Source: Acidisoma sp. L85 (GTDB lineage: Bacteria; Pseudomonadota; Alphaproteobacteria; Acetobacterales; Acetobacteraceae). Taken from it: a stretch of 64,000 bases of DNA. The DNA lies in the NCBI RefSeq assembly GCF_009765865.1, contig NZ_LMUQ01000052.1:156864-220863 (forward strand), in the 5' to 3' direction. Shown here one piece after another: positions 1-64,000 of this stretch (its first letter is position 1; the number at the start of each line of letters is the position of its first letter). Made by a program: the position numbers and the translations under genes. The notes under the pieces are model-generated. The model did not search any database. It was not told where the DNA came from and worked only from the letters and a program-made list of their open reading frames with translations.

Positions 1-1
1 A

Positions 2-565
2 TCCGGCGCCGTATCGGTGGCGGGGGGTTCGGGCGATTCAACCATGTTTGGCGGGACGGGCGCGGCGTCCAGCTATCTCCGCGCGGGTAGTGGCAACAGC
101 ACGCTTCTCGGCGGTTCCGGTACTGGCGCATCGACGCTCATCGGCAATGGCAACGTGGTGGAGTTTGCCCGAGGGAGCGGCCCCACCACATTCATCGCCG
201 GTGCGGGACATTCGATTATTGACGGCGCCACGGGCTCGGGCCAGGAGCTCGTTTTCACCAGTGTCGCCGGCAAGGATGCCAGCGCGCTGATCGCCTTGAA
301 CAATGCGGCCGACACGGTGGTGGGCGGCACGGGCAATTCGACGGTGATCGGCGGCAATGGCCCGGACTTATATGCCTTCATCGCCGGTCATGCCGGCGGT
401 TCGGAGACGATCTTTGGCCTGAAGCCCAACGACGCGATATTGTTCGGCGGGTACAGCAAGAATCCGATCGCCAGCGAGACGGTGAGCCACGGCAGCGACG
501 CGATTAAACTCAGTGACGGCACGACGATCACGTTGATCGGGATCGACCATAAGCTCTTCAGCTAG
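2..565 (+). CDS. Glycine-rich repeat protein, C-terminal part (partial)
   Basis: The reading frame is open from the left edge, so the N-terminus lies outside the window and an internal GTG at 17 need not be the start. About 187 residues are visible. The first ~120 are imperfect repeats of the form G-G-(S/T)-G-x-S-T-x-(I/L)-G, resembling RTX-like or beta-strand repeat exoproteins. The last ~65 residues are non-repetitive (GSETIFGLKPNDAILFGG, then a DGTTITLIGI strand), as in C-terminal secretion regions of such proteins. The canonical RTX nonapeptide GGxGxDxUx is not well kept because Ser/Thr replaces Asp, so calcium binding is doubtful. The next gene is a surface-glycan enzyme, which fits an exported or adhesive role. 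That role is inferred from repeat type and context. Confidence 0.7.
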   Translation, partial: SGAVSVAGGSGDSTMFGGTGAASSYLRAGSGNSTLLGGSGTGASTLIGNGNVVEFARGSGPTTFIAGAGHSIIDGATGSGQELVFTSVAGKDASALIALNNAADTVVGGTGNSTVIGGNGPDLYAFIAGHAGGSETIFGLKPNDAILFGGYSKNPIASETVSHGSDAIKLSDGTTITLIGIDHKLFS

Positions 566-670
566 CGATTCGAAGGGAGCGCCCGGCCGACGATCTTCTG
601 CGGCAAGCGGAGCACGACTGAGAAGATCGGCGCCAGATGAGCGTGCCGCGCGAGCGGTCAAAGGGGTTTG

Positions 671-3600
671 ATGTCTGATTTCCTGGCACTCCTCGTTCAA
701 GCCGGCCGTGAGCCAGGCTTTGCCGAACCGGTTGGCGAGGACAGCGACGAACCATCGGACAAACTCATTCGCCTGAGCCAGCTGGCATTCCTGGCTGAGA
801 CCGGTCTTTTCGACCTGGATTACTATGCATCCAGTTATCCGGATGTCGCGCAAACTCAAATCAGCGTATTCGAGCATTTCTTCGACCATGGATATCTCGA
901 GGGACGCCGGCCAAATCCATATTTCGACACGGCGTGGTACCTGAGCGAAAATGAAGATGTTCGTGACTCCGGGCGGCAGCCACTGCTTCACTATGCGCTC
1001 TATGGTGACAAAGGCGGGCTCTCGCCGAGTGCCGTTTTCAACCCCGCGTGGTACCGCAAGCACTACAAGCTGAAAGACGACGAGCTGGCGCTGAGCCACT
1101 TCCTCAGAAACAGGAAAACCGGCAGCTATAGTCCGAATTCGGATTTTGACATTGAATATTATCTGAAACACAACCCCGACGTGGCGGCAGCGCCAGACAT
1201 CGATCCCTTCGAGCATTTTTGGCTTTGGGGCTATCGCGAGGCGCGGAATCCATCCGCCCAATTCGATGTAAAGTTCTATGCGGACCGCTATCTGAGCGGC
1301 GACCTCTCCGAAAATCCGTTCCTCCACTACCTTCGGCATCGCGGCGAACCCGGCATCCATGGCCGGATGCTCGATGATGAGATCACGCTACACAGAGAAC
1401 TGAAGCGTTTCGCAAGGCCCGGCAGCCATTTCGAGGAGCATCGGCCTCTGCCGCGGTCGGCCCGCCGGCACGCGAAGGTTCTAGCCTACTATCTGCCGCA
1501 GTTTCACCTCTTCCCCGAAAATGAGCTGTGGTGGGGAAAGGGATTTACGGAATGGACGAATATCGCGCGAGGCTCCTCCCGCTTCAAGGGGCACTATCAG
1601 CCTAGAATTCCGCGTGATCTCGGATTCTACACCCTGGACAACGACGACATCATGCGGCGCCAGGCCAGGCTGGCCCAGGAAAGCGGCATTTTTGGCTTCG
1701 TGTTCTATTATTACTGGTTCAACGGCAAGCGGCTGATGGAGCAGCCGGTCGAGCGCTTCCTCAAGGATGCGGCAAACGACATGCCCTTCTGCTTGATGTG
1801 GGCGAATGAAAATTGGACCCGCCGATGGGATGGCGCGGAAAGCGACGTGCTCATCTCGCAAGACTATCTCGCCGATGATGACGAGCGCATGGTGGCGGAG
1901 TTCTCGCGTCATTTCAGGGATCCGCGCTATATCCGCATAGCGGAACGCCCACTCCTCATGATCTATCGGCCTCAGCTGATACCAAACGCGGCCTCGACCA
2001 TCCTGCGATGGCGAGACATGTTCCGGGTGCGGTTCGACGAAAATCCGATCATCATAATGGCACAGAGTTTCGGTGACACTGACCCGGCGGCTTTCGGGCT
2101 CGACGGTGCGATCGAGTTCCCGCCACATAAGCTCACCCAACACCTCAAGCCGGCGAATCTCGAGGTTGAGCTTCTGGACCAGGAGTTCTCCGGCAAAGTC
2201 TACCACTACGAGCAGGTCGTGGAGACTTCTCTGGGCGAGGCCGCGCCCCCCTATCCATTGATCAAAACCGCTGTGCCCAGTTGGGACAATGATGCCCGGC
2301 GCCAGGGCCATGGCCTGATAATGACCGGATCCACGCCGCAAAAATATGAGGCCTGGATCACTCAGCTCATCCAGCGCTCGAAGCGGCAGTCATTCTTTGG
2401 CGAGCCCATCATCTGCATCAATGCCTGGAACGAGTGGTGCGAAGGCGCCTATCTCGAGCCTGACCTTCACTTTGGCTCGGCCTATCTCAATGCGACAGCC
2501 CGCGCGGTGGCCGGCGCGTCACGCAACACCGCGGCCCCGCGACTAGTGCTGATCGGGCATGATGCCTTTCCGGGCGGCGCGCAAATGCTGTTGCTGAATA
2601 TCGGCAAGACCCTTCGGCGCAGCTTCGGCGTCGATATCCACGTCATCCTCCTTGCGGGCGGCCAGCTCGAAGAGGCCTATCGGGCCGCCGGGCCTCTCTC
2701 GGTCTGCGCCAGTGACGGAGCACTCAGCGCGCGCCTCGAATCCCTGGCGAGGTCCGGATTCACGAGCGCGATCATAAACACCTCGGCGGCGGCACGGGTT
2801 GTCGGATTTGTGCGAGCGGTGGAGATGGATCCCGTGGTTCTCATCCATGAGCTTCCCCGGATCATGCGCGAAAAGCACCTGATTGCCGGCGCGAAAGCCG
2901 CCTTGGACGAGGCCCGCTACATCGTCTTTCCTTCTCCCTTCGTGCGCGATGAGGTTCTACGGGAACTCGACAACCGTGTGACCGACCGTATCCTTGTTCA
3001 GCCACAGGGGCTTTATCGCGGCATGGTCAGGCGCCCCGCGCTTGGGCAATCAATTCGCCAGGAGCTCGGCCTTCGCGAAGGCGACAAGCTTGTCATCGGC
3101 GCTGGCTATGCGGATCTGCGAAAGGGCTTCGATCTTTTCTTGCAACTGTGGCGCCAGTTGAGAGGGGCTCCGGAAACAACAAGGATTCACCTCGCCTGGG
3201 CCGGTGCCATTGATCCGGGCCTCGCCGAATGGCTATCCCTGGAGATCGCGGACGCCATCGCGACAGGATCATTTCACCACATGGGCTACCGGGAGGACAT
3301 GGAGGCTATTTTCTCCGCCGCCGACGCCTTTGCCCTGACCTCCCGGGAAGACCCCTTTCCATCCGTCGTGCTTGAAGCAATCAGCATGGGAATTCCGGTC
3401 GCGGCTTTCGATCGCTCCGGCGGAATTCCGGATATGCTGAGGGATCTGGGGGATGGCGATGTCGTGCCGCACGGTGATGTGGGCGCTTTGGCCACCGCGA
3501 TCCTGGCGTCACTGGCGGATGAGCCGACTGACGAGAAGCGATCGAACCGGCGCGCCGCGGTTTCCAGGCAATTCGCCTTTCGTCCTTATGTTCAACGATT

Positions 3601-4528
3601 GCTCGCACTTGCCGCACCTGATTTGCACTCCCTTTCTGTCGCGGTGCCGAACTACAATTACAGCCGATATTTGCCTGATCGCCTGAGCTCCATCTTCAAT
3701 CAGTCGCACCCTGTTCACGAGATCATCGTGCTCGATGATCACTCCTCCGACGACAGTCTCCAGGTTATTCCTCGGATAGCCGACGAGTGGGACCGTGAAA
3801 TTCGCGTGATGGAGAATTCCGCGAACTCGGGTTCGGTATTCTCCCAGTGGCGAAAGGCGGCCGAGGCGGCCACCGGCGAGTATCTATGGATCGCCGAGGC
3901 CGATGACGTGTCTGAGCCCGACTTTGCCGCCCGCGCTCTGGCGCTTCTCAACGACGATCCCTCCATCTGCTTTGCGTTCAGCGATTCCCGCTCGGTGAAA
4001 GGCGACGGATCCGACCAATGGGCGGATTACAAGGCTTACTATGCAACCGTCGAGCCCTCCGCGCTCACGAATACGGAGATTTTCGATGCAGCCGAATTCG
4101 TTGAGAGAATGCTGTCGGTCAAGAATCTCATCCTCAACGCGAGCGCGGTCGTCTGGCGGCGCGAGGCATTGCTTCGCGCTTTGGCATCATGCCAGGCTGA
4201 ACTGCTGGCCTTCAAGATGGCTGGGGACTGGCGTCTTTACCTGGAGGCACTGTCATTTCCAGGAGCACGCGTGGCTTATGAAGCGCTGCCGCTCAATGTC
4301 CATAGACGGCATGGTGACAGCGTAACGCATGCCCTCGACGCTGAGCAGCATATTCGAGAGATCGCCTCCTGCCATCGTTTTCTCAACAAGAGCTTCAATT
4401 CCCCTTTGCAAGTTCGTCAGGCGCAAGGGTCTTACCTGGTGGAAGTCTCGCGGCAACTGGGGGTGACAAAGGCGACACCCGTGGCACGCAGGACGAGATC
4501 GAAAACCTGGCTTGCGAAGCGAGGTTGA
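671..4528 (+). CDS. Multidomain glycan enzyme: NPDVA repeats, WbsX/GH99-like, GT4, GT2
   Basis: This 1285-residue protein starts at the ATG at 671; a TTG directly before it is less likely. Residues ~38-230 carry four or five short repeats of the type FDxxYYxxxYPDVA...FEHFxxxGYxEGRxPN. Residues ~266-605 are a WbsX/GH99-like domain, with YYLPQFHLFPENELWWGKGF near the start and INAWNEWCEGAYLEPD near the end. Residues ~625-960 resemble a GT-B group-1 glycosyltransferase (YADLRKGFDLF, then EDPFPSVVLEAISMGIPVAA). Residues ~985-1220 are a GT-A family-2 transferase, with VPNYNYSRYL and a DDHSSDDS segment for nucleotide-sugar binding. There is no signal peptide, so it probably acts in the cytoplasm on lipopolysaccharide or exopolysaccharide repeat units. 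Fusing three glycan-active modules suggests that one protein makes several consecutive linkages. The acceptor and sugars cannot be deduced. Confidence 0.9.
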   Translation: MSDFLALLVQAGREPGFAEPVGEDSDEPSDKLIRLSQLAFLAETGLFDLDYYASSYPDVAQTQISVFEHFFDHGYLEGRRPNPYFDTAWYLSENEDVRDSGRQPLLHYALYGDKGGLSPSAVFNPAWYRKHYKLKDDELALSHFLRNRKTGSYSPNSDFDIEYYLKHNPDVAAAPDIDPFEHFWLWGYREARNPSAQFDVKFYADRYLSGDLSENPFLHYLRHRGEPGIHGRMLDDEITLHRELKRFARPGSHFEEHRPLPRSARRHAKVLAYYLPQFHLFPENELWWGKGFTEWTNIARGSSRFKGHYQPRIPRDLGFYTLDNDDIMRRQARLAQESGIFGFVFYYYWFNGKRLMEQPVERFLKDAANDMPFCLMWANENWTRRWDGAESDVLISQDYLADDDERMVAEFSRHFRDPRYIRIAERPLLMIYRPQLIPNAASTILRWRDMFRVRFDENPIIIMAQSFGDTDPAAFGLDGAIEFPPHKLTQHLKPANLEVELLDQEFSGKVYHYEQVVETSLGEAAPPYPLIKTAVPSWDNDARRQGHGLIMTGSTPQKYEAWITQLIQRSKRQSFFGEPIICINAWNEWCEGAYLEPDLHFGSAYLNATARAVAGASRNTAAPRLVLIGHDAFPGGAQMLLLNIGKTLRRSFGVDIHVILLAGGQLEEAYRAAGPLSVCASDGALSARLESLARSGFTSAIINTSAAARVVGFVRAVEMDPVVLIHELPRIMREKHLIAGAKAALDEARYIVFPSPFVRDEVLRELDNRVTDRILVQPQGLYRGMVRRPALGQSIRQELGLREGDKLVIGAGYADLRKGFDLFLQLWRQLRGAPETTRIHLAWAGAIDPGLAEWLSLEIADAIATGSFHHMGYREDMEAIFSAADAFALTSREDPFPSVVLEAISMGIPVAAFDRSGGIPDMLRDLGDGDVVPHGDVGALATAILASLADEPTDEKRSNRRAAVSRQFAFRPYVQRLLALAAPDLHSLSVAVPNYNYSRYLPDRLSSIFNQSHPVHEIIVLDDHSSDDSLQVIPRIADEWDREIRVMENSANSGSVFSQWRKAAEAATGEYLWIAEADDVSEPDFAARALALLNDDPSICFAFSDSRSVKGDGSDQWADYKAYYATVEPSALTNTEIFDAAEFVERMLSVKNLILNASAVVWRREALLRALASCQAELLAFKMAGDWRLYLEALSFPGARVAYEALPLNVHRRHGDSVTHALDAEQHIREIASCHRFLNKSFNSPLQVRQAQGSYLVEVSRQLGVTKATPVARRTRSKTWLAKRG

Positions 4529-4667
4529 ATGCGACGTAGTTAAACTCCCGTAGCACGCCGGCCGATGAGTTATCAGTATGGGGTAGTTCAGGTTTGGTTG
4601 TTGTCGTGATATGAACTAGCGGAACCCAAATCGGTGCCTGGATGCGCCATAGGCTTAGGAGGAAAGC

Positions 4668-5111
4668 ATGTATATTCCGCCGTTCGACTCCCTTTTGAAG
4701 GCACTCGGAGCCACGCGGAAAGAGTTCAATCGCGTGGACCAGATCACCTTGCCTGTTCCATTGCTTAAAATCTTATTGCAGATGGCCAATGCCGCCTCGG
4801 ACTTCAACGAGATCGGCTATCTCCGAGAGAATCCTGACATCGCGGCCGCCGTGAAGACAGGTGAGATCCAGAGTGCGAAGATGCACTACATCGGCTTCGG
4901 ATATTTCGAGGGCCGGCTAGGTGCGATTCCTGAAGTGGATGTCCCTTGGTATCTCGAGAGCAATCCCGATGTTGCCGATGCGGTCGAACAGCAGAAGGTT
5001 GGTTCCGCCTCCGAGCATTTCAATGTTGTTGGTGCCGGCGAAGGCAGAAGCCCGAGCAAAAAATATGAGACCGTGGCCGCGCAATGGAAGAAGGTCCTGG
5101 TCAGGGACTAG
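4668..5111 (+). CDS. Small protein of NPDVA-type repeats
   Basis: This 147-residue protein has a strong ribosome binding site, AGGAGG at 4657-4662. Its middle holds two repeats: IGYLRENPDIAAA...HYIGFGYFEGR, then VPWYLESNPDVADA...HFNVVGAGEGRSP. They match the repeats at the N-terminus of the large enzyme encoded upstream at 671. No signal peptide or membrane segment is seen. The repeat is known mainly as an accessory module attached to glycosyltransferases and surface proteins. A free-standing copy next to a fused copy suggests a partner or adaptor of the glycan machinery. No enzymatic function is assigned. The gene is probably real given its RBS, repeat conservation and position. Confidence 0.75.
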   Translation: MYIPPFDSLLKALGATRKEFNRVDQITLPVPLLKILLQMANAASDFNEIGYLRENPDIAAAVKTGEIQSAKMHYIGFGYFEGRLGAIPEVDVPWYLESNPDVADAVEQQKVGSASEHFNVVGAGEGRSPSKKYETVAAQWKKVLVRD

Positions 5112-5313
5112 AGCCTCGAAGCCGCGTCGCAACGCTTCGAAACGGGGTGACGCAGCGGATGGCAGAGACCGTCATGAAGCGGATGAATACGGTGCCTCGC
5201 CGGAATTCGCCCGCAGCATGATGGGACGCCATGGCACTCCAGGCAAAGCTCTCACCGGCTATGCCGGTACCATTTCATCGCGCCGATTCCGGGTTAACAA
5301 GGATGCCTGATCC

Positions 5314-5919
5314 ATGGCTGCTCTTACGAGAGCCGGCTTCGCCCTTCCAGCCGCGGCGGAAGATTTCTTGCGCAGCAGCGATGGGGCATTGCTCGCCGAA
5401 GATGTCGCTTGCTGGGCGCGATGGTACAAAACCGCCTCATGGTACGCTGGCCAGGGAATGCCGGTCACAGAGACAAACCTCCCTTTCCACCTGCAGGCTT
5501 TATTTCTGGCGCTCGCCGAGTTTCGGTCACTCTTCGACTACCGAACACTCGGCCGGGCGGCGGCAGGGCATCGCCAGCATCAGGAGACGCTACGGCGCGC
5601 CACCGAACTCTATATTTCCTCGCCCTCCATAGGCCCAAGGTTTCGTATTCAGCACGGGCAGAATACGTCCATCCTGGCAAATGAAATAGGTTCCGATTTC
5701 TGGATCAACCACAATGTCACGATCGGGTCCCACCGCGGCATTCCCAGCATCGGAAATAAAGTCACCATACGCACGGGGGCCGTTGTCGTCGGACCCATCA
5801 GGATTGGAGACAATATCGATATCACTGCCAACGCCGTGGTGGCAACCAATGTCCCTTCCGACACGATCGCCTTCGCGCCAAGCACAATATTCGTCCGCAA
5901 GGCACGCGCCAAACGCTAA
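5314..5919 (+). CDS. Serine-acetyltransferase-like hexapeptide-repeat protein
   Basis: The protein has 201 residues. The C-terminal ~80 residues form a left-handed beta-helix of hexapeptide repeats (IGSDFWINHNVTIGS, IGNKVTIRTGAVVVG, IGDNIDITANAVV), with a His in INHNVTIG placed like the catalytic His of CysE-type O-acetyltransferases. The N-terminal ~110 residues are helical and lack obvious CysE sequence. It is shorter than classical CysE (~270 residues) and sits in a glycan cluster, so acetylation of a sugar or polysaccharide is at least as likely as cysteine synthesis. Acetyl-CoA is the expected donor. The start is the ATG at 5314, and the annotation rests on the hexapeptide domain. Confidence 0.8.
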   Translation: MAALTRAGFALPAAAEDFLRSSDGALLAEDVACWARWYKTASWYAGQGMPVTETNLPFHLQALFLALAEFRSLFDYRTLGRAAAGHRQHQETLRRATELYISSPSIGPRFRIQHGQNTSILANEIGSDFWINHNVTIGSHRGIPSIGNKVTIRTGAVVVGPIRIGDNIDITANAVVATNVPSDTIAFAPSTIFVRKARAKR

Positions 5920-5984
5920 GTGAATCTCGCTACTTGTGGCGGCGGCTCGCATATCCCTATATCAGGGCTCAAACTCCGGTTGAC

Positions 5985-7544
5985 TTAACTCTCATCAGAT
6001 ATGCGTCCACGTCGACCATAGACAGCTTTCAAATCAATCTCTTGCTCGAGACGGCGGATTATCTCCTTCGTCCTTTTTCGTATGTTAGCGAGTTCTTCCT
6101 CAATTCCGGGCAGCGCGAGCAGCGATTGATAGTCCCTCTTCATGCGGCTGATCACTCTCGAATTTGGAGGATCGAAATTGCCCCGTTCATCATTGGCGCC
6201 CCAGTCGAAAAAGGATGAGAAGTCGAGAGTCGGACTGCTGATACCGGAAGATATCCTTCCGCGTGCTCGCTTGATCGCGAATTCCTCGAACGACTTGTTC
6301 CAATAGTGGTTTAATTGGCCACTGCCATAAGTTGGCTTAAGGAATAAAGCTGGCACCACGGGTTCGAGTTCGGAATCGACGCAAAAAGTGCCGGGAAACA
6401 GCGTCGGGTAATGTATATTCGACATTGAGAGGACGTCGGATAGCTTGACGAGACTCTTAACGTGTTTGTTGTGGATCGAGTAGATGAAACGCTCGGCCAC
6501 GAGGCCATCCGTCATCCTATATTCGTTCTCGCTCCCGAACCATTTCCAGTTGAAACTGACCGCGGAAGGCGTCTCGTCGCCAAACCGCTTCGAGAGTCTG
6601 GCAAAGAATCCGTTCATATCCAGAGTGGGCTCGCAGCGCGAGACGAAGAACTCGTCAACGTCTATATAGAAAACCCAGGAGAACTGACGGAGTTCGGGAA
6701 GCAGGTGAAGAGAGTGCTCGAAAACCTTCTTCTGGATCCTGGTGCCGTCGGAGACAGAGTTCCGGATAAGTGTTATGATTCCCAGTTGCGCCAGGCGCCG
6801 CAAAAGCTCATCCGAACCGTCCGTGTTGTCATTCGTGTAAATAAAAAACGCGTCGAATCCGAGAGAACGATGATGGGCAAGCCACTCAAGAATGGCTACG
6901 CCCTCGTTCCGCACGGACGTAACTACAGCAGCACGGCGCGTCGGCGGGATAGCGAGCTGGAGAGCAAAATTGGCCAGTCGCATTGGGGTCCAATCCGCCT
7001 CGTCGGCAGCGAGAAAATCTTCGACTGGCGGGCTCGCAATGATTTGTCGGGGGCGCGGAGATGTTCCAGCCTGGGGAAATCGAAGACCCAGAGTCCTTTT
7101 GAGATTTTCTACGAATACCTCGCCTTGCTGGTCGAGCACCTGAGGCATCTCGATTGAATTTCCCAGAAAGAGCCGTTCGATGAGATCTTTTATATGAGAA
7201 TAGTTCGCGTCTCGCCCAAAGGCATCCGCGGCCATTTCCGCTACTTCAACCTGCAGCCGCTCACGCGACAAAGTGAAGGGCCGCGTAACATAAAACCTCT
7301 CCAGCGCATTAAAGCTGCTGGCTCTGGAGACGGTCATAGACGGTTCTACCGCTTTTGCGGTCGCGGCCATTCCCGGTACAGCGGCAGGAATTTTGCCAGT
7401 TGCAGGATCGCGCGAAGCGCCAGGCCCGCCGAGAACCACGCTCGGTACCAGGCCGTTGGCCAGGTCGCCCTGAACCGAGCCACCGAGAAACCACCTGAGT
7501 GGATTCATCGCCGCTCGCAAGGATGGCTTCCCCGTCATCATCAT
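5985..7544 (-). CDS. Glycosyltransferase of the DUF23/GT92-like, GT2-related type
   Basis: This 519-residue protein is on the minus strand. Residues ~204-330 carry the core: AAVVTSVRNEGVAILEWLAH, then FIYTNDNTDGSDELL, then FYIDVDEFF with the metal-binding DxD at ~295-297. This pattern is typical of glycosyltransferases that begin with 'xKNEaxyLxEWlaxH' and use a GT-A fold. The N-terminal ~200 residues are not recognised. The C-terminus is rich in charged helices, ending around EIIRRLEQEIDLKAVYG. It lies 190 bp downstream of the dioxygenase-like gene on the same strand and may be co-transcribed with it. It probably decorates a surface polymer. No substrate can be assigned. Confidence 0.85.
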   Translation of the reverse strand: MMMTGKPSLRAAMNPLRWFLGGSVQGDLANGLVPSVVLGGPGASRDPATGKIPAAVPGMAATAKAVEPSMTVSRASSFNALERFYVTRPFTLSRERLQVEVAEMAADAFGRDANYSHIKDLIERLFLGNSIEMPQVLDQQGEVFVENLKRTLGLRFPQAGTSPRPRQIIASPPVEDFLAADEADWTPMRLANFALQLAIPPTRRAAVVTSVRNEGVAILEWLAHHRSLGFDAFFIYTNDNTDGSDELLRRLAQLGIITLIRNSVSDGTRIQKKVFEHSLHLLPELRQFSWVFYIDVDEFFVSRCEPTLDMNGFFARLSKRFGDETPSAVSFNWKWFGSENEYRMTDGLVAERFIYSIHNKHVKSLVKLSDVLSMSNIHYPTLFPGTFCVDSELEPVVPALFLKPTYGSGQLNHYWNKSFEEFAIKRARGRISSGISSPTLDFSSFFDWGANDERGNFDPPNSRVISRMKRDYQSLLALPGIEEELANIRKRTKEIIRRLEQEIDLKAVYGRRGRISDES

Positions 7545-7733
7545 AGGCCCCGCTCAACTGGCTCAGGACGAATGTTAGTTCATGACCGCTTCTCGCGCTA
7601 CCGCGCACGGCCTATGTGTTTCAAGGTCGGAACTCCGCCAGCTGCTATCTGGCAAGAGCGTTGCTCGCCCCGGCGATTTGTCCATCTTCGTTCGAATCCT
7701 GCCCGCCAAGTGCCTTGACAGCGCCTTCACGTG

Positions 7734-8744
7734 CTACGAAGCCGATCCGGAGTCGCCTCCGCCTTCCGTTTTCCTCGCGAAATGGTCCCGCCAACTCGGC
7801 AACTTCCCTTCCGCCTTGTTCCAGGGAAAATCCATGATCACTCCGCTGTGCCGTCGGATCACTCCGGTCGAGCCCTTTCCGTCCTGCGGGATCCACCTGG
7901 CCGGGTAATCATCCAAGCCTGTAAAATGAGTCACGTATGACTTCCGGGTCCGTCGATCGTCCCGTACGGTGGTGCCGGTATGGGGCATATTGCAATGCCA
8001 GATAAGCACATCACCCTTTTTTGGTAGAAAAATCTCGCGTTCGACATGAGCTTGAAGCAGCCGATCGTCTAGATACGCCGCGAACTCTCTCCCATTTCGC
8101 AATCGGGTCTTTTCGCGGCTGATGATGTCCCCTCCACCCCAATCGAAGAAGCCGGTGACCTCTGGGCGATGGGCTCCCGGATAATAGGCGAGCGGCCCCG
8201 CATCGGCATGCACGTCTTCGAGCGGAATCCAGGAGGCAGCCATATAGGCAAGACGGCGTTGCATATTGACGAAAGGGTAGTCGATGTGGGTCGACTGCTG
8301 ACTGCCCATCCAAAACGTCAAACTCTGCATTGGAGCAGCCGGCGAGCCGAAGACCGCCTGAAGGAATTCAGTTACTTCGCGAGTGAGGCTCAAATGCGCG
8401 GCGTGCAGAGAGTAAGTGTGCAGGTGATTGAACTTCACGCCGATCCCTTCGATGACCTCACGCGAGACAGCCTTGGACCAAGTCTGTTTGCCGCGAACTT
8501 CGATCGGAATTGCGTAGTCGTGAAAGTTCTCACGCAAATGGTCGACTTCAGCGATGAACTGATCGATCAGATCGAGTGGTACCACGTTGCGAAACACAAC
8601 GTATCCATTCTTACTCCAAAACCTAAGCTTTTCAGAGAGATCGAAGGATACAGGCTTGCTGTAGTTAAAGATAAAGGCGTCAACATTCGCATCCGCGCGG
8701 TCGATCCAAGGCATTTCCGCCGTCAGTTCATTCTGCTCGGTCAT
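7734..8744 (-). CDS. Phytanoyl-CoA dioxygenase (PhyH) family protein
   Basis: This 336-residue protein belongs to the Fe(II)/2-oxoglutarate oxygenase superfamily. The facial triad is visible as H153-x-D155 in STHIDYPF plus a distal His in WHCNMPHTG near residue 255. It is followed by basic residues (DDRRTRKS) suited to binding 2-oxoglutarate. AGPLAYYPGAHRP is the usual PhyH turn between the two metal-binding parts. Cytosolic, with no signal sequence. PhyH proteins hydroxylate diverse small molecules and lipids. Inside a glycan cluster this one may hydroxylate a lipid or sugar precursor, but that is inference. It is transcribed away from the TPR-protein gene and may lead the mRNA that includes the downstream glycosyltransferase. 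Confidence 0.85.
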   Translation of the reverse strand: MTEQNELTAEMPWIDRADANVDAFIFNYSKPVSFDLSEKLRFWSKNGYVVFRNVVPLDLIDQFIAEVDHLRENFHDYAIPIEVRGKQTWSKAVSREVIEGIGVKFNHLHTYSLHAAHLSLTREVTEFLQAVFGSPAAPMQSLTFWMGSQQSTHIDYPFVNMQRRLAYMAASWIPLEDVHADAGPLAYYPGAHRPEVTGFFDWGGGDIISREKTRLRNGREFAAYLDDRLLQAHVEREIFLPKKGDVLIWHCNMPHTGTTVRDDRRTRKSYVTHFTGLDDYPARWIPQDGKGSTGVIRRHSGVIMDFPWNKAEGKLPSWRDHFARKTEGGGDSGSAS

Positions 8745-9052
8745 CTGGCGCTACCCCATACCTAGCTCCGCAAAGGCCCCACTTTGCATAGGCTAACAAC
8801 GCCATATCGCATTCACAATGTCTCCTACAACTTAGTAGACCTGGACCATCCACGCCTTATGCCAATGTGCAGCTTGAAATTTCTCTGTGACTGCGGAATG
8901 ATCGCCGGTTGAAGCGTTTTGCACAGGCCGCGCCGATGATCGTCCCAAACACCATCGTCATCCGCCGATTTCCGGACGAGTCCTCGTGTAACAAGCGTCG
9001 GTTTGCCGCTTCCGTCTTGGGGAAAGTCGCGCTGAGCCACGGAGTGAGCTAG
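8745..9052. other. Divergent intergenic region, 308 bp
   Basis: This gap separates the minus-strand PhyH gene from the plus-strand TPR-protein gene, so it should carry promoters for both. I see no clear -35/-10 pair, palindrome or terminator. A ribosome binding site, GGAG at 9041-9044, lies eight bases before the ATG at 9053. An open minus-strand frame here shows no family motif and was not called. Confidence 0.4.
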
Positions 9053-9916
9053 ATGGTGTATCTCACTGACTCCAGGCCCAGAGTGAAACTGTTGAAGGCG
9101 ACGAAGCGGCATTTCCAGACGCATGGCTGGGAGGTCGAGGAGCAATCACATCCTCACTTCGACCTCAGGGTAAAGAAGCGCGAATTGCGGTTCTTCATAA
9201 GGTGCTTGGACGAAACTGTCAGACTCTACGCGAGCTCGCTAGCCATCATCAAAGATGTCGAGAGTGTCGCCAGGCAAGTTAGGGCTCGGAACGGTCGCAG
9301 TCTTGTTACGGTTTTAGATTCGGGCTTTCACGACCTTGACCTTGATAATTTAGTTTCCCGCGAAGTATTCGCAATCCTGGTTCAGAATTTGCACGCTATT
9401 ACGAGCTTGGATCGGTATCTTGACGAGTTGCCCGACGAACTTACCCCCGGCCAAAGCCTTTTACTTAAAAGGGACGTGTGGCTTTGCCTCTTCATTGCCG
9501 ACCGGTATCAAAAGTTGGGGGACGACATCCATGCGGTAGATTGGGCGCGCTACGGGGTAGAGGCTAGCACCGGCTTTTCCGACGCTTACATGACCTTGTT
9601 CACGCTCTTAAAAGACAGAGGTGACTTGATCGGCGCGGAGAAAATCGCCCTCGCAGCACTTCTACTGCAACCCTTCGAATGTGAATTTCTCCGCGAGATG
9701 AAGCATCTCTCCGCACAGCGCGGGGACCGGGAAGCCGCTGCTCGCTGGGCGCAGCGGTTGGAGCGGGAACTTGCTGTGCCGCGTGACTTTGCCGACATCA
9801 TCAAAAACCAGAAGCGAAACGCTCCCGCATCTTCGGCAAATGTGGAGGCTGAGCGACCCTGGCCGAAGCCAGGCCGCTTCGGCCGGATCTTCGCTGGCCT
9901 TTTCCGATCCGCGTAA
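9053..9916 (+). CDS. TPR-containing protein with unrecognised N-terminal domain
   Basis: The 287-residue protein starts at the ATG at 9053, with GGAG eight bases upstream. Residues ~155-245 form two or three helical pairs of TPR type (YQKLGDDIHAVDWARYGVE, LFTLLKDRGDLIGAEKIAL, AQRGDREAAARWAQRLEREL). The N-terminal ~130 residues are an alpha/beta region beginning RHFQTHGWEVEEQSHPHFDL with alternating basic strands. The layout faintly recalls a degenerate restriction-endonuclease-like fold, but no convincing PD-(D/E)xK set is visible. The C-terminus is Pro/Lys-rich. There is no signal peptide. TPRs suggest protein-protein contacts, perhaps with the neighbouring glycan machinery. Function is not assigned. 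Confidence 0.65.
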   Translation: MVYLTDSRPRVKLLKATKRHFQTHGWEVEEQSHPHFDLRVKKRELRFFIRCLDETVRLYASSLAIIKDVESVARQVRARNGRSLVTVLDSGFHDLDLDNLVSREVFAILVQNLHAITSLDRYLDELPDELTPGQSLLLKRDVWLCLFIADRYQKLGDDIHAVDWARYGVEASTGFSDAYMTLFTLLKDRGDLIGAEKIALAALLLQPFECEFLREMKHLSAQRGDREAAARWAQRLERELAVPRDFADIIKNQKRNAPASSANVEAERPWPKPGRFGRIFAGLFRSA

Positions 9917-10205
9917 GGAGCTCGCCCTTGGGATAGATCGCCTAACCGCTCGACATCACCCCACATGTCCTACATTCCGTATGACCGTTGAATCGTACCG
10001 CGCGAGAATCGCAGCAAGACTAGTGTCAAACTCGGGTTGGCTCGACTACTTCATTTCAAACCTTGCTTGATTGCCGGTGAGAGGGTGGTCTATTCTCTGA
10101 TCCGTGCTCCGGCATAGCAATTGCACGGGCAGCAGCGTGACGTTTAACCCAAAGAGTCCCGAGGATTTGAGTGGTTGCCAGAAATATTTCGCTGCGCTGT
10201 CGAAT

Positions 10206-11318
10206 ATGAACCGCCGAGGGTTTCTTCTTGGAGCCGCGGCAATGGTAACTAGCAGCGATTGCAACGCCATGTCGAACAGTGTCGTCGCCGGCGCGATCCG
10301 ATGGGATGCCTGGTATGACCCCAGGGACAATTCCGTGTTCGCACAACGCAGCCTGAGCTGGGAGCAATATGAAGGACGCGCGCCGGCGCATTGCAGAGTC
10401 GCGGCCGATCACAAGGTCACTTGCGTTGGAACGCAGGAAACCTTGGATAAAGAAATCCGAGAAGCCGCCAGCAGTGGTCTGAAATACTGGGCGTTCGTTT
10501 GGTATGGGCCGAATTCGAGCTTCAGAACGGCGTGGAACCTTTATCAGAGTAGTAGCTTGCGCCATATGGTGGGTTGGTGCGGGATCGTTACGCTTGATTT
10601 GCTGGGTTCGTTGCCGTTCAAAAATGGAGAATGGCGAAACCGCATGAAAGAGTGGGCCGGCTATATGAGTCAGCCGCACTATCAGAAAGTCACTGTGAAC
10701 GATGCGCCCGTCCGGCCGGTGTTATTCCTGTTGTGGCACCCCCAGGACGTAAAGAACTATTTTGCTGATAGCGTAGACAATGTACGTTTGGCGCTCGGCT
10801 ACTTACGTGATCTGGTAAAAGAGTCTGGCCTCGATAGCCCCTATATCGTCATCCTCGATGGCCCGGAAGGAGCATCAGTCACCGCGGAATGCGGTGCGGA
10901 TGCGATTTCCAATTATATTTCTGGTTTCCGTCACGAAATGGTCGGGCCGTATCGTGACCTCGATCGGCAAACTCGAGCTTATTGGAGAACCTTGGCGGCG
11001 GCGGGAGTGCCTATTGTCCCCATAGCCATGGTCGGTTGGGACACGCGTGCGCGGCGAGCGCATCCCGTGCCCTGGGAAAGGTCCGAAAGCACAGCACCGC
11101 CCAATTTGCGCCAATACTATGTTTTGCCCGAGCCGGCGGAACTCGGCGCGCACCTACAGGCTGCCGTCGATTACATTGGGCGAAATGCACGAGCGTGTCC
11201 CTCTCAGCTTCTCCTTATCTACTCCTGGGATGAATGCGATGAGGGGGGCGGCTTAATCCCGACGGTCGAAGATCCCAGTGGCAGCTATCTTTCCGCGATT
11301 GCACGGGTTCTTCGCTAG
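10206..11318 (+). CDS. GH99/WbsX-like glycan hydrolase with signal peptide
   Basis: The start at the ATG at 10206 gives a 370-residue protein beginning MNRRGFLLGAAAMVTSSDC, a twin-Arg/hydrophobic export signal. An upstream in-frame ATG at 10104 would bury this signal 34 residues in, so it was not used. The body begins AIRWDAWYDPRDN, a typical opening of GH99-like folds, and contains YWAFVWYGPNSSF and VLFLLWHP. It ends with LLIYSWDECDEGGGLIPT, equivalent to the AWNEWxEGxxLxP segment of WbsX proteins. The family acts on glycans as endo-hydrolases or unproven transferases. Export places it in the periplasm or outside, unlike the cytosolic WbsX domain encoded at 671. A Cys near the signal's end (SDC-N) could allow lipoprotein processing, but the lipobox is poor. 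Confidence 0.75.
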   Translation: MNRRGFLLGAAAMVTSSDCNAMSNSVVAGAIRWDAWYDPRDNSVFAQRSLSWEQYEGRAPAHCRVAADHKVTCVGTQETLDKEIREAASSGLKYWAFVWYGPNSSFRTAWNLYQSSSLRHMVGWCGIVTLDLLGSLPFKNGEWRNRMKEWAGYMSQPHYQKVTVNDAPVRPVLFLLWHPQDVKNYFADSVDNVRLALGYLRDLVKESGLDSPYIVILDGPEGASVTAECGADAISNYISGFRHEMVGPYRDLDRQTRAYWRTLAAAGVPIVPIAMVGWDTRARRAHPVPWERSESTAPPNLRQYYVLPEPAELGAHLQAAVDYIGRNARACPSQLLLIYSWDECDEGGGLIPTVEDPSGSYLSAIARVLR

Positions 11319-11395
11319 CCGAATGCGATCAGATTGATCCAGGAGCAATCAAGGTACTGGCGCGAAAGCAAAATCAAAATAGTATCTCAGCGTCT

Positions 11396-12007
11396 TCATC
11401 GACCTGTACCTGTAAGGGGCCAGGCTGACATGCCAAGGTCGATCATGAGATTCAGCATGCCCTCGTCGGCGCCAATCTGCGGGAAGTTCAGAATGGCCTG
11501 GAGCACACCAAGAAAATGCCAGGCGAGCGCATCAATGTCGGCATCGGTCGCCAACTCGGCTCTCTCCACACCGTCTCGCAGAATCTTCGCAAAGACCTCG
11601 CGTTGGCGCTCGGCGGACGCCAGGGCCACCGCTTGTCCGGCCGCGGATAGTTCCGACATTTCGGTGATGCTTCTCGCGATCAAGCATCCGGCGGGGCGTG
11701 GTGCCGACAGGTCCGGCAAGAAGCCGCTGAGCAACGTATGCAGCCTCAAGCGCGCGGCGCCGGCTTGCGCCGCGTTCATTCGCCGAAGCACGCGTGCTGT
11801 ATAGGCCTGGAGCGCTTCCCGGAATAGGCCGTCTTTGTCAGTGAAGCGGTGATAAAGGCTGGAGCGGGAGAGGCCCGTGGCCTCAGTCAGTTCGCTAATG
11901 GACGTGGCGGCGTAGCCGCGATGCCAGAAAACACTCACGGCCGCGCCGATAACAGCGATCTCATCGAATTGCGGCTTGCCGCTCACTTCTGCACCTTCAC
12001 TTGACAT
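11396..12007 (-). CDS. TetR-family transcriptional repressor
   Basis: The start at the ATG whose complement is 12005-12007 gives 203 residues (MSSEGAEVSGKP...). A longer frame would run through the divergent promoter. The N-terminal helix-turn-helix is clear: VFWHRGYAATSISELTEATG followed by LSRSSLYHRFTDKDGLF. The C-terminal ~140 residues form the ligand-binding helical domain (CLIARSITEMSEL region). It is divergent from the NmrA-type oxidoreductase gene. The 62-bp gap between the two start codons holds two near-identical 14-bp sequences, so this repressor probably controls both genes. The TetR subclass that governs quinone- or electrophile-responsive reductases often has this arrangement. 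The ligand is unknown. Confidence 0.93.
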   Translation of the reverse strand: MSSEGAEVSGKPQFDEIAVIGAAVSVFWHRGYAATSISELTEATGLSRSSLYHRFTDKDGLFREALQAYTARVLRRMNAAQAGAARLRLHTLLSGFLPDLSAPRPAGCLIARSITEMSELSAAGQAVALASAERQREVFAKILRDGVERAELATDADIDALAWHFLGVLQAILNFPQIGADEGMLNLMIDLGMSAWPLTGTGR

Positions 12008-12008
12008 C

Positions 12009-12048
12009 TTGGACCGAACGTTCCAAAGATGATAGACCGAGCGTTCCA
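12009..12048. promoter_or_regulatory. Probable TetR operator pair in divergent promoter
   Basis: GACCGAACGTTCCA at 12012-12025 and GACCGAGCGTTCCA at 12035-12048 differ at one base and are 23 bp apart start to start. The first sits in the near-palindrome TTGGACCGAACGTTCCAA (12009-12026). Both lie between the tetR and oxidoreductase start codons, the expected place for an operator shared by the two divergent genes. The repeats are directly visible; assigning them to this repressor is inference. Confidence 0.7.
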
Positions 12049-12069
12049 ACATATAGGAGAGCGTCGCAA

Positions 12070-12954
12070 ATGTCTAAAGTGGCCTCGGCTTCAGTCAGGC
12101 CACGCATTGCCATCGCAGGAGCGACCGGCCGCGTTGGCTCGGCTTTGACGGAACTTTTGGCGGCCGATCAGGTTGAGGTTGTCGCCCTGACTCGCCAACC
12201 GGACAAAGCTCAGGCCTCGCGGGGCATTGCTGTCGCTGCTATTGATTTTGGCGCGCCGGAGACGGTTCGTGAAGCCCTTCGCGGAGCCGATCGGCTCTTC
12301 ATCTCACAAGGCAGTTCGCCGCAGCAGGTTGCCAACGAAAAGGCGCTCATTGACGCGGCCGTCGCCGGCGGGGTCCGCCATATCGTCAAGGTTTCGGCCA
12401 TGGGGCCGGCAACTCGGCTTTACCCCTTCGCGTGGCACATGGAGATCGAAGCCCATCTGGCACGCCAGATGATTGCCTCGACTGTCCTGCGACCTTCGGC
12501 ATATGCCGACGTCCTCATCAGACGCGCGGCAGGATCTGTCGGAAAGGGGTCATGGGCGGGCGCCGCGGGCGACGGACGTATCAACTTCATCGATGTTCGC
12601 GACATCGCGAAAGTTGCACGTGTCGCGCTTTTTAAAGAAACCCATCCGGAATGCCAGCGAGCCTACCATCTGACCGGACCGAAGGCGTGGACGATGCAGG
12701 AGATCTCGGAAGAGCTGTCCCGCCTGCTTGGCCATCCCGTCGTCTATATAAATCGGACGCTCGATGAACAGCGGGTCGCACTGCTGGCAGAAGGCCTCAC
12801 ACCTTTCGTGGCGGATCTGATGATGGGACTGGAGCAGACCTTCCGCGAGTCCGTTCTTGGAGAGACTACTTCGACTGTGAAGGAGTTGACGGGGGAAGCA
12901 CCCCGGTCGTTGCCGGAGTGGCTTGCCGAGAACATCGGTCTCTTCCGCAACTAG
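12070..12954 (+). CDS. NmrA-like NAD(P)H-binding oxidoreductase
   Basis: The ATG at 12070 is preceded by AGGAG at 12055-12059 and gives 294 residues; an upstream GTG-type extension would overlap the operators. The N-terminus has the extended-SDR/NmrA nucleotide-binding motif IAGATGRVGSALTELL, with VALTRQPDKAQ placing an Arg to read NADP. HIVKVSAMGP and the later NFIDVRDIAKVA are typical of this family, which includes QorB-like quinone reductases and redox sensors lacking the SDR catalytic Tyr. Cytosolic. Divergence from a TetR repressor suggests induction by a reactive or quinone-like compound. The substrate cannot be inferred. It is not linked to the catabolic locus starting at 13.1 kb. Confidence 0.88.
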   Translation: MSKVASASVRPRIAIAGATGRVGSALTELLAADQVEVVALTRQPDKAQASRGIAVAAIDFGAPETVREALRGADRLFISQGSSPQQVANEKALIDAAVAGGVRHIVKVSAMGPATRLYPFAWHMEIEAHLARQMIASTVLRPSAYADVLIRRAAGSVGKGSWAGAAGDGRINFIDVRDIAKVARVALFKETHPECQRAYHLTGPKAWTMQEISEELSRLLGHPVVYINRTLDEQRVALLAEGLTPFVADLMMGLEQTFRESVLGETTSTVKELTGEAPRSLPEWLAENIGLFRN

Positions 12955-13110
12955 GTGCAGTGCGAGTAAAAGAATCCAACCAGGGTTGACTTGCCCAACG
13001 ATCAGCGATCGAAGGTGCGGCCATCGAGCAGTGAGTCAAAAAAGAATGGTCCCTGGTGCTGACGATCGCGTTGAGCGCCGGTCAGGCGCCCGAACCACTC
13101 GGCACAGACC

Positions 13111-13788
13111 TCAGAATGTGGACTTCCTAACCTCATGTTGCTCCAAATAAATGCAGAGGCTGGGACTGCTCTTGAGAATGTCGCGCTGCAAGGCGACACG
13201 GGCCGCCGCACCGTCTGCTTTCGATAAGGCCGCGATGACCTGGAGATGCTCGTCGCCCAAGTAATCTGTCGCGACGTCGTTGTAGAAGACGTTAAGGATC
13301 GGACCCATCGACATCCACAGGCTCTCAATCTGCTTCGTCAGCATATCGAGGCCGGCTATGCGGTACAGAGAAAAGTGGAAGGCGCGGTTGGCCCGAATGG
13401 CAACCTCCGCCTTGCTGGAAGTGACGGCTGTCGCGAACTTCTTGTTCAACTTGATTAGAGTCTCTACGTCTGCTGTCGTCGCGCGAGAAGCAGCTAGTTC
13501 GGCCGCCAGTCCTTCTAAGGCGATGCGAATGGTCCGCACTTCTGTGTAGCGCGCCAAAGAGAGATCGGGAACATGAACGAAGCGCCGGGAGCGCAATTCC
13601 AAGCCGCCTTCACTCACCAAGCGGATGCATGCTTCACGAACGGGCGTGATGCTGGTGCCGACGCTGTCGGCGAGATCCTGCATGATGAAGCGCTGCCCCG
13701 GCCGGAAGTTGCCGGCGATCAGCTCTTCTCGTAGGTGCTGGTAGGCCCGCTGCGAGAGGCTGCCAGCATCCATCAGCTCCACGCTCAT
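13111..13788 (-). CDS. GntR-family (FCD/FadR subfamily) transcriptional regulator
   Basis: The protein has 225 residues. The winged helix-turn-helix is at ~12-75: SQRAYQHLREELIAGNFRPG, then QDLADSVGTSITPVREACIR. The FCD ligand-binding domain follows, with metal-binding candidates in NRAFHFSLYR (His) and DEHLQVIAAL (His). FCD regulators usually sense organic acids, amino acids or sugar acids and repress catabolic operons. The gene is divergent from the aminotransferase gene at 13933, and a perfect palindrome lies between them. A matching palindrome precedes the importer operon at 15566. This regulator is therefore the best candidate for controlling the whole 13.9-34.4 kb locus. The effector may be the imported compound or an intermediate. 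Confidence 0.92.
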   Translation of the reverse strand: MSVELMDAGSLSQRAYQHLREELIAGNFRPGQRFIMQDLADSVGTSITPVREACIRLVSEGGLELRSRRFVHVPDLSLARYTEVRTIRIALEGLAAELAASRATTADVETLIKLNKKFATAVTSSKAEVAIRANRAFHFSLYRIAGLDMLTKQIESLWMSMGPILNVFYNDVATDYLGDEHLQVIAALSKADGAAARVALQRDILKSSPSLCIYLEQHEVRKSTF

Positions 13789-13872
13789 CTCCCCAGGTTC
13801 CCGGCCAGCCTATCGTTTCGGTACGCAGTCGGCCACAGCGCCATGATGGCAAATTTCTCTTCTCATACCAAT

Positions 13873-13885
13873 TTATAAGTTATAA
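13873..13885. promoter_or_regulatory. Palindrome TTATAAGTTATAA, probable GntR operator 1
   Basis: This is a perfect 13-bp palindrome with a central G, between the divergent GntR regulator and aminotransferase genes and 47 bp before the aminotransferase start. An almost identical palindrome occurs at 15468-15480. In both places the sequence after it is purine-rich (GGAAGTGG and GGAAAAGTG). Small AT-rich palindromes are usual for FCD-type GntR proteins. The sequence is seen; the binding protein is inferred. Confidence 0.7.
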
Positions 13886-13932
13886 GGAAGTGGAAAGGCT
13901 CCAACTGGCGCTCGACGGTCCTGGAGAATGCG

Positions 13933-15321
13933 ATGCTGAGTAATTCTCTGGCGCATATCGATGTTGCCTACCATCTCCACCCGCAGACGGACCCACGACT
14001 GCACGAAAACAGGGGGCCGCTCCTCATCGTCGAAGGGAAAGGCGCGCAGGTCGTAGACTCTTCAGGACGACAGTATATCGAAGGAATGGCGGGCCTGTGG
14101 TGCGCGTCGCTCGGCTTCAACGAGCCGAGGCTGGCGGAGGCGGCGCAACGTCAGATCAGTCGTCTCGGCACCTATCACACCTTCAACCATCGCTCGAACG
14201 AGCCCTGTGTCCAACTGGTGGATGCGCTCTCCACCCTCTCGCCGATCCAGCCCGCGCACTTCTTCTTCGCCAATAGCGGGTCGGAGGCGAGCGACACGAT
14301 GGTGAAATTCGCCTGGTTTTACAATGCGGCGCGCGGGCTGCCGGACAAGCGTCGCATCATCAGCCGCTCCGGCGCCTTCCATGGCAGCACGGTGATGGGC
14401 GCGGCGCTCAGCGGCCTGCCGCATATGCACGGGGCATTCAACTTGCCGACCAACGAAATCCTCTATGCCGCGCAGCCCCTCGCCTATCGGAATGCCCTGC
14501 CGGGCGAAAGCGATGCTGATTTCGCGACCCGGCTCGCCGAAGAGCTTGAGGCGCTCATCCTGCGCGAGGGTCCGGAAACGATCGCCGCCATGATCGCGGA
14601 GCCCGTGATGGCCGCGGGCGGCGTAGCGGTGCCCCCCGCCGATTACTTCCCGAAAATCCAGGCCGTGCTGCGCCGGCATGACATCCTGCTGCTGTCGGAC
14701 GAAGTGGTTTGCGGCTTCGGGCGCACCGGCAACTGGTTCGGCAGCCAGACTTTCGGCTTCCAGCCGGACATGCTGTCGGTCGCGAAGGGTCTGTCTTCTG
14801 GCTACGTGCCGATCGCGGCCGTCGCCGTCAGTGATGCCGTCTACCAGGTCATCGCCGACGAAGCGCATGGCCTTGGGGTGCTGGGCCACGGCTTCACCTA
14901 TTCCGGCCATCCCGTTACGGCCGCCGTCGCCGTCGAGGCACTGCGGATCTACCAGGAGATGGATGTAGTCGAGGTCGCGCGGCGCCTCGGCGAGCAGTTG
15001 CAGACGGGGCTTGCGCACACGCTCCGCGATCATCCCCTGGTGGGGGACATTCGCGGCGTAGGTTTCATCGCGGGCATAGAATTGGTGGCGAACCGGCGGA
15101 GCCGCGAGGGATTCGAGCGCGGATCGCGCGTGGGCGCTCAGGTGGAGCGCGCCTGCCTGGAACGTGGCCTGATCATCCGCAATATGGGCAACACCATTGC
15201 ATTGTGTCCGCCCTATGTGATTTCGGTAGACGAGGTCGATGCCCTTGTAGAGCGTTTGCGCGGCGCGTTGGACAAGGTAGCGGACGACTTGACGCGCGAC
15301 GGCACTGTGCTCGGCGGGTGA
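13933..15321 (+). CDS. Class III (omega) aminotransferase, PLP-dependent
   Basis: This 462-residue protein has the usual length for omega-amino acid:pyruvate aminotransferases. Visible features are FFANSGSEASDT (~111-122) for the PLP phosphate, the SGAFHGSTVMG turn (~146-156), D256 in LLLSDEVVCGFGRTG that contacts the PLP ring nitrogen, and the Schiff-base Lys285 in LSVAKGLSSGY. The family moves amino groups from omega-amino acids, amines or diamines to pyruvate or 2-oxoglutarate. It faces the GntR regulator across a palindromic operator and precedes the importer/hydrolase operon. A likely role is removing nitrogen from an amine or beta/gamma-amino acid released from the imported compound. 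Substrate specificity cannot be read from the sequence. Confidence 0.92.
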   Translation: MLSNSLAHIDVAYHLHPQTDPRLHENRGPLLIVEGKGAQVVDSSGRQYIEGMAGLWCASLGFNEPRLAEAAQRQISRLGTYHTFNHRSNEPCVQLVDALSTLSPIQPAHFFFANSGSEASDTMVKFAWFYNAARGLPDKRRIISRSGAFHGSTVMGAALSGLPHMHGAFNLPTNEILYAAQPLAYRNALPGESDADFATRLAEELEALILREGPETIAAMIAEPVMAAGGVAVPPADYFPKIQAVLRRHDILLLSDEVVCGFGRTGNWFGSQTFGFQPDMLSVAKGLSSGYVPIAAVAVSDAVYQVIADEAHGLGVLGHGFTYSGHPVTAAVAVEALRIYQEMDVVEVARRLGEQLQTGLAHTLRDHPLVGDIRGVGFIAGIELVANRRSREGFERGSRVGAQVERACLERGLIIRNMGNTIALCPPYVISVDEVDALVERLRGALDKVADDLTRDGTVLGG

Positions 15322-15467
15322 CATCCTGTACGGCATGGAGATGATACGCGCTCGCACCCTGATGTTTTGGGAAAGATCGGCGCGGGATCGCAATAATTTG
15401 CTAGAGGCATGAAACGTCCATGATGCGAAGTCTGGAATTAAGGCCGGGTAACCATTGCAATTCGATT

Positions 15468-15480
15468 TTATAACTTATAG
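15468..15480. promoter_or_regulatory. Palindrome TTATAACTTATAG, probable GntR operator 2
   Basis: It matches the palindrome at 13873-13885 in 12 of 13 positions when read on the opposite strand. It lies 85 bp before the first gene of the fourteen-gene importer/hydrolase unit, in a 244-bp gap. Its position indicates joint control of the aminotransferase and the long operon by the GntR/FCD regulator at 13111. Confidence 0.68.
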
Positions 15481-15565
15481 GAAAAGTGACGCCTTGCGCG
15501 CCTCCGTCTCCTGCAAAGCAGCGTCGCCGCGTCGCCGCGCCTGTCAACCGTCATGGAGAATACTG

Positions 15566-16618
15566 ATGAAGTCAGGCCTGGCTCTTGTCGGCGCAATTAT
15601 ATCAGCGATGGCAATCGCACCCCGAGCTGCGCATGCGGATCCCAATTGGTGGCCCTTTGCGGTCGAGGTTCATAATGGCGGGCCCAGCACGACGAAAATC
15701 GAATATACGCCGCCCAATGCCCCAACGAAGCATTGGAAGCTCTGCGCGCTGATCCCCAACCTCGCCGACAGCTACTGGCTCGCCATCAATTATGGTATGG
15801 TGGAGGAAGCCAAGCGTCTGGGCATCACGCTGACCACGCTCGCCGCCGGCGGCTATGACCAGTTGCCAAAGCAGATTTCTCAGTTCGATGACTGCGTTTC
15901 CTCGGGCGCCGATGCGATCCTTTTGGGCGCGATCTCCGAAGCGGGTTTTTCCGGGAAGCTGGCCGAGGCTGCGAAGAAGGGCCTGATCGTGATCGGCGTC
16001 GCGAACCCGATCGAGAAAGCGCCCGTCACCGCCAAGATCACCGTCAGCCACTATGCTAAGGGCAAGGCCTCTGGCGATCTTCTGGTGCAGCACCTCGGCA
16101 GCGCCGGTGGCGAGGTCGTGGCCTTCCCAGGTCCGCAAGGTTCCGGCTGGGCGGAGAGCTATTTGTCGGGTTTCGAGGATTCGCTGAAGGGCAGCAAGGT
16201 GAAGCTGATGGCGGCGAAGTTCGGCGGCGCCAACGTGCCCGACCAGCTCAATCTCGTAACCGACGCCTTGCAGGCTTATCCCGACATGAACGCCATCTGG
16301 GGCGGCGCGCCCACGGTGGAAGCGGCGCTCGGCGCGGTGGCCGAGGATGGCCGTACCGTCGCGATCGCGTCTTCCTGGGAGAATCAGGCGATGCTCGATG
16401 CTGTCAAAAGCGGCAAAATTCTCGGCTTCGCGGCGGAATATCCGGTGATCATGGCTCGCATCAGCGTCGATCTCGGTGTGCAAGCCTTGGAGAAGACGCT
16501 GAAAGGGCAGGAATACGACGTCGTTCCCGGCCTGGTCACCAAGGCCAATCTCGATAAGACCGATCTCACGCAGATCTTCGCGGCCAAAGGTTTCCGCCCC
16601 GTCTTCGACGTGCATTGA
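15566..16618 (+). CDS. TorT/RbsB-like periplasmic substrate-binding protein
   Basis: The ATG at 15566 follows GGAGAA. It gives a 350-residue protein with a Sec signal (KSGLALVGAIISAMAIAPRA, cleavage near AHA-DP). An upstream in-frame start would bury the signal. The mature protein has the two-lobed periplasmic-binding fold of class B sugar binders. WKLCALIPNLADSYWLAINYG and DQLPKQISQFDDCVSSGADA resemble TorT-type proteins. TorT senses trimethylamine N-oxide in Escherichia coli, but no torS or torR is present here and the next genes are an ATPase and two permeases. It is therefore the binding component of a CUT2 importer. The solute need not be a sugar, given the amide-hydrolase genes downstream. 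Confidence 0.88.
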   Translation: MKSGLALVGAIISAMAIAPRAAHADPNWWPFAVEVHNGGPSTTKIEYTPPNAPTKHWKLCALIPNLADSYWLAINYGMVEEAKRLGITLTTLAAGGYDQLPKQISQFDDCVSSGADAILLGAISEAGFSGKLAEAAKKGLIVIGVANPIEKAPVTAKITVSHYAKGKASGDLLVQHLGSAGGEVVAFPGPQGSGWAESYLSGFEDSLKGSKVKLMAAKFGGANVPDQLNLVTDALQAYPDMNAIWGGAPTVEAALGAVAEDGRTVAIASSWENQAMLDAVKSGKILGFAAEYPVIMARISVDLGVQALEKTLKGQEYDVVPGLVTKANLDKTDLTQIFAAKGFRPVFDVH

Positions 16619-16636
16619 GGGCCTAGACAACGCGGC

Positions 16637-18193
16637 GTGAGCGTGGAGCAGGCAAGCGCGGTCACCCCGCTACTCGTTCTGAGCGGGGTGACGAAGCGTT
16701 ACGGTGCCTTCCGCGCTTTGGATGGTGTGGATTTCGATCTCCGGCCGGGTGAAGTGCATGTCCTGTTCGGCGAGAACGGGGCCGGCAAATCGACGCTGAT
16801 CAATGTCATCACCGGCAACGTTGCTTTCGGTGAGGGCACTTACAGTGTTCAGGGCCGGCCCGCCGCCGGTCTCTCCCCGCAAACGCTGCGCGCCGCCGGC
16901 ATCGCGGCGGTGTTTCAGGAATTCAGCCTCCTGCCCGACCTCACGGTCGAGGAAAATCTGTTTCTCGGCCGTGAAATGCGGCACGGACCCTTTGTCGATC
17001 GTACGGCGATGCGGCGCCGTTCGGCGAAGCTTTTCGCGGAGCTCGGCTTCGACATTCCAGTCTCCACCTTGGTCGGCAGCCTGTCGCGGCCGGAACAGCA
17101 GATGGTGGAGATCGCCAAGGCGTTGATGTTCGATGCGCCGATCCTGATCCTGGACGAGCCGACGGCGTCACTGACCGACACGGACGCGGACCGGCTCTTC
17201 GCGGTTGTGGCGCGGCTGAAGGCGCGCGGTGTCGGCATCATCTATGTCTCGCACCGCATGCGGGAAATCCGGCTGCTGGCGGACCGCATCACCGTTTTGC
17301 GCAACGGCCGCAGGATCGCGACAATCGCGGCCAGCGGCGTTACCGAAGCGGCGCTGGTCGAGATGATGGCCGGCCGTCCCTCGGGCGAACTCTATCCCGC
17401 GATCCGCCACACGCCCGCGGCCGAGCGGTTGCGGATCGAGAACCTCGCCACGCCGGATGGTCTGGTCCGCACCGTATCGCTGTCGGTTCATGCCGGGGAG
17501 ATCGTCGGGCTTGCCGGCCTCGTCGGCTGCGGCAAAAGCGAGATCGGCCGCGCCGTCTTCGGATTGCTGCCGATTGCCGCGGGCAGCATCACGGTCGATG
17601 GTCAGGTCGTGGCGGCGCCGCATCCGCGCGCCATGCTTCGCCGAGGCGTCTGCTACCTGCCCGCCGATCGCGGCACCGAGGGTCTCGCCCTCAACCGCCC
17701 GGTGCGGGAGAACGTCACCATGGCCGCGCTCGATACAAGCACATTGGGTGGCGGCGGGCTGCTGCGCCTCCGCGCCGAAAAGGGCGTCGCGGCACGCTTG
17801 CTGGAACGCCTGTCAGTGCGGCCCCCTTCGCCTGAGCCGCCGGTGCTCAATCTATCCGGCGGAAACCGCCAGAAGGTCATGCTGACGCGCGGTCTGGTGC
17901 GCCCGACGGATGTTTTCCTGTTCGACGAACCCACCGTCGGGATCGATGTCGGTGCCAAGGCCGAGGTCTATGCCCTGATGCGCGATTTGACCGAGGCGGG
18001 GGCGGCGGTGCTGCTGGTCTCCTCCGACCTGCCGGAGATTCTGCATCTCTCGCACCGGATTTACGTGATGCATCAAGGCGTGATCGTGCGTGAACTGGCG
18101 GGCGCCGAGCGGACTGAAGAAGCCATCCTATCCTGCTTCTTCGGCAGCGCCCTCCTCCAAGATGCCACGACCGCCGGGGAAGCCGTCGCATGA
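16637..18193 (+). CDS. CUT2 ABC importer ATPase (RbsA/XylG-like, two NBDs)
   Basis: The start is the GTG at 16637, 18 bp after the binding-protein gene; there is no nearer ATG. This 518-residue protein carries two ABC modules. The first has Walker A GENGAGKST at 45-53, a variant signature SLSRPEQQMVEIAKAL and Walker B ILILDEPTASLTD. The second has the usual degenerate Walker A GLVGCGKSEIG, here keeping a Lys, then LSGGNRQKVMLTRGL and VFLFDEPTVGIDVG. It powers uptake through the two permeases encoded next, overlapping the first by four bases (ATGA). The order binding protein, ATPase, permease, permease is standard for CUT2 systems with split permeases. Confidence 0.93.
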   Translation: MSVEQASAVTPLLVLSGVTKRYGAFRALDGVDFDLRPGEVHVLFGENGAGKSTLINVITGNVAFGEGTYSVQGRPAAGLSPQTLRAAGIAAVFQEFSLLPDLTVEENLFLGREMRHGPFVDRTAMRRRSAKLFAELGFDIPVSTLVGSLSRPEQQMVEIAKALMFDAPILILDEPTASLTDTDADRLFAVVARLKARGVGIIYVSHRMREIRLLADRITVLRNGRRIATIAASGVTEAALVEMMAGRPSGELYPAIRHTPAAERLRIENLATPDGLVRTVSLSVHAGEIVGLAGLVGCGKSEIGRAVFGLLPIAAGSITVDGQVVAAPHPRAMLRRGVCYLPADRGTEGLALNRPVRENVTMAALDTSTLGGGGLLRLRAEKGVAARLLERLSVRPPSPEPPVLNLSGGNRQKVMLTRGLVRPTDVFLFDEPTVGIDVGAKAEVYALMRDLTEAGAAVLLVSSDLPEILHLSHRIYVMHQGVIVRELAGAERTEEAILSCFFGSALLQDATTAGEAVA

Positions 18194-19203
18194 CGGCGCC
18201 GACCCGTGCCATGCGGGGGCACGGCGGCTGGGCTCTGCCGCTGCGTATCCTGCAGGATGGCGGGCTGCTGATCGTGCTGATCGTGCTGCTGGCGATGATC
18301 ACCGGCCATGTCCAGCCGCGCTTCTACAGCCGTCTCAACATGCTCAACATGCTGCGCGAGGCCGCCTATCTCGCCATCGTCTCGCTGGGCCAGATGCTGG
18401 TCATGATCGCGGGTGGCTTCGACCTGTCGGTGGGCGTGGTCAGCGCGCTAGCCTCGGTCGTCGCGGCCTCGCTGATGGCGATGCTCTATGCCGGCGGCGG
18501 GGATGTGACGGTCACGATGATCCTGTGGCCGGTTCTCGCGGCCTTGGCGGCCGGCGCGGCGGTGGGTCTCGCCAATGGCTTTTGCGTGTCCGTGCTGGAC
18601 CTGTCACCCTTCATGACGACCTTGGCGATGACCTCGGTCGTCGCCGGCGGCACGCTGTATTACACCCAGGGCATTCCGATCTACGGCCTGCCGGAACGCT
18701 TCGGCGAGATCTTCGGGCGGGGTTCGTTCCTGCATGTTCCAGCCAGCGTCATGGTCGCATTGGTCTTTCTCGCGCTGATCTGCCTGGTGCAGCGCACGAC
18801 GCCGCTGGGCCGCCACATCTACGCCGTGGGCAGCAAAGCCCGCATCGCCGCCCTATCGGGCGTGCGGCCGGTTCCCATCCTGATGCTGGTCTACGGCGCC
18901 GCCGGGCTGCTGGCGGCCTGTATGGGCCTGCTGGTGACGGCGCGCATCGGTTCCGGCCAGGCGAGCATCGGCGCGTCGCTGGTCATCGAGTCCATCTCGG
19001 CCGCCGTCATCGGCGGCGTGCCGCTGCGCGGCGGGTCCGGCAGGGCGGAGCGGGTGGTGCTGGCCGCGATCTTCCTCACCGTCGTCTCCAACAGCATGAA
19101 TCTGCTGCGGATCGACAGCAAGCTACAGACTTTGGTGCAGGGCTCGGTGGTGATCATCGCCATCGCCTTGGAACGCGCCTTCGCCCGGCGGCGTCAGTCA
19201 TGA
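18190..19203 (+). CDS. CUT2 ABC importer permease 1
   Basis: This 337-residue membrane protein has about eight to ten hydrophobic segments. LGQMLVMIAGGFDLSVGVVS is the conserved ribose-type permease motif, and ESISAAVIGGVPLRGGSG is the C-terminal one. The start overlaps the ATPase stop by four bases and its own stop overlaps the next start, showing translational coupling. It forms the inner-membrane channel with permease 2. A second frame across this gene is open for its whole length, but the motifs identify the frame used here. Confidence 0.92.
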   Translation: MTAPTRAMRGHGGWALPLRILQDGGLLIVLIVLLAMITGHVQPRFYSRLNMLNMLREAAYLAIVSLGQMLVMIAGGFDLSVGVVSALASVVAASLMAMLYAGGGDVTVTMILWPVLAALAAGAAVGLANGFCVSVLDLSPFMTTLAMTSVVAGGTLYYTQGIPIYGLPERFGEIFGRGSFLHVPASVMVALVFLALICLVQRTTPLGRHIYAVGSKARIAALSGVRPVPILMLVYGAAGLLAACMGLLVTARIGSGQASIGASLVIESISAAVIGGVPLRGGSGRAERVVLAAIFLTVVSNSMNLLRIDSKLQTLVQGSVVIIAIALERAFARRRQS

Positions 19204-20186
19204 GCGCCACGGCGGAGCGGCCGGGCCGCGAAACGCTGCGCGCCGCGCTGCGCTCGCCGATCCTGCGGGTGATCGCACCCATCGTCATCATGCTGGTCGG
19301 CTTCGCGATTGCCCAGCCGCGCGTGGTTTCGCCCGGCAATCTGCTGAACATCGCGGTGCAGGCGAGCTATCTGACGATCCTCGCGGCCGCACAGATCCTC
19401 GTGTTGCTGACACGCGGCTTCGACCTGTCCATCGGCATGACGGTCTCCCTGGTCAGCGTCGTGGCGGCCTTGGCCATGACGGCGGGCGGGCATGCGGGAC
19501 CCGAGGCGGTCCTGTTCGGCATCGCGGCGGGGCTGGGCACTGGTGCCGCGGTGGGCGCGATCAATGGCGCGCTGGTGTCGCTGGTCGGCGTCAATCCCTT
19601 CGTCGTCACGTTGGGGATGTTCAACATCCTCCTCGCGCTGAGTTCCATCGTCAGCGGTGGCTTTCCTGTGCAGGGCCTGCCCGCCGGCTTCCTGTCGCTG
19701 TTCGGCGGCACTTTTGCCGGTGTGCCGGTGCCCGTCGCGGCGGCGGTGCTGGTCGTGCTGGTCGTCCATCTCATCCTGGGACGCACGGTTTTTGGCCGCA
19801 GCCTGTATCTGATCGGATCGAGCCCCGCCGCGGCGCGCGTCGCGGGGGTCCGCACGCGGCTGCATCTCTGGGCCGTCTACGTGTTGTGTTCCGGCCTCGG
19901 CGCTTTCGGCGCGCTGCTGCTGACGGCGCGCACGCAATCGGGCGAGCCCAATCTCGGCGGCAGCCTCGCCTTGCAGACCATCGCCGCCGCCGTCATCGGC
20001 GGCACGCGGTTGCAGGGCGGAGAGGGAAGCGCGCTTTCGGCCGTCGCCGGCGCGCTATTCGTCACGGTGCTTTCCAACGGCATGGACCTGGTCCGCGTCG
20101 ATAGCTACATCCAACAGGTCTGCGTCGGCGCGATCATTCTCGCGAGCCTGGTGCTGGACCGCTGGACCGCCGCAAGGCGCTCCTGA
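19200..20186 (+). CDS. CUT2 ABC importer permease 2
   Basis: The ATG at 19200 overlaps the previous stop (ATGA) and gives 328 residues. A much longer frame upstream has no start or RBS of its own and only mirrors the preceding permease gene. AAQILVLLTRGFDLSIGMTV and ALQTIAAAVIGGTRLQGGEG are the signature motifs of the ribose/xylose-type permease family. About eight to ten membrane spans are expected. It pairs with permease 1 to form a heterodimeric pore; the two share the same motif layout but differ clearly in sequence. The HyuA gene begins 17 bp downstream, indicating the same mRNA. Confidence 0.92.
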   Translation: MSATAERPGRETLRAALRSPILRVIAPIVIMLVGFAIAQPRVVSPGNLLNIAVQASYLTILAAAQILVLLTRGFDLSIGMTVSLVSVVAALAMTAGGHAGPEAVLFGIAAGLGTGAAVGAINGALVSLVGVNPFVVTLGMFNILLALSSIVSGGFPVQGLPAGFLSLFGGTFAGVPVPVAAAVLVVLVVHLILGRTVFGRSLYLIGSSPAAARVAGVRTRLHLWAVYVLCSGLGAFGALLLTARTQSGEPNLGGSLALQTIAAAVIGGTRLQGGEGSALSAVAGALFVTVLSNGMDLVRVDSYIQQVCVGAIILASLVLDRWTAARRS

Positions 20187-20203
20187 TTTCCCGAAGGTAC
20201 AAG

Positions 20204-22264
20204 ATGGCTTTCCAGATTTGCATCGATATCGGCGGCACCTTCACCGACTGCCTGGTGGCGGATGAGAGCGGCGAGATCCGCATCTTCAAGGCGCCGACGA
20301 CGCCCGGCGCCTTCCATCTCGGCTTCATCGACGTGCTGCATGTCGCCGCCGCCGGCCTGGGACTGGAACCGCGCGACTTCATCGCCGCCATCGAGACTTT
20401 GGTGCATGGATCGACCGTTTCCACCAACGCGCTGGTGGAGGGTAAGGTCGCCCGTACCGGCGTCCTCCTCAACGAGGGGCACCAGGACATCCTGGTTTTG
20501 CGCGAAGGCCCCCGCAAACGGGGCTTCGAGTGGCGGCTGGATTATCCCGACCCCTTCGTGCCGCGCGCGCTGACCCGCACCGTTGGTGGTCGCATCGACG
20601 CGCGCGGCCGCGAACTGGTGCCGCTGGCCGAAGCCGACGTGCATGCCGCCATCGCGCATCTGCGCGCGCTGAATGTCGAGGCGCTGGCGGTCGGTCTGCT
20701 GTGGTCGGTGGTCAACCCGTCGCATGAGCTGCGGGTTGGCGAAATCCTGAAACGCGAATGGCCCGAACTGCCGGTGACGCTCAGCCATGAGGTCAATCCG
20801 ATCCCGCGCGAATATCGCCGCATCATCGCCGCCGCGATCGACGCCTCCATCAGCCCGACCATCCGGCGCTATATCGCGGCGTTGCAGGAAGCGCTGGATG
20901 GCGCCGGCTTCACCGGCGAGTTGCTGCTGGCGAATTGCCTCGGCGGTATGATGCCGGTCGCCGAAATGCTCGGCAAACCGATTTACAGCGTGATGTCGGG
21001 TCCCACTCTGGCACCGATGGCGGCGCTGGCGCTGAGTGACGAGTCCGACATCATCGTGGGTGACATGGGCGGCACCACGTTCGACGTTTCGGCGCTGCGC
21101 GACCACCAGATCATCGTGACGCCGGAATCGATGATCAACAAGGATCTACTCGGCATCCCCAAGGTGGATGTGCGCTCGGTCGGCGCGGGCGGCGGCTCCA
21201 TCGCTTTCGTCGATGATGGCGGGCTGCTGCATGTCGGCCCGCGCAGCGCCGGCGCGCGGCCGGGCCCCGCCTGCTACGGCGCCGGCGGCACGGAGCCGAC
21301 GGTGACGGATGCCAATGTGGTGCTGGGCATCATCGACCCGGATTACTTTCTCGCCGGACGCATCACGCTGAACCGCGCGCTGGCCGAGCAGGCCGTGGGC
21401 CGGGTGGCGGAGCGCCTGGGCATCGGGCTGCTCGATGCCGCCTACGCAATCCACACCACCAGCAATCACAATATGGTCGCGGCGATCGAGGAGATCACGG
21501 TGCGCGAGGGAATCAACCCGCGCGACAGCTATTTCGTCTGCGGCGGCGGCGGCACCGCCTGCCATGTCGCCGAGATGGCGGATATCCTGGGCCTGCGGCG
21601 CTACATGGTCCCGCGCTTCATGGCGGGGCTGAGCGCCTTCGGCGGCCTCATCTCCGATATCCGCTGGGAGCGCAACGGCGTCTGCCAAACCAACGACCGC
21701 GATTTCGATTTCGCCGCCGTGAACGCCCTGCTCGCCCGGTTGCGGCAGGAGGGCGAGGCTTTCCTGGAAGCGGCCCGCGTGGAACCTTCGCTCCGCAGCT
21801 ACGTCTATTCCTTCCAAGGCCGCTACGAATACCAGTCCTGGGAAATCGAGGTCGGTTTCGATGCCGCCGACGGCATCGTGACGCCCGCGCAATTGCCCGA
21901 GCTGGTGGAGGCGTTTCACCGCATGCATGAACGCATCTACGCCATTCGTTCGGACCGCGACGTGGTGGAATTCACCACGTGGAAGGTGCGCGCCAATGGC
22001 GCCCGCCGCAGCGGAGACGCCTGGAAGCGGTTCGAGATCGCTCGCCAGGACAGCATGGCGAAACCCAAATCCGAACGGCCGCTCTTCATCCAGGAGGCCG
22101 GTGGCCTGCAAACGGTTCCGGTCTATGACGGCGCGAAACTGGGGCGGGACGCGGCCGTCCACGGCCCCTGCCTGATCGAGACGGAAACCTTCACCGCCGT
22201 GCTGAAACGCCAGCACACGGCGCGGATGGACCGGTTCGGAAATCTTCTGGTTGAGGTGGCCTGA
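20204..22264 (+). CDS. hyuA: Hydantoinase/oxoprolinase subunit A (HyuA)
   Basis: This 686-residue protein has the usual length for the A subunit. It opens with CIDIGGTFTDCLVADESGE, the phosphate-binding loop of the ASKHA-fold N-terminal domain. It continues with TLVHGSTVSTNALVEGK and the central DMGGTTFDVSAL second phosphate motif near residue 290, then VRSVGAGGGSIAFVD. HyuA/HyuB enzymes use ATP to open five-membered cyclic imides or lactams such as N-methylhydantoin and 5-oxoproline. Related acetone carboxylases share the fold, but the third acetone-carboxylase subunit is absent here. It is followed after one base by HyuB and preceded by an importer, so it probably opens a ring in the imported solute. 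The exact substrate is not deducible. Confidence 0.93.
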   Translation: MAFQICIDIGGTFTDCLVADESGEIRIFKAPTTPGAFHLGFIDVLHVAAAGLGLEPRDFIAAIETLVHGSTVSTNALVEGKVARTGVLLNEGHQDILVLREGPRKRGFEWRLDYPDPFVPRALTRTVGGRIDARGRELVPLAEADVHAAIAHLRALNVEALAVGLLWSVVNPSHELRVGEILKREWPELPVTLSHEVNPIPREYRRIIAAAIDASISPTIRRYIAALQEALDGAGFTGELLLANCLGGMMPVAEMLGKPIYSVMSGPTLAPMAALALSDESDIIVGDMGGTTFDVSALRDHQIIVTPESMINKDLLGIPKVDVRSVGAGGGSIAFVDDGGLLHVGPRSAGARPGPACYGAGGTEPTVTDANVVLGIIDPDYFLAGRITLNRALAEQAVGRVAERLGIGLLDAAYAIHTTSNHNMVAAIEEITVREGINPRDSYFVCGGGGTACHVAEMADILGLRRYMVPRFMAGLSAFGGLISDIRWERNGVCQTNDRDFDFAAVNALLARLRQEGEAFLEAARVEPSLRSYVYSFQGRYEYQSWEIEVGFDAADGIVTPAQLPELVEAFHRMHERIYAIRSDRDVVEFTTWKVRANGARRSGDAWKRFEIARQDSMAKPKSERPLFIQEAGGLQTVPVYDGAKLGRDAAVHGPCLIETETFTAVLKRQHTARMDRFGNLLVEVA

Positions 22265-22265
22265 C

Positions 22266-24020
22266 ATGAATGAAGACACAGTCCTCGCCGGCCAGCGCCG
22301 CATCGATCCCTTCCTGATGTCGGTTCTGAAAAGCCGCATGGAGGCGATCGTGCGGGAGATGACGCTGGTGGTGCTCAAAGCCAGCCGCTCCGCCGTCATC
22401 AAGAACGGGCGCGACTTCAGCTGCGCGCTGCTGACCTATGACTGCAAGCTGGTCTCCACCGAAGACGCTTTGCCGATCCATGTCATGTCGATGGAAATGG
22501 CGATCAAGCCGATCCTGACGATGTTCGACGAGATCCGCCCGGGCGACATGTTCCTCAACAACTGCCCTTTCACCGGCGCCACGCACCATGCGGATATGAT
22601 CATCGCCGCGCCGATCTTCTTCGAGGGCCAGCCGCTGTTCTGGACGGTGGCGCTGTCGCATCACGCGGATGTCGGCGCGCCGATCCCCTCCACCTACCTG
22701 CCCTACGCCAAGACCATCTACGAGGAAGGCGTTCACTTCCCCTGCGTCCGCGTCGTCGAGAACGGGATCGAGCGGGAGGATATCCTGCGCATCGGCATGT
22801 ATAAGATCCGCGCGCCAGACATGTGGCTCGGCGATCTGCGCGCGCAGATGGGGTCGTGCCGCACGGGGGAGCGTCGGCTGCACGAGCTGCTTCATCGCTA
22901 CGGTAAGCAGGCGGTGCTGGATTTCGTGGAGGAATGGTTCGAATACGGCACCCGCCGCATGGTCGCCGAAATCCGCAAACTGCCTGCGGGAACCTACACC
23001 TATGAGACGCGGCATGACCCGGTCCCGGGCGTCGCGGATGAGGGGATCCCCGTTAGCGTCACACTTACCGTTGATCCGGAGGAGGGGATGGTCACGGTCG
23101 ATGTGCGGGACAATCCCGACAACGTGCCGGGTGGCCTCAATCTGTCGGAGAATACCTGCACCAGCGGCTGCCGCATGGGCGTCTTCAACAATCTGCCCGC
23201 CGACCTGCCGCATAATCATGGCAGCGTCAGCCGGATCCGCATTCTGATGCGCGCGGGCAGCGTGGTCGGCAAGCCGCGCTACCCGGTCGGCACATCGGTC
23301 GCCACCACCAATGTCAACGACCGGCTGATCACGGCCGGGAACTGCGTCTTCTCCCGCATGGGTGAACCGCACGGCCAGGCGGAAGGCGGACCGCATCTGC
23401 CGATCGGTATCGGCGTGATCTCGGGCGCGGATCCTTTCAAGAACGGCAAGGTCTACGTCAATCAGGTCTTCATCGGCTATGCCGGCGCGGGCGCCCGTAG
23501 CGGCTTCGACGGCTGGCTGACCTATTGCGGTCCGGCGAATGGCGGCATGATCTCGCTTGATTCGGTCGAGGTCGATGAGTCGATGTATCCCATCGTCATC
23601 GAACGCCGCGGTGTGGAGGCGGATAGCCAGGGTTTTGGCGAGTTCGAAGGGGCTCCTGGCGTCGGCGGCGCGTTCTATCCGTTGGAACATGAAATGACGG
23701 TGATCTACGCGGCCGACGCCACGGAATTCCCCGCGCGCGGGGTTCTGGGCGGCACGGACGCGCGGCCTGTCATCAGCCGCAAGCAACTCGCCGATGGTAC
23801 GATCGTGGATTTGCCGTCCTTTCATGAAGCCAAATGTCAGGACGGCGAGAAGATGTTATTCGTCGCCTCCGGCGGTGGCGGCTATGGTGATCCGCGGAGG
23901 CGTGCGAGGTCGCGCGTCGCCGATGTGGTGAGCCGCGGCTGGCTCAGCCCGGAGAAGGCTTTGGAGGTGTATGGTGTCGCTCTCGTACGTGACGCCGCCA
24001 CTGGGGACTATCGCGCCTGA
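22266..24020 (+). CDS. hyuB: Hydantoinase/oxoprolinase subunit B (HyuB)
   Basis: The ATG at 22266 lies one base after the HyuA stop; an in-frame upstream ATG at 22251 would overlap hyuA and lacks an RBS. The protein has 584 residues. Family features include VVLKASRSAVIKNGRDFSCA, the DMFLNNCPFTGATHHADMI metal-site region and VALSHHADVGAPIPS with paired His residues. The C-terminus carries KMLFVASGGGGYGDP, the usual HyuB ending. It forms the heteromeric complex with HyuA, which provides ATP binding while HyuB helps form the hydrolytic site. Cytosolic. Confidence 0.93.
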   Translation: MNEDTVLAGQRRIDPFLMSVLKSRMEAIVREMTLVVLKASRSAVIKNGRDFSCALLTYDCKLVSTEDALPIHVMSMEMAIKPILTMFDEIRPGDMFLNNCPFTGATHHADMIIAAPIFFEGQPLFWTVALSHHADVGAPIPSTYLPYAKTIYEEGVHFPCVRVVENGIEREDILRIGMYKIRAPDMWLGDLRAQMGSCRTGERRLHELLHRYGKQAVLDFVEEWFEYGTRRMVAEIRKLPAGTYTYETRHDPVPGVADEGIPVSVTLTVDPEEGMVTVDVRDNPDNVPGGLNLSENTCTSGCRMGVFNNLPADLPHNHGSVSRIRILMRAGSVVGKPRYPVGTSVATTNVNDRLITAGNCVFSRMGEPHGQAEGGPHLPIGIGVISGADPFKNGKVYVNQVFIGYAGAGARSGFDGWLTYCGPANGGMISLDSVEVDESMYPIVIERRGVEADSQGFGEFEGAPGVGGAFYPLEHEMTVIYAADATEFPARGVLGGTDARPVISRKQLADGTIVDLPSFHEAKCQDGEKMLFVASGGGGYGDPRRRARSRVADVVSRGWLSPEKALEVYGVALVRDAATGDYRA

Positions 24021-24108
24021 TCCGCGCGCTTGCACAAGCCTATCATCGTCCCAGTTGATGGCAGGTCGCTTGCTTTAAGAAGCTGCACCGCAGCGTAAAG
24101 GAGGACAC

Positions 24109-25650
24109 GTGTTGCCGTCCAAGCCCTGCCTCATGGCACTCGCCGCCGGCGTGATGCTCGCCAGCGGTGTGACCGGCGCCCGCGCCGCCGACCAAAAACT
24201 GTTTGTGTGGGCGGAAGCGGTCGAGCCGAGTACGGTCGATCCAGCGAAGAGCGACGTCAATCAAGAGATGACCATCGCGCGCAATGTCTTCGACCATCTG
24301 ACGAATTTTGATCTCGATCACCCGGACCATATCCTTCCCGCGCTTGCGACGAGCTGGACGGAGGACGGCACGAGCTGGACCTTCAAGCTGCGTGATGGCG
24401 TTGCATTCCACAATGGCCAGGCATTCGACGCGAATGACGTCAAAGCCACGATCGAGCGCGACCTGCGTATTGGTCAGGGCCAGAGCTATCTGGTGGGCGA
24501 CATCAAGACCGTGACGGTACTCGATCCACATACGGTAAAGATCGAAACTGCGAAGCCCGATGTCTATCTGGCAGCCAATCTGTCGCGCATCGAAATCATG
24601 TCGGCAAAGGACATCGCCGCTCACGCAGCCGATTCCGATCACGGCGATAGCTATTTCTCCGCTCATGCCGATGGCACCGGTCCCTATAAGATGCTCAGTT
24701 GGACCCGGGGCGCCCAAATCGACTTGGAGCGCAACAAGTCCTGGTGGGGTCAGTTTCCTGCAAAGCCCTTCGACCATGTGATCGACAGGTTCGTCACGCA
24801 GGCGTCGGACCGGTCACGCGGCCTTGAAGGCGGTGAATACGATCTCGCGAATTTCGTCCCGCGTGACGAAGCGGTGCGCATCGGCAAGAGCAAGGGCTTC
24901 TACCTTGTTGAAGGCAACAACCTCTGGGCCTGGCCGGCGATCTATCTCAACACGAAGCTCGCGCCGACCAGCAACGAATCGTTCCGCAAGGCGCTGGTGG
25001 AGTCCTTTTCCTACGACGCGATGAACCAGTATTTTCTGGGCGCCTCTGTCACGCCTCGCGGGCCGGTACCTGCCTGGGTCCCCGGCAGTCCCGAAAAGGA
25101 CCTTGCGGTCATCAAGACGGATCTCAATGCCGCCAAGGCCGATCTCAAGGCATCGGGTCTTTCCAACCCGACGATGAAATGCTCCATCCCATCGGGTTTT
25201 TCCGAATTCGCCTTCGCCGCTACAGTTCTTCAGGCGTCGGCGGCGCAGATCGGCATCAATGTCCAGATCGAACAGCTGCCCTTTGTCCAGGCCATCGAAG
25301 CCATCAAGTCCAACAAAAGCAATTGTTTCGTGCTGGGCAATGCAAATCTAAGCCCGACGGATCCGACCCGGTTTTTTGCGGCACACTATCTGACGGGCGG
25401 CTTCTACAATTCCGCCAATTACTCAAACCCGCAGCTCGATGCGCTCGTCCAGGAAATCCCGACGGTCACGGATCCTCAGAAGCGCTATGAGATGCTCAAG
25501 CAGGCATCCGAGATGGTGGTGAATTCGCATACCATTATCTGGGCCGCACGGCCGACGACGATTGTGCCTGTTCCGGACGGCGTCGGTGGATACCGTATCG
25601 ATCCGGCGGAATACATCAACGTAAGACTGTGGGAGCTGTACAAGAAATAG
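24109..25650 (+). CDS. Peptide/nickel-type ABC substrate-binding protein (SBP family 5)
   Basis: The start at the GTG at 24109 (or the TTG at 24112) follows the strong AAAGGAGGA at 24097-24105, the best RBS in the operon. It gives 513 residues. The Sec signal is MALAAGVMLASGVTGARA followed by A-DQK. The mature protein matches the DppA/OppA family: FVWAEAVEPSTVDPAKSDVN, LPALATSWTEDGTSWTFKLR and DGVAFHNGQAFDANDVKAT. An 88-bp gap before it is the widest inside the fourteen-gene unit, so an internal promoter is possible, although none is evident. The family binds peptides, opines, glutathione, nickel chelates and other amide-rich molecules. It supplies the importer encoded downstream. Confidence 0.92.
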   Translation: MLPSKPCLMALAAGVMLASGVTGARAADQKLFVWAEAVEPSTVDPAKSDVNQEMTIARNVFDHLTNFDLDHPDHILPALATSWTEDGTSWTFKLRDGVAFHNGQAFDANDVKATIERDLRIGQGQSYLVGDIKTVTVLDPHTVKIETAKPDVYLAANLSRIEIMSAKDIAAHAADSDHGDSYFSAHADGTGPYKMLSWTRGAQIDLERNKSWWGQFPAKPFDHVIDRFVTQASDRSRGLEGGEYDLANFVPRDEAVRIGKSKGFYLVEGNNLWAWPAIYLNTKLAPTSNESFRKALVESFSYDAMNQYFLGASVTPRGPVPAWVPGSPEKDLAVIKTDLNAAKADLKASGLSNPTMKCSIPSGFSEFAFAATVLQASAAQIGINVQIEQLPFVQAIEAIKSNKSNCFVLGNANLSPTDPTRFFAAHYLTGGFYNSANYSNPQLDALVQEIPTVTDPQKRYEMLKQASEMVVNSHTIIWAARPTTIVPVPDGVGGYRIDPAEYINVRLWELYKK

Positions 25651-25663
25651 GGCAGGTCGAAGC

Positions 25664-26677
25664 ATGACGGTTTTCCTGCTCAGGCGGGTTGGCTGGGCGA
25701 TCCTTGTTCTGTTTGTCGTGGCGACACTGACCTTCGTGTTGAGCCACGTCGTGCCGGCGGATCCGGCAGCCTTCCTGGCGGGCCAGAATGCGACTGCCGA
25801 TACAGTCGCGCGCATTCGCGCCGAATACGGGCTCGACCAGCCATTGCTGATACAATATCTGAGCTACCTGAGAGGTCTGTTGCACGGAGATTTTGGCATC
25901 TCCTTGCGGACCGGGCGACCGGTCTCCGAGGATCTGGCGAGCTTTCTGCCAGCGACGCTCGAACTCCTGTTTTTCAGCTTCGCGATCTACGTTGCGACCA
26001 GCTTGTTTCTAGCAATCATCGCGGCGAAGCGGCCAGGCGGCAGGCTCGATTCCGGGATCCGCCTTTTTACCATGCTGGGCAGCGGCATGCCGGTCTTCTG
26101 GTTAGGCATGGCCCTACAATTTCTATTTTTCTACAAGCTGGGACTGCTTCCCCTGGGAGGCCGATTTCCTCTCCGGGCCATCGCCCCACCAACGGTCACC
26201 GGCTTCCTCTTGGTGGACACTTTGCTTGCTGGCCAACCGGGCGCCTTTCTTAGCGCGCTCAGCTGCCTTATCCTGCCGTCGGCAGCAATCGTCCTGAACC
26301 TGTTGGCCGTGGGGACCAGGATGTCGCGGGCCGCGCTGATCTCGGAATCCGGTAAGCAATATGTGCGGACGGCGAGGGGCAAGGGCGTTGGACCTCGGCG
26401 CATCCTGTACCGGCACGTGTTACGCAATGCGATGACGCCGATTCTGGCGTCCACCAGCATCCAGTTCGGCTATATGATAAGCTGGGTGATCCTGGTTGAA
26501 GTGATTTTCGACTGGCCGGGCATCGGACTTTACGCCTATCAGTCCTTCCAAGTCTTCGACTACGCACCCGTCGTGGCGCTCGCATTGGTGTCGACCGCCG
26601 TCTTTTCCATCATCAACGTGCTCCTGGACATCCTCTATCCCATCATAGATCCCCGCATGCGGAGCCTTCGCGCGTGA
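25664..26677 (+). CDS. Peptide-type ABC permease (DppB-like)
   Basis: The protein has 337 residues with six predicted spans. It begins FLLRRVGWAILVLFVVATLT, the classical DppB N-terminus. ARGKGVGPRRILYRHVLRNA near residue 240 is the EAA-type loop that contacts the ATPase. FDWPGIGLYAYQSFQVFDYA is the conserved C-terminal segment. It lies 13 bp after the binding-protein gene and overlaps the next permease by four bases. It forms a heterodimeric channel with the DppC-like partner. Confidence 0.93.
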   Translation: MTVFLLRRVGWAILVLFVVATLTFVLSHVVPADPAAFLAGQNATADTVARIRAEYGLDQPLLIQYLSYLRGLLHGDFGISLRTGRPVSEDLASFLPATLELLFFSFAIYVATSLFLAIIAAKRPGGRLDSGIRLFTMLGSGMPVFWLGMALQFLFFYKLGLLPLGGRFPLRAIAPPTVTGFLLVDTLLAGQPGAFLSALSCLILPSAAIVLNLLAVGTRMSRAALISESGKQYVRTARGKGVGPRRILYRHVLRNAMTPILASTSIQFGYMISWVILVEVIFDWPGIGLYAYQSFQVFDYAPVVALALVSTAVFSIINVLLDILYPIIDPRMRSLRA

Positions 26678-27540
26678 GCGCGGCCGCACCCCCGAGTGAG
26701 TCGAGCACTCCCGGGCGCCCGCACGGCGTCTCGGCGGAGCGTGTGATGGTTGTCTTGTCGTGGCTTTTCGTCCTGATGCTGGTCTGCTTCGCTGTTGCGC
26801 CGAGCCTCATTGCGCCGCGCAACCCTGTCGCACTCGACATCCTCCATCGCCTGCAACCGCCCAGCTTCGCCCATCTCTTCGGCACGGATGAGGGCGGGCG
26901 TGATGTCTTCTCCCGCGTGGTATATGGTACGCGGTATTCGCTTGGCATCTCGGCCGCCATCGTTCTGAGTGCTGCCGTCTTCGGCGTTGTCTATGGCGCG
27001 CTCTCAGGCGTGGGACCGCGCTGGCTCGACGAAATCCTAATGCGCATCGTCGACATATTCTTTGGTTTTCCCGCGCTGGTGCTCGCCCTGGCGGTTGCCG
27101 CCGCTCTCGGGCGGGGATTGACCAGCGTGGCCGTGGCACTGTCCCTCATCTGGTGGCCGGGCATCGCGCGGCTGGTGCGGGGTGAGGTGCAGCGTATTCG
27201 AGAAAGACCGCATGTCGAAGCGGCACGGGCTATCGGCGTATCGCCCACGTCACTGATCTGGCGGCATATCCTGCCTTTCGTGATGCAGGAAGTGAATGTG
27301 CGCGTGACAACCGATATCGGCTACGCGCTCGTCGCCGTCACGGCCTTGTCCTTCCTCGGGCTCGGGGCGCAATCCCCGACACCCGAATGGGGATTGCTTA
27401 TCCGTGATTCACAGGATTATTTCGGTTCCGCTTGGTGGTATCTGGTCTTCCCCGGCGTGATGATCATGGCAACGACCGCCGCCTGCTCGATTATTGGTGA
27501 CTCACTTGCGTCTCATCGGGAAAGCGGTGTCGCGCCGTGA
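26674..27540 (+). CDS. Peptide-type ABC permease (DppC-like)
   Basis: The GTG start at 26674 overlaps the DppB-like stop (GTGA) and gives 288 residues. The DppC family pattern is clear: HLFGTDEGGRDVFSRVVYGT, then a membrane segment, then EAARAIGVSPTSLIWRHILP as the EAA loop. FLGLGAQSPTPEWGLLIRD is the standard C-terminal signature. About six spans are expected. It pairs with the DppB-like permease, and its stop overlaps the start of the first ATPase gene. Confidence 0.93.
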   Translation: MSAAAPPSESSTPGRPHGVSAERVMVVLSWLFVLMLVCFAVAPSLIAPRNPVALDILHRLQPPSFAHLFGTDEGGRDVFSRVVYGTRYSLGISAAIVLSAAVFGVVYGALSGVGPRWLDEILMRIVDIFFGFPALVLALAVAAALGRGLTSVAVALSLIWWPGIARLVRGEVQRIRERPHVEAARAIGVSPTSLIWRHILPFVMQEVNVRVTTDIGYALVAVTALSFLGLGAQSPTPEWGLLIRDSQDYFGSAWWYLVFPGVMIMATTAACSIIGDSLASHRESGVAP

Positions 27541-28508
27541 TGCTGCAAATCCGCGATCTTTCCGTAAGTTTCGGCCGACGGCGCGCGGTCGATGGCGTGT
27601 CTTTCGACGTGGAGGAGGGCGAGTTCTTCCTGGTGATCGGCGAGTCCGGGTCCGGAAAATCGCTGACCGGAGGGGCAATCCTTGGACTCAATCCCAGTGG
27701 TTCCACCCGCACCGGCTCCATTCGCTTCAAGGGACGCGAGATGCTCGAGCTGCCGGAGCGGGAATTGCGCCACTTGCGTGGCGACCAGATCGGTATCGTC
27801 TACCAAAATCCCTTGAGCGCGATGAACCCGGTCATCCGCGTGGGTGATCAAATCGCGGAATCGATCATCGTTCACGGCAAGGGAAGCGGCCGCGCGGCCG
27901 CGACCCGCGCCATCGAACTGTTGGAACGCGTGCATATCCCCGATCCGGCCCGCGTCGCGCAGGCATTTCCGCACGAGATCAGTGGTGGAATGCGGCAGCG
28001 CGCAATGATCGCCATGGCGCTCGCTTGCGGACCGAGCCTGTTGATAGCGGACGAACCGACGACGGCGCTGGATGTGACGATCAAAGCGCAGATCCTCGAA
28101 TTATTCGCGGAACTCAGGCGCGAGCGTTCGCTCACCATCATCCTGATCACCCATGACATGGGCGTGGTCACGCAACTCGCGGACCGCGTGCTGGTCATGT
28201 ATGCCGGCAAGGTTGCCGAGGTTGGTCCGGTGGAGACCATCATGAACCAGCCGGCGCATCCCTATACAAAGGCGTTGATGCTGAGCGGCGCGATGTCGGA
28301 CGCGCCATTTAAGAGCGTGTTGCAAGTCATTCCTGGCTCGGCGCCGACCCTGGATGCGCGACCTCTCGGCTGTCGCTTCAACCCGCGCTGCGCCTATGCC
28401 CAAGATGATTGTCGGGCAACGATGCCGTCGCTGCGTCCAATTGCAGGCAGCCTGGCCGCTTGTCATCACCCGCTGGTTGGGTTTCGGCACTCGGAGCTGG
28501 TTGCGTGA
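27540..28508 (+). CDS. Peptide-type ABC ATPase (DppD-like)
   Basis: The ATG at 27540 overlaps the permease stop by one base; a GTG three bases earlier is possible. It has 322 residues. Walker A is [12 protein letters not shown], the signature is [16 protein letters not shown] and Walker B is [14 protein letters not shown]. The C-terminal oligopeptide/dipeptide domain carries [14 protein letters not shown], a cysteine cluster that binds an iron-sulfur cluster in related DppD proteins. It couples ATP hydrolysis to uptake together with the next ATPase. The next start codon overlaps its stop. Confidence 0.94.
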
Positions 28509-29581
28509 CGCCGCTGCTCGAGCTTGAAGACGTCACCAAGGTGTTTGGTGGTCGCAGAGCCGGCGCGACGGTTCGGGCCGTCGATGGCGTGACCCTGCGT
28601 GTCGGTCGCGGTGAAACGCTGGGCGTCGCCGGGGAGAGCGGCTGCGGGAAATCGACCCTCGCCCGTCTCGCGCTGCGTCTCATGGACGCGACCGACGGTG
28701 TGGTTCGGTTTGACGGCCAGGATGTAACGCATCTCTCGTCGCTGGGCTTGCTGCCGGTGCGCCGCCGGATGCAAGCTGTCTTTCAAGATCCGCTCGCCTC
28801 CTTCAACGCGCGTGAAACCGTGCGCCGGATCATGCGCGAGCCCTTCAACGTTCACAGTCTCAGCCCATCCGGCGGCATCGACGCGAAGATAGAGGAGCTG
28901 CTGACCTCGGTTGGTCTCTCGGCGACGGACTTGGACAAACGCCCGGACGAATTCTCCGGCGGTCAACTTCAGCGTATCGCAATCGCGCGGGCTCTTGCGG
29001 TAGAGCCGGAGCTGATGATCGGCGACGAGCCGACCTCTGCGCTGGATCCCTCGATCCAGGCGCAAATCATCAATGTTCTGCTTTCGATCCAGCGCGATCG
29101 GAATGTCGCTTTTCTCATCATCTCTCATGACCTCGACGTACTTGGGCATATCGCGGACCGGCTTGCGATCATGTATTTGGGCGTGGTGGTGGAAACCGGC
29201 CCGGGACCGGCATTGATGGCCGGTCCGCTGCATCCCTATACCCAGGCGCTCCTATCCGCGGCACCTACGCCGCGTGCACGCCGTAACCAGCAGTGGAAGC
29301 GCGTTCTGCTGCCAGGCGATCCCCCTAGCCCCGCGCATGTGCCCGCTGGCTGCCGCTTCCATCCTCGCTGCCCCATTGTACAGCCCGACTGCCGAACGAC
29401 CGTCCCTGTATTGCGGGCGGTTGGCCCCGATGGCACGCAGGTGGCTTGCCACTACGCACCCGAGGAGACTCAGACGCAAGGCAGGGCGATCGCCGCGGCG
29501 AGACTCGGGCACGATGGCGATCCCCCGCCGACGATCTCGCCGGGACAGCATGGGGTTCTCGCATCGGGGGACCGGATATGA
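28505..29581 (+). CDS. Peptide-type ABC ATPase (DppF-like)
   Basis: The GTG at 28505 overlaps the preceding stop (GTGA) and gives 358 residues. Starting further upstream would run into the neighbouring gene. Walker A is [13 protein letters not shown], the signature is [16 protein letters not shown] and Walker B is [14 protein letters not shown]. The C-terminal domain has [14 protein letters not shown], another cysteine cluster of the DppF/OppF type. A tail of ~40 residues after the family domain ([15 protein letters not shown]...) is not conserved-looking. It pairs with the DppD-like ATPase. The SMP-30 gene start overlaps its stop. Confidence 0.93.
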
Positions 29582-30426
29582 CGACGCTGCAAGTCCATGT
29601 CGAGGGTCTAGGCTTTCCCGAAGGCCCGGTCGCGCTGCCGGATGGGTCGATCGCTTTCGTGGATCTCGTTCATTCCAAGATACTGGCATATCGTGACGGC
29701 GTTTGCCGGGAACTCTGTTCGGTTCCAGGCGCACCTAATGGAATGCGCCTTGGGCCTGACGACGTTTTGACGGTCTGCAACAACGGCGGTATTGGGCCGA
29801 TTGCAAAAGGCTTGCTGGGCTTTGCGGATCCGCAGATTAACGGCCGCCTGCAGAAGGTAACCCTAGACGGACGCTGGTCCGACTTCGCCACCGATCTGCC
29901 GGGCGAGCGGCCCAACCGCCCCAACGACCTCGTTTTTGCCGCGAATGGAATCGTTGTCTTCACCGATCCGCAGAATTGGGATGTGCTGCACGAGGCGCAG
30001 GGTGCAGAGCGCTATCATGGCGGGCAGCTGTTGCTCGCGAAGCCGGACGGCACGGTGTCGCGTTTGGCGAAGCTGACGGGATTTCCCAACGGTCTTGTCT
30101 TTCACCCCGACGGCTCCCTCCTCGTCGGGCTTTCGACCGAAAGTCGCATCCTGCGGTTCCCCTGGCGCGGAGATGCGGTTGGCCCGGCGGAGGAGTGGTA
30201 CAGCTTTGACGACCGCTTCGCGCCCGACGGCATGGTGTTTCACGATGATCGCTTCTATGTCACCGGCAGCACCGGCGATCGCGTCGCCGTACTTGATCCT
30301 GCCGCGCGGGTAGTGAGTGTCATCGACACCGGGATTGGCAGCGACCCGACGAATTGCTGCGTCCACGACCGAAGATTATGGGTGACGCTGGGTCTTCCTG
30401 GCCGACTCGTTTCGATCGATATCTAG
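29578..30426 (+). CDS. SMP-30/gluconolactonase-like protein
   Basis: The ATG at 29578 overlaps the preceding stop (ATGA) and gives 282 residues. It is a six-bladed beta-propeller of the SGL family: LGFPEGPVALPDGSIAFVDL with the metal-ligand Glu, NRPNDLVFAANGIVVFTDPQ with Asn/Asp ligands, and FPNGLVFHPDGSLLVG plus FAPDGMVFHDD for the last sites. The family hydrolyses lactones or acts as a calcium-bound esterase. No signal peptide is seen, so the lactone would be opened in the cytoplasm. Its tight fusion to the importer genes suggests the substrate or an intermediate is a lactone. Confidence 0.9.
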   Translation: MTTLQVHVEGLGFPEGPVALPDGSIAFVDLVHSKILAYRDGVCRELCSVPGAPNGMRLGPDDVLTVCNNGGIGPIAKGLLGFADPQINGRLQKVTLDGRWSDFATDLPGERPNRPNDLVFAANGIVVFTDPQNWDVLHEAQGAERYHGGQLLLAKPDGTVSRLAKLTGFPNGLVFHPDGSLLVGLSTESRILRFPWRGDAVGPAEEWYSFDDRFAPDGMVFHDDRFYVTGSTGDRVAVLDPAARVVSVIDTGIGSDPTNCCVHDRRLWVTLGLPGRLVSIDI

Positions 30427-30458
30427 GCACCTCTCGCGATCGCTCTAGGATTACTGTC

Positions 30459-32138
30459 ATGCTCTACAAAAACGACGCGGCCCGCCTGTCATTCAACCGC
30501 ATGAATGTCGGCCCCAGCTATCTTGGCCCGAGGCACGCGGATCACAGCTGGAACGAGGTTCGCTGGTATGATGGTCCGCGTGAGGATCCGGCCTGGCCGG
30601 AAGTTCACACCTATACAAACGCCATCTCGTACCTGCCGGGCGAGGAAGTCGTCTTTCACAGCAGCACCACGGCATCCGTCTGGACCCTCGCGATCGTGCG
30701 GGACGGGTTGCATCCTGTCCGTGTGCATCTCGCCGCGAACTTGCCCGGTCATTTCACAGCCGCGCCAAAGGACGCGTACAGCCACGGCTGCGGCTGGCCG
30801 GCGGCGCATCGCTGGCGCATCCCGGAAGATGCGCCTTCCGGCTTCTACCGTGTGGAATCGACCTGTGCCCGGCGGGACGAAGGCGTTTTCGTCCAGCATC
30901 ACTTCTTCGTCGTGCGCCCGATGGAGCGGACGACGAAAGGACGGCTGCTGCATGTCCTGCCGACCTCCACATGGATGGCCTATAACGACTGGGGCGGCGC
31001 CAATAGCTACCTCGGCGTCAGCGGTCCGGATGCCAATCTTGCTTCGCCCGAACTAAGCCTTGAGCGCCCCTGGACGCGCGGCATCGTCTGGCTGCCGGAT
31101 GGCGCTCCCCGGCTCTGCACCAGCAGCCAGGAACCCAAAGCGCCGCCGCGTTACGAAGTGAAGGAATGGGCTTACGCAAATGGCTTCGGCTTTTTCTACG
31201 CGGCCTCCGGCTGGGCACAGTATGACCGGCACTTCGCCATTTGGGCAGAAGCCGAAGGATATGGCTTCGACACGATTACGCAGACCGACATGCATTACCA
31301 TCCCGAAATTCTCGATGGCTATGACTGCGTGGTAATCGTCGGTCACGACGAATATTGGTCACGGGATATGCGAGTTGCGATAGAGAACTACGTCGAAAAG
31401 GGCGGCAAGCTGGCACGGTTCGGGGCGAATTTCACCTGGCAAATTCGGCTTGAGGAGCGGGGCCGCAAGCAGGTCTGCTACAAGCATCGCGCGCCTGCCG
31501 AAGATCCCGTTCGCGACACGCCCGACGCGCATCTCCTCAGCACTGCCTGGGAGGATCATCGCGTCGCCTGGCCAGGATCGTCCACCGTTGGGGTCAATGG
31601 GCTGGGCGGCGTTTATGCCTCCTGGGGCGGTTTTGTTCCGCGCGGGTCGCGGGGGTTTACACTCTATCGGCCGGAGCACTGGGTCTTTGCGGATACCGAC
31701 CTGACCTATGGGGACGTGTTCGGTGCCGAAGCCCGGATTTTCGCCTATGAGGTCGATGGCGTGGATTACACTTTCCGTGACGGACTGCCATATCCGACAG
31801 GGGCGGATGGCACGCCAGCGGAGGTCGAGATCTTGGCGATGTCTCCAGCCGTCCTTGCCGAGGGAGAGTATAACGGCTTTGGCTACAGGCATTACATCGG
31901 CAGCCACGACCAATACAGCAAGGCGGATATGGTCCATGGCGCCCAGACGCCTGAGGTGCTGGCTAAATCGAAATATGGCGCGGGCATGCTCATCGCCATG
32001 AAGCGCGGGCGGGGGGAGGTGGTGACGGCCGCTACCTGCGAATGGGTCATGGGTCTAAAACGTGGCTGCTTCTATACGCAACAAATTACACGCAATGTTC
32101 TCGACAACTTCCTGCGAACGGAAGAGTCTGGCGTCTGA
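30459..32138 (+). CDS. N,N-dimethylformamidase large-subunit-like protein
   Basis: The ATG at 30459 follows CTAGGATT and gives 559 residues. The protein matches the C-terminal part of the large subunit of N,N-dimethylformamidase: LHVLPTSTWMAYNDWGGANS, YDRHFAIWAEAEGYGFD and YDCVVIVGHDEYWSRDM. The HDE motif (H296, E298) looks like the His-x-Glu iron ligands of DMFase; the Tyr ligand could not be assigned safely. It is shorter than DMFase large subunits (~760 residues), and no small-subunit gene lies nearby. It probably breaks an amide C-N bond in a larger molecule, but hydrolysis has been shown only for DMFase itself. Cytosolic, without a signal peptide. Confidence 0.85.
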   Translation: MLYKNDAARLSFNRMNVGPSYLGPRHADHSWNEVRWYDGPREDPAWPEVHTYTNAISYLPGEEVVFHSSTTASVWTLAIVRDGLHPVRVHLAANLPGHFTAAPKDAYSHGCGWPAAHRWRIPEDAPSGFYRVESTCARRDEGVFVQHHFFVVRPMERTTKGRLLHVLPTSTWMAYNDWGGANSYLGVSGPDANLASPELSLERPWTRGIVWLPDGAPRLCTSSQEPKAPPRYEVKEWAYANGFGFFYAASGWAQYDRHFAIWAEAEGYGFDTITQTDMHYHPEILDGYDCVVIVGHDEYWSRDMRVAIENYVEKGGKLARFGANFTWQIRLEERGRKQVCYKHRAPAEDPVRDTPDAHLLSTAWEDHRVAWPGSSTVGVNGLGGVYASWGGFVPRGSRGFTLYRPEHWVFADTDLTYGDVFGAEARIFAYEVDGVDYTFRDGLPYPTGADGTPAEVEILAMSPAVLAEGEYNGFGYRHYIGSHDQYSKADMVHGAQTPEVLAKSKYGAGMLIAMKRGRGEVVTAATCEWVMGLKRGCFYTQQITRNVLDNFLRTEESGV

Positions 32139-32140
32139 TT

Positions 32141-34399
32141 ATGTCAAAGCCCGGCGCGATTGTGGAGATGTTGCGTGACGAGTGGGGTATTCCCCATATC
32201 AAGGCGCGTGGCAGGCAGGATGCGTTCACCGCTCTCGGCTATGCGCATGCGGAGGATCGCCTCTGGCAAATGGAGGCGCTGCTGCGCCGTGGAACCGGCC
32301 GATACGCGGAATGGCTCGGGCAGGCTGCCGTGGGGGGTGACGTTGTGGCGCGCCGGCTCGACACCGCGGGCGCGTCGCAGCGTGACTATGCTGCTCTTAA
32401 CAGCGAAACGCGCGCGATGCTTGAGGCTTATGCCGCAGGCGTCAACGCCTTCATCGGGATCGGTCATCGCCCCGTTGAATACGGCATCCTGAACGCCGAG
32501 CCTGACGCTTGGCAGCCATGGCATTCGATCGCAGTGATGCGGCAGATCGGCTTTCTGATGGGGTCGGTGTGGTGGAAGTTGTGGCGAGCGGTCGCGCTGC
32601 CGATCGTCGGCGTGGCGAACGTGGCCAAGCTGCGTTTCGATGATGGCGGCAACGAATTGCTGTGCTTGCCGCCCGGAGTGGAGACGGGTGCGTTTACGGC
32701 CGAACTGCGAGAGTTGAAGCCCGGCATCGAAGCCCTGCTCGGAACCGCCGCTCCGGATGTCAGCGATGGCGGCAGCAACAACTGGATTCTCGCGCCGGAT
32801 CGCACCGAGACCGGTCGGCCTTTGCTGGCTGGCGATCCGCATCGCGTGCTGGAAATGCCGAACATGTATGCGCAGGTGCATCTCGCCTGCGACGAGTTTG
32901 ATGTCATCGGGCTTACCGTGCCTGGCGTTCCGGGCTTTCCACATTTCGGCCATAGCGAGTCGGTCGCATGGTCGGTCACGCATGCTTTTGTGGATATCCA
33001 CGACCTCTATGTCGAATGCTTCGGCGATGGCGGCGCCACCGTGCTTTTTCGCGATACATGGGAACCGGTGCGACGCCGGCGCGAGACGATCGGGGTACGG
33101 GGCGGTGCGGATGTCGCGGTCGAAGTGGTGGAGACCAGGCACGGACCGGTCATCGCGGGTGACCCGGCAAGCGGCTCAGCGCTCGCGTTGCGCTCGATGC
33201 AATTCGCGGAGACCGACCTTTCGTTCAACTGCATGATCCCGATGATGCGGGCCGAAAACGTCGCCGCGCTGTACGAGGCAACGCGGGACTGGGGTATGAT
33301 GGACCACAATCTCGTGGCTGGTGATGTTGCCGGTAATGTGGGCTATCGCGTGCGCGCCAAGGTACCGCGCCGTCCACGATCGAACGGCTGGTTGCCTGTG
33401 CCGGGCTGGACCGGTGCCCATGAATGGGACGGCATGGTGCCGTGGGAAAGCATGCCGTCCGCCATCAATCCGCCGGGTGGCGTCATCGTGACCGCGAACA
33501 ATCGCGTGACGCGCGATGATGACGATGAATACCTATCGACCGATGCCATGCCGCCGCATCGGGCGCGACGCATCTGGCGGCGTCTGGCGATGCTCGCTAA
33601 AGCGAATGTCGATGACATGGCCGCGATCCACCGCGATGTAGAAACCATTCCCGGCCAGGAATTGCGGGACCGCCTGCGCGGTTTGGCCGGGATTGAGTCC
33701 GTGGCGATCGCATTGCATCGCCTGATCATGGAGTGGGATGGGCGCATGGATCGGGATTCGGAGGGAGCAAGCGCCTATATCGCCGTGCGCCTCGCCTTGA
33801 CTCGGTTGGTTGCCTTGCGCTCGGGCCTGTGCGCGGCGGGCGACGCCCCCTATGCCCAGGCGGCGCCCGGGGTCATTCCAGAAAACCAGCTCTGGTGGAT
33901 CGTTCCCAGCTTGCTGCGCGCCGATGACACGTCGCTGCTGTCAGGAGCGTCCTGGGATGACGTTCTGCGAATGGCGCTGCGGGACGCGGCCAACACCAAG
34001 CTCGAAACCTGGGGGCGCCTACATCTGCCCCGTTTCAAACATGCTCTTTCGGCGGCGTTTCCTAAGCAAGCGGCGGCGCTCGATCGTTTCTCGGCGGAGG
34101 TCGGTGGCGACAACGACACCGTCTTCGCGACGGGTTGTTTGGCGAGCGTCGGTACCCGCGCCGTATCTGGTTCACTGTGCCGCTACGTGTTCGATGTCGG
34201 CGCTTGGGACAATTGCCGCTGGATCGTGTTCCACGGGGCCTCTGGCGATCCCGACAGTTCCTGGTATCTCAATCAAAATGCGCGATGGGCGACTGGCGAT
34301 ATGGTGCCCATGCTGTACGACTGGAATCAGGTCGCGGCTGGGGCGACGGCCCAGCGTCGACGGCGATTCAGCGACGGGCGCGTTTATCCGGATGAATAA
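32141..34399 (+). CDS. Penicillin-acylase-family Ntn hydrolase, no signal peptide
   Basis: The ATG at 32141 lies two bases after the preceding stop; an upstream in-frame start would overlap that gene. It has 752 residues. The first ~210 form the alpha chain, beginning VEMLRDEWGIPHIKA and FTALGYAHAEDRLWQMEALL. The expected autoproteolysis site is Gly211-Ser212 in DGGSNNWILAPDRTETG, where Ser212 becomes the N-terminal nucleophile of the beta chain. The beta chain continues with GDPHRVLEMPNMYAQVHLAC. The family deacylates penicillins, cephalosporins or N-acyl homoserine lactones, usually in the periplasm. This protein starts directly with the alpha chain, so it should act in the cytoplasm on an imported N-acyl compound. 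It ends the fourteen-gene unit. Confidence 0.92.
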   Translation: MSKPGAIVEMLRDEWGIPHIKARGRQDAFTALGYAHAEDRLWQMEALLRRGTGRYAEWLGQAAVGGDVVARRLDTAGASQRDYAALNSETRAMLEAYAAGVNAFIGIGHRPVEYGILNAEPDAWQPWHSIAVMRQIGFLMGSVWWKLWRAVALPIVGVANVAKLRFDDGGNELLCLPPGVETGAFTAELRELKPGIEALLGTAAPDVSDGGSNNWILAPDRTETGRPLLAGDPHRVLEMPNMYAQVHLACDEFDVIGLTVPGVPGFPHFGHSESVAWSVTHAFVDIHDLYVECFGDGGATVLFRDTWEPVRRRRETIGVRGGADVAVEVVETRHGPVIAGDPASGSALALRSMQFAETDLSFNCMIPMMRAENVAALYEATRDWGMMDHNLVAGDVAGNVGYRVRAKVPRRPRSNGWLPVPGWTGAHEWDGMVPWESMPSAINPPGGVIVTANNRVTRDDDDEYLSTDAMPPHRARRIWRRLAMLAKANVDDMAAIHRDVETIPGQELRDRLRGLAGIESVAIALHRLIMEWDGRMDRDSEGASAYIAVRLALTRLVALRSGLCAAGDAPYAQAAPGVIPENQLWWIVPSLLRADDTSLLSGASWDDVLRMALRDAANTKLETWGRLHLPRFKHALSAAFPKQAAALDRFSAEVGGDNDTVFATGCLASVGTRAVSGSLCRYVFDVGAWDNCRWIVFHGASGDPDSSWYLNQNARWATGDMVPMLYDWNQVAAGATAQRRRRFSDGRVYPDE

Positions 34400-34575
34400 G
34401 GGCCGCCGATATAAAGATCTATGCGCGCGGCGAACATTTAGCGAACGCTCGTCGTTTATCGGCTTGACAGCCAGAAGGCGCCTAAGTGTGATCGCCAGGC
34501 TCAAAAGGTCTAAGCGTCCGCGACGGTTCTCGCGGTGCCGCGGAGCCTCCCGGGCCACACCGCTGCGGAAAACGC

Positions 34576-35541
34576 ATGACACAAGTGATAAGCAAGCATG
34601 TCCAACGCGTAAGAACCGCAGTCGCCTCGGATGAGGCTGCTCGATCGGCAATTGTCGCGTCTTGGCGACGCTGCACACTCAATTATGGTCTCGACCCCGC
34701 TGGCAAGGTCCCCCGTCGGCTGCTTTCCGGTGCCGAGTTGAGGGAGTCCCACCAGCGTCTCGAGCCATTGATCTCAGTGGCACGCCCGACCCTGGATCGG
34801 TTGCAGGCCGTGGTCCTTGGCATGGGCTGCTGCATTCTTTTGGCGGGTCACGACGGTGTTCCCGTCCACTGGCGCGGTCGCGACGCGGATATCGAGGATC
34901 TACGCCGCCTTGGCCTTTGGCCTGGGGTCGATTGGAGTGAGCGGAACGAGGGAACCAACGGTGTCGGCACATGCCTTGTCGAGAAACGTGAACTGACTAT
35001 CCATCGAGAGGACCACTTCCACGCACGTGACGTCGAGATGAGTTGCGCCGTCGCACCTATCTTCGATCACCAAGGTGAGTTGGCCGCGGCTCTCGACATT
35101 GCCTATTACGGAAATGCACCTTCCGACGGCTTGATCGGTTTATTGACCTTTGCCGTCCGGGAAGCCGCCTGGCAGATCGAAGCGGCCAACTTCCGCAGTG
35201 CCTTCGGCAGCGCCCGGCTCATTTCCATACCCGATGGCACACGCGCCTGCATGGGCTTGCTCGCAGTCGATGAAGACGACATCGTGCTGGGAGCGACGCG
35301 AGCGGCTCGTTTGATGCTAGGCGTCACCGATGGCGCCTTGCGCAGCGGCATCCCTGCATCAGACCTCCAGAGGGGGGCAATCGATCATGACGATACGATT
35401 GCCAATGCCGAGCGCGGAACAGTCAGGCGGGCGCTTGCGCGATCTGGCGGCAATATTTCAGCCTCGGCAAAAGTCCTCGACATCAGTCGAGCGACAATGA
35501 AGCGCAAGGTCAAGCAACACAATCTTCGCCGAGAGCATTGA
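34576..35541 (+). CDS. AcoR-like regulator: GAF + Fis-type HTH, no AAA+ domain
   Basis: The protein has 321 residues. The N-terminal ~200 resemble the sensor half of AcoR-type activators: SWRRCTLNYGLDP, the GAF domain with EGTNGVGTCLVEKRELTIH, and MSCAVAPIFDHQGELAAALD. The C-terminus is a Fis-type helix-turn-helix: VRRALARSGGNISASAKVL, then DISRATMKRKVKQHNL. Full AcoR proteins are ~650 residues and carry an AAA+ sigma-54-activating domain between these parts. No Walker motif or GAFTGA loop occurs here. It should therefore bind DNA and sense a ligand but not activate sigma-54 polymerase itself. It is followed by an aldehyde dehydrogenase gene and a CUT2 importer, which it probably controls. 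Confidence 0.87.
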   Translation: MTQVISKHVQRVRTAVASDEAARSAIVASWRRCTLNYGLDPAGKVPRRLLSGAELRESHQRLEPLISVARPTLDRLQAVVLGMGCCILLAGHDGVPVHWRGRDADIEDLRRLGLWPGVDWSERNEGTNGVGTCLVEKRELTIHREDHFHARDVEMSCAVAPIFDHQGELAAALDIAYYGNAPSDGLIGLLTFAVREAAWQIEAANFRSAFGSARLISIPDGTRACMGLLAVDEDDIVLGATRAARLMLGVTDGALRSGIPASDLQRGAIDHDDTIANAERGTVRRALARSGGNISASAKVLDISRATMKRKVKQHNLRREH

Positions 35542-35592
35542 CCCGGCAAGTAGTCCCGTCAATGGATAGGACTAACTATTTCAGGCCAGGAA

Positions 35593-35634
35593 CATCGGCC
35601 TAAGTGGCTCATCCTTGAGCCACTTAGGCCGATG
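35593..35634. repeat. Perfect 19-bp inverted repeat with 4-base loop
   Basis: The arms are CATCGGCCTAAGTGGCTCA (35593-35611) and its exact complement (35616-35634), separated by TCCT. No T-run follows on either strand, so it is not an ordinary Rho-independent terminator. It lies 51 bp after the AcoR-like regulator gene and about 100 bp before the aldehyde dehydrogenase. It could be an operator for a dimeric regulator, an mRNA processing hairpin or a mobile-element remnant. The core GCCTAAGTG also occurs before the regulator gene, near 34480. Confidence 0.8.
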
Positions 35635-35735
35635 CAAATCACCGTAGGCGAGTGACGGCCGGTATCGAACAGAGCATGGTCGTCCCAAGGCATAAGACGG
35701 ACTTGCTCGATCCGGCCGATACGGGAGACGAAACC

Positions 35736-37220
35736 ATGAGTGCGAAGGCTGCATCTGATCACCATTTCCAGCACTACACCAACGTCGATCACGATTATCG
35801 CAATTTTGTGGGCGGCAAGTTCGTGCGAACCGGCTCCAGTTTGATCGATGTCAAGAATCCTGCGACCGGCGCTTTGATCGGGCGGATACCAGACAGCAGC
35901 GCCACCGATGTCGATGCAGCGGTCAAGGCTGCTCGCAAGGCCCAAGACGGTTGGGAAAAGACCCCCGCAGTCCGGCGTGCGGGATATTTGCGCACCATCG
36001 CGGCGAAGCTGCGTGAACGCAGACTCGAGCTCGCCGACCTCATTCTCCGCGAGCAAGGCAAGATACGGAGCCTCGCGCAAATCGAGGTGGATTTTACGGC
36101 CGACTATATCGATTACATGGCCGAATGGGCGCGCCGGCTTGAGGGCGAGGTTCTGACAAGTGACCGGCCGAACGAGACCATATTGCTGTTACGCAAGCCC
36201 ATAGGCGTTGTCGCCGGTATCCTGCCGTGGAACTTCCCATTCTTCTTAATCGCCCGCAAGATGGCGCCAGCCTTGGTGACGGGCAATACCATCGTCATCA
36301 AGCCAAGTGAGGAAACGCCGCTCAACGCGTTCGCTTTCGCCGAAATTGTGGCCGAGACCGATCTTCCCGCTGGCGTATTCAACGTCGTCGGTGGACGGGG
36401 CGCGACCTGCGGGGAGGCCCTGGTCAGCCATCCGGGCGTCGATCTCATCACATTTACCGGCAGCGTTAAAACGGGCTCGCACATCATGCAGCTTGCCGGC
36501 AAGAACCTGACCCGCGTCAACCTGGAACTGGGCGGCAAAGCGCCCGCGATTGTCCTCGCCGACGCTGATCTGGATCTCGCCGCCAAGGCCATCTACGACT
36601 CCCGCGTCATCAATACCGGCCAGGTCTGCAACTGCACGGAGCGTGTTTACGTCGAGCATGCCGTGCACGACGCGCTGGTGGAGAAGCTCAAAACCCTCTT
36701 CGAAGCGACCCGGTATGGAGATCCTTCGGCCGAGGACGATCTTCATATGGGGCCTTTGGTCAACCAAACCGGCCTGGACAAGGTCAGCGCTGCGGTCGAG
36801 CAGGCCAGGAAAGACGGGGCAACCATCGTCTGCGGTGGTAAAATAGCGGATCGGCCGAGCGGGTATCACTACGAACCGACCATCATCACGGGTGGCCGAG
36901 CAGATATGGGGATAATGCGCGACGAGATCTTCGGCCCGGTCCTGCCGATTCAGGCAATCGGTAGCCTGGACGAGGCGATAACACTCGCCAACAACTCGGA
37001 ATACGGACTGACCTCGGCGATCTTCACGAACAATATCAATGCGGCCCTCAAAGCCAGTCGTGAGCTCAAATTTGGCGAGACCTACGTCAATCGGGAGAGC
37101 TTCGAAGCCATGCAAGGCTTCCACGCCGGGCGCCGGCGTTCCGGCATAGGTGGCGCGGACGGCAAGCATGGGCTCTACGAGTTCACGGAGACGCATGTGG
37201 TCTATATTCAAGGCCAGTAG
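35736..37220 (+). CDS. NAD-dependent aldehyde dehydrogenase (AldA-like)
   Basis: The ATG at 35736 gives 494 residues; a longer in-frame start at 35652 would add an unlike N-terminus. Catalytic residues are Asn166 in ILPWNFPFF, Glu264 in VNLELGGKAP and the nucleophile Cys298 in NTGQVCNCTERV. The sequence is closest in style to lactaldehyde/glycolaldehyde dehydrogenases of the AldA type, such as the AGILPWNFPFFLIARK segment. These oxidise small hydroxyaldehydes formed during deoxy-sugar or glycol breakdown. It lies between the AcoR-like regulator and a CUT2 importer, suggesting a sugar or polyol pathway ending in an aldehyde. A second Cys (C300) sits next to the catalytic one. Confidence 0.92.
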   Translation: MSAKAASDHHFQHYTNVDHDYRNFVGGKFVRTGSSLIDVKNPATGALIGRIPDSSATDVDAAVKAARKAQDGWEKTPAVRRAGYLRTIAAKLRERRLELADLILREQGKIRSLAQIEVDFTADYIDYMAEWARRLEGEVLTSDRPNETILLLRKPIGVVAGILPWNFPFFLIARKMAPALVTGNTIVIKPSEETPLNAFAFAEIVAETDLPAGVFNVVGGRGATCGEALVSHPGVDLITFTGSVKTGSHIMQLAGKNLTRVNLELGGKAPAIVLADADLDLAAKAIYDSRVINTGQVCNCTERVYVEHAVHDALVEKLKTLFEATRYGDPSAEDDLHMGPLVNQTGLDKVSAAVEQARKDGATIVCGGKIADRPSGYHYEPTIITGGRADMGIMRDEIFGPVLPIQAIGSLDEAITLANNSEYGLTSAIFTNNINAALKASRELKFGETYVNRESFEAMQGFHAGRRRSGIGGADGKHGLYEFTETHVVYIQGQ

Positions 37221-37315
37221 AGAGGCTTACGAAGGGAAGAGCACGAGCCGGCATCGAAAGTCGAGCCGCCGGTGGACTGGGCATCGCCAAACAAGAGTTA
37301 AAGAGGAAACGAAAC

Positions 37316-38380
37316 ATGTCTCGACTGTCTACTATCAAAGCGGCTATAGCCGCGGCGGCGGTATTGGGCTTTTCTTCCGCAGCGATGGCTGCGGACAAGC
37401 CGACCATCGGCGTCGTCGTGCCGACCCTCGATGCGCAGTTCTGGAACAAGGATATAAGCTTCCTGAAGACGGGGGCCGCGCAGCTCGGCGTGAACCTGAT
37501 AGTTCTGAACGCCGACAACAAGCCCGACCAGATGATCCAGTCGATCCAGGATCTCGTTGCCCGGAAGGTCGACGGCATCATCTCCGTGGGCTATTGGTCG
37601 ACAGGCGCTCCCACCATTCTCTTCGCCAAGCGCAAGGGCATTCCGGTCATCCTGACGGATAGCTATCCGAAGTTCTCGCCCCAGACCGGCAAATACACGA
37701 ATTACATCGCCTTCGTCGGACCGAGCGATTTCGACGCCGGCTATCGGATGGGCAAGGCGCTTCTCGCTGAAGTGAAGCCCGGCGCGGACGGCAAAAAGGT
37801 GATCGGCATCGTCAACGGAACGGCCGGCACTTCGGTCGCCATCGATCGCCGCAAAGGCCTCGCCCAGGCGATCACCGAAGACGGCAACGTCAAGATCGCC
37901 GGCGAAGTCGACGGCAACTTTGTGCGCGACCAATCTCAGTCCGCCTTTGAGGCGCTGTATGAAGGGCATCCTGAAATCACTGGCGTCTGGGCGGGCAATG
38001 ACGCCGAGGCTATGGGCGTCATCGCGGCGCTGAAGAGTAAGGGCAAGGTTCCCGGCAAGGATGTTCTGATTTCCGCCATGGACCTCAACCCCGAGAATGT
38101 GGACGAGGTAAAGAGCGGCGAGCAGCTCTATGATATCGGCGGCCACTGGGTACAGGGCGGCATCGCGCTGGTCGTCATGTATGACTACCTGCACGGCCAC
38201 AAGATCGCCGCGGACGACGCCACCATCAAGCTCAAGCTGCTGCCGATGACGAAGGCGCAGGTCGACCAGTATGTGAAGGACTATCCGGGCGGACAGCCTG
38301 CTTATGACTTCAAGGCCCATTCCAAGACCTACACCGCGAATGCGCCTTCCCCTGCCTATGAGTTGCACTACTCCAACTAA
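37316..38380 (+). CDS. CUT2 sugar-type ABC substrate-binding protein
   Basis: The ATG at 37316 follows AGAGGAAACGAAAC and gives 354 residues. The Sec signal is IKAAIAAAAVLGFSSAAMA with cleavage before ADKP. The mature protein is a class B periplasmic binding protein: IGVVVPTLDAQFWNKDISFL, QSIQDLVARKVDGII and GVWAGNDAEAMGVIAALKSK. It belongs to the ribose/rhizopine/inositol-binding group, and the ligand within that group is not clear. A large hairpin follows its stop before the ATPase gene, which may raise its mRNA level relative to the membrane components. Confidence 0.93.
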   Translation: MSRLSTIKAAIAAAAVLGFSSAAMAADKPTIGVVVPTLDAQFWNKDISFLKTGAAQLGVNLIVLNADNKPDQMIQSIQDLVARKVDGIISVGYWSTGAPTILFAKRKGIPVILTDSYPKFSPQTGKYTNYIAFVGPSDFDAGYRMGKALLAEVKPGADGKKVIGIVNGTAGTSVAIDRRKGLAQAITEDGNVKIAGEVDGNFVRDQSQSAFEALYEGHPEITGVWAGNDAEAMGVIAALKSKGKVPGKDVLISAMDLNPENVDEVKSGEQLYDIGGHWVQGGIALVVMYDYLHGHKIAADDATIKLKLLPMTKAQVDQYVKDYPGGQPAYDFKAHSKTYTANAPSPAYELHYSN

Positions 38381-38393
38381 GACTCCGACACGC

Positions 38394-38441
38394 CCGGTTA
38401 TTCGCCAGGCCCGCCGCATGCGGCGTGGTCTGGCGAACCGG
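38394..38441 (+). repeat. Intercistronic hairpin after binding-protein gene
   Basis: Nested inverted repeats are visible: CCGG with CCGG at the base, TTCGCCAG (38401-38408) with CTGGCGAA (38430-38437), and an internal palindrome CGCCGCATGCGGCG (38412-38425). No T-run follows. Hairpins between a binding-protein gene and the rest of an importer operon commonly stabilise the upstream mRNA and raise binding-protein yield. That role is inferred. A comparable structure occurs at 60498-60559. Confidence 0.7.
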
Positions 38442-38464
38442 CTATTTCAGGCACGATCCGATTC

Positions 38465-39952
38465 ATGACGCTGGTTGCCGCGCATCTCTACAAGCAGTTC
38501 GGACCGACGCGAGCAGCCAGCGACGTGTCGATCACGCTGCGGACGGGAACGGTTCACGCCATCGTCGGTGAGAACGGTGCCGGCAAGTCCACCACGCTTC
38601 GCATGCTGGGCGGCGCCACACGCCCCGACAGCGGAGAGATGACGCTGCGCGACGCACCTTATGCTCCGCAGTCCATCGTCGATGCGACATTGCGCGGCGT
38701 GGCGCTGGTGCATCAGGAAATCACCATCAACCGCTCGCTGAACATCGCCGAGAATATCTTCATCGGCAACCTGCGGAGCTACGCACGACCGCTTGGGATC
38801 ATGAAGCGGAAGCAGATGGCGACGGTGGCGCAGGCGGCCCTCGATCGCATCGGCGTCGATATTTCCGTCTCCACCAGCATCGACCGCCTCAATCTCGGTG
38901 AGTTGAAGTGCATTGAGATTGCCCGGGCGATCTCCTCCAATCCGAACACCCTCCTGCTCGATGAATCGACGGCCTATCTCGATCATCGGGAAGTGGATGC
39001 CGTGCTCCGTGTCATGCGAGAGCTGAAGTCTCAGGGCATGACGATTGGCTTCGTCTCGCATCATCTTAGCGAAGTGCTGGCCGCCGCCGATGATCTAACG
39101 ATTCTCAAGGACGGACAATTCGTCGGCTCCTTTCGCGCGACGGAGGTCGAGGAGGGCGAGATCCATCGCCTCATGGTCGGACGCGATCTTACGCACGGCA
39201 CCTATCCGCCACGGGCATCGCCGCCCGCTCTATCCGCTCCGGCGATTCTGCGCGCGGAGAAGGTCGCAGTCGGCCGGGAGCTGAACGAGATCACCATCGA
39301 GGTACGGCGCGGCGAGATCCTCGGCCTCGCCGGTCTGAAGGGTGCCGGGGCGGAGGCGCTGTTCGCCGGCATCGTCGGTGACGAGCCTCTGCGCCACGGA
39401 TTTATGCAGCTGGCGGGCAAGAATTATCATCCGAGCAACCCGCGCGCCGCCTGGAAGCATGGGATCGCCCATCTTCCGGGCGATCGCGGCAATGAAGGGC
39501 TGATCGCGGGATTCAGCGTGCTCGACAATCTGGTCATGGCGCGGCCGCCGAGGCGAGGGCCATTTTTCGACAGGTCGCGCGCCCGCGCGATGTCCAAGGA
39601 GCTCATCAAGCTCATCGGCATCCGGACCTCGGGCGCGGATGCGCCCTGCCGCTCCCTCTCGGGCGGGAATATGCAGAAGGTCGTGCTGGGCAAATGCCTC
39701 GCGGTGGGTCCGGAGCTGCTCCTCCTCAACAATCCGACGCGCGGTGTGGATGTGGGTGCACGCGTTGAGATCTATGGGCTCATCCGCCAGAAGGCGGCCG
39801 AGGGCCTTGCCATCATCCTGTCGTCGGAGGATATGCCGGAACTCATCGGCATGTCGGACCGTCTCGTTGTTCTCCGCCAGGGTGTGATTGCTCGTGAATT
39901 TCCCTCGGCAGAAGGCGTCCAAGAGCATGACGTCGTCCAGTATATGACCTGA
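38465..39952 (+). CDS. CUT2 ABC importer ATPase with degenerate second NBD
   Basis: The ATG at 38465 gives 495 residues with two ABC modules. The first is intact: Walker A GENGAGKSTTLRM, signature LNLGELKCIEIARAI and Walker B LLLDESTAYLD with the catalytic Glu kept. The second is altered. Its Walker A is GLKGAGAEALF, without the usual Lys-Ser/Thr, and its Walker B is LLLNNPTRGVDVG, with Asn-Asn replacing the usual Asp-Glu. The signature LSGGNMQKVVLGKCL is intact. RbsA-type proteins often have a weak second Walker A, but loss of the Walker B Asp-Glu is uncommon. The first site probably does the hydrolysis. It pairs with the single permease encoded next. Confidence 0.9.
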   Translation: MTLVAAHLYKQFGPTRAASDVSITLRTGTVHAIVGENGAGKSTTLRMLGGATRPDSGEMTLRDAPYAPQSIVDATLRGVALVHQEITINRSLNIAENIFIGNLRSYARPLGIMKRKQMATVAQAALDRIGVDISVSTSIDRLNLGELKCIEIARAISSNPNTLLLDESTAYLDHREVDAVLRVMRELKSQGMTIGFVSHHLSEVLAAADDLTILKDGQFVGSFRATEVEEGEIHRLMVGRDLTHGTYPPRASPPALSAPAILRAEKVAVGRELNEITIEVRRGEILGLAGLKGAGAEALFAGIVGDEPLRHGFMQLAGKNYHPSNPRAAWKHGIAHLPGDRGNEGLIAGFSVLDNLVMARPPRRGPFFDRSRARAMSKELIKLIGIRTSGADAPCRSLSGGNMQKVVLGKCLAVGPELLLLNNPTRGVDVGARVEIYGLIRQKAAEGLAIILSSEDMPELIGMSDRLVVLRQGVIAREFPSAEGVQEHDVVQYMT

Positions 39953-39961
39953 GGCAGGGTG

Positions 39962-40960
39962 ATGAACGAAGTAAGCGGTGTGAACGCCGGAGACGATACC
40001 GTCATTCCAGTTGGCGGCTGGAAAGTTCCGCGGATCGACCTGCTGCGGCGTGGGTTCCCGCTGATCTTCCTCGTTATCCTGATCACCGTCTTCACCATCA
40101 TGTCGCCGCGCTTTCTGTCGCTGGACAACCTCTCGACGGTGCTCGAACAAGGTACTGTGCTGCTCGTCGCGGCGCTGGGGATGACCTTCATCATCATGGC
40201 CGGGTCGATCGATATCTCGGTTGGCGCGATCGTGGCAGTCTCGGCGCTGGTGGCGGCCCTGACCGCGGATACGCTCGGTGCCTGGGCGATCATCCCCGCC
40301 ATCGCGGCCGGGGCGCTATGCGGCTGCATCAACGGCCTGCTTTTGGCGGTGGGCAAGGTGCCGTCCTTCATCGCGACGATGGGCACCATGGTCGTCTACC
40401 GCGGTCTCGTGCTGTATTTCACCCGCGGCGCACCGGTTTCGATCGATGACGATAGCTTCCTCGGAACCTATTCGGACTATTCCTGGGGCATCCCGCATTC
40501 CGTGATGATCGGTCTCGCTTTGGCGCTCCTGGCCTGGGGCATCATCAACTACACCGTCTTCGGTCGCGAGGTTCGGGCGATCGGCGGCGGCGAGCGTGTC
40601 TCGATCCTCACCGGCATTTCTGTCACTCGCGTCAAAATCTTGATGTTCGTATTGTTGGGAGCGCTGAGCGGTATGGCCGGGCTGCTGCAAGGCGCGCGCA
40701 CCATGGCGGCGACATCGCAGCTTGGCCTGGGCCTTGAACTCGACGTCATCGCGGCGGTCGTGGTCGGAGGCACGCCTTTGACTGGCGGTTTGGGCAGCAT
40801 CGTCAACACTATGTTGGGTGTGCTGATCATCACCTTGCTGTCGAGTGGCATGAACATGGCAGGCGTCGATCCTTACCTCCAGAATATCATCAAGGGCGCT
40901 GTGCTGATCTGCGCGGTCTTCGTGACGATCGACCGCAAGAAGATAGGAATCATCAAGTAA
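39962..40960 (+). CDS. CUT2 ABC importer permease
   Basis: The start is the ATG at 39962; a GTG directly before it is possible. The protein has 332 residues and about eight to ten hydrophobic segments. LGMTFIIMAGSIDISVGAIV and LDVIAAVVVGGTPLTGGLGS are the two conserved ribose-permease motifs. It is the only permease gene of this system, so a homodimer is expected, unlike the two-permease systems at 18 kb and 61 kb. It lies nine bases after the ATPase stop. A terminator-like hairpin at 40978 marks the end of the operon. Confidence 0.93.
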   Translation: MNEVSGVNAGDDTVIPVGGWKVPRIDLLRRGFPLIFLVILITVFTIMSPRFLSLDNLSTVLEQGTVLLVAALGMTFIIMAGSIDISVGAIVAVSALVAALTADTLGAWAIIPAIAAGALCGCINGLLLAVGKVPSFIATMGTMVVYRGLVLYFTRGAPVSIDDDSFLGTYSDYSWGIPHSVMIGLALALLAWGIINYTVFGREVRAIGGGERVSILTGISVTRVKILMFVLLGALSGMAGLLQGARTMAATSQLGLGLELDVIAAVVVGGTPLTGGLGSIVNTMLGVLIITLLSSGMNMAGVDPYLQNIIKGAVLICAVFVTIDRKKIGIIK

Positions 40961-40977
40961 TGGCGAGCTCGGGTTAT

Positions 40978-41012
40978 GGGCAAGCGCCTCATTCTCTGTT
41001 GCGCGCTTGCCC
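40978..41012 (+). terminator. Terminator-like hairpin after the importer operon
   Basis: GGGCAAGCGC (40978-40987) pairs perfectly with GCGCTTGCCC (41003-41012) around a 15-base loop, 17 bp after the permease stop. The following TCTCCTT is only weakly T-rich, so termination may be inefficient or Rho-assisted. The position at the end of the operon supports the call. Confidence 0.6.
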
Positions 41013-41392
41013 TCTCCTTGGAGTTGCGAGATAGCGGAAGTCACGGCCGAACTGAGCACTGCTGGGCTCGGTCGGTTGGTCGGTCGGTCGGGAACGGCTT
41101 GCCGCCCTGCCACGAGCCGATTCGCCTCGAGCAAAATAGGGGCTGAGGTTTGGGCGAGGCCGAGCTGGGTGCTGAGCGCTATCAGTTTGTGGATGGTCGC
41201 CTTGCGCTCTTAGACACAAGGCTCTGAAGCGAGCTGGCTGCCCAGGCCTGCCGGAGACCATGGAGCGCATTCCGTGCGATCATCACGCGCTGGACGGCGC
41301 GGCATCGCCAGACAACCGAGAAGAAAGATGCGACCATCATGTCGGCTCCCACGGCTTCAGCCGTCCCGAGGTCACTTGTATTGGAGGACCAC
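41013..41392. other. Intergenic region without recognisable gene, 380 bp
   Basis: Open frames on both strands here show no family motif. A short tandem repeat of CGGT/TCGG units lies near 41068-41092. The final 12 bases hold the ribosome binding site TTGGAGGACC of the YceI gene. No promoter was identified. Confidence 0.4.
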
Positions 41393-42010
41393 ATGTGGAA
41401 GCGACTTTTGACTGCCCTGGCGATCGGCGCCGCCATCTACCCGGCTTCCGGAGCGCGCGCCCAGCTGCCCCCAGGTGTATTCGCGGGTGAACCTGACGCA
41501 ACCTTGGCGCCCCCAGGAGATTACGCCCTTGACACCGCTCACACGGCGGTGCTCGCCAAGGTCTCGCACATTGGCTACTCCCTGAGCGTCTTCCGCTTCG
41601 ATCGGGTCGAAGGAACGCTACACTGGGACCCAAGCGGCGCGGCCGACGCCCTTGACGCGGCAGTTGAAACGGCGTCGATCTCCACCCCCGTGCCGGGATT
41701 TTCGGCGCAGCTGGCTGGGCCGGAGTTCCTGAACAGCGAAAGCTTTCCGCAGGCGCGCTTTATCTCGACACGCTTCGCAAAGATCGACCCCACGCACGCG
41801 CGGGTTGAAGGAGAGTTTACCCTGTTCGGGAAAACCGCTCCTCTGACGTTGAACGTTGAACTCATCGGTGCGGGCAAGGGCATTATGGGACATCCTCGGC
41901 TCGGCGCCGAAGCGGTGGGAAGTCTCAAGACGGCCGACTTTGGCCTTCCAGCCGTTCTTGGTCCCACCGTGCAGCTGGTCATCGATGCTGAATTTGCCCG
42001 CACGAATTGA
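41393..42010 (+). CDS. YceI-family periplasmic lipid-binding protein
   Basis: The ATG at 41393 follows GGAGGACC and gives 205 residues. The signal is WKRLLTALAIGAAIYPASGA with cleavage near ARA-QLPPG. The mature protein has YceI motifs: YALDTAHTAVLAKVSHIGYS at the start of the lipocalin-like barrel, FRFDRVEGTLHWDP, and FTLFGKTAPLTLNVEL. The family binds isoprenoid-type lipids such as polyprenols or quinones in the periplasm and is often stress-linked. It stands alone, downstream of a terminator-like hairpin and upstream of a decayed gene, so the context gives no pathway. Confidence 0.9.
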   Translation: MWKRLLTALAIGAAIYPASGARAQLPPGVFAGEPDATLAPPGDYALDTAHTAVLAKVSHIGYSLSVFRFDRVEGTLHWDPSGAADALDAAVETASISTPVPGFSAQLAGPEFLNSESFPQARFISTRFAKIDPTHARVEGEFTLFGKTAPLTLNVELIGAGKGIMGHPRLGAEAVGSLKTADFGLPAVLGPTVQLVIDAEFARTN

Positions 42011-42165
42011 CCCTCCGGACGTGGACGATAATCGAGAGTGGGGAGAGGGAGGGTGAGGTGGCGGCCGTTGCAACCCGGGGCTTCAAAGCGACGGGTCTGA
42101 TCAGCAGGACAGGCGCGCTTCTGACATCTACCGGGTAGATACCATGACGATCTGGACACTATTGA

Positions 42166-42589
42166 CGTTCACCGTGCGGCACGATTGATACTGCTCTTTC
42201 AAGCGGACGTAACTTACTGCAGTTTTCGGATAGCGTTCCGACTGACTTGCTTGATCGTGCAAAAGCGCTCATCGGAGCGTGGCGCGACACCGGGCGTCCA
42301 ATAGTCTTCGCCAATTTTCACTCTCGGTTCTAACCACGAATCGGTCTATGAAAACAATTTTCTCACAGTAAATATCAAGAAGACGGGATTATTTCGCGAG
42401 CCGACGCCCGTAACTGGACTTGATGCGGCCGGGGTAGCGAGCAGTGGCGTGCTGCTATCTAGTATGGGCTGGTCCAGCGATGCCGACTATCACATCCATA
42501 TCCTGCGCGATTGCTGTTATGATCCGGACGCGCAAGCACACGAAGCATTGTTTCGAACCAGTTTTGCAACCCGCGCTCTCATTATCTAG
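42166..42589 (+). pseudogene. Decayed isochorismatase-family (cysteine hydrolase) gene
   Basis: Two in-frame pieces in different frames resemble this family. From about 42166 to 42333 a frame reads LLDRAKALIGAWRDTGRPIV then FANFHSRF and a stop. From about 42335 to 42589 another frame reads GVASSGVLLSSMGWSSDADY followed by HIHILRDCCYDPDAQAHEAL and ends at TAG 42587. The second piece matches the conserved isochorismatase region 'GVATSGVVLSTxRWAADADYxxxVLxDxCxDxDxxxH'. The catalytic Cys position, where ATSG usually follows a Cys or Thr, reads ASSG. The start and the Asp-containing N-terminal motif are missing. The coding frame is broken by at least one frameshift and deletions, so no product is expected. 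The rest of 42011-42946 shows no gene. Confidence 0.7.
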
Positions 42590-42946
42590 CGCGGCATAGC
42601 CGCACGACGTTATCCACGAGGCACTCAGGGTTAGTCCGCAAGTCTTTATGTTTTGCGTAGGCTGCCGAGCGACTGCGTCCATCATTCCTCAAGCTGCGCA
42701 AGGTTTATCGTCTCCGCACGACTTGTCACAATGCCGCTTTTAGGCGGCTTCATTCGAAGGCTCCTGACATTTTATTGACGTCGACTTGACTGACATCGCC
42801 GCGGAGCAAGGGCAAACACACCGCTGAGTTCCGTCGCTTCGTGGATACCTTGTAGCAAGCTTGCGCAGCTTGGACGGTACTTCCTCTCATTGAGTGATGG
42901 TGACCTGAGCCGGGCGTCTGATTTTAGGTGAGAAGAACCAGTTGCC

Positions 42947-44089
42947 ATGGTTGCCGGCAGGACTCAGACTGTGCGCAGCCTCGCGGGCAAGTGTGGCGGA
43001 GGGTTTTGGGGCAGCATGGCGGCTGAGGTGAGCATCGCGGTTCTGCCGCCGGACGTGGACCAGACTTCGCCGGCGGCGCGGCGCGTGATGCGGATCGCCG
43101 GCGAGGCGCTGCCGCCCGAACTGGCCCATCTCGCGACCGGGGCACTCGGCGATGCCCTGGCGAAGGCTGTCAACTACTCTCAGCGGTCCGTGTCGCCGAC
43201 CACCGAGAAAATCTACGCCGACGATTGGAACGCCTTTCGCGACTGGTGCCTCGATCATCGAGCACCCTATCTGCCGGCACCCCCCGCGATCGTCGCCGCC
43301 TATCTCGCGGGACGCGCGGCGACACTCGGGCGCAGCGGATTGCGCCTGGTGCTCGCCGCCATCGCCTTCCATCACCGCCGCGCCGGCCATCTCTGGTCGT
43401 CCGGCGATCCCGTCATCGCGACCGTCATGCGCGGCATCCTGCGCGAGCAGAAGCGCCCCGTGCGGCCGGCCGCCGCCATCACCTCGACGGAAATCCGCCT
43501 GCTGCTGAGCGGCTGCGGCGACGATCCTGGAGGGGCCGCCGGACTGCCGGGCCTGCGCGATCGGGCACTGCTGCTGACCTGCTTCGCCGGCGGTCTGCGG
43601 CGCTCGGAACTCGTGGGGCTCGACCGCGAGGATGTCCGCTTCACGCCGGAGGGGCTGGTGCTGCGCATCCGCCATTCCAAAGGCGACCAGGAAGGCGAGG
43701 GGGCCGATGTCGGGATCGCCCGTGGCAGCCGGCCGCATACCTGTCCGGTGCGGGCCATGGAGATCTGGCTGCGCCGTGCCGGCATCACCTATGGCGCGAT
43801 CTTCCCGCGGCTGACCGCGGCGGGCACCAATGAAGGGCGGTTGACCGGCAATGGCGTGTGGAAGATCCTCCGCCGTCTGGCGGCGCAAGTCGAAATGGTG
43901 GTCGATGACGGCGAGCGCCTCTCGCCGCATGGCATGCGCGCCGGCTTCATTACCGAGGCCTATCTGAACGGCGCGCTCGACGAGCAGGTGATGGCGCATG
44001 CCCGGCAAAAGGACGTCAACACGACGCGCCGCTACCGCAAACGCGCGAAAACCGTCGCCGCCAGCCCCACCAAGCTGCTGGACCTCTGA
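42947..44089 (+). CDS. Tyrosine recombinase / phage-type integrase
   Basis: The longest form from the ATG at 42947 has 380 residues; a start at 43016 (MAAEVS) is also plausible. Residues ~75-165 form the SAM-like core-binding domain (SVSPTTEKIYADDWNAFRDW). The catalytic domain shows Arg218 in CFAGGLRRSELVGL, Lys245 in RHSKGDQ, His328 and Arg331 in LSPHGMRAGF, His351 in MAHARQKD and the nucleophile Tyr363 in NTTRRYRK. All expected active-site residues are present, so it should be active. No excisionase, phage genes or flanking att repeats are visible. It lies beside a decayed gene and begins a gene-poor accessory region, which fits a mobile-element remnant. Confidence 0.92.
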   Translation: MVAGRTQTVRSLAGKCGGGFWGSMAAEVSIAVLPPDVDQTSPAARRVMRIAGEALPPELAHLATGALGDALAKAVNYSQRSVSPTTEKIYADDWNAFRDWCLDHRAPYLPAPPAIVAAYLAGRAATLGRSGLRLVLAAIAFHHRRAGHLWSSGDPVIATVMRGILREQKRPVRPAAAITSTEIRLLLSGCGDDPGGAAGLPGLRDRALLLTCFAGGLRRSELVGLDREDVRFTPEGLVLRIRHSKGDQEGEGADVGIARGSRPHTCPVRAMEIWLRRAGITYGAIFPRLTAAGTNEGRLTGNGVWKILRRLAAQVEMVVDDGERLSPHGMRAGFITEAYLNGALDEQVMAHARQKDVNTTRRYRKRAKTVAASPTKLLDL

Positions 44090-44180
44090 GCATGGCCGGA
44101 CCGACCGCTTCGGGCGCCGGTGGCCGCCGCGTGATTGCAGTGGTGTCGGGCGGCTCCATTACATTGGTAGGTTCCGCCTC

Positions 44181-45203
44181 ATGAAAAAGATCGGCTTTCT
44201 CTCGTTCGGGCATTGGACGCCGTCCGCGCAGTCGCAGACACGATCGGCGTCGGATGCCCTGCTGCAATCCATCGACTTGGCCGTTGCAGCCGAGCAGCTG
44301 GGCGCGGACGGCGCCTATTTCCGCGTCCATCACTTCGCGCGACAGCTGGCTTCGCCCTTTCCTCTGCTGGCGGCCGTGGGCGCCAAGACCAGCCGTATCG
44401 AGATCGGCACCGGGATCATCGATATGCGCTACGAGAACCCGCTCTACATGGTTGAGGACGCGGGCGCGGCCGACCTTATCGCCGGCGGCCGGCTGCAACT
44501 CGGGATCAGCCGTGGCTCGCCGGAGCAGGTCATCGATGGATGGCGCTATTTTGGCTACAACCCGACCGAGGGCGAAAGTGATGCCGATATGGGTCGGCGC
44601 CACGCGGAGGTGTTCCTCGATGTGCTCCGTGGCGAAGGCTTCGCGAAGCCGAACCCGCGACCGATGTTTCCGAATCCGCCGGGCCTGCTACGCCCCGAAC
44701 CTCATGCGGCGGGGCTGCGCGAGCGGATCTGGTGGGGGGCCGGTTCCAACGCCACAGCGGTCTGGGCGGCGAAGCTGGGCTTGAACCTGCAAAGCTCGAC
44801 CCTGAAGGATGACGAGACTGGAGAGCCTTTCCACATTCAACAAGCCACCCAGATCCGGGCATTCCGCGCCGCCTGGAAGGAGGCTGGACACGCCCGAGCG
44901 CCACGTGTCTCGGTCAGCCGCAGCATCTTCGCCCTGATGAATGATCGCGATCGCTCTTACTTCGGACGCGGAGGCGAGCAGGAGGACCAAATCGGCTTTA
45001 TCCACGAGACGACCCGAGCCATCTTCGGTCGGAGCTACGCCGCTGAGCCGGATGTTCTCATTGAACAACTCAGAGGTGACGAGGCGATCTCCGAGGCTGA
45101 CACGCTGCTCCTGACGGTCCCAAATCAGCTGGGTGTCGCCTATTGTGCGCATGGCATCGAGGCGATTCTCACGCACGTCGCGCCTGCCCTCAATTGGCGC
45201 TGA
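44181..45203 (+). CDS. LLM-class flavin-dependent oxidoreductase
   Basis: The ATG at 44181 gives 340 residues; a longer in-frame start would overlap the recombinase gene. The protein has the bacterial luciferase-like TIM barrel: IGFLSFGHWTP at strand 1, AEQLGADGAYFRVHHFARQL with the typical '(E/Y)H' turn, RIEIGTGIIDMRYENPLYM, and LQLGISRGSPEQVIDG. It should use FMNH2 delivered by a separate reductase, or be a flavin-dependent monooxygenase or F420-like enzyme. Substrate unknown. It lies 91 bp after the recombinase and may be cargo of the same mobile element. Confidence 0.9.
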   Translation: MKKIGFLSFGHWTPSAQSQTRSASDALLQSIDLAVAAEQLGADGAYFRVHHFARQLASPFPLLAAVGAKTSRIEIGTGIIDMRYENPLYMVEDAGAADLIAGGRLQLGISRGSPEQVIDGWRYFGYNPTEGESDADMGRRHAEVFLDVLRGEGFAKPNPRPMFPNPPGLLRPEPHAAGLRERIWWGAGSNATAVWAAKLGLNLQSSTLKDDETGEPFHIQQATQIRAFRAAWKEAGHARAPRVSVSRSIFALMNDRDRSYFGRGGEQEDQIGFIHETTRAIFGRSYAAEPDVLIEQLRGDEAISEADTLLLTVPNQLGVAYCAHGIEAILTHVAPALNWR

Positions 45204-45579
45204 TGTCACCGACAGGTCGAAGCGCAGAATGAGCGATCTGCCTACGCCAAGCGATGGGAATAATATAGGGCGCATGCGAGGAGCGTAAGTCGGCGGCAGC
45301 TAGCGTGAGATGGCGGCCGCCACCTTGATCGTTCCACGCGAGGAACGCGGCTTCGTGACAGGGGATCGGCCGACTCATCTTCTACGTACCCGTGCTTTCC
45401 GCCATGTGAAATGCGTCCGCGACATTGACGCCGAGATACGCAGCGGCCGCTAGGTTCGAGTGTTGCAGTGGTAACGCTAATGGGCCAAGCGCAAATAGTC
45501 TCGTAATCGAGGGCTGGCACCCTTCTGCGATCAGACTGCCTCGTCGATCAGTGGCAGTGCTGCAGCGAAGGATGCGTTC
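45204..45579. other. Intergenic region with a possible minus-strand relic
   Basis: There is no intact gene in these 376 bp. On the minus strand, roughly 45545 to 45382, a frame reads LFALGPLALPLQHSNLAAAA then YLGVNVADAFHMAE and a stop. This resembles the closing segment of some FAD/NAD(P)-binding proteins, but the match is from memory and weak. The rest shows no recognisable signal. Confidence 0.3.
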
Positions 45580-46884
45580 ATGAGAATACTGATGGCTTCG
45601 ACGCCAGCGACGGGCCACATCAACCCGCTCGTGGCGATCGCCCGATTTCTGGTGGATGACGGCCATGATGTTGTCTTCCATTCGGGAAGCGAATTTCAGC
45701 GTCGTATCGAAAGCAGCGGGGCCAGGTTCCAAGCGCTTCTCGGCAAAGCCGATGTCGATCTCCGAGACCTGCCGGCCATCGCGCCAGAACTCGCGAGCAT
45801 GGAACCTGGGTTGGATTGGCTGCGTATCGCCTTGGAGAGGATCTTCATCGACAGGATTGCCGACCAGACTGAAAGTATCCAGAAAGGACTCAGAGAATTT
45901 TCGGCAGATGCGATCATCGCCGATGATATGTTCTTTGGCCTGTTGCCGATGCTGCTAGGGCCGCGCGCGAGCCGGCCCCCTGTCATCGTTTGTGGGACCT
46001 CCATTCTCCACTGCCGCCGGGCTGACGGGGCGCCCCTTTTCCTCGGCCTGCCGCCCGCCACCACGTCCGCCGAACTCGAAGAGTATGAGCGTATTGCCGC
46101 TGACTATGACGAAAAAGTTACGCAGCCGTCCCTCAAGAAAGCCAACGCTGAACTCAAGGGTTTTGGGCGCGGCGCTCTAACGACCCCCATCTTTGAGGCT
46201 ATCGTCGCGCTGGCGGACACCTACATGCAATTGTCCGTGCCAAGCTTCGAGTTCCCCCGCGACCTGCCGTCTTGCGTGAACTTCATCGGTGCGCTTCCGA
46301 TCATCCCCAATCAGGCTCCACTGCCGTCTTGGGCGGCCGATCTGGATGGGAAGCGCAAGGTTGTCATCGTCACGCAGGGCACCGTCGCCAATCATGATTT
46401 CGGTCTTCTGATTGGCCCTACCCTCGCGGCACTTGCAAATGAGCCCGACATTCTCGTGGTGGCGACCGGCGGCGGCCGTTCGGTCGACGCCATACCGGGT
46501 CCGATTCCATCCAATGCTCGCCTGGCGGAGTATCTGCCGTTTGAATGGCTGCTTCCAAAGGTCGATGTGATGGTCACAAACGGCGGCTATGGCAGCGTCA
46601 ATCAATCGCTGAGTTGTGGAATACCGATCGTTGCCGCGGGGATGACGGAGGATAAGGCCGACGTCAATGCCCGCATTGATTGGTCAGGCGCAGGAATCAA
46701 TCTGGGGACGAACCATCCGACGCCAGAAGCCATCAGAGCCGCCGTGCGGGCGGCATTCGAGAATCCCGATTACCTGAGGAACGCGCAACGCCTGGCCGCC
46801 GAGTTTGCGATCTTCGACGCCAAGTCTGAGACACTGCGCCTGTTGGGGCAATATAGCGCCGCTGGCCAGTCTCGCGCGGCCTAA
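45580..46884 (+). CDS. UGT/MGT-type glycosyltransferase (GT1)
   Basis: The ATG at 45580 gives 434 residues with a GT-B fold. The N-terminal domain begins MRILMASTPATGHINPLVAI with the usual acceptor-side His, followed by FLVDDGHDVVFHSGSEF. The C-terminal donor domain carries VVIVTQGTVANHDF, YLPFEWLLPKVDVMVTNGGY, then GSVNQSLSCGIPIVAAGMTE and KADVNARIDWSGAGI, the UGT signature region. The family glycosylates small hydrophobic molecules such as macrolides, flavonoids or sterols for detoxification or biosynthesis. No biosynthetic genes accompany it, so detoxification is one guess. It stands alone in the accessory zone. Confidence 0.92.
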   Translation: MRILMASTPATGHINPLVAIARFLVDDGHDVVFHSGSEFQRRIESSGARFQALLGKADVDLRDLPAIAPELASMEPGLDWLRIALERIFIDRIADQTESIQKGLREFSADAIIADDMFFGLLPMLLGPRASRPPVIVCGTSILHCRRADGAPLFLGLPPATTSAELEEYERIAADYDEKVTQPSLKKANAELKGFGRGALTTPIFEAIVALADTYMQLSVPSFEFPRDLPSCVNFIGALPIIPNQAPLPSWAADLDGKRKVVIVTQGTVANHDFGLLIGPTLAALANEPDILVVATGGGRSVDAIPGPIPSNARLAEYLPFEWLLPKVDVMVTNGGYGSVNQSLSCGIPIVAAGMTEDKADVNARIDWSGAGINLGTNHPTPEAIRAAVRAAFENPDYLRNAQRLAAEFAIFDAKSETLRLLGQYSAAGQSRAA

Positions 46885-47011
46885 ATGAGGCGGCCAATTG
46901 GACACGAATGCGTCCATCAACGCCTACAGCACAGCCCCGTCGGCCGCCGCTGCATCGGCGTTGGCAACAGACGCGTTGGGGATAGCACCGCGATGACCGT
47001 CGATCTCTTCA

Positions 47012-47690
47012 TAGAAGCGATTCATCACGCTCGATGCGCCTCTGAGGACGTTCGCCGCAGGCGACGGCCTTGTGCCCGATGCATCGTGCGCGTTTCGGGG
47101 ATCGCGTCGCGGTGGCGAGGTGGGCTCGCGCAGGGGCGTGATTGTAGGAAGCGAGAGTGACGCTGCAAATGAGCTGCTGATGCGCGACGGTGAAGGCGAT
47201 GTTCGAGATCACCGATCCTTGCTTCGCCGCAACCACAACGGCGGTCCGCTCCCCAAAGTCGAGAGGAGCTATTGCGGGGCAAGGCGGACACCGTTCTGTC
47301 CAGCGAGGAATTGTCGCTGGAGCTTGCCCCGAGCGTGGTTTGATGATCGCTGCTGCCCTGATAACCACCAATGGCGCTCGCCGTTATGTTCGGGAGGAAG
47401 GCGCTCTCGGCAATCCCGGCGGCGACCGCGGTTCCGCGCATCGTTCCAGGCGATTCGCGTCGCCGGACCGCTCGATTCCGCAGGTCGATCAGGTCGGGGA
47501 GTGAATAGGCTTTAACGGTGTCGACGGTGGGTGGCGACGGCACCTTGCCGAGTACCGGATTGGCAGGGAGGACCAGGAATCCGCCGGCTTCGCTGACACG
47601 GCGCGCCGCCTTGAGAGGCTCGCCAAGCGCCTCGGCGCCGGAGGCCACGCCCAGCGGCCCAGAAACGTTGCCAAACCCCACTCAACTGAG
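47012..47690 (-). pseudogene. Decayed TolC-family outer-membrane efflux gene
   Basis: On the minus strand a frame contains VDTVKAYSLPDLIDL, then GTAVAAGIAESAFLPNITAS and AIGGYQ, matching the N-terminal repeat of TolC-family efflux proteins. The family pattern continues in a different frame (47009-47371) with LDFGERTAVVVAAKQGSVIS, NIAFTVAHQQLICSVTLASY and ARAHLATATRS, equivalent to the 'DFGgRxaxvxaAk...yxxAxAraxLatA' helix region. The change of frame, lack of a proper start and loss of the C-terminal half show that it is broken. The partner pump genes are absent. Edges are approximate. Confidence 0.7.
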
Positions 47691-48293
47691 CGCGATCTCG
47701 GAAACCGGCGAGGCTTCCCTCGCGTTGTTGGAACAGATCGTCACCAATATTTCGGAACATACCGAGTAAGGGATGGCGATGGTTGCGCTACGCCGTCGCA
47801 TAGTCGGTTGTTCCCACGGAGAGCCTGCCGACTGAGCGAATGCAAGGCGGCCCGCCATGAGCATGCATAGACGGGTGCGGGAATGCGAAACCCACTTCGC
47901 TATGGTTGAGATTGGCTCGAGCCAGCGCCTCAGTATACGAGAATACTATATGGCGCCGCGACGACCCCCATCGAAATCCTATGAGGATGGTGTCATCTTC
48001 TCATAAGTGGTCGTTCAGGATTTACGCTGGACCCACGACATCCATTCCCTCAGCCGAAGAGGGACCGTGCCAGGACGACGTTTTCGTCCTGGGAAAGGCT
48101 CTGGAAGAGGATGCAACGGCGCCACTTGTGCCCTTGTGCCGATGATGCGTGGTGCATCCCTCTTAGGAGCTCGCATAGGAATGGTTTTGAAGACGCCCCC
48201 ACTACGTTTTGGACGACCTTTCGGAGATAAGCGCCGCGAGGGTATTCCGCCGGTTCGGGTCGGGGCCGGATTTTGTGGGTTGGAGGAATCGCC
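47691..48293. other. Intergenic region without recognisable gene, ~600 bp
   Basis: Short frames exist on both strands, but none shows a family motif, a convincing start with an RBS, or a membrane or signal pattern. The last 13 bases hold TTGGAGGAATC, the ribosome binding site of the response-regulator gene. I see no sensor-kinase remnant here. Confidence 0.4.
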
Positions 48294-48980
48294 ATGACTG
48301 GGCGTGAGACGGTGCTCGTTGTCGACGATGACGGCCAGATACGGCGGTCGTTGCATACCATCCTGCGTGGTGATTGCTACGACGTATTGGAAGCATCGTC
48401 TGGTGAGGAAGCACTCAAGGCACTGTCTGACTTTGCAGTCGATGCGGTCCTTCTCGACTTGGGACTGCCCGATCGGGAGGGGCTCGATCTCGTTCCGATG
48501 ATCAGGCAGCTCACGACTGCGGCTGTTCTCGTGCTTTCTGCTCGCGACGCCGTTGATGAGAAAGTGACGGCGTTAAGCTTGGGTGCCGACGACTATATCG
48601 TGAAGCCTTTCATTGCCGAGGAACTACTCGCTCGTATCCGGACGGGGCTCCGCCACCGCCTGAATGCGCAAAGCGCCCGGACCAAGGTTGTTGTGGAAGA
48701 ACTGGAGATCGATCTCGTAAACCACAGGGTCGTAAAAGCCGACAAGGAATTGCGTCTCACCTGGAACGAGTATTCTGTGCTTTCCGAGCTCGCGAAGCAT
48801 CGTGGTCAGGTCATCACTTACGGTCAGCTGATGCAGTATGTGCGGAATCGTGAGATTGAGCATCGACTGAACCGGCTACATTCGATCGTCCGGAACCTCC
48901 GCCAGAAAATTGAGAGGGATCCAGATCGGCCCTCTATCGTGATCAACGAACTCGGCGTCGGCTATAGCCTCTCAGGCTAG
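48294..48980 (+). CDS. OmpR/KdpE-type response regulator (orphan)
   Basis: The ATG at 48294 follows TTGGAGGAATC and gives 228 residues. The receiver domain (~5-120) has the acidic pocket Asp11-13, the phosphoacceptor Asp55 in AVLLDLGLPDREG, Ser82 in VLVLSARD and Lys104 in DDYIVKPF. The C-terminal winged helix is of OmpR type: LTWNEYSVLSELAKHRGQVI, then NRLHSIVRNLRQKIERDP and VINELGVGYSL. The layout is KdpE-like, but neither a KdpD kinase gene nor kdpFABC lies in the window. It should accept phosphate from a kinase encoded elsewhere. Its targets are unknown. Confidence 0.92.
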   Translation: MTGRETVLVVDDDGQIRRSLHTILRGDCYDVLEASSGEEALKALSDFAVDAVLLDLGLPDREGLDLVPMIRQLTTAAVLVLSARDAVDEKVTALSLGADDYIVKPFIAEELLARIRTGLRHRLNAQSARTKVVVEELEIDLVNHRVVKADKELRLTWNEYSVLSELAKHRGQVITYGQLMQYVRNREIEHRLNRLHSIVRNLRQKIERDPDRPSIVINELGVGYSLSG

Positions 48981-49383
48981 GCTCTCCAGCATGCTCTGCT
49001 GGCCGCTCTCGTGTAGCCGCGCTCAAGGATGAGCATCCGCGGTTGAAGATGTGTACACAACCGTGGCCTTCTCGCGTGTTCGCCCTGGACGTTAGGACAG
49101 TGTCTCTCGGGCCAAGTTTTGGACTAAAATTTGGATTCGGCTGAGGCGCAGTGTCAGTCTGAACACAGTCGCACTATCCGGTTGCGTTTACGTCGGTGTT
49201 CGATTATTTCGCAAGGCTCCGCGAGCGTGTGGCCGTGTCTAACTGCGTGGTGGAGCAGAGAAAATGAACTCTCTATTGTCTATGCTGATGCTAGACCGTC
49301 TGCAAGTATCTTTTTATTTGACTCGACGCCATTGCACTCGTTTGACTAACGATATCGCTGAGCAAAAAGGGATTTCCGGCTCG
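48981..49383. other. Intergenic region without recognisable gene, 403 bp
   Basis: No motif-bearing frame, terminator or clear promoter was found. An in-frame ATG at 49264 could extend the following small lipoprotein gene by 40 residues but would destroy its signal peptide, so it was not used. Confidence 0.4.
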
Positions 49384-49524
49384 ATGCGCGGGATTTCCCG
49401 TCTCCTAATTCTTCTGCTCTCGGTTTCTCTGACGTCTTGTGCGCCGCAAAAGAAACATGACCATGCGATCTTTGGCCCGACTGATAAGGGCGCCGGCACG
49501 GACTACGGGAACAATAATCCTTAG
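49384..49524 (+). CDS. Small predicted lipoprotein
   Basis: The start at the ATG at 49384 gives 46 residues: a short basic N-terminus (MRGISR), a hydrophobic stretch LLILLLSVSL and the lipobox LTSC with Cys20 as the acylated residue. The mature ~27-residue tail is polar (APQKKHDHAIFGPTDKG...). Such tiny lipoproteins are common in alphaproteobacteria, often with unknown function. The signal pattern supports a real gene; the short length keeps confidence moderate. A longer version from 49264 would hide the signal internally. Confidence 0.5.
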   Translation: MRGISRLLILLLSVSLTSCAPQKKHDHAIFGPTDKGAGTDYGNNNP

Positions 49525-49611
49525 TGCAAAGCCCTGAGCCTCGACACCGTTCGTTTAGCTTGTAGCGCAGAGGGCGGTATACCGCGCCAATATCACCAAA
49601 GGGAGTCCGAC

Positions 49612-49995
49612 ATGCTCGATCATACCGGGTTCGCGGTCACTGATCTCGGGAGGAGTAAGGACTTTTACATCAGGGCATTGGCCCCACTCTCCATTGAGCT
49701 TCTCGCTGAAGTAACCGCGGAACAGACCGGCGGCGGTGCTCACGCGGGGTTCGGGGCGGACGGCAAGCCGTTCTTCTGGATTGGAGATGGCGGTCGTGCT
49801 GCCGGGACGGTCCATGTCGCATTCACCGCACAATCACGAGCCGACGTTGACGCGTTTTACAGCGCGGGCATGGAAGCGGGTGGCAGAGACAATGGCGGGC
49901 CCGGACTTCGTCCACACTATCATCCGAGTTACTATAGCGCGTATATTCTTGATCCCGATGGCAACAACATCGAGGCTGTCTGTCATAGGCTCTGA
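49612..49995 (+). CDS. VOC-superfamily (glyoxalase-like) protein
   Basis: The ATG at 49612 follows AAAGGGAG and gives 127 residues, the normal size for a single VOC protein. The two beta-alpha-beta-beta-beta modules begin MLDHTGFAVTDLGRSKDFYI and VHVAFTAQSRADVDAFYSAG. Candidate metal ligands are His4, the His in VHVAFTA and the Glu in GNNIEAVCH. The family includes glyoxalase I, extradiol dioxygenases and antibiotic-resistance proteins. Substrate unknown. It stands between an accessory zone and the GntR/UTRA gene with no operon partners. Confidence 0.9.
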   Translation: MLDHTGFAVTDLGRSKDFYIRALAPLSIELLAEVTAEQTGGGAHAGFGADGKPFFWIGDGGRAAGTVHVAFTAQSRADVDAFYSAGMEAGGRDNGGPGLRPHYHPSYYSAYILDPDGNNIEAVCHRL

Positions 49996-50133
49996 GTAGA
50001 GCGGTGCTGTAGTTACAACGAATCTCCCAAAGCCTTGCTTGTTCAAGGCCACAATTGCCTTGCGTGGCTGGCTGACCCGTAATGGTGTCGCGGCGGACGG
50101 ATGTACTAACTTATCGGCGCTAGACAATTCTAC

Positions 50134-50186
50134 TTGACATCGGTCTTTCACTCTCTTAGTCGGATTCGTACGGCTTGTCCGTACAA
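50134..50186 (+). promoter_or_regulatory. Promoter and palindrome before GntR/UTRA gene
   Basis: TTGACA at 50134-50139 is a perfect -35 box, but the -10 region (around TTAGTC, 50156-50161) is weak. Just downstream are GTACGG (50168-50173) and CCGTAC (50179-50184), forming an inverted repeat, overlapping TTGTCCGTACAA (50175-50186). UTRA-type GntR proteins bind short palindromes with GT...AC ends. The arrangement suggests autoregulation, which is inference. Confidence 0.45.
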
Positions 50187-50203
50187 CACGTAAAGACTTA
50201 TCA

Positions 50204-50980
50204 ATGATGTCTGCAGGCGATATCGACCGGAGTTCTCCAGAGCCCTTCTACCTGCAACTCGGCCGCTGGCTGGAAGAGCAGATTGCCTCCGGCCGCTATG
50301 GATCTGGGGATCAGCTTCCGACCGAAAGTGAGATGTGCCGACAGTTCTCGCTGTCCCGCTCTACGGTTCGGGAGTCGCTGCGCAGCCTTCAAGAACGCGG
50401 CAAGATCAAGATCGTCCAGCGCCGCGGCGCCTTTGTATGCGGCTCCCAGCAGCGCAGCTGGATGCTGCAGTTTACCGAAGGGTTTTCGGAGACTGAGGCT
50501 GATTTCCATCGGCGCGTCGTCGATACGCAGGTACTCCGGGTAGAGCATGCGACGCTTCCGGATGCCGCCTGCGACGCGTTGCGCCTGCCCGAGGGAAGTG
50601 CGGGCGTGATGATCGAGCGTCTTCGCAGTCTCGACGGCACGCTGGCCCTTTACGGCATCAACTACCTGATCCCGAGCCTCGCGCCTGTGATTGGTGATGG
50701 TAGCACCCTCGGTGGAAAGGCGTCGCTCAACCGGGTGCTGCGCATGGCCGGATGGCAGGTCCATGGTGCGCGTCGATCACTCTCGGCCGTCGCCGCGTCG
50801 AAGAAGATAGCGGCGCATCTGGGGATCCGCGCAGGGGAACCATTACTGCTGATTCGCTCGGTGTCCTGGGACGCGAATGAGCGGGTGTTCGACTACTACT
50901 CTTCCTGGGTCCGCAGCGAGGAAGTCGCGGTCGAGATCGAGGTTCAAGCCGAGCGCTCGTACGCGGACAGCCGCGGCTAG
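50204..50980 (+). CDS. GntR-family (HutC/UTRA subfamily) transcriptional regulator
   Basis: The protein has 258 residues; the start is the ATG at 50204 or at 50207. The winged helix-turn-helix is at ~15-80: LGRWLEEQIASGRYGSGDQL, PTESEMCRQFSLSRSTVRES and QRRGAFVCGS. The UTRA ligand-binding domain follows (RVLRMAGWQVHGARRSLSAV, then LLLIRSVSWDANERVFDYYS). UTRA regulators sense sugars, sugar phosphates or histidine-type metabolites. The aldolase and FGGY-kinase genes follow on the same strand, so a sugar phosphate is a likely effector. A palindrome lies just upstream. Confidence 0.92.
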   Translation: MMSAGDIDRSSPEPFYLQLGRWLEEQIASGRYGSGDQLPTESEMCRQFSLSRSTVRESLRSLQERGKIKIVQRRGAFVCGSQQRSWMLQFTEGFSETEADFHRRVVDTQVLRVEHATLPDAACDALRLPEGSAGVMIERLRSLDGTLALYGINYLIPSLAPVIGDGSTLGGKASLNRVLRMAGWQVHGARRSLSAVAASKKIAAHLGIRAGEPLLLIRSVSWDANERVFDYYSSWVRSEEVAVEIEVQAERSYADSRG

Positions 50981-51145
50981 AGCTGCCGGCCAAGGCTGAG
51001 AAAGGGTAGGTTAGTGCCTGCCGCAGGGCCCTCGCGACAGGGCGCTGCAGCGTTATAGATTTTGGCGCCCCCATCCAAAGCATGGCGGTGCGGGTTGCGT
51101 AGATACCCGGCTTACATTTTCCATGATTTCCTGGAGAAATTTATA

Positions 51146-51958
51146 ATGACCGCAGTGAAGAACGTGCCAAACCTCCTCAATTCCTACCGCATGCAGCGCC
51201 TGTTTCCGCAGGGCCGTGCCGCGATCATCTGCCCCATCGATCACGGTATAATTTTTCCGCGCGCGTTGATGCGGGGCTTGGAAGATCCGGTTGCCGTGCT
51301 CAACCGACTTTCCGCCCACGGCGCCACCGGCTTCATGTTGAGTCCGGGCCTCGTCAAACAAACGCAGGTCGAGCTTGGGCAGGCAAGCCACTTGTCGCGC
51401 GTCATGGCGCTCGATGGCTTCTACAACCTCACCGACGCGGCCACTGGCATCGGCAACCTCATTGCGACGGTGGAAGATGCCGTGCGTCTCGGGGTAGATT
51501 GCGTGAAGCTGTTGATGCCGTGGAACGTCTCGACGCAAGAGAAGGTCAATCTAACCGAGCGTCTGGGTAAGGTCGTATCGGATGCTGCGAAGTGGGATAT
51601 GCCCGTTATGATCGAACCCGTTCTCCTCGGCGAACCGCGTAGCAAGGAAGTGATTGCAGCAGAGTTCGAAGTTGCGCGCATCGCCTACGACATTGGCGCG
51701 GATATCGTGAAGATCGCTTTCCCAGGGCCTGATTACACGGCCAAGCTGGTGCAGGAACTGAAGGTGCCACTGGTGATCGCCGGCGGCCCTATGACGGGCA
51801 GTTTCGAGGATGCGGTGCGCGAGGTGCGCGACACGGTCGCGGCCGGGGCGCAGGGCCTGATCGTTGGCCGCAACGTCTGGTCCCGCGAGCCTGCCGAGGC
51901 AGAGCGCATGATGGCCGAACTCAACCGTATCGCGCGTGAGAACTACGTCGCTCTCTGA
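51146..51958 (+). CDS. Class I aldolase of the DhnA/LsrF family
   Basis: The ATG at 51146 follows CTGGAGAAAT and gives 270 residues. It is a TIM barrel of the DhnA/FbaB/LsrF group: AIICPIDHGIIFPRA with Asp32-His33, VDCVKLLMPWNVS, DMPVMIEPVLLGEP, and the Schiff-base Lys189 in GADIVKIAFPG. The phosphate-binding end is VIAGGPMTG and GAQGLIVGRNVW. Members cleave fructose bisphosphate, sulfofructose phosphate or, as LsrF, the phosphorylated AI-2 derivative. It lies 14 bp before an FGGY kinase gene, so the kinase probably makes the phosphorylated substrate. The sugar is not known. Confidence 0.92.
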   Translation: MTAVKNVPNLLNSYRMQRLFPQGRAAIICPIDHGIIFPRALMRGLEDPVAVLNRLSAHGATGFMLSPGLVKQTQVELGQASHLSRVMALDGFYNLTDAATGIGNLIATVEDAVRLGVDCVKLLMPWNVSTQEKVNLTERLGKVVSDAAKWDMPVMIEPVLLGEPRSKEVIAAEFEVARIAYDIGADIVKIAFPGPDYTAKLVQELKVPLVIAGGPMTGSFEDAVREVRDTVAAGAQGLIVGRNVWSREPAEAERMMAELNRIARENYVAL

Positions 51959-51972
51959 ACCCTGATGGGCGA

Positions 51973-53256
51973 ATGACGGTGCCGGATATCGTCTGGTGCG
52001 GGATCGATCTTGGCAGCAGCAACGTCAAGATCCTCTTCCTGGCGGAAGATGGGCGGGTTGTCTGGCGCGATAGCCAGCCGACGCCTCGCGTGTCGGACGG
52101 CATCGGACCTTGCGCGGATGCCGACATCCTCCTCGACCTCGTAGAGAAGATGATGATGCGTGGGCACCACGGCGCGGCGCTTGCTCAGCCGCTGGCGGCA
52201 ATCGCTGTTGGTGGTACGGGCGAGGACGGTGTTCCGATCGATGCGGAGGGGCGGGCGCTCGATCTGGCCATCCCCTGGTTCGACCGCAGGGCGGATGCCC
52301 TTGCGCGCGCGCGCGCGGCCGAGCGGCTGTGGCGGGATCCGCGCATGCCAGTGACGCTCGACTACTCCAGAACGGCCGCGAAATGGGCCTGGAGCCGAGA
52401 CCATCGGCCGGCGCCTCTGGCGGCGGCTGCCGGCTGGTTAGCATTGACGGATTATCCGGCGGCGCGTTGGTCCGGACGGCCTTTCATGAGCGAAAGCCTG
52501 GCCGCCCGCACGGCTTGCTATGATATCGGCGCGCGCGCCTGGATCGAGCCCCTTCTGGAGGCCAGCGGCGCTCCGCCGCTGCCACCCGTATTGTCCGGCG
52601 GCACGATTGTCGGGGCAGTGCAATCCGCGCGGTTATTGACGGCAGGCGTGACGGATGGCGATACGGTTATAGTCGCAGGCGGCCACGATCACCCATTGGC
52701 TGCCTTCGCGATCCGCCGACAGATTCCCGATGCGATTATCGATTCCATGGGCACTGCCGAGTTGCTTTACGGCGAGGTGACGGGCGATCGGCCGCCGCCC
52801 GCCCATCCGTATTTCGCCTTCTCACGGCCGATCTTCGGCCCAGGTATTGCCTGTTTGGGTGTGATGGAGCTTTCCGCGGTGCTTCGGCCCTTGATGGAAG
52901 CTGAGGACGAAACAGGCACGGGCTTTCGCGACGTAATGGCTGGCGCGCCTGTACCTGGAAGGCCGGGCGAGGGGCCGCTGCTACGCAAACTGCTGGAGAA
53001 CAGCGCCGCCATGACGCGAGACAGGTTGCGAGCGCTGTATGAGATGGGTGTGCCCCGTGGCGCGATTTTCGCCGCCGGCGGCTGGGCGCAGTCACGCTCG
53101 CTGCTTGCTCTACGGGCGAGCGTTCTTGGCTGCCCGATCCATACGGTGCGCGAGACCGAGTTGAGCGCCTACGGCGCGGCGGTATTGGCGGGCGTTGCCA
53201 GCGGTGGCTCGCCACCCTGCGACCTGATCGTCGAGACGGTGGAGCCTTACCCATGA
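51973..53256 (+). CDS. FGGY-family carbohydrate kinase
   Basis: This 427-residue protein is shorter than typical xylulokinases (~490). The N-terminal phosphate loop is CGIDLGSSNVKILFLAEDGR, and the catalytic Asp region is AIPWFDRRADALARA. The C-terminal ATP domain has VIVAGGHDHPLAAFAIRRQ, IDSMGTAELLYGEV and IFAAGGWAQSRSLLALRA. It phosphorylates a sugar or polyol. It is adjacent to an LsrF-type aldolase and a UTRA regulator, giving the pathway kinase then aldolase. Its stop codon overlaps an ATG that begins a truncated dhaK-like frame, suggesting the operon once continued with dihydroxyacetone-kinase-type genes. Confidence 0.9.
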   Translation: MTVPDIVWCGIDLGSSNVKILFLAEDGRVVWRDSQPTPRVSDGIGPCADADILLDLVEKMMMRGHHGAALAQPLAAIAVGGTGEDGVPIDAEGRALDLAIPWFDRRADALARARAAERLWRDPRMPVTLDYSRTAAKWAWSRDHRPAPLAAAAGWLALTDYPAARWSGRPFMSESLAARTACYDIGARAWIEPLLEASGAPPLPPVLSGGTIVGAVQSARLLTAGVTDGDTVIVAGGHDHPLAAFAIRRQIPDAIIDSMGTAELLYGEVTGDRPPPAHPYFAFSRPIFGPGIACLGVMELSAVLRPLMEAEDETGTGFRDVMAGAPVPGRPGEGPLLRKLLENSAAMTRDRLRALYEMGVPRGAIFAAGGWAQSRSLLALRASVLGCPIHTVRETELSAYGAAVLAGVASGGSPPCDLIVETVEPYP

Positions 53257-53339
53257 AGAAGCTCATCAAACATCCCAGTGCCTTTGTGCCCGGGATACCG
53301 GACAGCCTGGTGAGTTTCAGCGAGCGATTGGGCACGTAG
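53253..53339 (+). pseudogene. dhaK: Truncated dhaK-like 5' remnant
   Basis: The ATG at 53253 overlaps the kinase stop (ATGA). The 28-codon frame reads MKKLIKHPSAFVPGIPDSLV then SFSERLGT and a stop at 53337. DhaK proteins start in the same style (MKKLINDP.AVV.E.LEGLV). The rest of the gene is missing and the DNA ligase start follows directly. The reading frame is seen; the dhaK identity is inferred from a short match and the neighbouring sugar genes. Confidence 0.5.
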
Positions 53340-54380
53340 ATGTCCTACCTGCTCGCGCTGGATACGGAGCCGATGGAGGCAAAATCTCTCGACGCTCTGC
53401 CGGAGGGCGAGGGGTGGCAGTTCGAACCGAAATGGGACGGCTTCCGTTGCCTGGTGTTCAAGGCCGGACAGGACGTCGATCTCCGCGCCAAATCGGGCAA
53501 GTCGCTCTCCCGCTACTTTCCGGAGATGGTGGACGCTGTGCGCGGCGCCAAGGCCGATAACTTCGTGCTGGACGGCGAGCTGACCGTTCCGATCGGAGAC
53601 ACCTTGTCGTTTGGCGCTCTTCAAGACCGCGTGCATCCCGCGGCGAGCCGCATCAAGAAGCTTTCGGTGGAAACCCCTGGGCTCTTGATCCTGTTCGACT
53701 GCCTGGCAACGGCGAAGACCGGCAGCTTGATGGAGGCGCCGCTGACAAAGCGCCGGATCGAGCTGGAACGCGTTATGACTGGCCTTGGCAGGGCGCATCG
53801 GGCGCGCCTCACTCCGCTGACGCACGACCCCGCCAAGGCGCGGCATTGGCTAGATGACACTCGGGGTGCTCTTGACGGTGTGGTGGCCAAACGCGTGGCC
53901 GAGTCATATGAGCCGGGGAAGCGCGCCATGGTGAAAGTCAAACGCCTACGAAGCGCCGACTGCGTGGTGGGTGGCTTCCGCTACGTCAAAGGATCGCGGC
54001 AGGTCGGCTCACTTCTACTCGGGCTGTACAACGGGGACGGAACGCTGGATCATGTCGGATTCACTTCCGCCATCTCCAATGCTGAGCGGCCTGCATTGAC
54101 CGCGAAGCTGGAGGCCATCAAGGGTGGCCAGGGCTTCACTGGGAATGCGCCGGGTGGTCCAAGTCGCTGGGGCACCGAAGGGTCCGCTGACTGGCAGCCG
54201 CTGCGGACGGAGCTCGTCGTGGAAATCACCTATGATCAGGTTACGGATGGTCGTTTTAGGCATGGGACAATGCTACGCCGGTGGCGCCCCGACAAGGCGC
54301 CGAAGCAATGCACCCGGGAACAGCTGCAGCAGGAGCTGCGACCCAGTCTTGTGGCCGAGCAACTTGATCTCGGCGGCTGA
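53340..54380 (+). CDS. ATP-dependent DNA ligase (LigC-like)
   Basis: The protein has 346 residues starting at the ATG at 53340, directly after a stop codon. The adenylation Lys31 is in FEPKWDGFRC, followed by FVLDGELTVP with a metal-binding Glu and by LDGVVAKRV with the conserved Lys. The C-terminal OB-fold ends in FRHGTMLRRWRPDKAP. Length and domains fit the stand-alone LigC type found in alphaproteobacteria, which seals nicks in repair and end joining. The gene interrupts a sugar-kinase operon, with a dhaK-like fragment just before it. It was probably brought in by insertion or by deletion of the sequence between. Confidence 0.93.
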   Translation: MSYLLALDTEPMEAKSLDALPEGEGWQFEPKWDGFRCLVFKAGQDVDLRAKSGKSLSRYFPEMVDAVRGAKADNFVLDGELTVPIGDTLSFGALQDRVHPAASRIKKLSVETPGLLILFDCLATAKTGSLMEAPLTKRRIELERVMTGLGRAHRARLTPLTHDPAKARHWLDDTRGALDGVVAKRVAESYEPGKRAMVKVKRLRSADCVVGGFRYVKGSRQVGSLLLGLYNGDGTLDHVGFTSAISNAERPALTAKLEAIKGGQGFTGNAPGGPSRWGTEGSADWQPLRTELVVEITYDQVTDGRFRHGTMLRRWRPDKAPKQCTREQLQQELRPSLVAEQLDLGG

Positions 54381-54430
54381 CCGCTGTCGCTGATGTTCAA
54401 ATACGACGCAGTCTGCGATCGGTCCTTAGC

Positions 54431-54871
54431 GTGGTAGCCCGAGCGCGGCGGATGTCTTGCGGCGTGCTCGTCACGGATGGTGTGCGCGTGCTCCTCGGCC
54501 ACGCCTCTCGCTCGCCCCGATGGGACATCCCGAAAGGCCTGGCAAACCCGGGTGAGCCACTCGTGACAGCCGCCTTGCGGGAGTTGTTTGAGGAAACGGG
54601 GCTGCAGGCCACTCCCGATGCGCTGCGTTCCCTGGGGACGCATATCTACCTCAGAGACAAAGACCTGACGCTATTCGCGTGGAGTCTGAGTGTCCTGCCT
54701 GATCCGGCGGAATTGCGATGCTTATCGCTCGTCGAATTGCCCGGGGGCAAGTCGATGCCTGAGCTTGATCGGTTCGGTCTTTTTGCGTTCGACGCAGCAA
54801 TCGCGGCTGTCGGTAGAAACCTTGCCCGAGTGCTTGCCGCCGTCTGGCCGATGATCGCCGGATGCGGCTAG
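54431..54871 (+). CDS. NUDIX hydrolase
   Basis: The start at the GTG at 54431 gives 146 residues; the ATG at 54452 is an alternative. The Nudix box is perfect: Gly36, Glu42 and RELFEETG at 50-57. The fold starts SCGVLVTDGVRVLLGHASR and WDIPKGLANPGE. The enzyme cleaves a nucleoside diphosphate linked to another moiety, such as oxidised nucleotides, ADP-ribose or dinucleoside polyphosphates. It follows the DNA ligase gene by 50 bp on the same strand, so the pair may form a small repair or housekeeping module. Confidence 0.92.
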   Translation: MVARARRMSCGVLVTDGVRVLLGHASRSPRWDIPKGLANPGEPLVTAALRELFEETGLQATPDALRSLGTHIYLRDKDLTLFAWSLSVLPDPAELRCLSLVELPGGKSMPELDRFGLFAFDAAIAAVGRNLARVLAAVWPMIAGCG

Positions 54872-55130
54872 TATGGGTGCCGCGCCGGTAGCTCTAAAGA
54901 GAGAGTCGACGTGCCGTTGTTCTGATTGGTGGCCCTCAACGCAGTAGTCGTTGGTCGCTCCTTGGCGATCCAGTTATTGCTATGGGCTGGGGTAAGAGGC
55001 TTGGCTGCGCTTACGACAGACTATGGGGTGCCCATCTGGGTGCGTCCGGTGAGTGCTGACACAAGGGGGTCTGGCTCAATTGCGGTGCCGCACACTCGCA
55101 AGCAATCAGACCATCGATGAATTGAAGGGT

Positions 55131-56684
55131 ATGACACACGTGAACGGTGCAGAAAGTCTCGTTAGGACGTTGCTAAATTCGGGACTCGATACTTGCTTTG
55201 CAAACCCTGGCACAAGCGAAATGCATTTCGTCTCTGCCTTGGATAATGTGCCTGGGATGCAATGTGTGCTAGGTCTGTCCGAGGGAGTCGTGACCGGTGC
55301 GGCCGACGGGTACGCGCGGGTCATGGGCAAACCGGCGGTAACGTTGTTGCATTGCGGGCCAGGACTGGCGAATGGCCTGGCCAACCTGCATAATGCTCGG
55401 CGCGCCAACACCATGATGGTGAACTGCGTCGGCGATCAGGCCACTCACCACCGTCCGCTTGATGCTCCTCTGACTGCTGATACCGAAGGTCTTGCGCGAA
55501 CCGTATCCGCCTGGGTCCGTACCGCCGCACATGCGACGCAGGTGGGCGCCGATGCAGCCGTCGCAGTGCAAATGGCAATGACATCGCCAGGCCAGATAGC
55601 GACCTTGATCCTTCCGTCTGATACTTGCTGGGATGCCGGTGGTGTGCCCGCTCGTGCTCTGGCAGTGCCGTCACCGCCGACGGCGAATCCGCATGCCATT
55701 CAACAAGCGGCTCGCCTGCTCAAAAACGGCGCGCCCACCCTGATGATCCTCGGGAACGGGGCTTTGCGGGCAGGCACGATCGCCGCTGCTTACAAGATCG
55801 CATTGGCCACTGGGGCCAAAATCGTCGCCCCGAACTTCAATGCCTTGATCGAAAGGGGCGGGAAGCGCTCGCCGATCGATCGCATACCTTATGTCGTTGA
55901 GCCGGCACTTTTGGAGTTCAGCGGCATCAAACAGATAATTCTTATCGGGACGGCAAAGCCGCCGTTCTTTTTTGCTTATCCAAGCAAGCCGGCCAGTCCG
56001 TTTCCTGGCGACGCCCATACGCACGTGATGACCCGACCCGAACACGACCAGGCCGCCGCGATGGCCGCTTTGGCAATTGAAGTTGGAGCGCTAGGGGAAA
56101 CGGGAAGGCGGCTTGGAACACCTCGTCCCCATCCAGCTTCCGGATCAGTCACAAGCGAGGCCTTCGCTCAATCTCTCACAGCGCTGCTTTCCGAGGACAC
56201 AATCATCGCGGATGAAGGTCTAACCTTCGGTCGTGCCGTTTTTTCAGGTACACACAATGCGCCGGCTCACGATTGGATGGCGGTCCCGGGCGGTGCAATC
56301 GGTGGCGGCATGCCTTTGGCGACCGGTGCGGCGGTCGCTGCCGCGGGCAGGCGGCGCGTAGTCAACTTACAGGCGGACGGGTCGGCGATGTATAGCATCC
56401 AGTCACTCTGGACCCAGGCGCGACAGAAGCTTGATGTGACGACCGTTATCTTCTCGAATAGAAAATATGCAATTCTTCTCGCCGAGTTGGAAAACGTGCG
56501 AGCCTCTGCAGGGAAAACGGCGCTCTCAATGCTTGAGCTTACAAATCCAGACCTGGATTTCGTCAAACTTGCCGCGGGAATGGGTGTTGAGGGTGCCCGC
56601 GCTGAGACGATGGAACAGTTCAACGACCTATTCACGATTGCGAACAAGCGCTCAGGGCCATTTTTGATAGAACTCGCGTGCTGA
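55131..56684 (+). CDS. TPP-dependent enzyme, acetolactate-synthase / benzoylformate-decarboxylase type
   Basis: The ATG at 55131 gives 517 residues; an upstream in-frame start would add an unlike stretch. Glu51 in LSEGVVTGAADGYARVMG is the cofactor-activating residue. The C-terminal diphosphate-binding motif is VVNLQADGSAMYSIQSLWTQ, with ADG in place of the usual GDG. The N-terminal LNSGLDTCFANPGTSEMHFV is typical of the subgroup often labelled acetolactate synthase large subunit but closer in length to benzoylformate decarboxylase. No regulatory small subunit is nearby, so isoleucine/valine synthesis is unlikely. It probably decarboxylates or condenses a 2-oxo acid. Cytosolic. Confidence 0.88.
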   Translation: MTHVNGAESLVRTLLNSGLDTCFANPGTSEMHFVSALDNVPGMQCVLGLSEGVVTGAADGYARVMGKPAVTLLHCGPGLANGLANLHNARRANTMMVNCVGDQATHHRPLDAPLTADTEGLARTVSAWVRTAAHATQVGADAAVAVQMAMTSPGQIATLILPSDTCWDAGGVPARALAVPSPPTANPHAIQQAARLLKNGAPTLMILGNGALRAGTIAAAYKIALATGAKIVAPNFNALIERGGKRSPIDRIPYVVEPALLEFSGIKQIILIGTAKPPFFFAYPSKPASPFPGDAHTHVMTRPEHDQAAAMAALAIEVGALGETGRRLGTPRPHPASGSVTSEAFAQSLTALLSEDTIIADEGLTFGRAVFSGTHNAPAHDWMAVPGGAIGGGMPLATGAAVAAAGRRRVVNLQADGSAMYSIQSLWTQARQKLDVTTVIFSNRKYAILLAELENVRASAGKTALSMLELTNPDLDFVKLAAGMGVEGARAETMEQFNDLFTIANKRSGPFLIELAC

Positions 56685-56811
56685 TTCGGAACGTTCCCCT
56701 GCTCGCCGACCAAGCCTCCTCGCACGTTTGATGCGGCCAAGTGTATCGACTTCGAACGACCTGCAGTTGCCCTGCGAAAAACGAGCGGCGCGCTGAAGAA
56801 GGAATTTATAA

Positions 56812-57633
56812 ATGCCCCGCAACGATCTCCTCCCGCCGAGCGTGAGCACGCTTGATCGCATCGATAATGCAGAGGTAGCATCTTGGGCAGACTACTTCGA
56901 GGCATTGTCTGCGAAAGCCTCCGAAGCGTCGCCGAAGCACCAGAAGATCGAGGGCGGGTTGCTAATTTCTCTGCCGTCCTGGCGTGGGCAAGTACTCAAC
57001 AGGTTCTTCGGGCCTATAAAGAGCACCTCAGAAGGCGTGGGTTCCATAGTTTCGTCTCTCAAATCGTTCCGTCAGACGAGCGGCGTTCATCCGTCATTTC
57101 AGATCAGAGCCGCAGATGTCCAACTCGGCCAGATGCTCGTCAAGCACGGCTTGGTCGCATCGGATCATTCTTGGGCAAGATTCCTGCGGGTGCCTGGTGC
57201 TTTGGAACAACCCGAAACGGGATTGGTGGTCCGGCCACTTCATCTTTGGGAGGCGACTCAGTTCGCGCTCGCCATCGAGAGGGTCTTTGATCTCCCGCCC
57301 GGGATCCGTTCCGGCAGCGCTGAGATGCTGAGGCGGCCGGGCTGGAAGATCTTTGGGGCGATAGACGGAGATAGCGTGGTGGCTACTGGGGCAATGTTCG
57401 TCCACGCAGGCTGCGGATGGTTAGGATTCGACACGACGATGCCCGACTATCGTAAGCAGGGTTTGCAACAAGCCATAATTGCCGCACGCGTAAATTCGGC
57501 GGTCAAAAGCGGCATCGATCTTCTTACTGCCGATACGGAGTTTCCGCGCCCGGGTGAGCGCGATTCGTCGTTCGACAACTATCGTAGGGCTGAATTTGGC
57601 ATCGCCTACGAGCGGCTGAACTTTAGCGTTTAG
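56812..57633 (+). CDS. GNAT-family N-acetyltransferase
   Basis: The ATG at 56812 follows GAAGAAGGAATT and gives 273 residues. The C-terminal ~130 residues have the GNAT core: FGAIDGDSVVATGAMFVHAG as beta strands and TMPDYRKQGLQQAIIAARVN as the acetyl-CoA pyrophosphate loop (R/Q-x-x-G-x-x/A type). The N-terminal ~140 residues are a less conserved region (VASWADYFEALSAKAS), as in two-part GNATs. Acceptor unknown. It lies 127 bp after the TPP enzyme gene, possibly co-transcribed, and converges with the GntR gene at 57674. Confidence 0.85.
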   Translation: MPRNDLLPPSVSTLDRIDNAEVASWADYFEALSAKASEASPKHQKIEGGLLISLPSWRGQVLNRFFGPIKSTSEGVGSIVSSLKSFRQTSGVHPSFQIRAADVQLGQMLVKHGLVASDHSWARFLRVPGALEQPETGLVVRPLHLWEATQFALAIERVFDLPPGIRSGSAEMLRRPGWKIFGAIDGDSVVATGAMFVHAGCGWLGFDTTMPDYRKQGLQQAIIAARVNSAVKSGIDLLTADTEFPRPGERDSSFDNYRRAEFGIAYERLNFSV

Positions 57634-57673
57634 CAGCCGATCTTCGGGATGAGGCGATATGACCTACTCGCCT

Positions 57674-58408
57674 TCAGATGGAACGGCGAGACTTAGCTTT
57701 CGCGGTCGTGGGCTCTCGCGACGCGGGGCGTTCGTCCAGGAACAGGGTCTCCGTATGGACAATATGCTCGTGCATCGCCTGTCGCGCGCCGGCAGGATCG
57801 CGATTGGCAAGAGCGGCGAGAATGGCGGAGTGGTCTCGCAGTGTCCGCTGCCGCGCCGGCGCCCCGGCGGTCTTCTCCATGAGCCTCTCAAAGACCGGTG
57901 AGAACATTTCGGTCCAGATCATCCCTACTACGCCGGTCAGCACGTCATTGCCCGCCATGGCCGCAATCGAAAGGTGAAAGCGGCGATCCTCTTCGTGGCC
58001 GGGCAGCCCCTGACTCATGGCTGTCTTCTGTGCGGCGATCAGATGCTCTAGTTGCTCGAAATCCTGGCCCGGCGCAACGGCCGCCAGCGCGGCAACCTCG
58101 CCCTCGATCGCGCGGCGGGCGGCGAGGATTGTGAAGACACTCGTGCCAGCATCGCCGATCGTGGCGGAAACGCTTCGCGCGTCATTGACGTAGATACCGG
58201 AGCCCGAGCGGATATCTACGAGCCCAGCGATCTCGAGCGCGATCATCGCCTCCCTAACTGTCGGACGGCTCACGCCGAGCTTCAAAGCAAGATCCCGTTC
58301 GGGTGGTAGACGCTGCCTGGGAAGGAATTCGCCGGCGCGAATCAGCGTCGCCAATTGCTCGGCGACCTGCTGGTACAAACGTTGGGAAACAATCCAAGTG
58401 ATAGGCAC
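57674..58408 (-). CDS. GntR-family (FCD/FadR subfamily) transcriptional regulator
   Basis: The start is the GTG at 58408-58406, with GGAGGGACC just upstream, giving 244 residues. A longer frame would begin inside the divergent promoter. The winged helix-turn-helix is QRLYQQVAEQLATLIRAGEF, LPPERDLALKLGVSRPTVRE and ALEIAGLVDIRSGSGIYV. The FCD domain has the metal-type residues in EEDRRFHLSIAAMAGN and QAMHEHIVHTE. It is divergent from the SDR gene and the third CUT2 importer, across a gap containing a 25-bp imperfect palindrome, so it should control that operon in response to a sugar acid or related metabolite. Confidence 0.92.
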   Translation of the reverse strand: MPITWIVSQRLYQQVAEQLATLIRAGEFLPRQRLPPERDLALKLGVSRPTVREAMIALEIAGLVDIRSGSGIYVNDARSVSATIGDAGTSVFTILAARRAIEGEVAALAAVAPGQDFEQLEHLIAAQKTAMSQGLPGHEEDRRFHLSIAAMAGNDVLTGVVGMIWTEMFSPVFERLMEKTAGAPARQRTLRDHSAILAALANRDPAGARQAMHEHIVHTETLFLDERPASREPTTAKAKSRRSI

Positions 58409-58454
58409 GTGGTCCCTCCAATTCGCATTTAGCGTGAGAAATGAACAGGCCGTC

Positions 58455-58479
58455 AAGTGGCAAGGTGGCCTTACCAATT
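58455..58479. promoter_or_regulatory. 25-bp imperfect palindrome, probable FadR-type operator
   Basis: The arms are AAGTGGCAAGG (58455-58465) and CCTTACCAATT (58469-58479) around TGG. Nine of eleven positions are complementary. It lies between the divergent GntR/FCD gene and the SDR gene. FCD-type operators commonly read TGGT...ACCA, which this resembles. Assignment to this regulator is inference. Confidence 0.55.
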
Positions 58480-58596
58480 TTGCTACCATTCTCGGCGGGT
58501 ATGTGGCACGGTCGAAGGTGCGGCACGACAAGATGGGTCGATGCCCGCCAAAAGCGCCGCATACTTTGCGGCGAGAACTGACACTGGGTGGACGCG

Positions 58597-59379
58597 ATGG
58601 GAAAGCTGTCGGGAAAAGTTGCGATCGTTACGGGCGCCGCGCGGGGCCTTGGCGGGGGGATCGCACGGCGTTTGGCGGAGGAAGGCGCCAGCGTGATTTG
58701 CGCCGACGTCAATGAGCCGACGATGGTCGTCTCTGCACTTCGCGCTGAAACTTCGGGGAGGCACACATCGGCGGTGCTCGACGTCGCGGACGGTGACGCT
58801 TTCGATGCGCTTGTCGCGGAGACGGTCCGGGCGCATAGCCGGCTCGACATCATGGTTAATAACGCTGGGATCTATGTCGGCGGCGCTATTGCCGAAACCG
58901 ATGATGCGACCTTCAAGCGCGTAATGGACGTCAATCTGCTCGGCGTCTTTCACGGCTGCCGCGCCGCCGCACGCGTTATGATCGAGCAAAAGAACGGCCG
59001 GGTGATCAACTCGGCATCGCAACTCGGCAAGGTGGGCCGCGCGACCGAAGGAGTTTACGCGGCGTCGAAAGCGGGCGTCATCCTTCTCACCCAGGCGCTG
59101 GCGCTGGAACTCGCGCCGCATGGCATTACCGCCAACTGCATCTGCCCCGGCGCGCTGATGACGCCGATGCTGGAATTCAGTTTTCAACATATGGCGAACC
59201 AGCGCGGGGTGGCGCTGGATGATGTCATGAACAGCTACATCAGAGAGAATATCCCGAGCGGCCGTTTCGGCACGCCGGCGGATATGGGGGCGACTGTCGC
59301 GTGGCTGGCCTCCGACGACGCCTCCTTCATCAACGGCGCCGCGATCAATCTGACCGGCGCTCAGCAGGTCTTCTTCTAA
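58597..59379 (+). CDS. SDR-family NAD(P)-dependent dehydrogenase
   Basis: The ATG at 58597 has GGTGGA upstream and gives 260 residues; a GTG at 58588 adds three residues. Classical SDR features are the cofactor loop TGAARGLGGG, Asp37 in ICADVNE favouring NAD, NNAGIYVGG, and the catalytic Ser141, Tyr154 and Lys158 (INSASQLGKVG, GVYAASKAG). It oxidises or reduces a sugar, polyol or similar alcohol. It is the first gene of an operon with a CUT2 importer and faces a GntR/FCD regulator. It probably performs the first step after uptake. Confidence 0.93.
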   Translation: MGKLSGKVAIVTGAARGLGGGIARRLAEEGASVICADVNEPTMVVSALRAETSGRHTSAVLDVADGDAFDALVAETVRAHSRLDIMVNNAGIYVGGAIAETDDATFKRVMDVNLLGVFHGCRAAARVMIEQKNGRVINSASQLGKVGRATEGVYAASKAGVILLTQALALELAPHGITANCICPGALMTPMLEFSFQHMANQRGVALDDVMNSYIRENIPSGRFGTPADMGATVAWLASDDASFINGAAINLTGAQQVFF

Positions 59380-59460
59380 GCGGCAATGGACTAGTAGCGC
59401 TTGTGCATCCACCAGCGACGGGACTAATCGTCGTGCAAAGAAAACAAAGAGGGTTCAGGA

Positions 59461-60489
59461 ATGTCTCGTCTTACCAAACTGCTGGGCTGCGTCGGCGCTC
59501 TGCTATTCAGCGGCCTGGCGGTCGCATATGCGGATCCTTCAACCAAGATCGCGCTCGTCCCGGGCGGTCCGCATCCGTATTTCGCGAGCTGGGCGCAGGC
59601 TGGTGCTGACGCCAAGAAGGACTTCAACCTCGGCGCCGCGGACTATAAGGTTCCGGAGCAGTGGCAGCTTGCGGATCAGAACAACCTGCTCGAGAGCTTG
59701 GTCACCCAGGGCTATAACGGCTTCCTTCTCTTTCCCGGTGATCCCGTCGGTTCGGTGAGCACCGTGCAGGAGCTGACGGATTCCGGCGCGCCTGTCATCG
59801 CCCTGGCCGGCTGCCTGAAGGATCCCTCCACGGCCTCCTTCTGCTTCGGAACGGATGTCTACCGCTCCGCCTATCTCGGCACCCAGCACCTTATCGCGGG
59901 CATGGCCGGAACCAAGAAGCGCATCCTCCACGTCACCGGCTTCCTGGTCGATCCCAATACCCAGCTGCGCATCAACGCGGTCAATCAGGCAGCCAAGGAA
60001 GGGGGCGCGACCGTCGCCGAGACCATTGCCGACATCGATGCGCCCGGGCCGGCGGAAGAGAAGATCAACGCCTATCTCGCCGCCCATGCCAATGACATCG
60101 ACGGCATCATCTCCACCGCCTGGGTGCCATCCGTGGTGAGCGCCAACGCGCTGCGCCGCATCGGCACCAAGCGCATCAAGATGGTCGCCATCGACCACGA
60201 CAAGGCCGTACTGCAGGGCGTCAAGGACGGCTACCTGCTCGGCACCATGCTGCAGAATCCCTATGGCCAGGGCTACATCGGCTCCTATGCCATCGACAAG
60301 CTGCGCAACGGCTGCAAGGTCAATGCGAGTGCGCCCTGGACGAAGAACGCGCTGACCGCCCGTTTCATCGACTCCGGAACGGTCTTCGCCGGGCCCGAGC
60401 AGGTGGATAACTACCTTCAGTCGATGCAGGCGATTACCAAGACAATCTTCGCCAGCTTCGCCAAGACGTACCTCATCTGCTCGAAGTGA
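59461..60489 (+). CDS. CUT2 sugar-type ABC substrate-binding protein
   Basis: The ATG at 59461 follows AAAGAGGGTTCAGG and gives 342 residues. The Sec signal is LLGCVGALLFSGLAVAYA with cleavage before DPST. The mature protein has the class B periplasmic-binding fold: KIALVPGGPHPYFASWAQAG, NLLESLVTQGYNGFLLFPGD and FCFGTDVYRSAYLGTQHL. The two cysteine-containing segments (AGCLKDPSTASFCFG) could form a disulfide. Ligand unknown; the neighbouring SDR suggests a polyol or sugar. Two hairpins after its stop separate it from the permease genes. Confidence 0.92.
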   Translation: MSRLTKLLGCVGALLFSGLAVAYADPSTKIALVPGGPHPYFASWAQAGADAKKDFNLGAADYKVPEQWQLADQNNLLESLVTQGYNGFLLFPGDPVGSVSTVQELTDSGAPVIALAGCLKDPSTASFCFGTDVYRSAYLGTQHLIAGMAGTKKRILHVTGFLVDPNTQLRINAVNQAAKEGGATVAETIADIDAPGPAEEKINAYLAAHANDIDGIISTAWVPSVVSANALRRIGTKRIKMVAIDHDKAVLQGVKDGYLLGTMLQNPYGQGYIGSYAIDKLRNGCKVNASAPWTKNALTARFIDSGTVFAGPEQVDNYLQSMQAITKTIFASFAKTYLICSK

Positions 60490-60497
60490 CGCGCTGC

Positions 60498-60559
60498 GGA
60501 TAGGGCCTCGCTGCGGGGCCCTATCCCGACTGTGGCGGATGCAGGGCATGCATCCGCCA
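60498..60559 (+). repeat. Two consecutive hairpins after binding-protein gene
   Basis: Hairpin 1 is GGATAGGGCC (60498-60507) with GGCCCTATCC (60517-60526). Hairpin 2 is TGGCGGATGCA (60533-60543) with TGCATCCGCCA (60549-60559). Both stems are perfect and neither is followed by a T-run. They probably stabilise the binding-protein mRNA or attenuate reading into the permease genes. An ATG inside hairpin 2 (60539) is therefore an unlikely start for the next gene. Confidence 0.75.
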
Positions 60560-60571
60560 TCGCTTCAGATC

Positions 60572-61627
60572 ATGGATATTTCGATGCCATCTGACGGACC
60601 CGCCGCCGCATCCCTGGATGCATCCGACACCACCCTGACGCCTTCGCCGCGCGTACGGCGTGTGCGCTTCTACCTGACAAACGAATTCGGCCTCGTGCTG
60701 CTGATCATCATCTTCGGCGCTGCCTTCACTTTCGCGGTGCCGCGCTTCCTGTCGCATTTCAATCTCTTCATTCTGGGGCGCACGGCGGCGGAGAATATCG
60801 TCATCGGGTTCGCGATGATGGTCGTGGTGGTCACCGGCGGCCTGGATCTTTCCGTCGGCGCCATCGGAGTCTGCGCCGCCATGGGCGGTGGCTGGCTGAT
60901 GCAGGTCGCGGGTCTGCCCTGGCCGCTCGCCGTCATCGGCGGGCTGCTGCTGGGCGCGGCGCTCGGCTTCGTCAACGGCTGGGCGGTCGTGCGCTCGGGT
61001 CTGCACAGCTTCATCATCACGCTCGCCAGCATGAGCATCTTTTTCGGCGTGATGATCTTCATTACCCGCGCACAGGCCTTCCGCAGCATTCCGCTGAGCT
61101 TCGCGAGCTTCGCCCATATCCGCTACTTTGGCTTCATCTCGCCGCTGCTCCTTCTGGCGGTCGTCATCATGCTCGCGCTCGTCTATCTGTACAGGCTGAC
61201 GGCTCTGGGGCGGGAGATGCTGGCCGCCGGCGCGCGGGCCTCGGCCGCGGAACTGTCCGGTGTGCGCGTCAAGCGCGTCATCATCCTCTGCCACATGCTG
61301 GCGGGGCTGCTCGCGGGCGTTGCCGGCCTCATGCTCGTCGCACGCAACGATGCGGCGATCCCCTCCATGGCCGGTCAGCTCGGCCAGGACTGGCTGCTCC
61401 CCGCCTTCCTCGGGCCGGTGCTCGGCGGAACGCTGCTCTCCGGCGGGTTCGTCTCGCCGCTCGGCACCTTGCTCGGCTCCTTTCTCCTCACGCTGCTGAC
61501 CAATGGCCTGCTGCTTCTCCAGATCGGCCAATTCTGGGTCGAGGCGGTGCTGGGCCTGCTCCTCCTCGTGGCCGTTCTGCTCGATCAGGCGCGGCGCAGC
61601 TTCATCGCGCGGCGGAGGATGATCTGA
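60572..61627 (+). CDS. CUT2 ABC importer permease 1
   Basis: The ATG at 60572 is chosen because the upstream ATG at 60539 lies inside a hairpin stem; 60584 is another option. This gives 351 residues. FAMMVVVVTGGLDLSVGAIG is the conserved permease motif. LLPAFLGPVLGGTLLSGGFV is the C-terminal equivalent. About eight to ten membrane segments are expected. It pairs with the permease encoded next, whose start overlaps its stop by one base. Confidence 0.9.
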   Translation: MDISMPSDGPAAASLDASDTTLTPSPRVRRVRFYLTNEFGLVLLIIIFGAAFTFAVPRFLSHFNLFILGRTAAENIVIGFAMMVVVVTGGLDLSVGAIGVCAAMGGGWLMQVAGLPWPLAVIGGLLLGAALGFVNGWAVVRSGLHSFIITLASMSIFFGVMIFITRAQAFRSIPLSFASFAHIRYFGFISPLLLLAVVIMLALVYLYRLTALGREMLAAGARASAAELSGVRVKRVIILCHMLAGLLAGVAGLMLVARNDAAIPSMAGQLGQDWLLPAFLGPVLGGTLLSGGFVSPLGTLLGSFLLTLLTNGLLLLQIGQFWVEAVLGLLLLVAVLLDQARRSFIARRRMI

Positions 61628-62592
61628 TGCAGTTCCTCTCGCGCTATGGGCGGACGGACTGGTTCGGACCGCTTCTGGTGACCATCCTGGCCGCGATCAT
61701 CGTCGGCTCGCTCAGCCCCTCCTTCCTCTCGGCCTTCAACATTCAGGTTCTGCTGCTGGCGGTCGCGATCAATGCGCTGGTCGCCTATTCGCAGATGATC
61801 ATCATCGCCATCGGCGAGATGAACCTCTCGGTCGGTGCCATCGGCGGACTCGCCGCCATCAGCTTCGCGGGGATGATGCAGGTCTGGCACATGCCGATCC
61901 TGCCGGCGGCGCTGCTCGGCATTCTCATCGGGTTATTGGGCGGCATCATCAATGGCGTGATCATCTCGCTGACCGGGATCTCCGCCTTCGTGATCACCCT
62001 TGCCAGCCTCTCGATCTACAAGGGCATCAACCTCGGCATCACCGAGGCACAGCCCTTCTACGGCATCCCGAATCTGGTGAAGCATCTCGGCAATGCGCCT
62101 TTCCTGGGGCCGCTGCCCTGGCTCATCATTCCAACCGCGATCGTCGGCTTCGGCCTGTGGCTGATGCTGACACGGCTGCCGATCGGACGTTGCATCCTCG
62201 CCGTGGGCGGCAACCGTCACGCGGCCGAGCTTTCCGGCATCTCGATCCGGCTCACCGTCATCGTCGCCCATGCGCTCTCCGGCGCCATCGCGGCGCTGGC
62301 CGGCATCCTGCTCTGCGCGCGGCTGCAGATTGGCCAGCCGACGATCGGGGACGACTGGCTCATCCTGTCCTTCGCCGCGCCCGTCATCGGCGGCGCCGTG
62401 CTGACCGGCGGGCATGTCAGTGTCGGCGCGACGACCCTCGGCGTAGTGATCGTCGCGATCATCACCGAGGCGCTGGTGCTGTTCAACATCGATCCATTCC
62501 TGGTCCAGGTGGTGCTCGGCGTGCTGATCCTCTGGGCGGTCGGTATCAACCGCCTGCGGGAATTCCGCCTCAAGCCGCTGAGGAGGGCCTGA
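61627..62592 (+). CDS. CUT2 ABC importer permease 2
   Basis: The ATG at 61627 overlaps the previous stop and gives 321 residues. YSQMIIIAIGEMNLSVGAIG is the first motif and LSFAAPVIGGAVLTGGHVSV the second. It is strongly hydrophobic with about eight to ten spans. It forms a heterodimer with permease 1. The ATPase gene starts two bases after its stop, so this operon order (binding protein, permease, permease, ATPase) differs from the importer at 15.6 kb. Confidence 0.92.
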   Translation: MQFLSRYGRTDWFGPLLVTILAAIIVGSLSPSFLSAFNIQVLLLAVAINALVAYSQMIIIAIGEMNLSVGAIGGLAAISFAGMMQVWHMPILPAALLGILIGLLGGIINGVIISLTGISAFVITLASLSIYKGINLGITEAQPFYGIPNLVKHLGNAPFLGPLPWLIIPTAIVGFGLWLMLTRLPIGRCILAVGGNRHAAELSGISIRLTVIVAHALSGAIAALAGILLCARLQIGQPTIGDDWLILSFAAPVIGGAVLTGGHVSVGATTLGVVIVAIITEALVLFNIDPFLVQVVLGVLILWAVGINRLREFRLKPLRRA

Positions 62593-62594
62593 GC

Positions 62595-64000
<1,406 letters not shown>

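What the first reader, a model, noticed from the sequence alone, without database searches (positions are those of the whole stretch)
15566..34399. Fourteen-gene unit joining two importers to amide/lactone hydrolases
Seen: fourteen same-strand genes with gaps mostly under 35 bp or overlapping starts; the only larger gap is 88 bp. They encode a TorT-like CUT2 importer, HyuA/HyuB, a full Dpp-type importer, an SMP-30 lactonase, a DMFase-like protein and a penicillin-acylase-family enzyme. Known: HyuAB opens cyclic imides or lactams, SMP-30 opens lactones, DMFase cleaves amides and penicillin acylases remove N-acyl groups. Inference: an undescribed uptake and stepwise hydrolysis pathway for a cyclic, N-acylated compound, possibly a lactam, an N-acyl homoserine lactone or a peptide-like natural product. 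The combination is not one I recognise as a known pathway.
Basis: partly seen in the sequence, partly recalled or inferred. Interest (0 to 1): 0.75.

Follow-up and report, generated by a model that had tools for sequence, protein, structure and literature searches.

The report
Lactam-uptake regulon beside amide-scavenging module
Fourteen adjacent bacterial genes that look like one unit are better read as two joined modules that usually live apart: one, with its own repressor-type sites, probably imports and opens a ring-shaped amide (a lactam), and the other probably imports and trims acylated, peptide-like compounds.

Summary
The fourteen same-strand, tightly packed genes are real. They are best read as two modules joined at the 88-bp gap (24021-24108).

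Module A is torT-like/CUT2/hyuA/hyuB. A palindrome (TTATAASTTATAR) stands before the aminotransferase and before torT; the motif marks three rhizobial cassettes too. HyuAB keeps the ATP motifs and metal ligands of caprolactamase, with a more polar pocket. Best reading: a GntR-controlled importer plus ATP-dependent cyclic-amide hydrolase feeding an aminotransferase.

Module B is Dpp/SMP-30/DMFase-like/acylase. Its acylase, DMFase-like and Dpp genes recur together in Betaproteobacteria with no hyuAB within 10 kb. GC3 drops sharply at the junction.

Of 34 DMFase-like loci, 1 has hyuAB within 10 kb. One fourteen-gene pathway is therefore not supported. Both modules do recur beside GntR and class III aminotransferase genes and, in a few loci, split transketolase genes, so they look like related amide-scavenging modules, here a mosaic. 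Substrates and co-transcription are untested. New variant of a known kind.

The parts
13111..13788 (-). GntR/FCD regulator, divergent from the aminotransferase; probable regulator of module A
   Evidence: Pfam GntR + FCD; homologues near the cassette at 55% (L106), 49% (L107), 48% (L109), 49% (L112), 37% (L108)
13873..13885 (.). palindromic operator-like site TTATAAGTTATAA before the aminotransferase
13933..15321 (+). class III omega-aminotransferase
   Evidence: Pfam Aminotran_3; best solved match 5ghf, 508 bits, then the 6tb/6g4b group; in the cassette of L106 (68%), L107 and L109 (60%), L108 (50%)
15468..15480 (.). second operator-like site TTATAACTTATAG before torT
15566..16618 (+). TorT-like substrate-binding protein of a CUT2 importer
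   Evidence: Peripla_BP_4; TorT models PRK10936 248.6 bits (cut-off 200), TIGR02955 193.5 (cut-off 310)
16637..18193 (+). CUT2 ATPase, two ABC stretches
18190..19203 (+). CUT2 permease 1
   Evidence: BPD_transp_2
19200..20186 (+). CUT2 permease 2
   Evidence: open frame of 328 aa; homologous to the second permease of L106-L109 and L112 at 44-55%
20204..22264 (+). HyuA, ATP-binding subunit of an ATP-dependent cyclic-amide hydrolase
   Evidence: Hydant_A_N + Hydantoinase_A; best solved match 6yra_A, 412 bits
22266..24020 (+). HyuB, metal-site subunit
   Evidence: Hydantoinase_B; best solved match 6yra_B, 258 bits; metal tetrad conserved
24021..24108 (.). 88-bp junction of the two modules; AAAGGAGG before dppA, no operator copy
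24109..25650 (+). DppA-type solute-binding protein
   Evidence: SBP_bac_5; no homologue at E<=1e-90 in 199 other genomes drawn from the family or at E<=1e-60 in plasmids
25664..26677 (+). DppB-type permease
26674..27540 (+). DppC-type permease
27537..28508 (+). DppD-type ATPase
28505..29581 (+). DppF-type ATPase
   Evidence: scanned from the longer frame starting 28409
29578..30426 (+). SMP-30/gluconolactonase-like beta-propeller
   Evidence: SGL; best solved match 7ris beta-propeller lactonase, 75 bits
30459..32138 (+). DMFase-like amidohydrolase, 559 aa
   Evidence: DMFA2_C; profile matches 8i5a/8huy and 6lvb; Foldseek top nine
32141..34399 (+). Ntn-type acylase of the penicillin amidase family
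   Evidence: Penicil_amidase; 4hsr_B 673 bits, beta-chain Ser1 aligned

Best explanation
The stretch is a mosaic of two amide-scavenging modules. Module A (13111-24020): the GntR regulator acts at two palindromes, before the aminotransferase and before torT. When its inducer is present, the TorT-like/CUT2 importer brings in a cyclic amide; HyuA (ATP) and HyuB (metal site) open the ring to an omega-amino acid; the class III aminotransferase turns the amine into a semialdehyde, which an aldehyde dehydrogenase oxidises. Module B (24109-34399): a Dpp-type importer brings in an N-acylated or peptide-like compound, and two amidohydrolases, a probably cytoplasmic Ntn acylase and an iron-type DMFase-like enzyme, cut its amide bonds. 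Module B sits 88 bp behind module A and may be transcribed with it. Shown: gene content and order, the sites and their recurrence, catalytic-residue conservation, the composition break, separate occurrence elsewhere. Inferred: that GntR binds the sites, repression, import, ring opening of a lactam, which dehydrogenase follows, read-through, substrates.
For: Cassette gntR(-)/aminotransferase/torT/CUT2/hyuA/hyuB in L106, L107, L108, L109 (other genes lie between aminotransferase and torT in L106, L107, L109); in L112 gntR and the torT-to-hyuB block are together and a 45% aminotransferase lies about 9 kb away on the other strand (names). Sites: 2 in the window against 0.23 expected matches, 0 of 100 shuffles reaching the count; no others in 6.38 Mb at up to 1 mismatch; random regions of the same make-up as the two upstream stretches held a site in 2 and 4 of 2000. 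Exact sites on three rhizobial plasmids, two each, control 0: before the aminotransferase in 3 of 3, before torT in M. huakuii, before a split transketolase operon in P. gei and S. meliloti; 1-mismatch copies before torT in the last two. CapB ligands D41, H99, D102, H124 kept (residues from PMC8453981); ATP motifs kept. Module B: acylase, DMFase-like and Dpp permeases together in 6 of 34 DMFase-like loci, Dpp permeases in 13 of 34. GC3 break.
Against: No expression, binding or enzyme data. The genome-wide control for the site was not clean: the reversed pattern at up to 1 mismatch gave 2 + 3 strand matches against 2 + 2 for the real one, so weight rests on placement and recurrence, not rarity. 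The site is absent from the Ochrobactrum and Phaeobacter plasmids. HyuA similarity to CapA is not specific: six other HyuAs scored 500-577 bits against 534 here, all below the cut-off of 1000. The order of module B and its SMP-30 gene were not found elsewhere, and the window's Dpp proteins are only 23-50% identical to those beside the other acylase/DMFase-like genes. Shared GntR, class III aminotransferase and split transketolase neighbours could mean that the modules serve one pathway after all.
Confidence: 0.6

Rival explanations
1. One dedicated pathway: all fourteen proteins take up and dismantle one cyclic, N-acylated compound, with the upstream aminotransferase and GntR serving both halves.
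For: Same strand, short gaps. Aminobacter pAA04 joins HyuAB, a DMFase-like gene and Dpp on one strand. GntR, split transketolase and class III aminotransferase genes occur beside module A relatives and beside two module B relatives, L114 and L110. A class III aminotransferase hit lies within 10 kb of 20 of 34 DMFase-like loci (one confirmed by Pfam), and the window's module B has none of its own.
Against: hyuAB near 1 of 34 DMFase-like loci; no DMFase-like or acylase hit in 10 hyuA stretches; in two searches of 385 class genomes, strong HyuA hits (5 genomes) and strong DMFase-like hits (15 genomes) overlap only in the window's genome, though about 0.15 further overlap is all that chance would give; GC3 and codon-usage break; sites only on module A.
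Confidence: 0.17
2. Module A is for a five-carbon delta-lactam (2-piperidone or a 3-hydroxy or 3-amino derivative): ring opening, transamination, oxidation to glutarate or L-2-hydroxyglutarate, then 2-oxoglutarate through LhgO.
For: A LhgO gene above the family cut-off and an SSADH-like gene lie just behind hyuB in Ochrobactrum; LhgO is also about 2.4 kb from torT in Phaeobacter; the P. jessenii caprolactam cluster contains LhgO (PMC6061476, passages). CsiD is absent from the own genome and from 5 of 5 cassette plasmids, so hydroxyglutarate would need a hydroxylated precursor. Pocket more polar than in CapB.
Against: No LhgO hit in the held stretches of L106, L107 and L109; in the own genome LhgO sits among other CUT2 genes. 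In P. jessenii the LhgO, CsiD and CsiR genes lie in the cluster but are shown as not significantly upregulated (PMC6061476 figure legend). Rhizobial regulons carry transketolase, HDAC-like and polyamine-importer genes that this route does not need.
Confidence: 0.2
3. Module A handles a hydantoin, cyclic imide or N-methylated ring rather than a lactam, or HyuAB is a carboxylase-type enzyme.
For: HyuA also matches N-methylhydantoinase (359 bits) and acetophenone carboxylase subunits (272 bits); family similarity does not separate these.
Against: The best solved match of both subunits is 6yra, whose sequence carries the CapA motifs printed in PMC8453981; the partner is an omega-aminotransferase, which fits an omega-amino acid product.
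Confidence: 0.15
4. Quorum-signal or antibiotic degradation: the acylase and the SMP-30 protein attack acyl homoserine lactones or beta-lactams.
For: Best solved match of the acylase is a glutaryl-7-ACA acylase, 673 bits over the beta chain.
Against: PvdQ is distant (34 bits; NCBIfam 35 of 950 bits); no signal peptide seen; acylase and DMFase-like genes recur with Dpp importers and aminotransferases, which suggests nutrition.
Confidence: 0.05

Closest known systems
Caprolactam pathway of Pseudomonas jessenii GO3 (PMC6061476, PMC8453981; passages read)
   Same: ATP-dependent two-subunit lactamase with the same metal ligands and ATP motifs; class III omega-aminotransferase; a GntR-type regulator gene (CsiR there) in the cluster
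   Different: HyuB 33% identical over 553 positions; pocket L38 to N, M339 to N, vicinal Cys pair lost, F468 to A; a CUT2 importer is encoded here, whereas the paper names only induced candidate SBPs from other places; no LhgO or CsiD in the unit
ATP-dependent hydantoinase/oxoprolinase family
   Same: HyuA/HyuB pair
   Different: substrate unknown; tied to a TorT-like importer and GntR-type sites
Paracoccus N,N-dimethylformamidase (PMC7686228, passages read) and N-acetyl-(R)-beta-phenylalanine acylase (8i5a, 8huy)
   Same: fold match and the His-x-Glu of the iron site by alignment
   Different: 559 residues against about 775; about 290 chain residues between the first two matched stretches of 8i5a have no counterpart; no small-subunit gene seen
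Glutaryl-7-aminocephalosporanic acid acylase 4hsr (class III by recall)
   Same: processing Ser and the following His23 aligned
   Different: substrate untested; encoded with a Dpp importer
TorT of the TMAO sensor system
   Same: substrate-binding protein family
   Different: sits with a CUT2 ATPase and two permeases, so it is probably an importer part

Membership tests
ATP-dependent lactamase (CapAB type) | ATP motifs DxGGTxTD, DMGGT and GxxPGP in the A subunit | tested here: met
   alignment (DIGGTFTD, DMGGT, GARPGP); motifs from PMC8453981
ATP-dependent lactamase (CapAB type) | Asp-His-Asp-His metal site in the B subunit | tested here: met
   CapB 41/99/102/124 = D50/H107/D110/H132 of HyuB
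ATP-dependent lactamase (CapAB type) | ATP- and bicarbonate-dependent lactam hydrolysis | not testable with these tools
   needs an enzyme assay
Caprolactamase proper | NCBIfam CapA and CapB cut-offs (1000 bits each) | tested here: not met
   534.5 and 292.1 bits; six other HyuAs 500-577
Caprolactamase proper | hydrophobic pocket with vicinal Cys410-Cys411 | tested here: not met
   Cys pair becomes Asn and a gap; L38 and M339 become Asn, F468 Ala
CUT2 ABC importer | SBP, double-ABC ATPase and two BPD_transp_2 permeases together | tested here: met
   second permease by homology to cassette permeases, not scanned itself
TorT (TMAO sensing) | curated TorT models | tested here: inconclusive
   PRK10936 met (248.6 of 200), TIGR02955 not met (193.5 of 310)
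TorT (TMAO sensing) | TorS/TorR partners | not tested
   no search for torS or torR was made
N,N-dimethylformamidase | iron ligand Glu521 with His519 | tested here: met
   His-Asp-Glu invariant in 15 of 15 rows and aligned to the HPE of 8i5a; equivalence to 519/521 of 6lvb inferred from aligned ranges
N,N-dimethylformamidase | iron ligands Tyr399 and Tyr440 | tested here: inconclusive
   Tyr182 and Tyr191 (numbering) are invariant, but the mapping was not resolved
N,N-dimethylformamidase | pentraxin domain of the large subunit | tested here: not met
   559 aa; region unmatched
N,N-dimethylformamidase | separate small subunit | tested here: inconclusive
   no gene fits between the packed genes, but frames under 150 aa were not listed and no family search was made
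Penicillin amidase (Ntn) family | autoprocessing Ser at the beta-chain start | tested here: met
   query S214 aligned to residue 1 of 4hsr_B
Acyl homoserine lactone acylase PvdQ | curated PvdQ model | tested here: not met
   35.4 of 950 bits

The most novel reading that the evidence does not exclude
Module A is a dedicated, GntR-controlled lactam-acquisition regulon whose TorT-like/CUT2 importer is an unrecognised lactam importer spread among alphaproteobacterial plasmids. In this genome it has captured a second amide-scavenging module, so that one inducer switches on import and cleavage of both cyclic and N-acyl amides, all feeding one aminotransferase.
Probability: 0.25. Interest if true: 0.62.

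Novelty: new variant of a known kind. Interest (0 to 1): 0.45.

Why it matters
ATP-dependent lactamases are known, but the passages read on the caprolactam pathway name only candidate binding proteins for uptake (PMC6061476). A compact cassette that pairs such an enzyme with its own CUT2 importer, aminotransferase and regulator site makes the substrate directly testable: the binding protein and the operator are both handles on the unknown ligand. It would also correct the automatic name TorT for such proteins. The second module points to an uncharacterised DMFase-like branch that recurs with peptide importers and aminotransferases.

Tried and rejected
Caprolactam as the specific substrate: rejected as a claim, because six other HyuAs score as well on the CapA model and pocket residues differ. 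Acyl homoserine lactone or beta-lactam degradation: unlikely. The Aminobacter plasmid as proof of one pathway: weakened, its aminotransferase is HemL-like and its first importer LIV-type. A shared palindrome in the Ochrobactrum and Phaeobacter cassettes: none of the motif found. Promoter and terminator scans: uninformative, no more sites than shuffles. Single-sequence search of the DMFase-like protein against solved structures found nothing; the profile did. DppA gave no close relative. The structure model of the DMFase-like protein is of middling quality (mean pLDDT 64.9, pTM 0.75), so the metal site was not read from it. Paper searches for the combination found no paper or only the caprolactam and unrelated papers; the library holds open-licence papers only.

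Rows dropped: the neighbour table leaves out L046 and L047 (26-28% identity) and the hits that were not fetched (G290, G360 twice, G384, G425, G520, G552); L038 is the contig of genome G031; several rows are close relatives (two Achromobacter; G457 and G232 share a genus). Of hyuA homologues of at least 50% identity, H68 (same strain as H69) and G422 were not fetched. The AT107 query was dropped from one script because it was out of frame.
Full report
Observation. The window lies in a 6.38-Mb genome of 85 contigs. Its class is Alphaproteobacteria by inference: genome G457, marked same class, has a contig of 1,126,962 bases with a match starting at 762025, the same length and position as the Tistrella mobilis record NC_017958.1. 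The family was not established.

Module A. Genes 15566-24020 recur in the same order, torT-like SBP, CUT2 ATPase, two permeases, hyuA, hyuB, in Mesorhizobium huakuii, Pararhizobium gei (an IS630 copy splits one permease there), Ochrobactrum quorumnocens, Sinorhizobium meliloti Rm41 and Phaeobacter inhibens plasmids, hyuA 66-70% and hyuB 65-73% identical. A class III aminotransferase (50-68%) and a divergent GntR gene (37-55%) precede it in four of these five; in Phaeobacter the aminotransferase lies about 9 kb off on the other strand. Of ten fetched stretches around hyuA homologues of at least 50% identity, 5 of 10 have the torT/CUT2 block in front. In the own family hyuA had no relative above 43% in 59 other genomes, and torT matched in 2 of 199 others, each time beside a different hyuAB pair of 26-33% identity. 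This suggests horizontal acquisition (inference).

Regulator sites. TTATAAGTTATAA (13873-13885) and TTATAACTTATAG (15468-15480) stand 48 and 86 bp before the aminotransferase and torT start codons. Expected matches in the window 0.23; no shuffle of 100 reached the count. Genome-wide there is no other site at up to 1 mismatch, but the reversed control pattern gave five strand matches against four, so rarity alone proves little. Placement does: random regions like the two upstream stretches contained a site in 2 and 4 of 2000 trials. On three rhizobial plasmids of 686, 272 and 1550 kb the exact motif occurs at two places each, control none: before the aminotransferase in all three, before torT in M. 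huakuii, and before a split transketolase operon in P. gei and S. meliloti. One-mismatch copies precede torT in the latter two. In M. huakuii the aminotransferase site lies between it and the divergent transketolase genes. The motif is absent from the Ochrobactrum, Phaeobacter and Aminobacter plasmids. That GntR binds it is inference.

Enzymes of module A. HyuA and HyuB match 6yra best; that 6yra is caprolactamase follows from its motifs as printed in PMC8453981 (passages). The metal tetrad is fully kept; several pocket residues turn polar or smaller and the vicinal cysteines are lost. The CapA score is not specific, since six other HyuAs score 500-577 bits. The aminotransferase matches 5ghf best and then 6g4b, which I recall as the P. 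jessenii 6-aminohexanoate aminotransferase. The P. jessenii cluster holds the lactamase, aminotransferase, dehydrogenase, LhgO, CsiD and CsiR (PMC6061476, passages). LhgO and an SSADH-like gene lie behind hyuB in Ochrobactrum, and LhgO near torT in Phaeobacter. The own genome has LhgO elsewhere and no CsiD; CsiD is also missing from the five cassette plasmids. A C5 delta-lactam is therefore one candidate, not more.

Module B. Among 34 DMFase-like loci, acylase genes lie within 10 kb in 6, Dpp-type permeases in 13, class III aminotransferase hits in 20, GntR hits in 10, hyuAB in 1 and SMP-30 in 0 (eight rows with incomplete flanks). The six acylase/DMFase-like/Dpp loci are betaproteobacterial (Achromobacter, Bordetella, Pusillimonas, Variovorax and one unnamed MAG). 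The window's Dpp proteins are only 23-50% identical to theirs. The acylase has relatives of 53-62% identity in about 25 of 199 other genomes drawn from the family. The DMFase-like protein aligns by profile and by fold with N-acetyl-(R)-beta-phenylalanine acylase and dimethylformamidase and keeps the His-x-Glu of the iron site in 15 of 15 aligned rows (residues from PMC7686228, passages). The acylase aligns with glutaryl-7-ACA acylase from the processing Ser onward.

Are the halves one system? Against: separate occurrence, the GC3 step (0.76-0.89 to 0.70-0.74, p 0.0007), a codon-usage break that is strongest after gene 6 (0.124; after gene 7, 0.123; 15 of 5000 label shuffles reach it), and sites on module A only. 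In two searches of 385 class genomes, strong hyuA and strong DMFase-like hits met only in the window's genome, although chance would give only about 0.15 more. For: Aminobacter pAA04 joins HyuAB, a DMFase-like gene and Dpp. Split transketolase genes with GntR and class III aminotransferase lie beside module A in rhizobia, beside an acylase/Dpp locus in Variovorax paradoxus VAI-C and beside a DMFase-like/Dpp locus in Rhizobium sp. SSA_523. I read this as a family of amide-scavenging loci that swap importers and hydrolases around a common core; the window is one mosaic.

Noticed in passing
window 34576-40960: Same-strand GAF/HTH_8 regulator, aldehyde dehydrogenase (PRK10090 739 bits) and a second CUT2 set (SBP, ATPase, permease) follow after gaps of 176, 110, 95, 84 and 6 bp; the dehydrogenase could serve module A, untested.
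   Followed up: partly
window 42947-44089: Phage-integrase-family recombinase gene a few kb downstream, a possible sign of a mobile border.
   Followed up: no
L183 3611-12419; L184: In P. gei and S. meliloti the exact motif precedes a split transketolase, HemL-like aminotransferase, polyamine-type importer and SDR operon, so the rhizobial regulon is larger.
   Followed up: partly
L107 11423-12448; L109 12448-13461: Histone-deacetylase-family gene between aminotransferase and torT, perhaps an acetylpolyamine hydrolase.
   Followed up: no
L116 698-26884: Mesorhizobium sp. 131-3-5 plasmid: two hyuAB pairs with LIV-type and polyamine-type importers, HemL-like aminotransferase, acetolactate-synthase-like gene and SSADH.
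   Followed up: partly
G000:C1:135001-136161 (L176): LhgO gene of the own genome sits next to CUT2-type ATPase and permease hits and an SDR hit.
   Followed up: partly
DMFase-like loci L111, G420, G347: DMFase-like gene beside a CoA-transferase gene, 69-73% identical between loci, in three alphaproteobacteria.
   Followed up: no
L038: The record title says Solirubrobacterales, yet the contig equals one of genome G031, listed as the same family as the window's genome; the title looks wrong.
   Followed up: no
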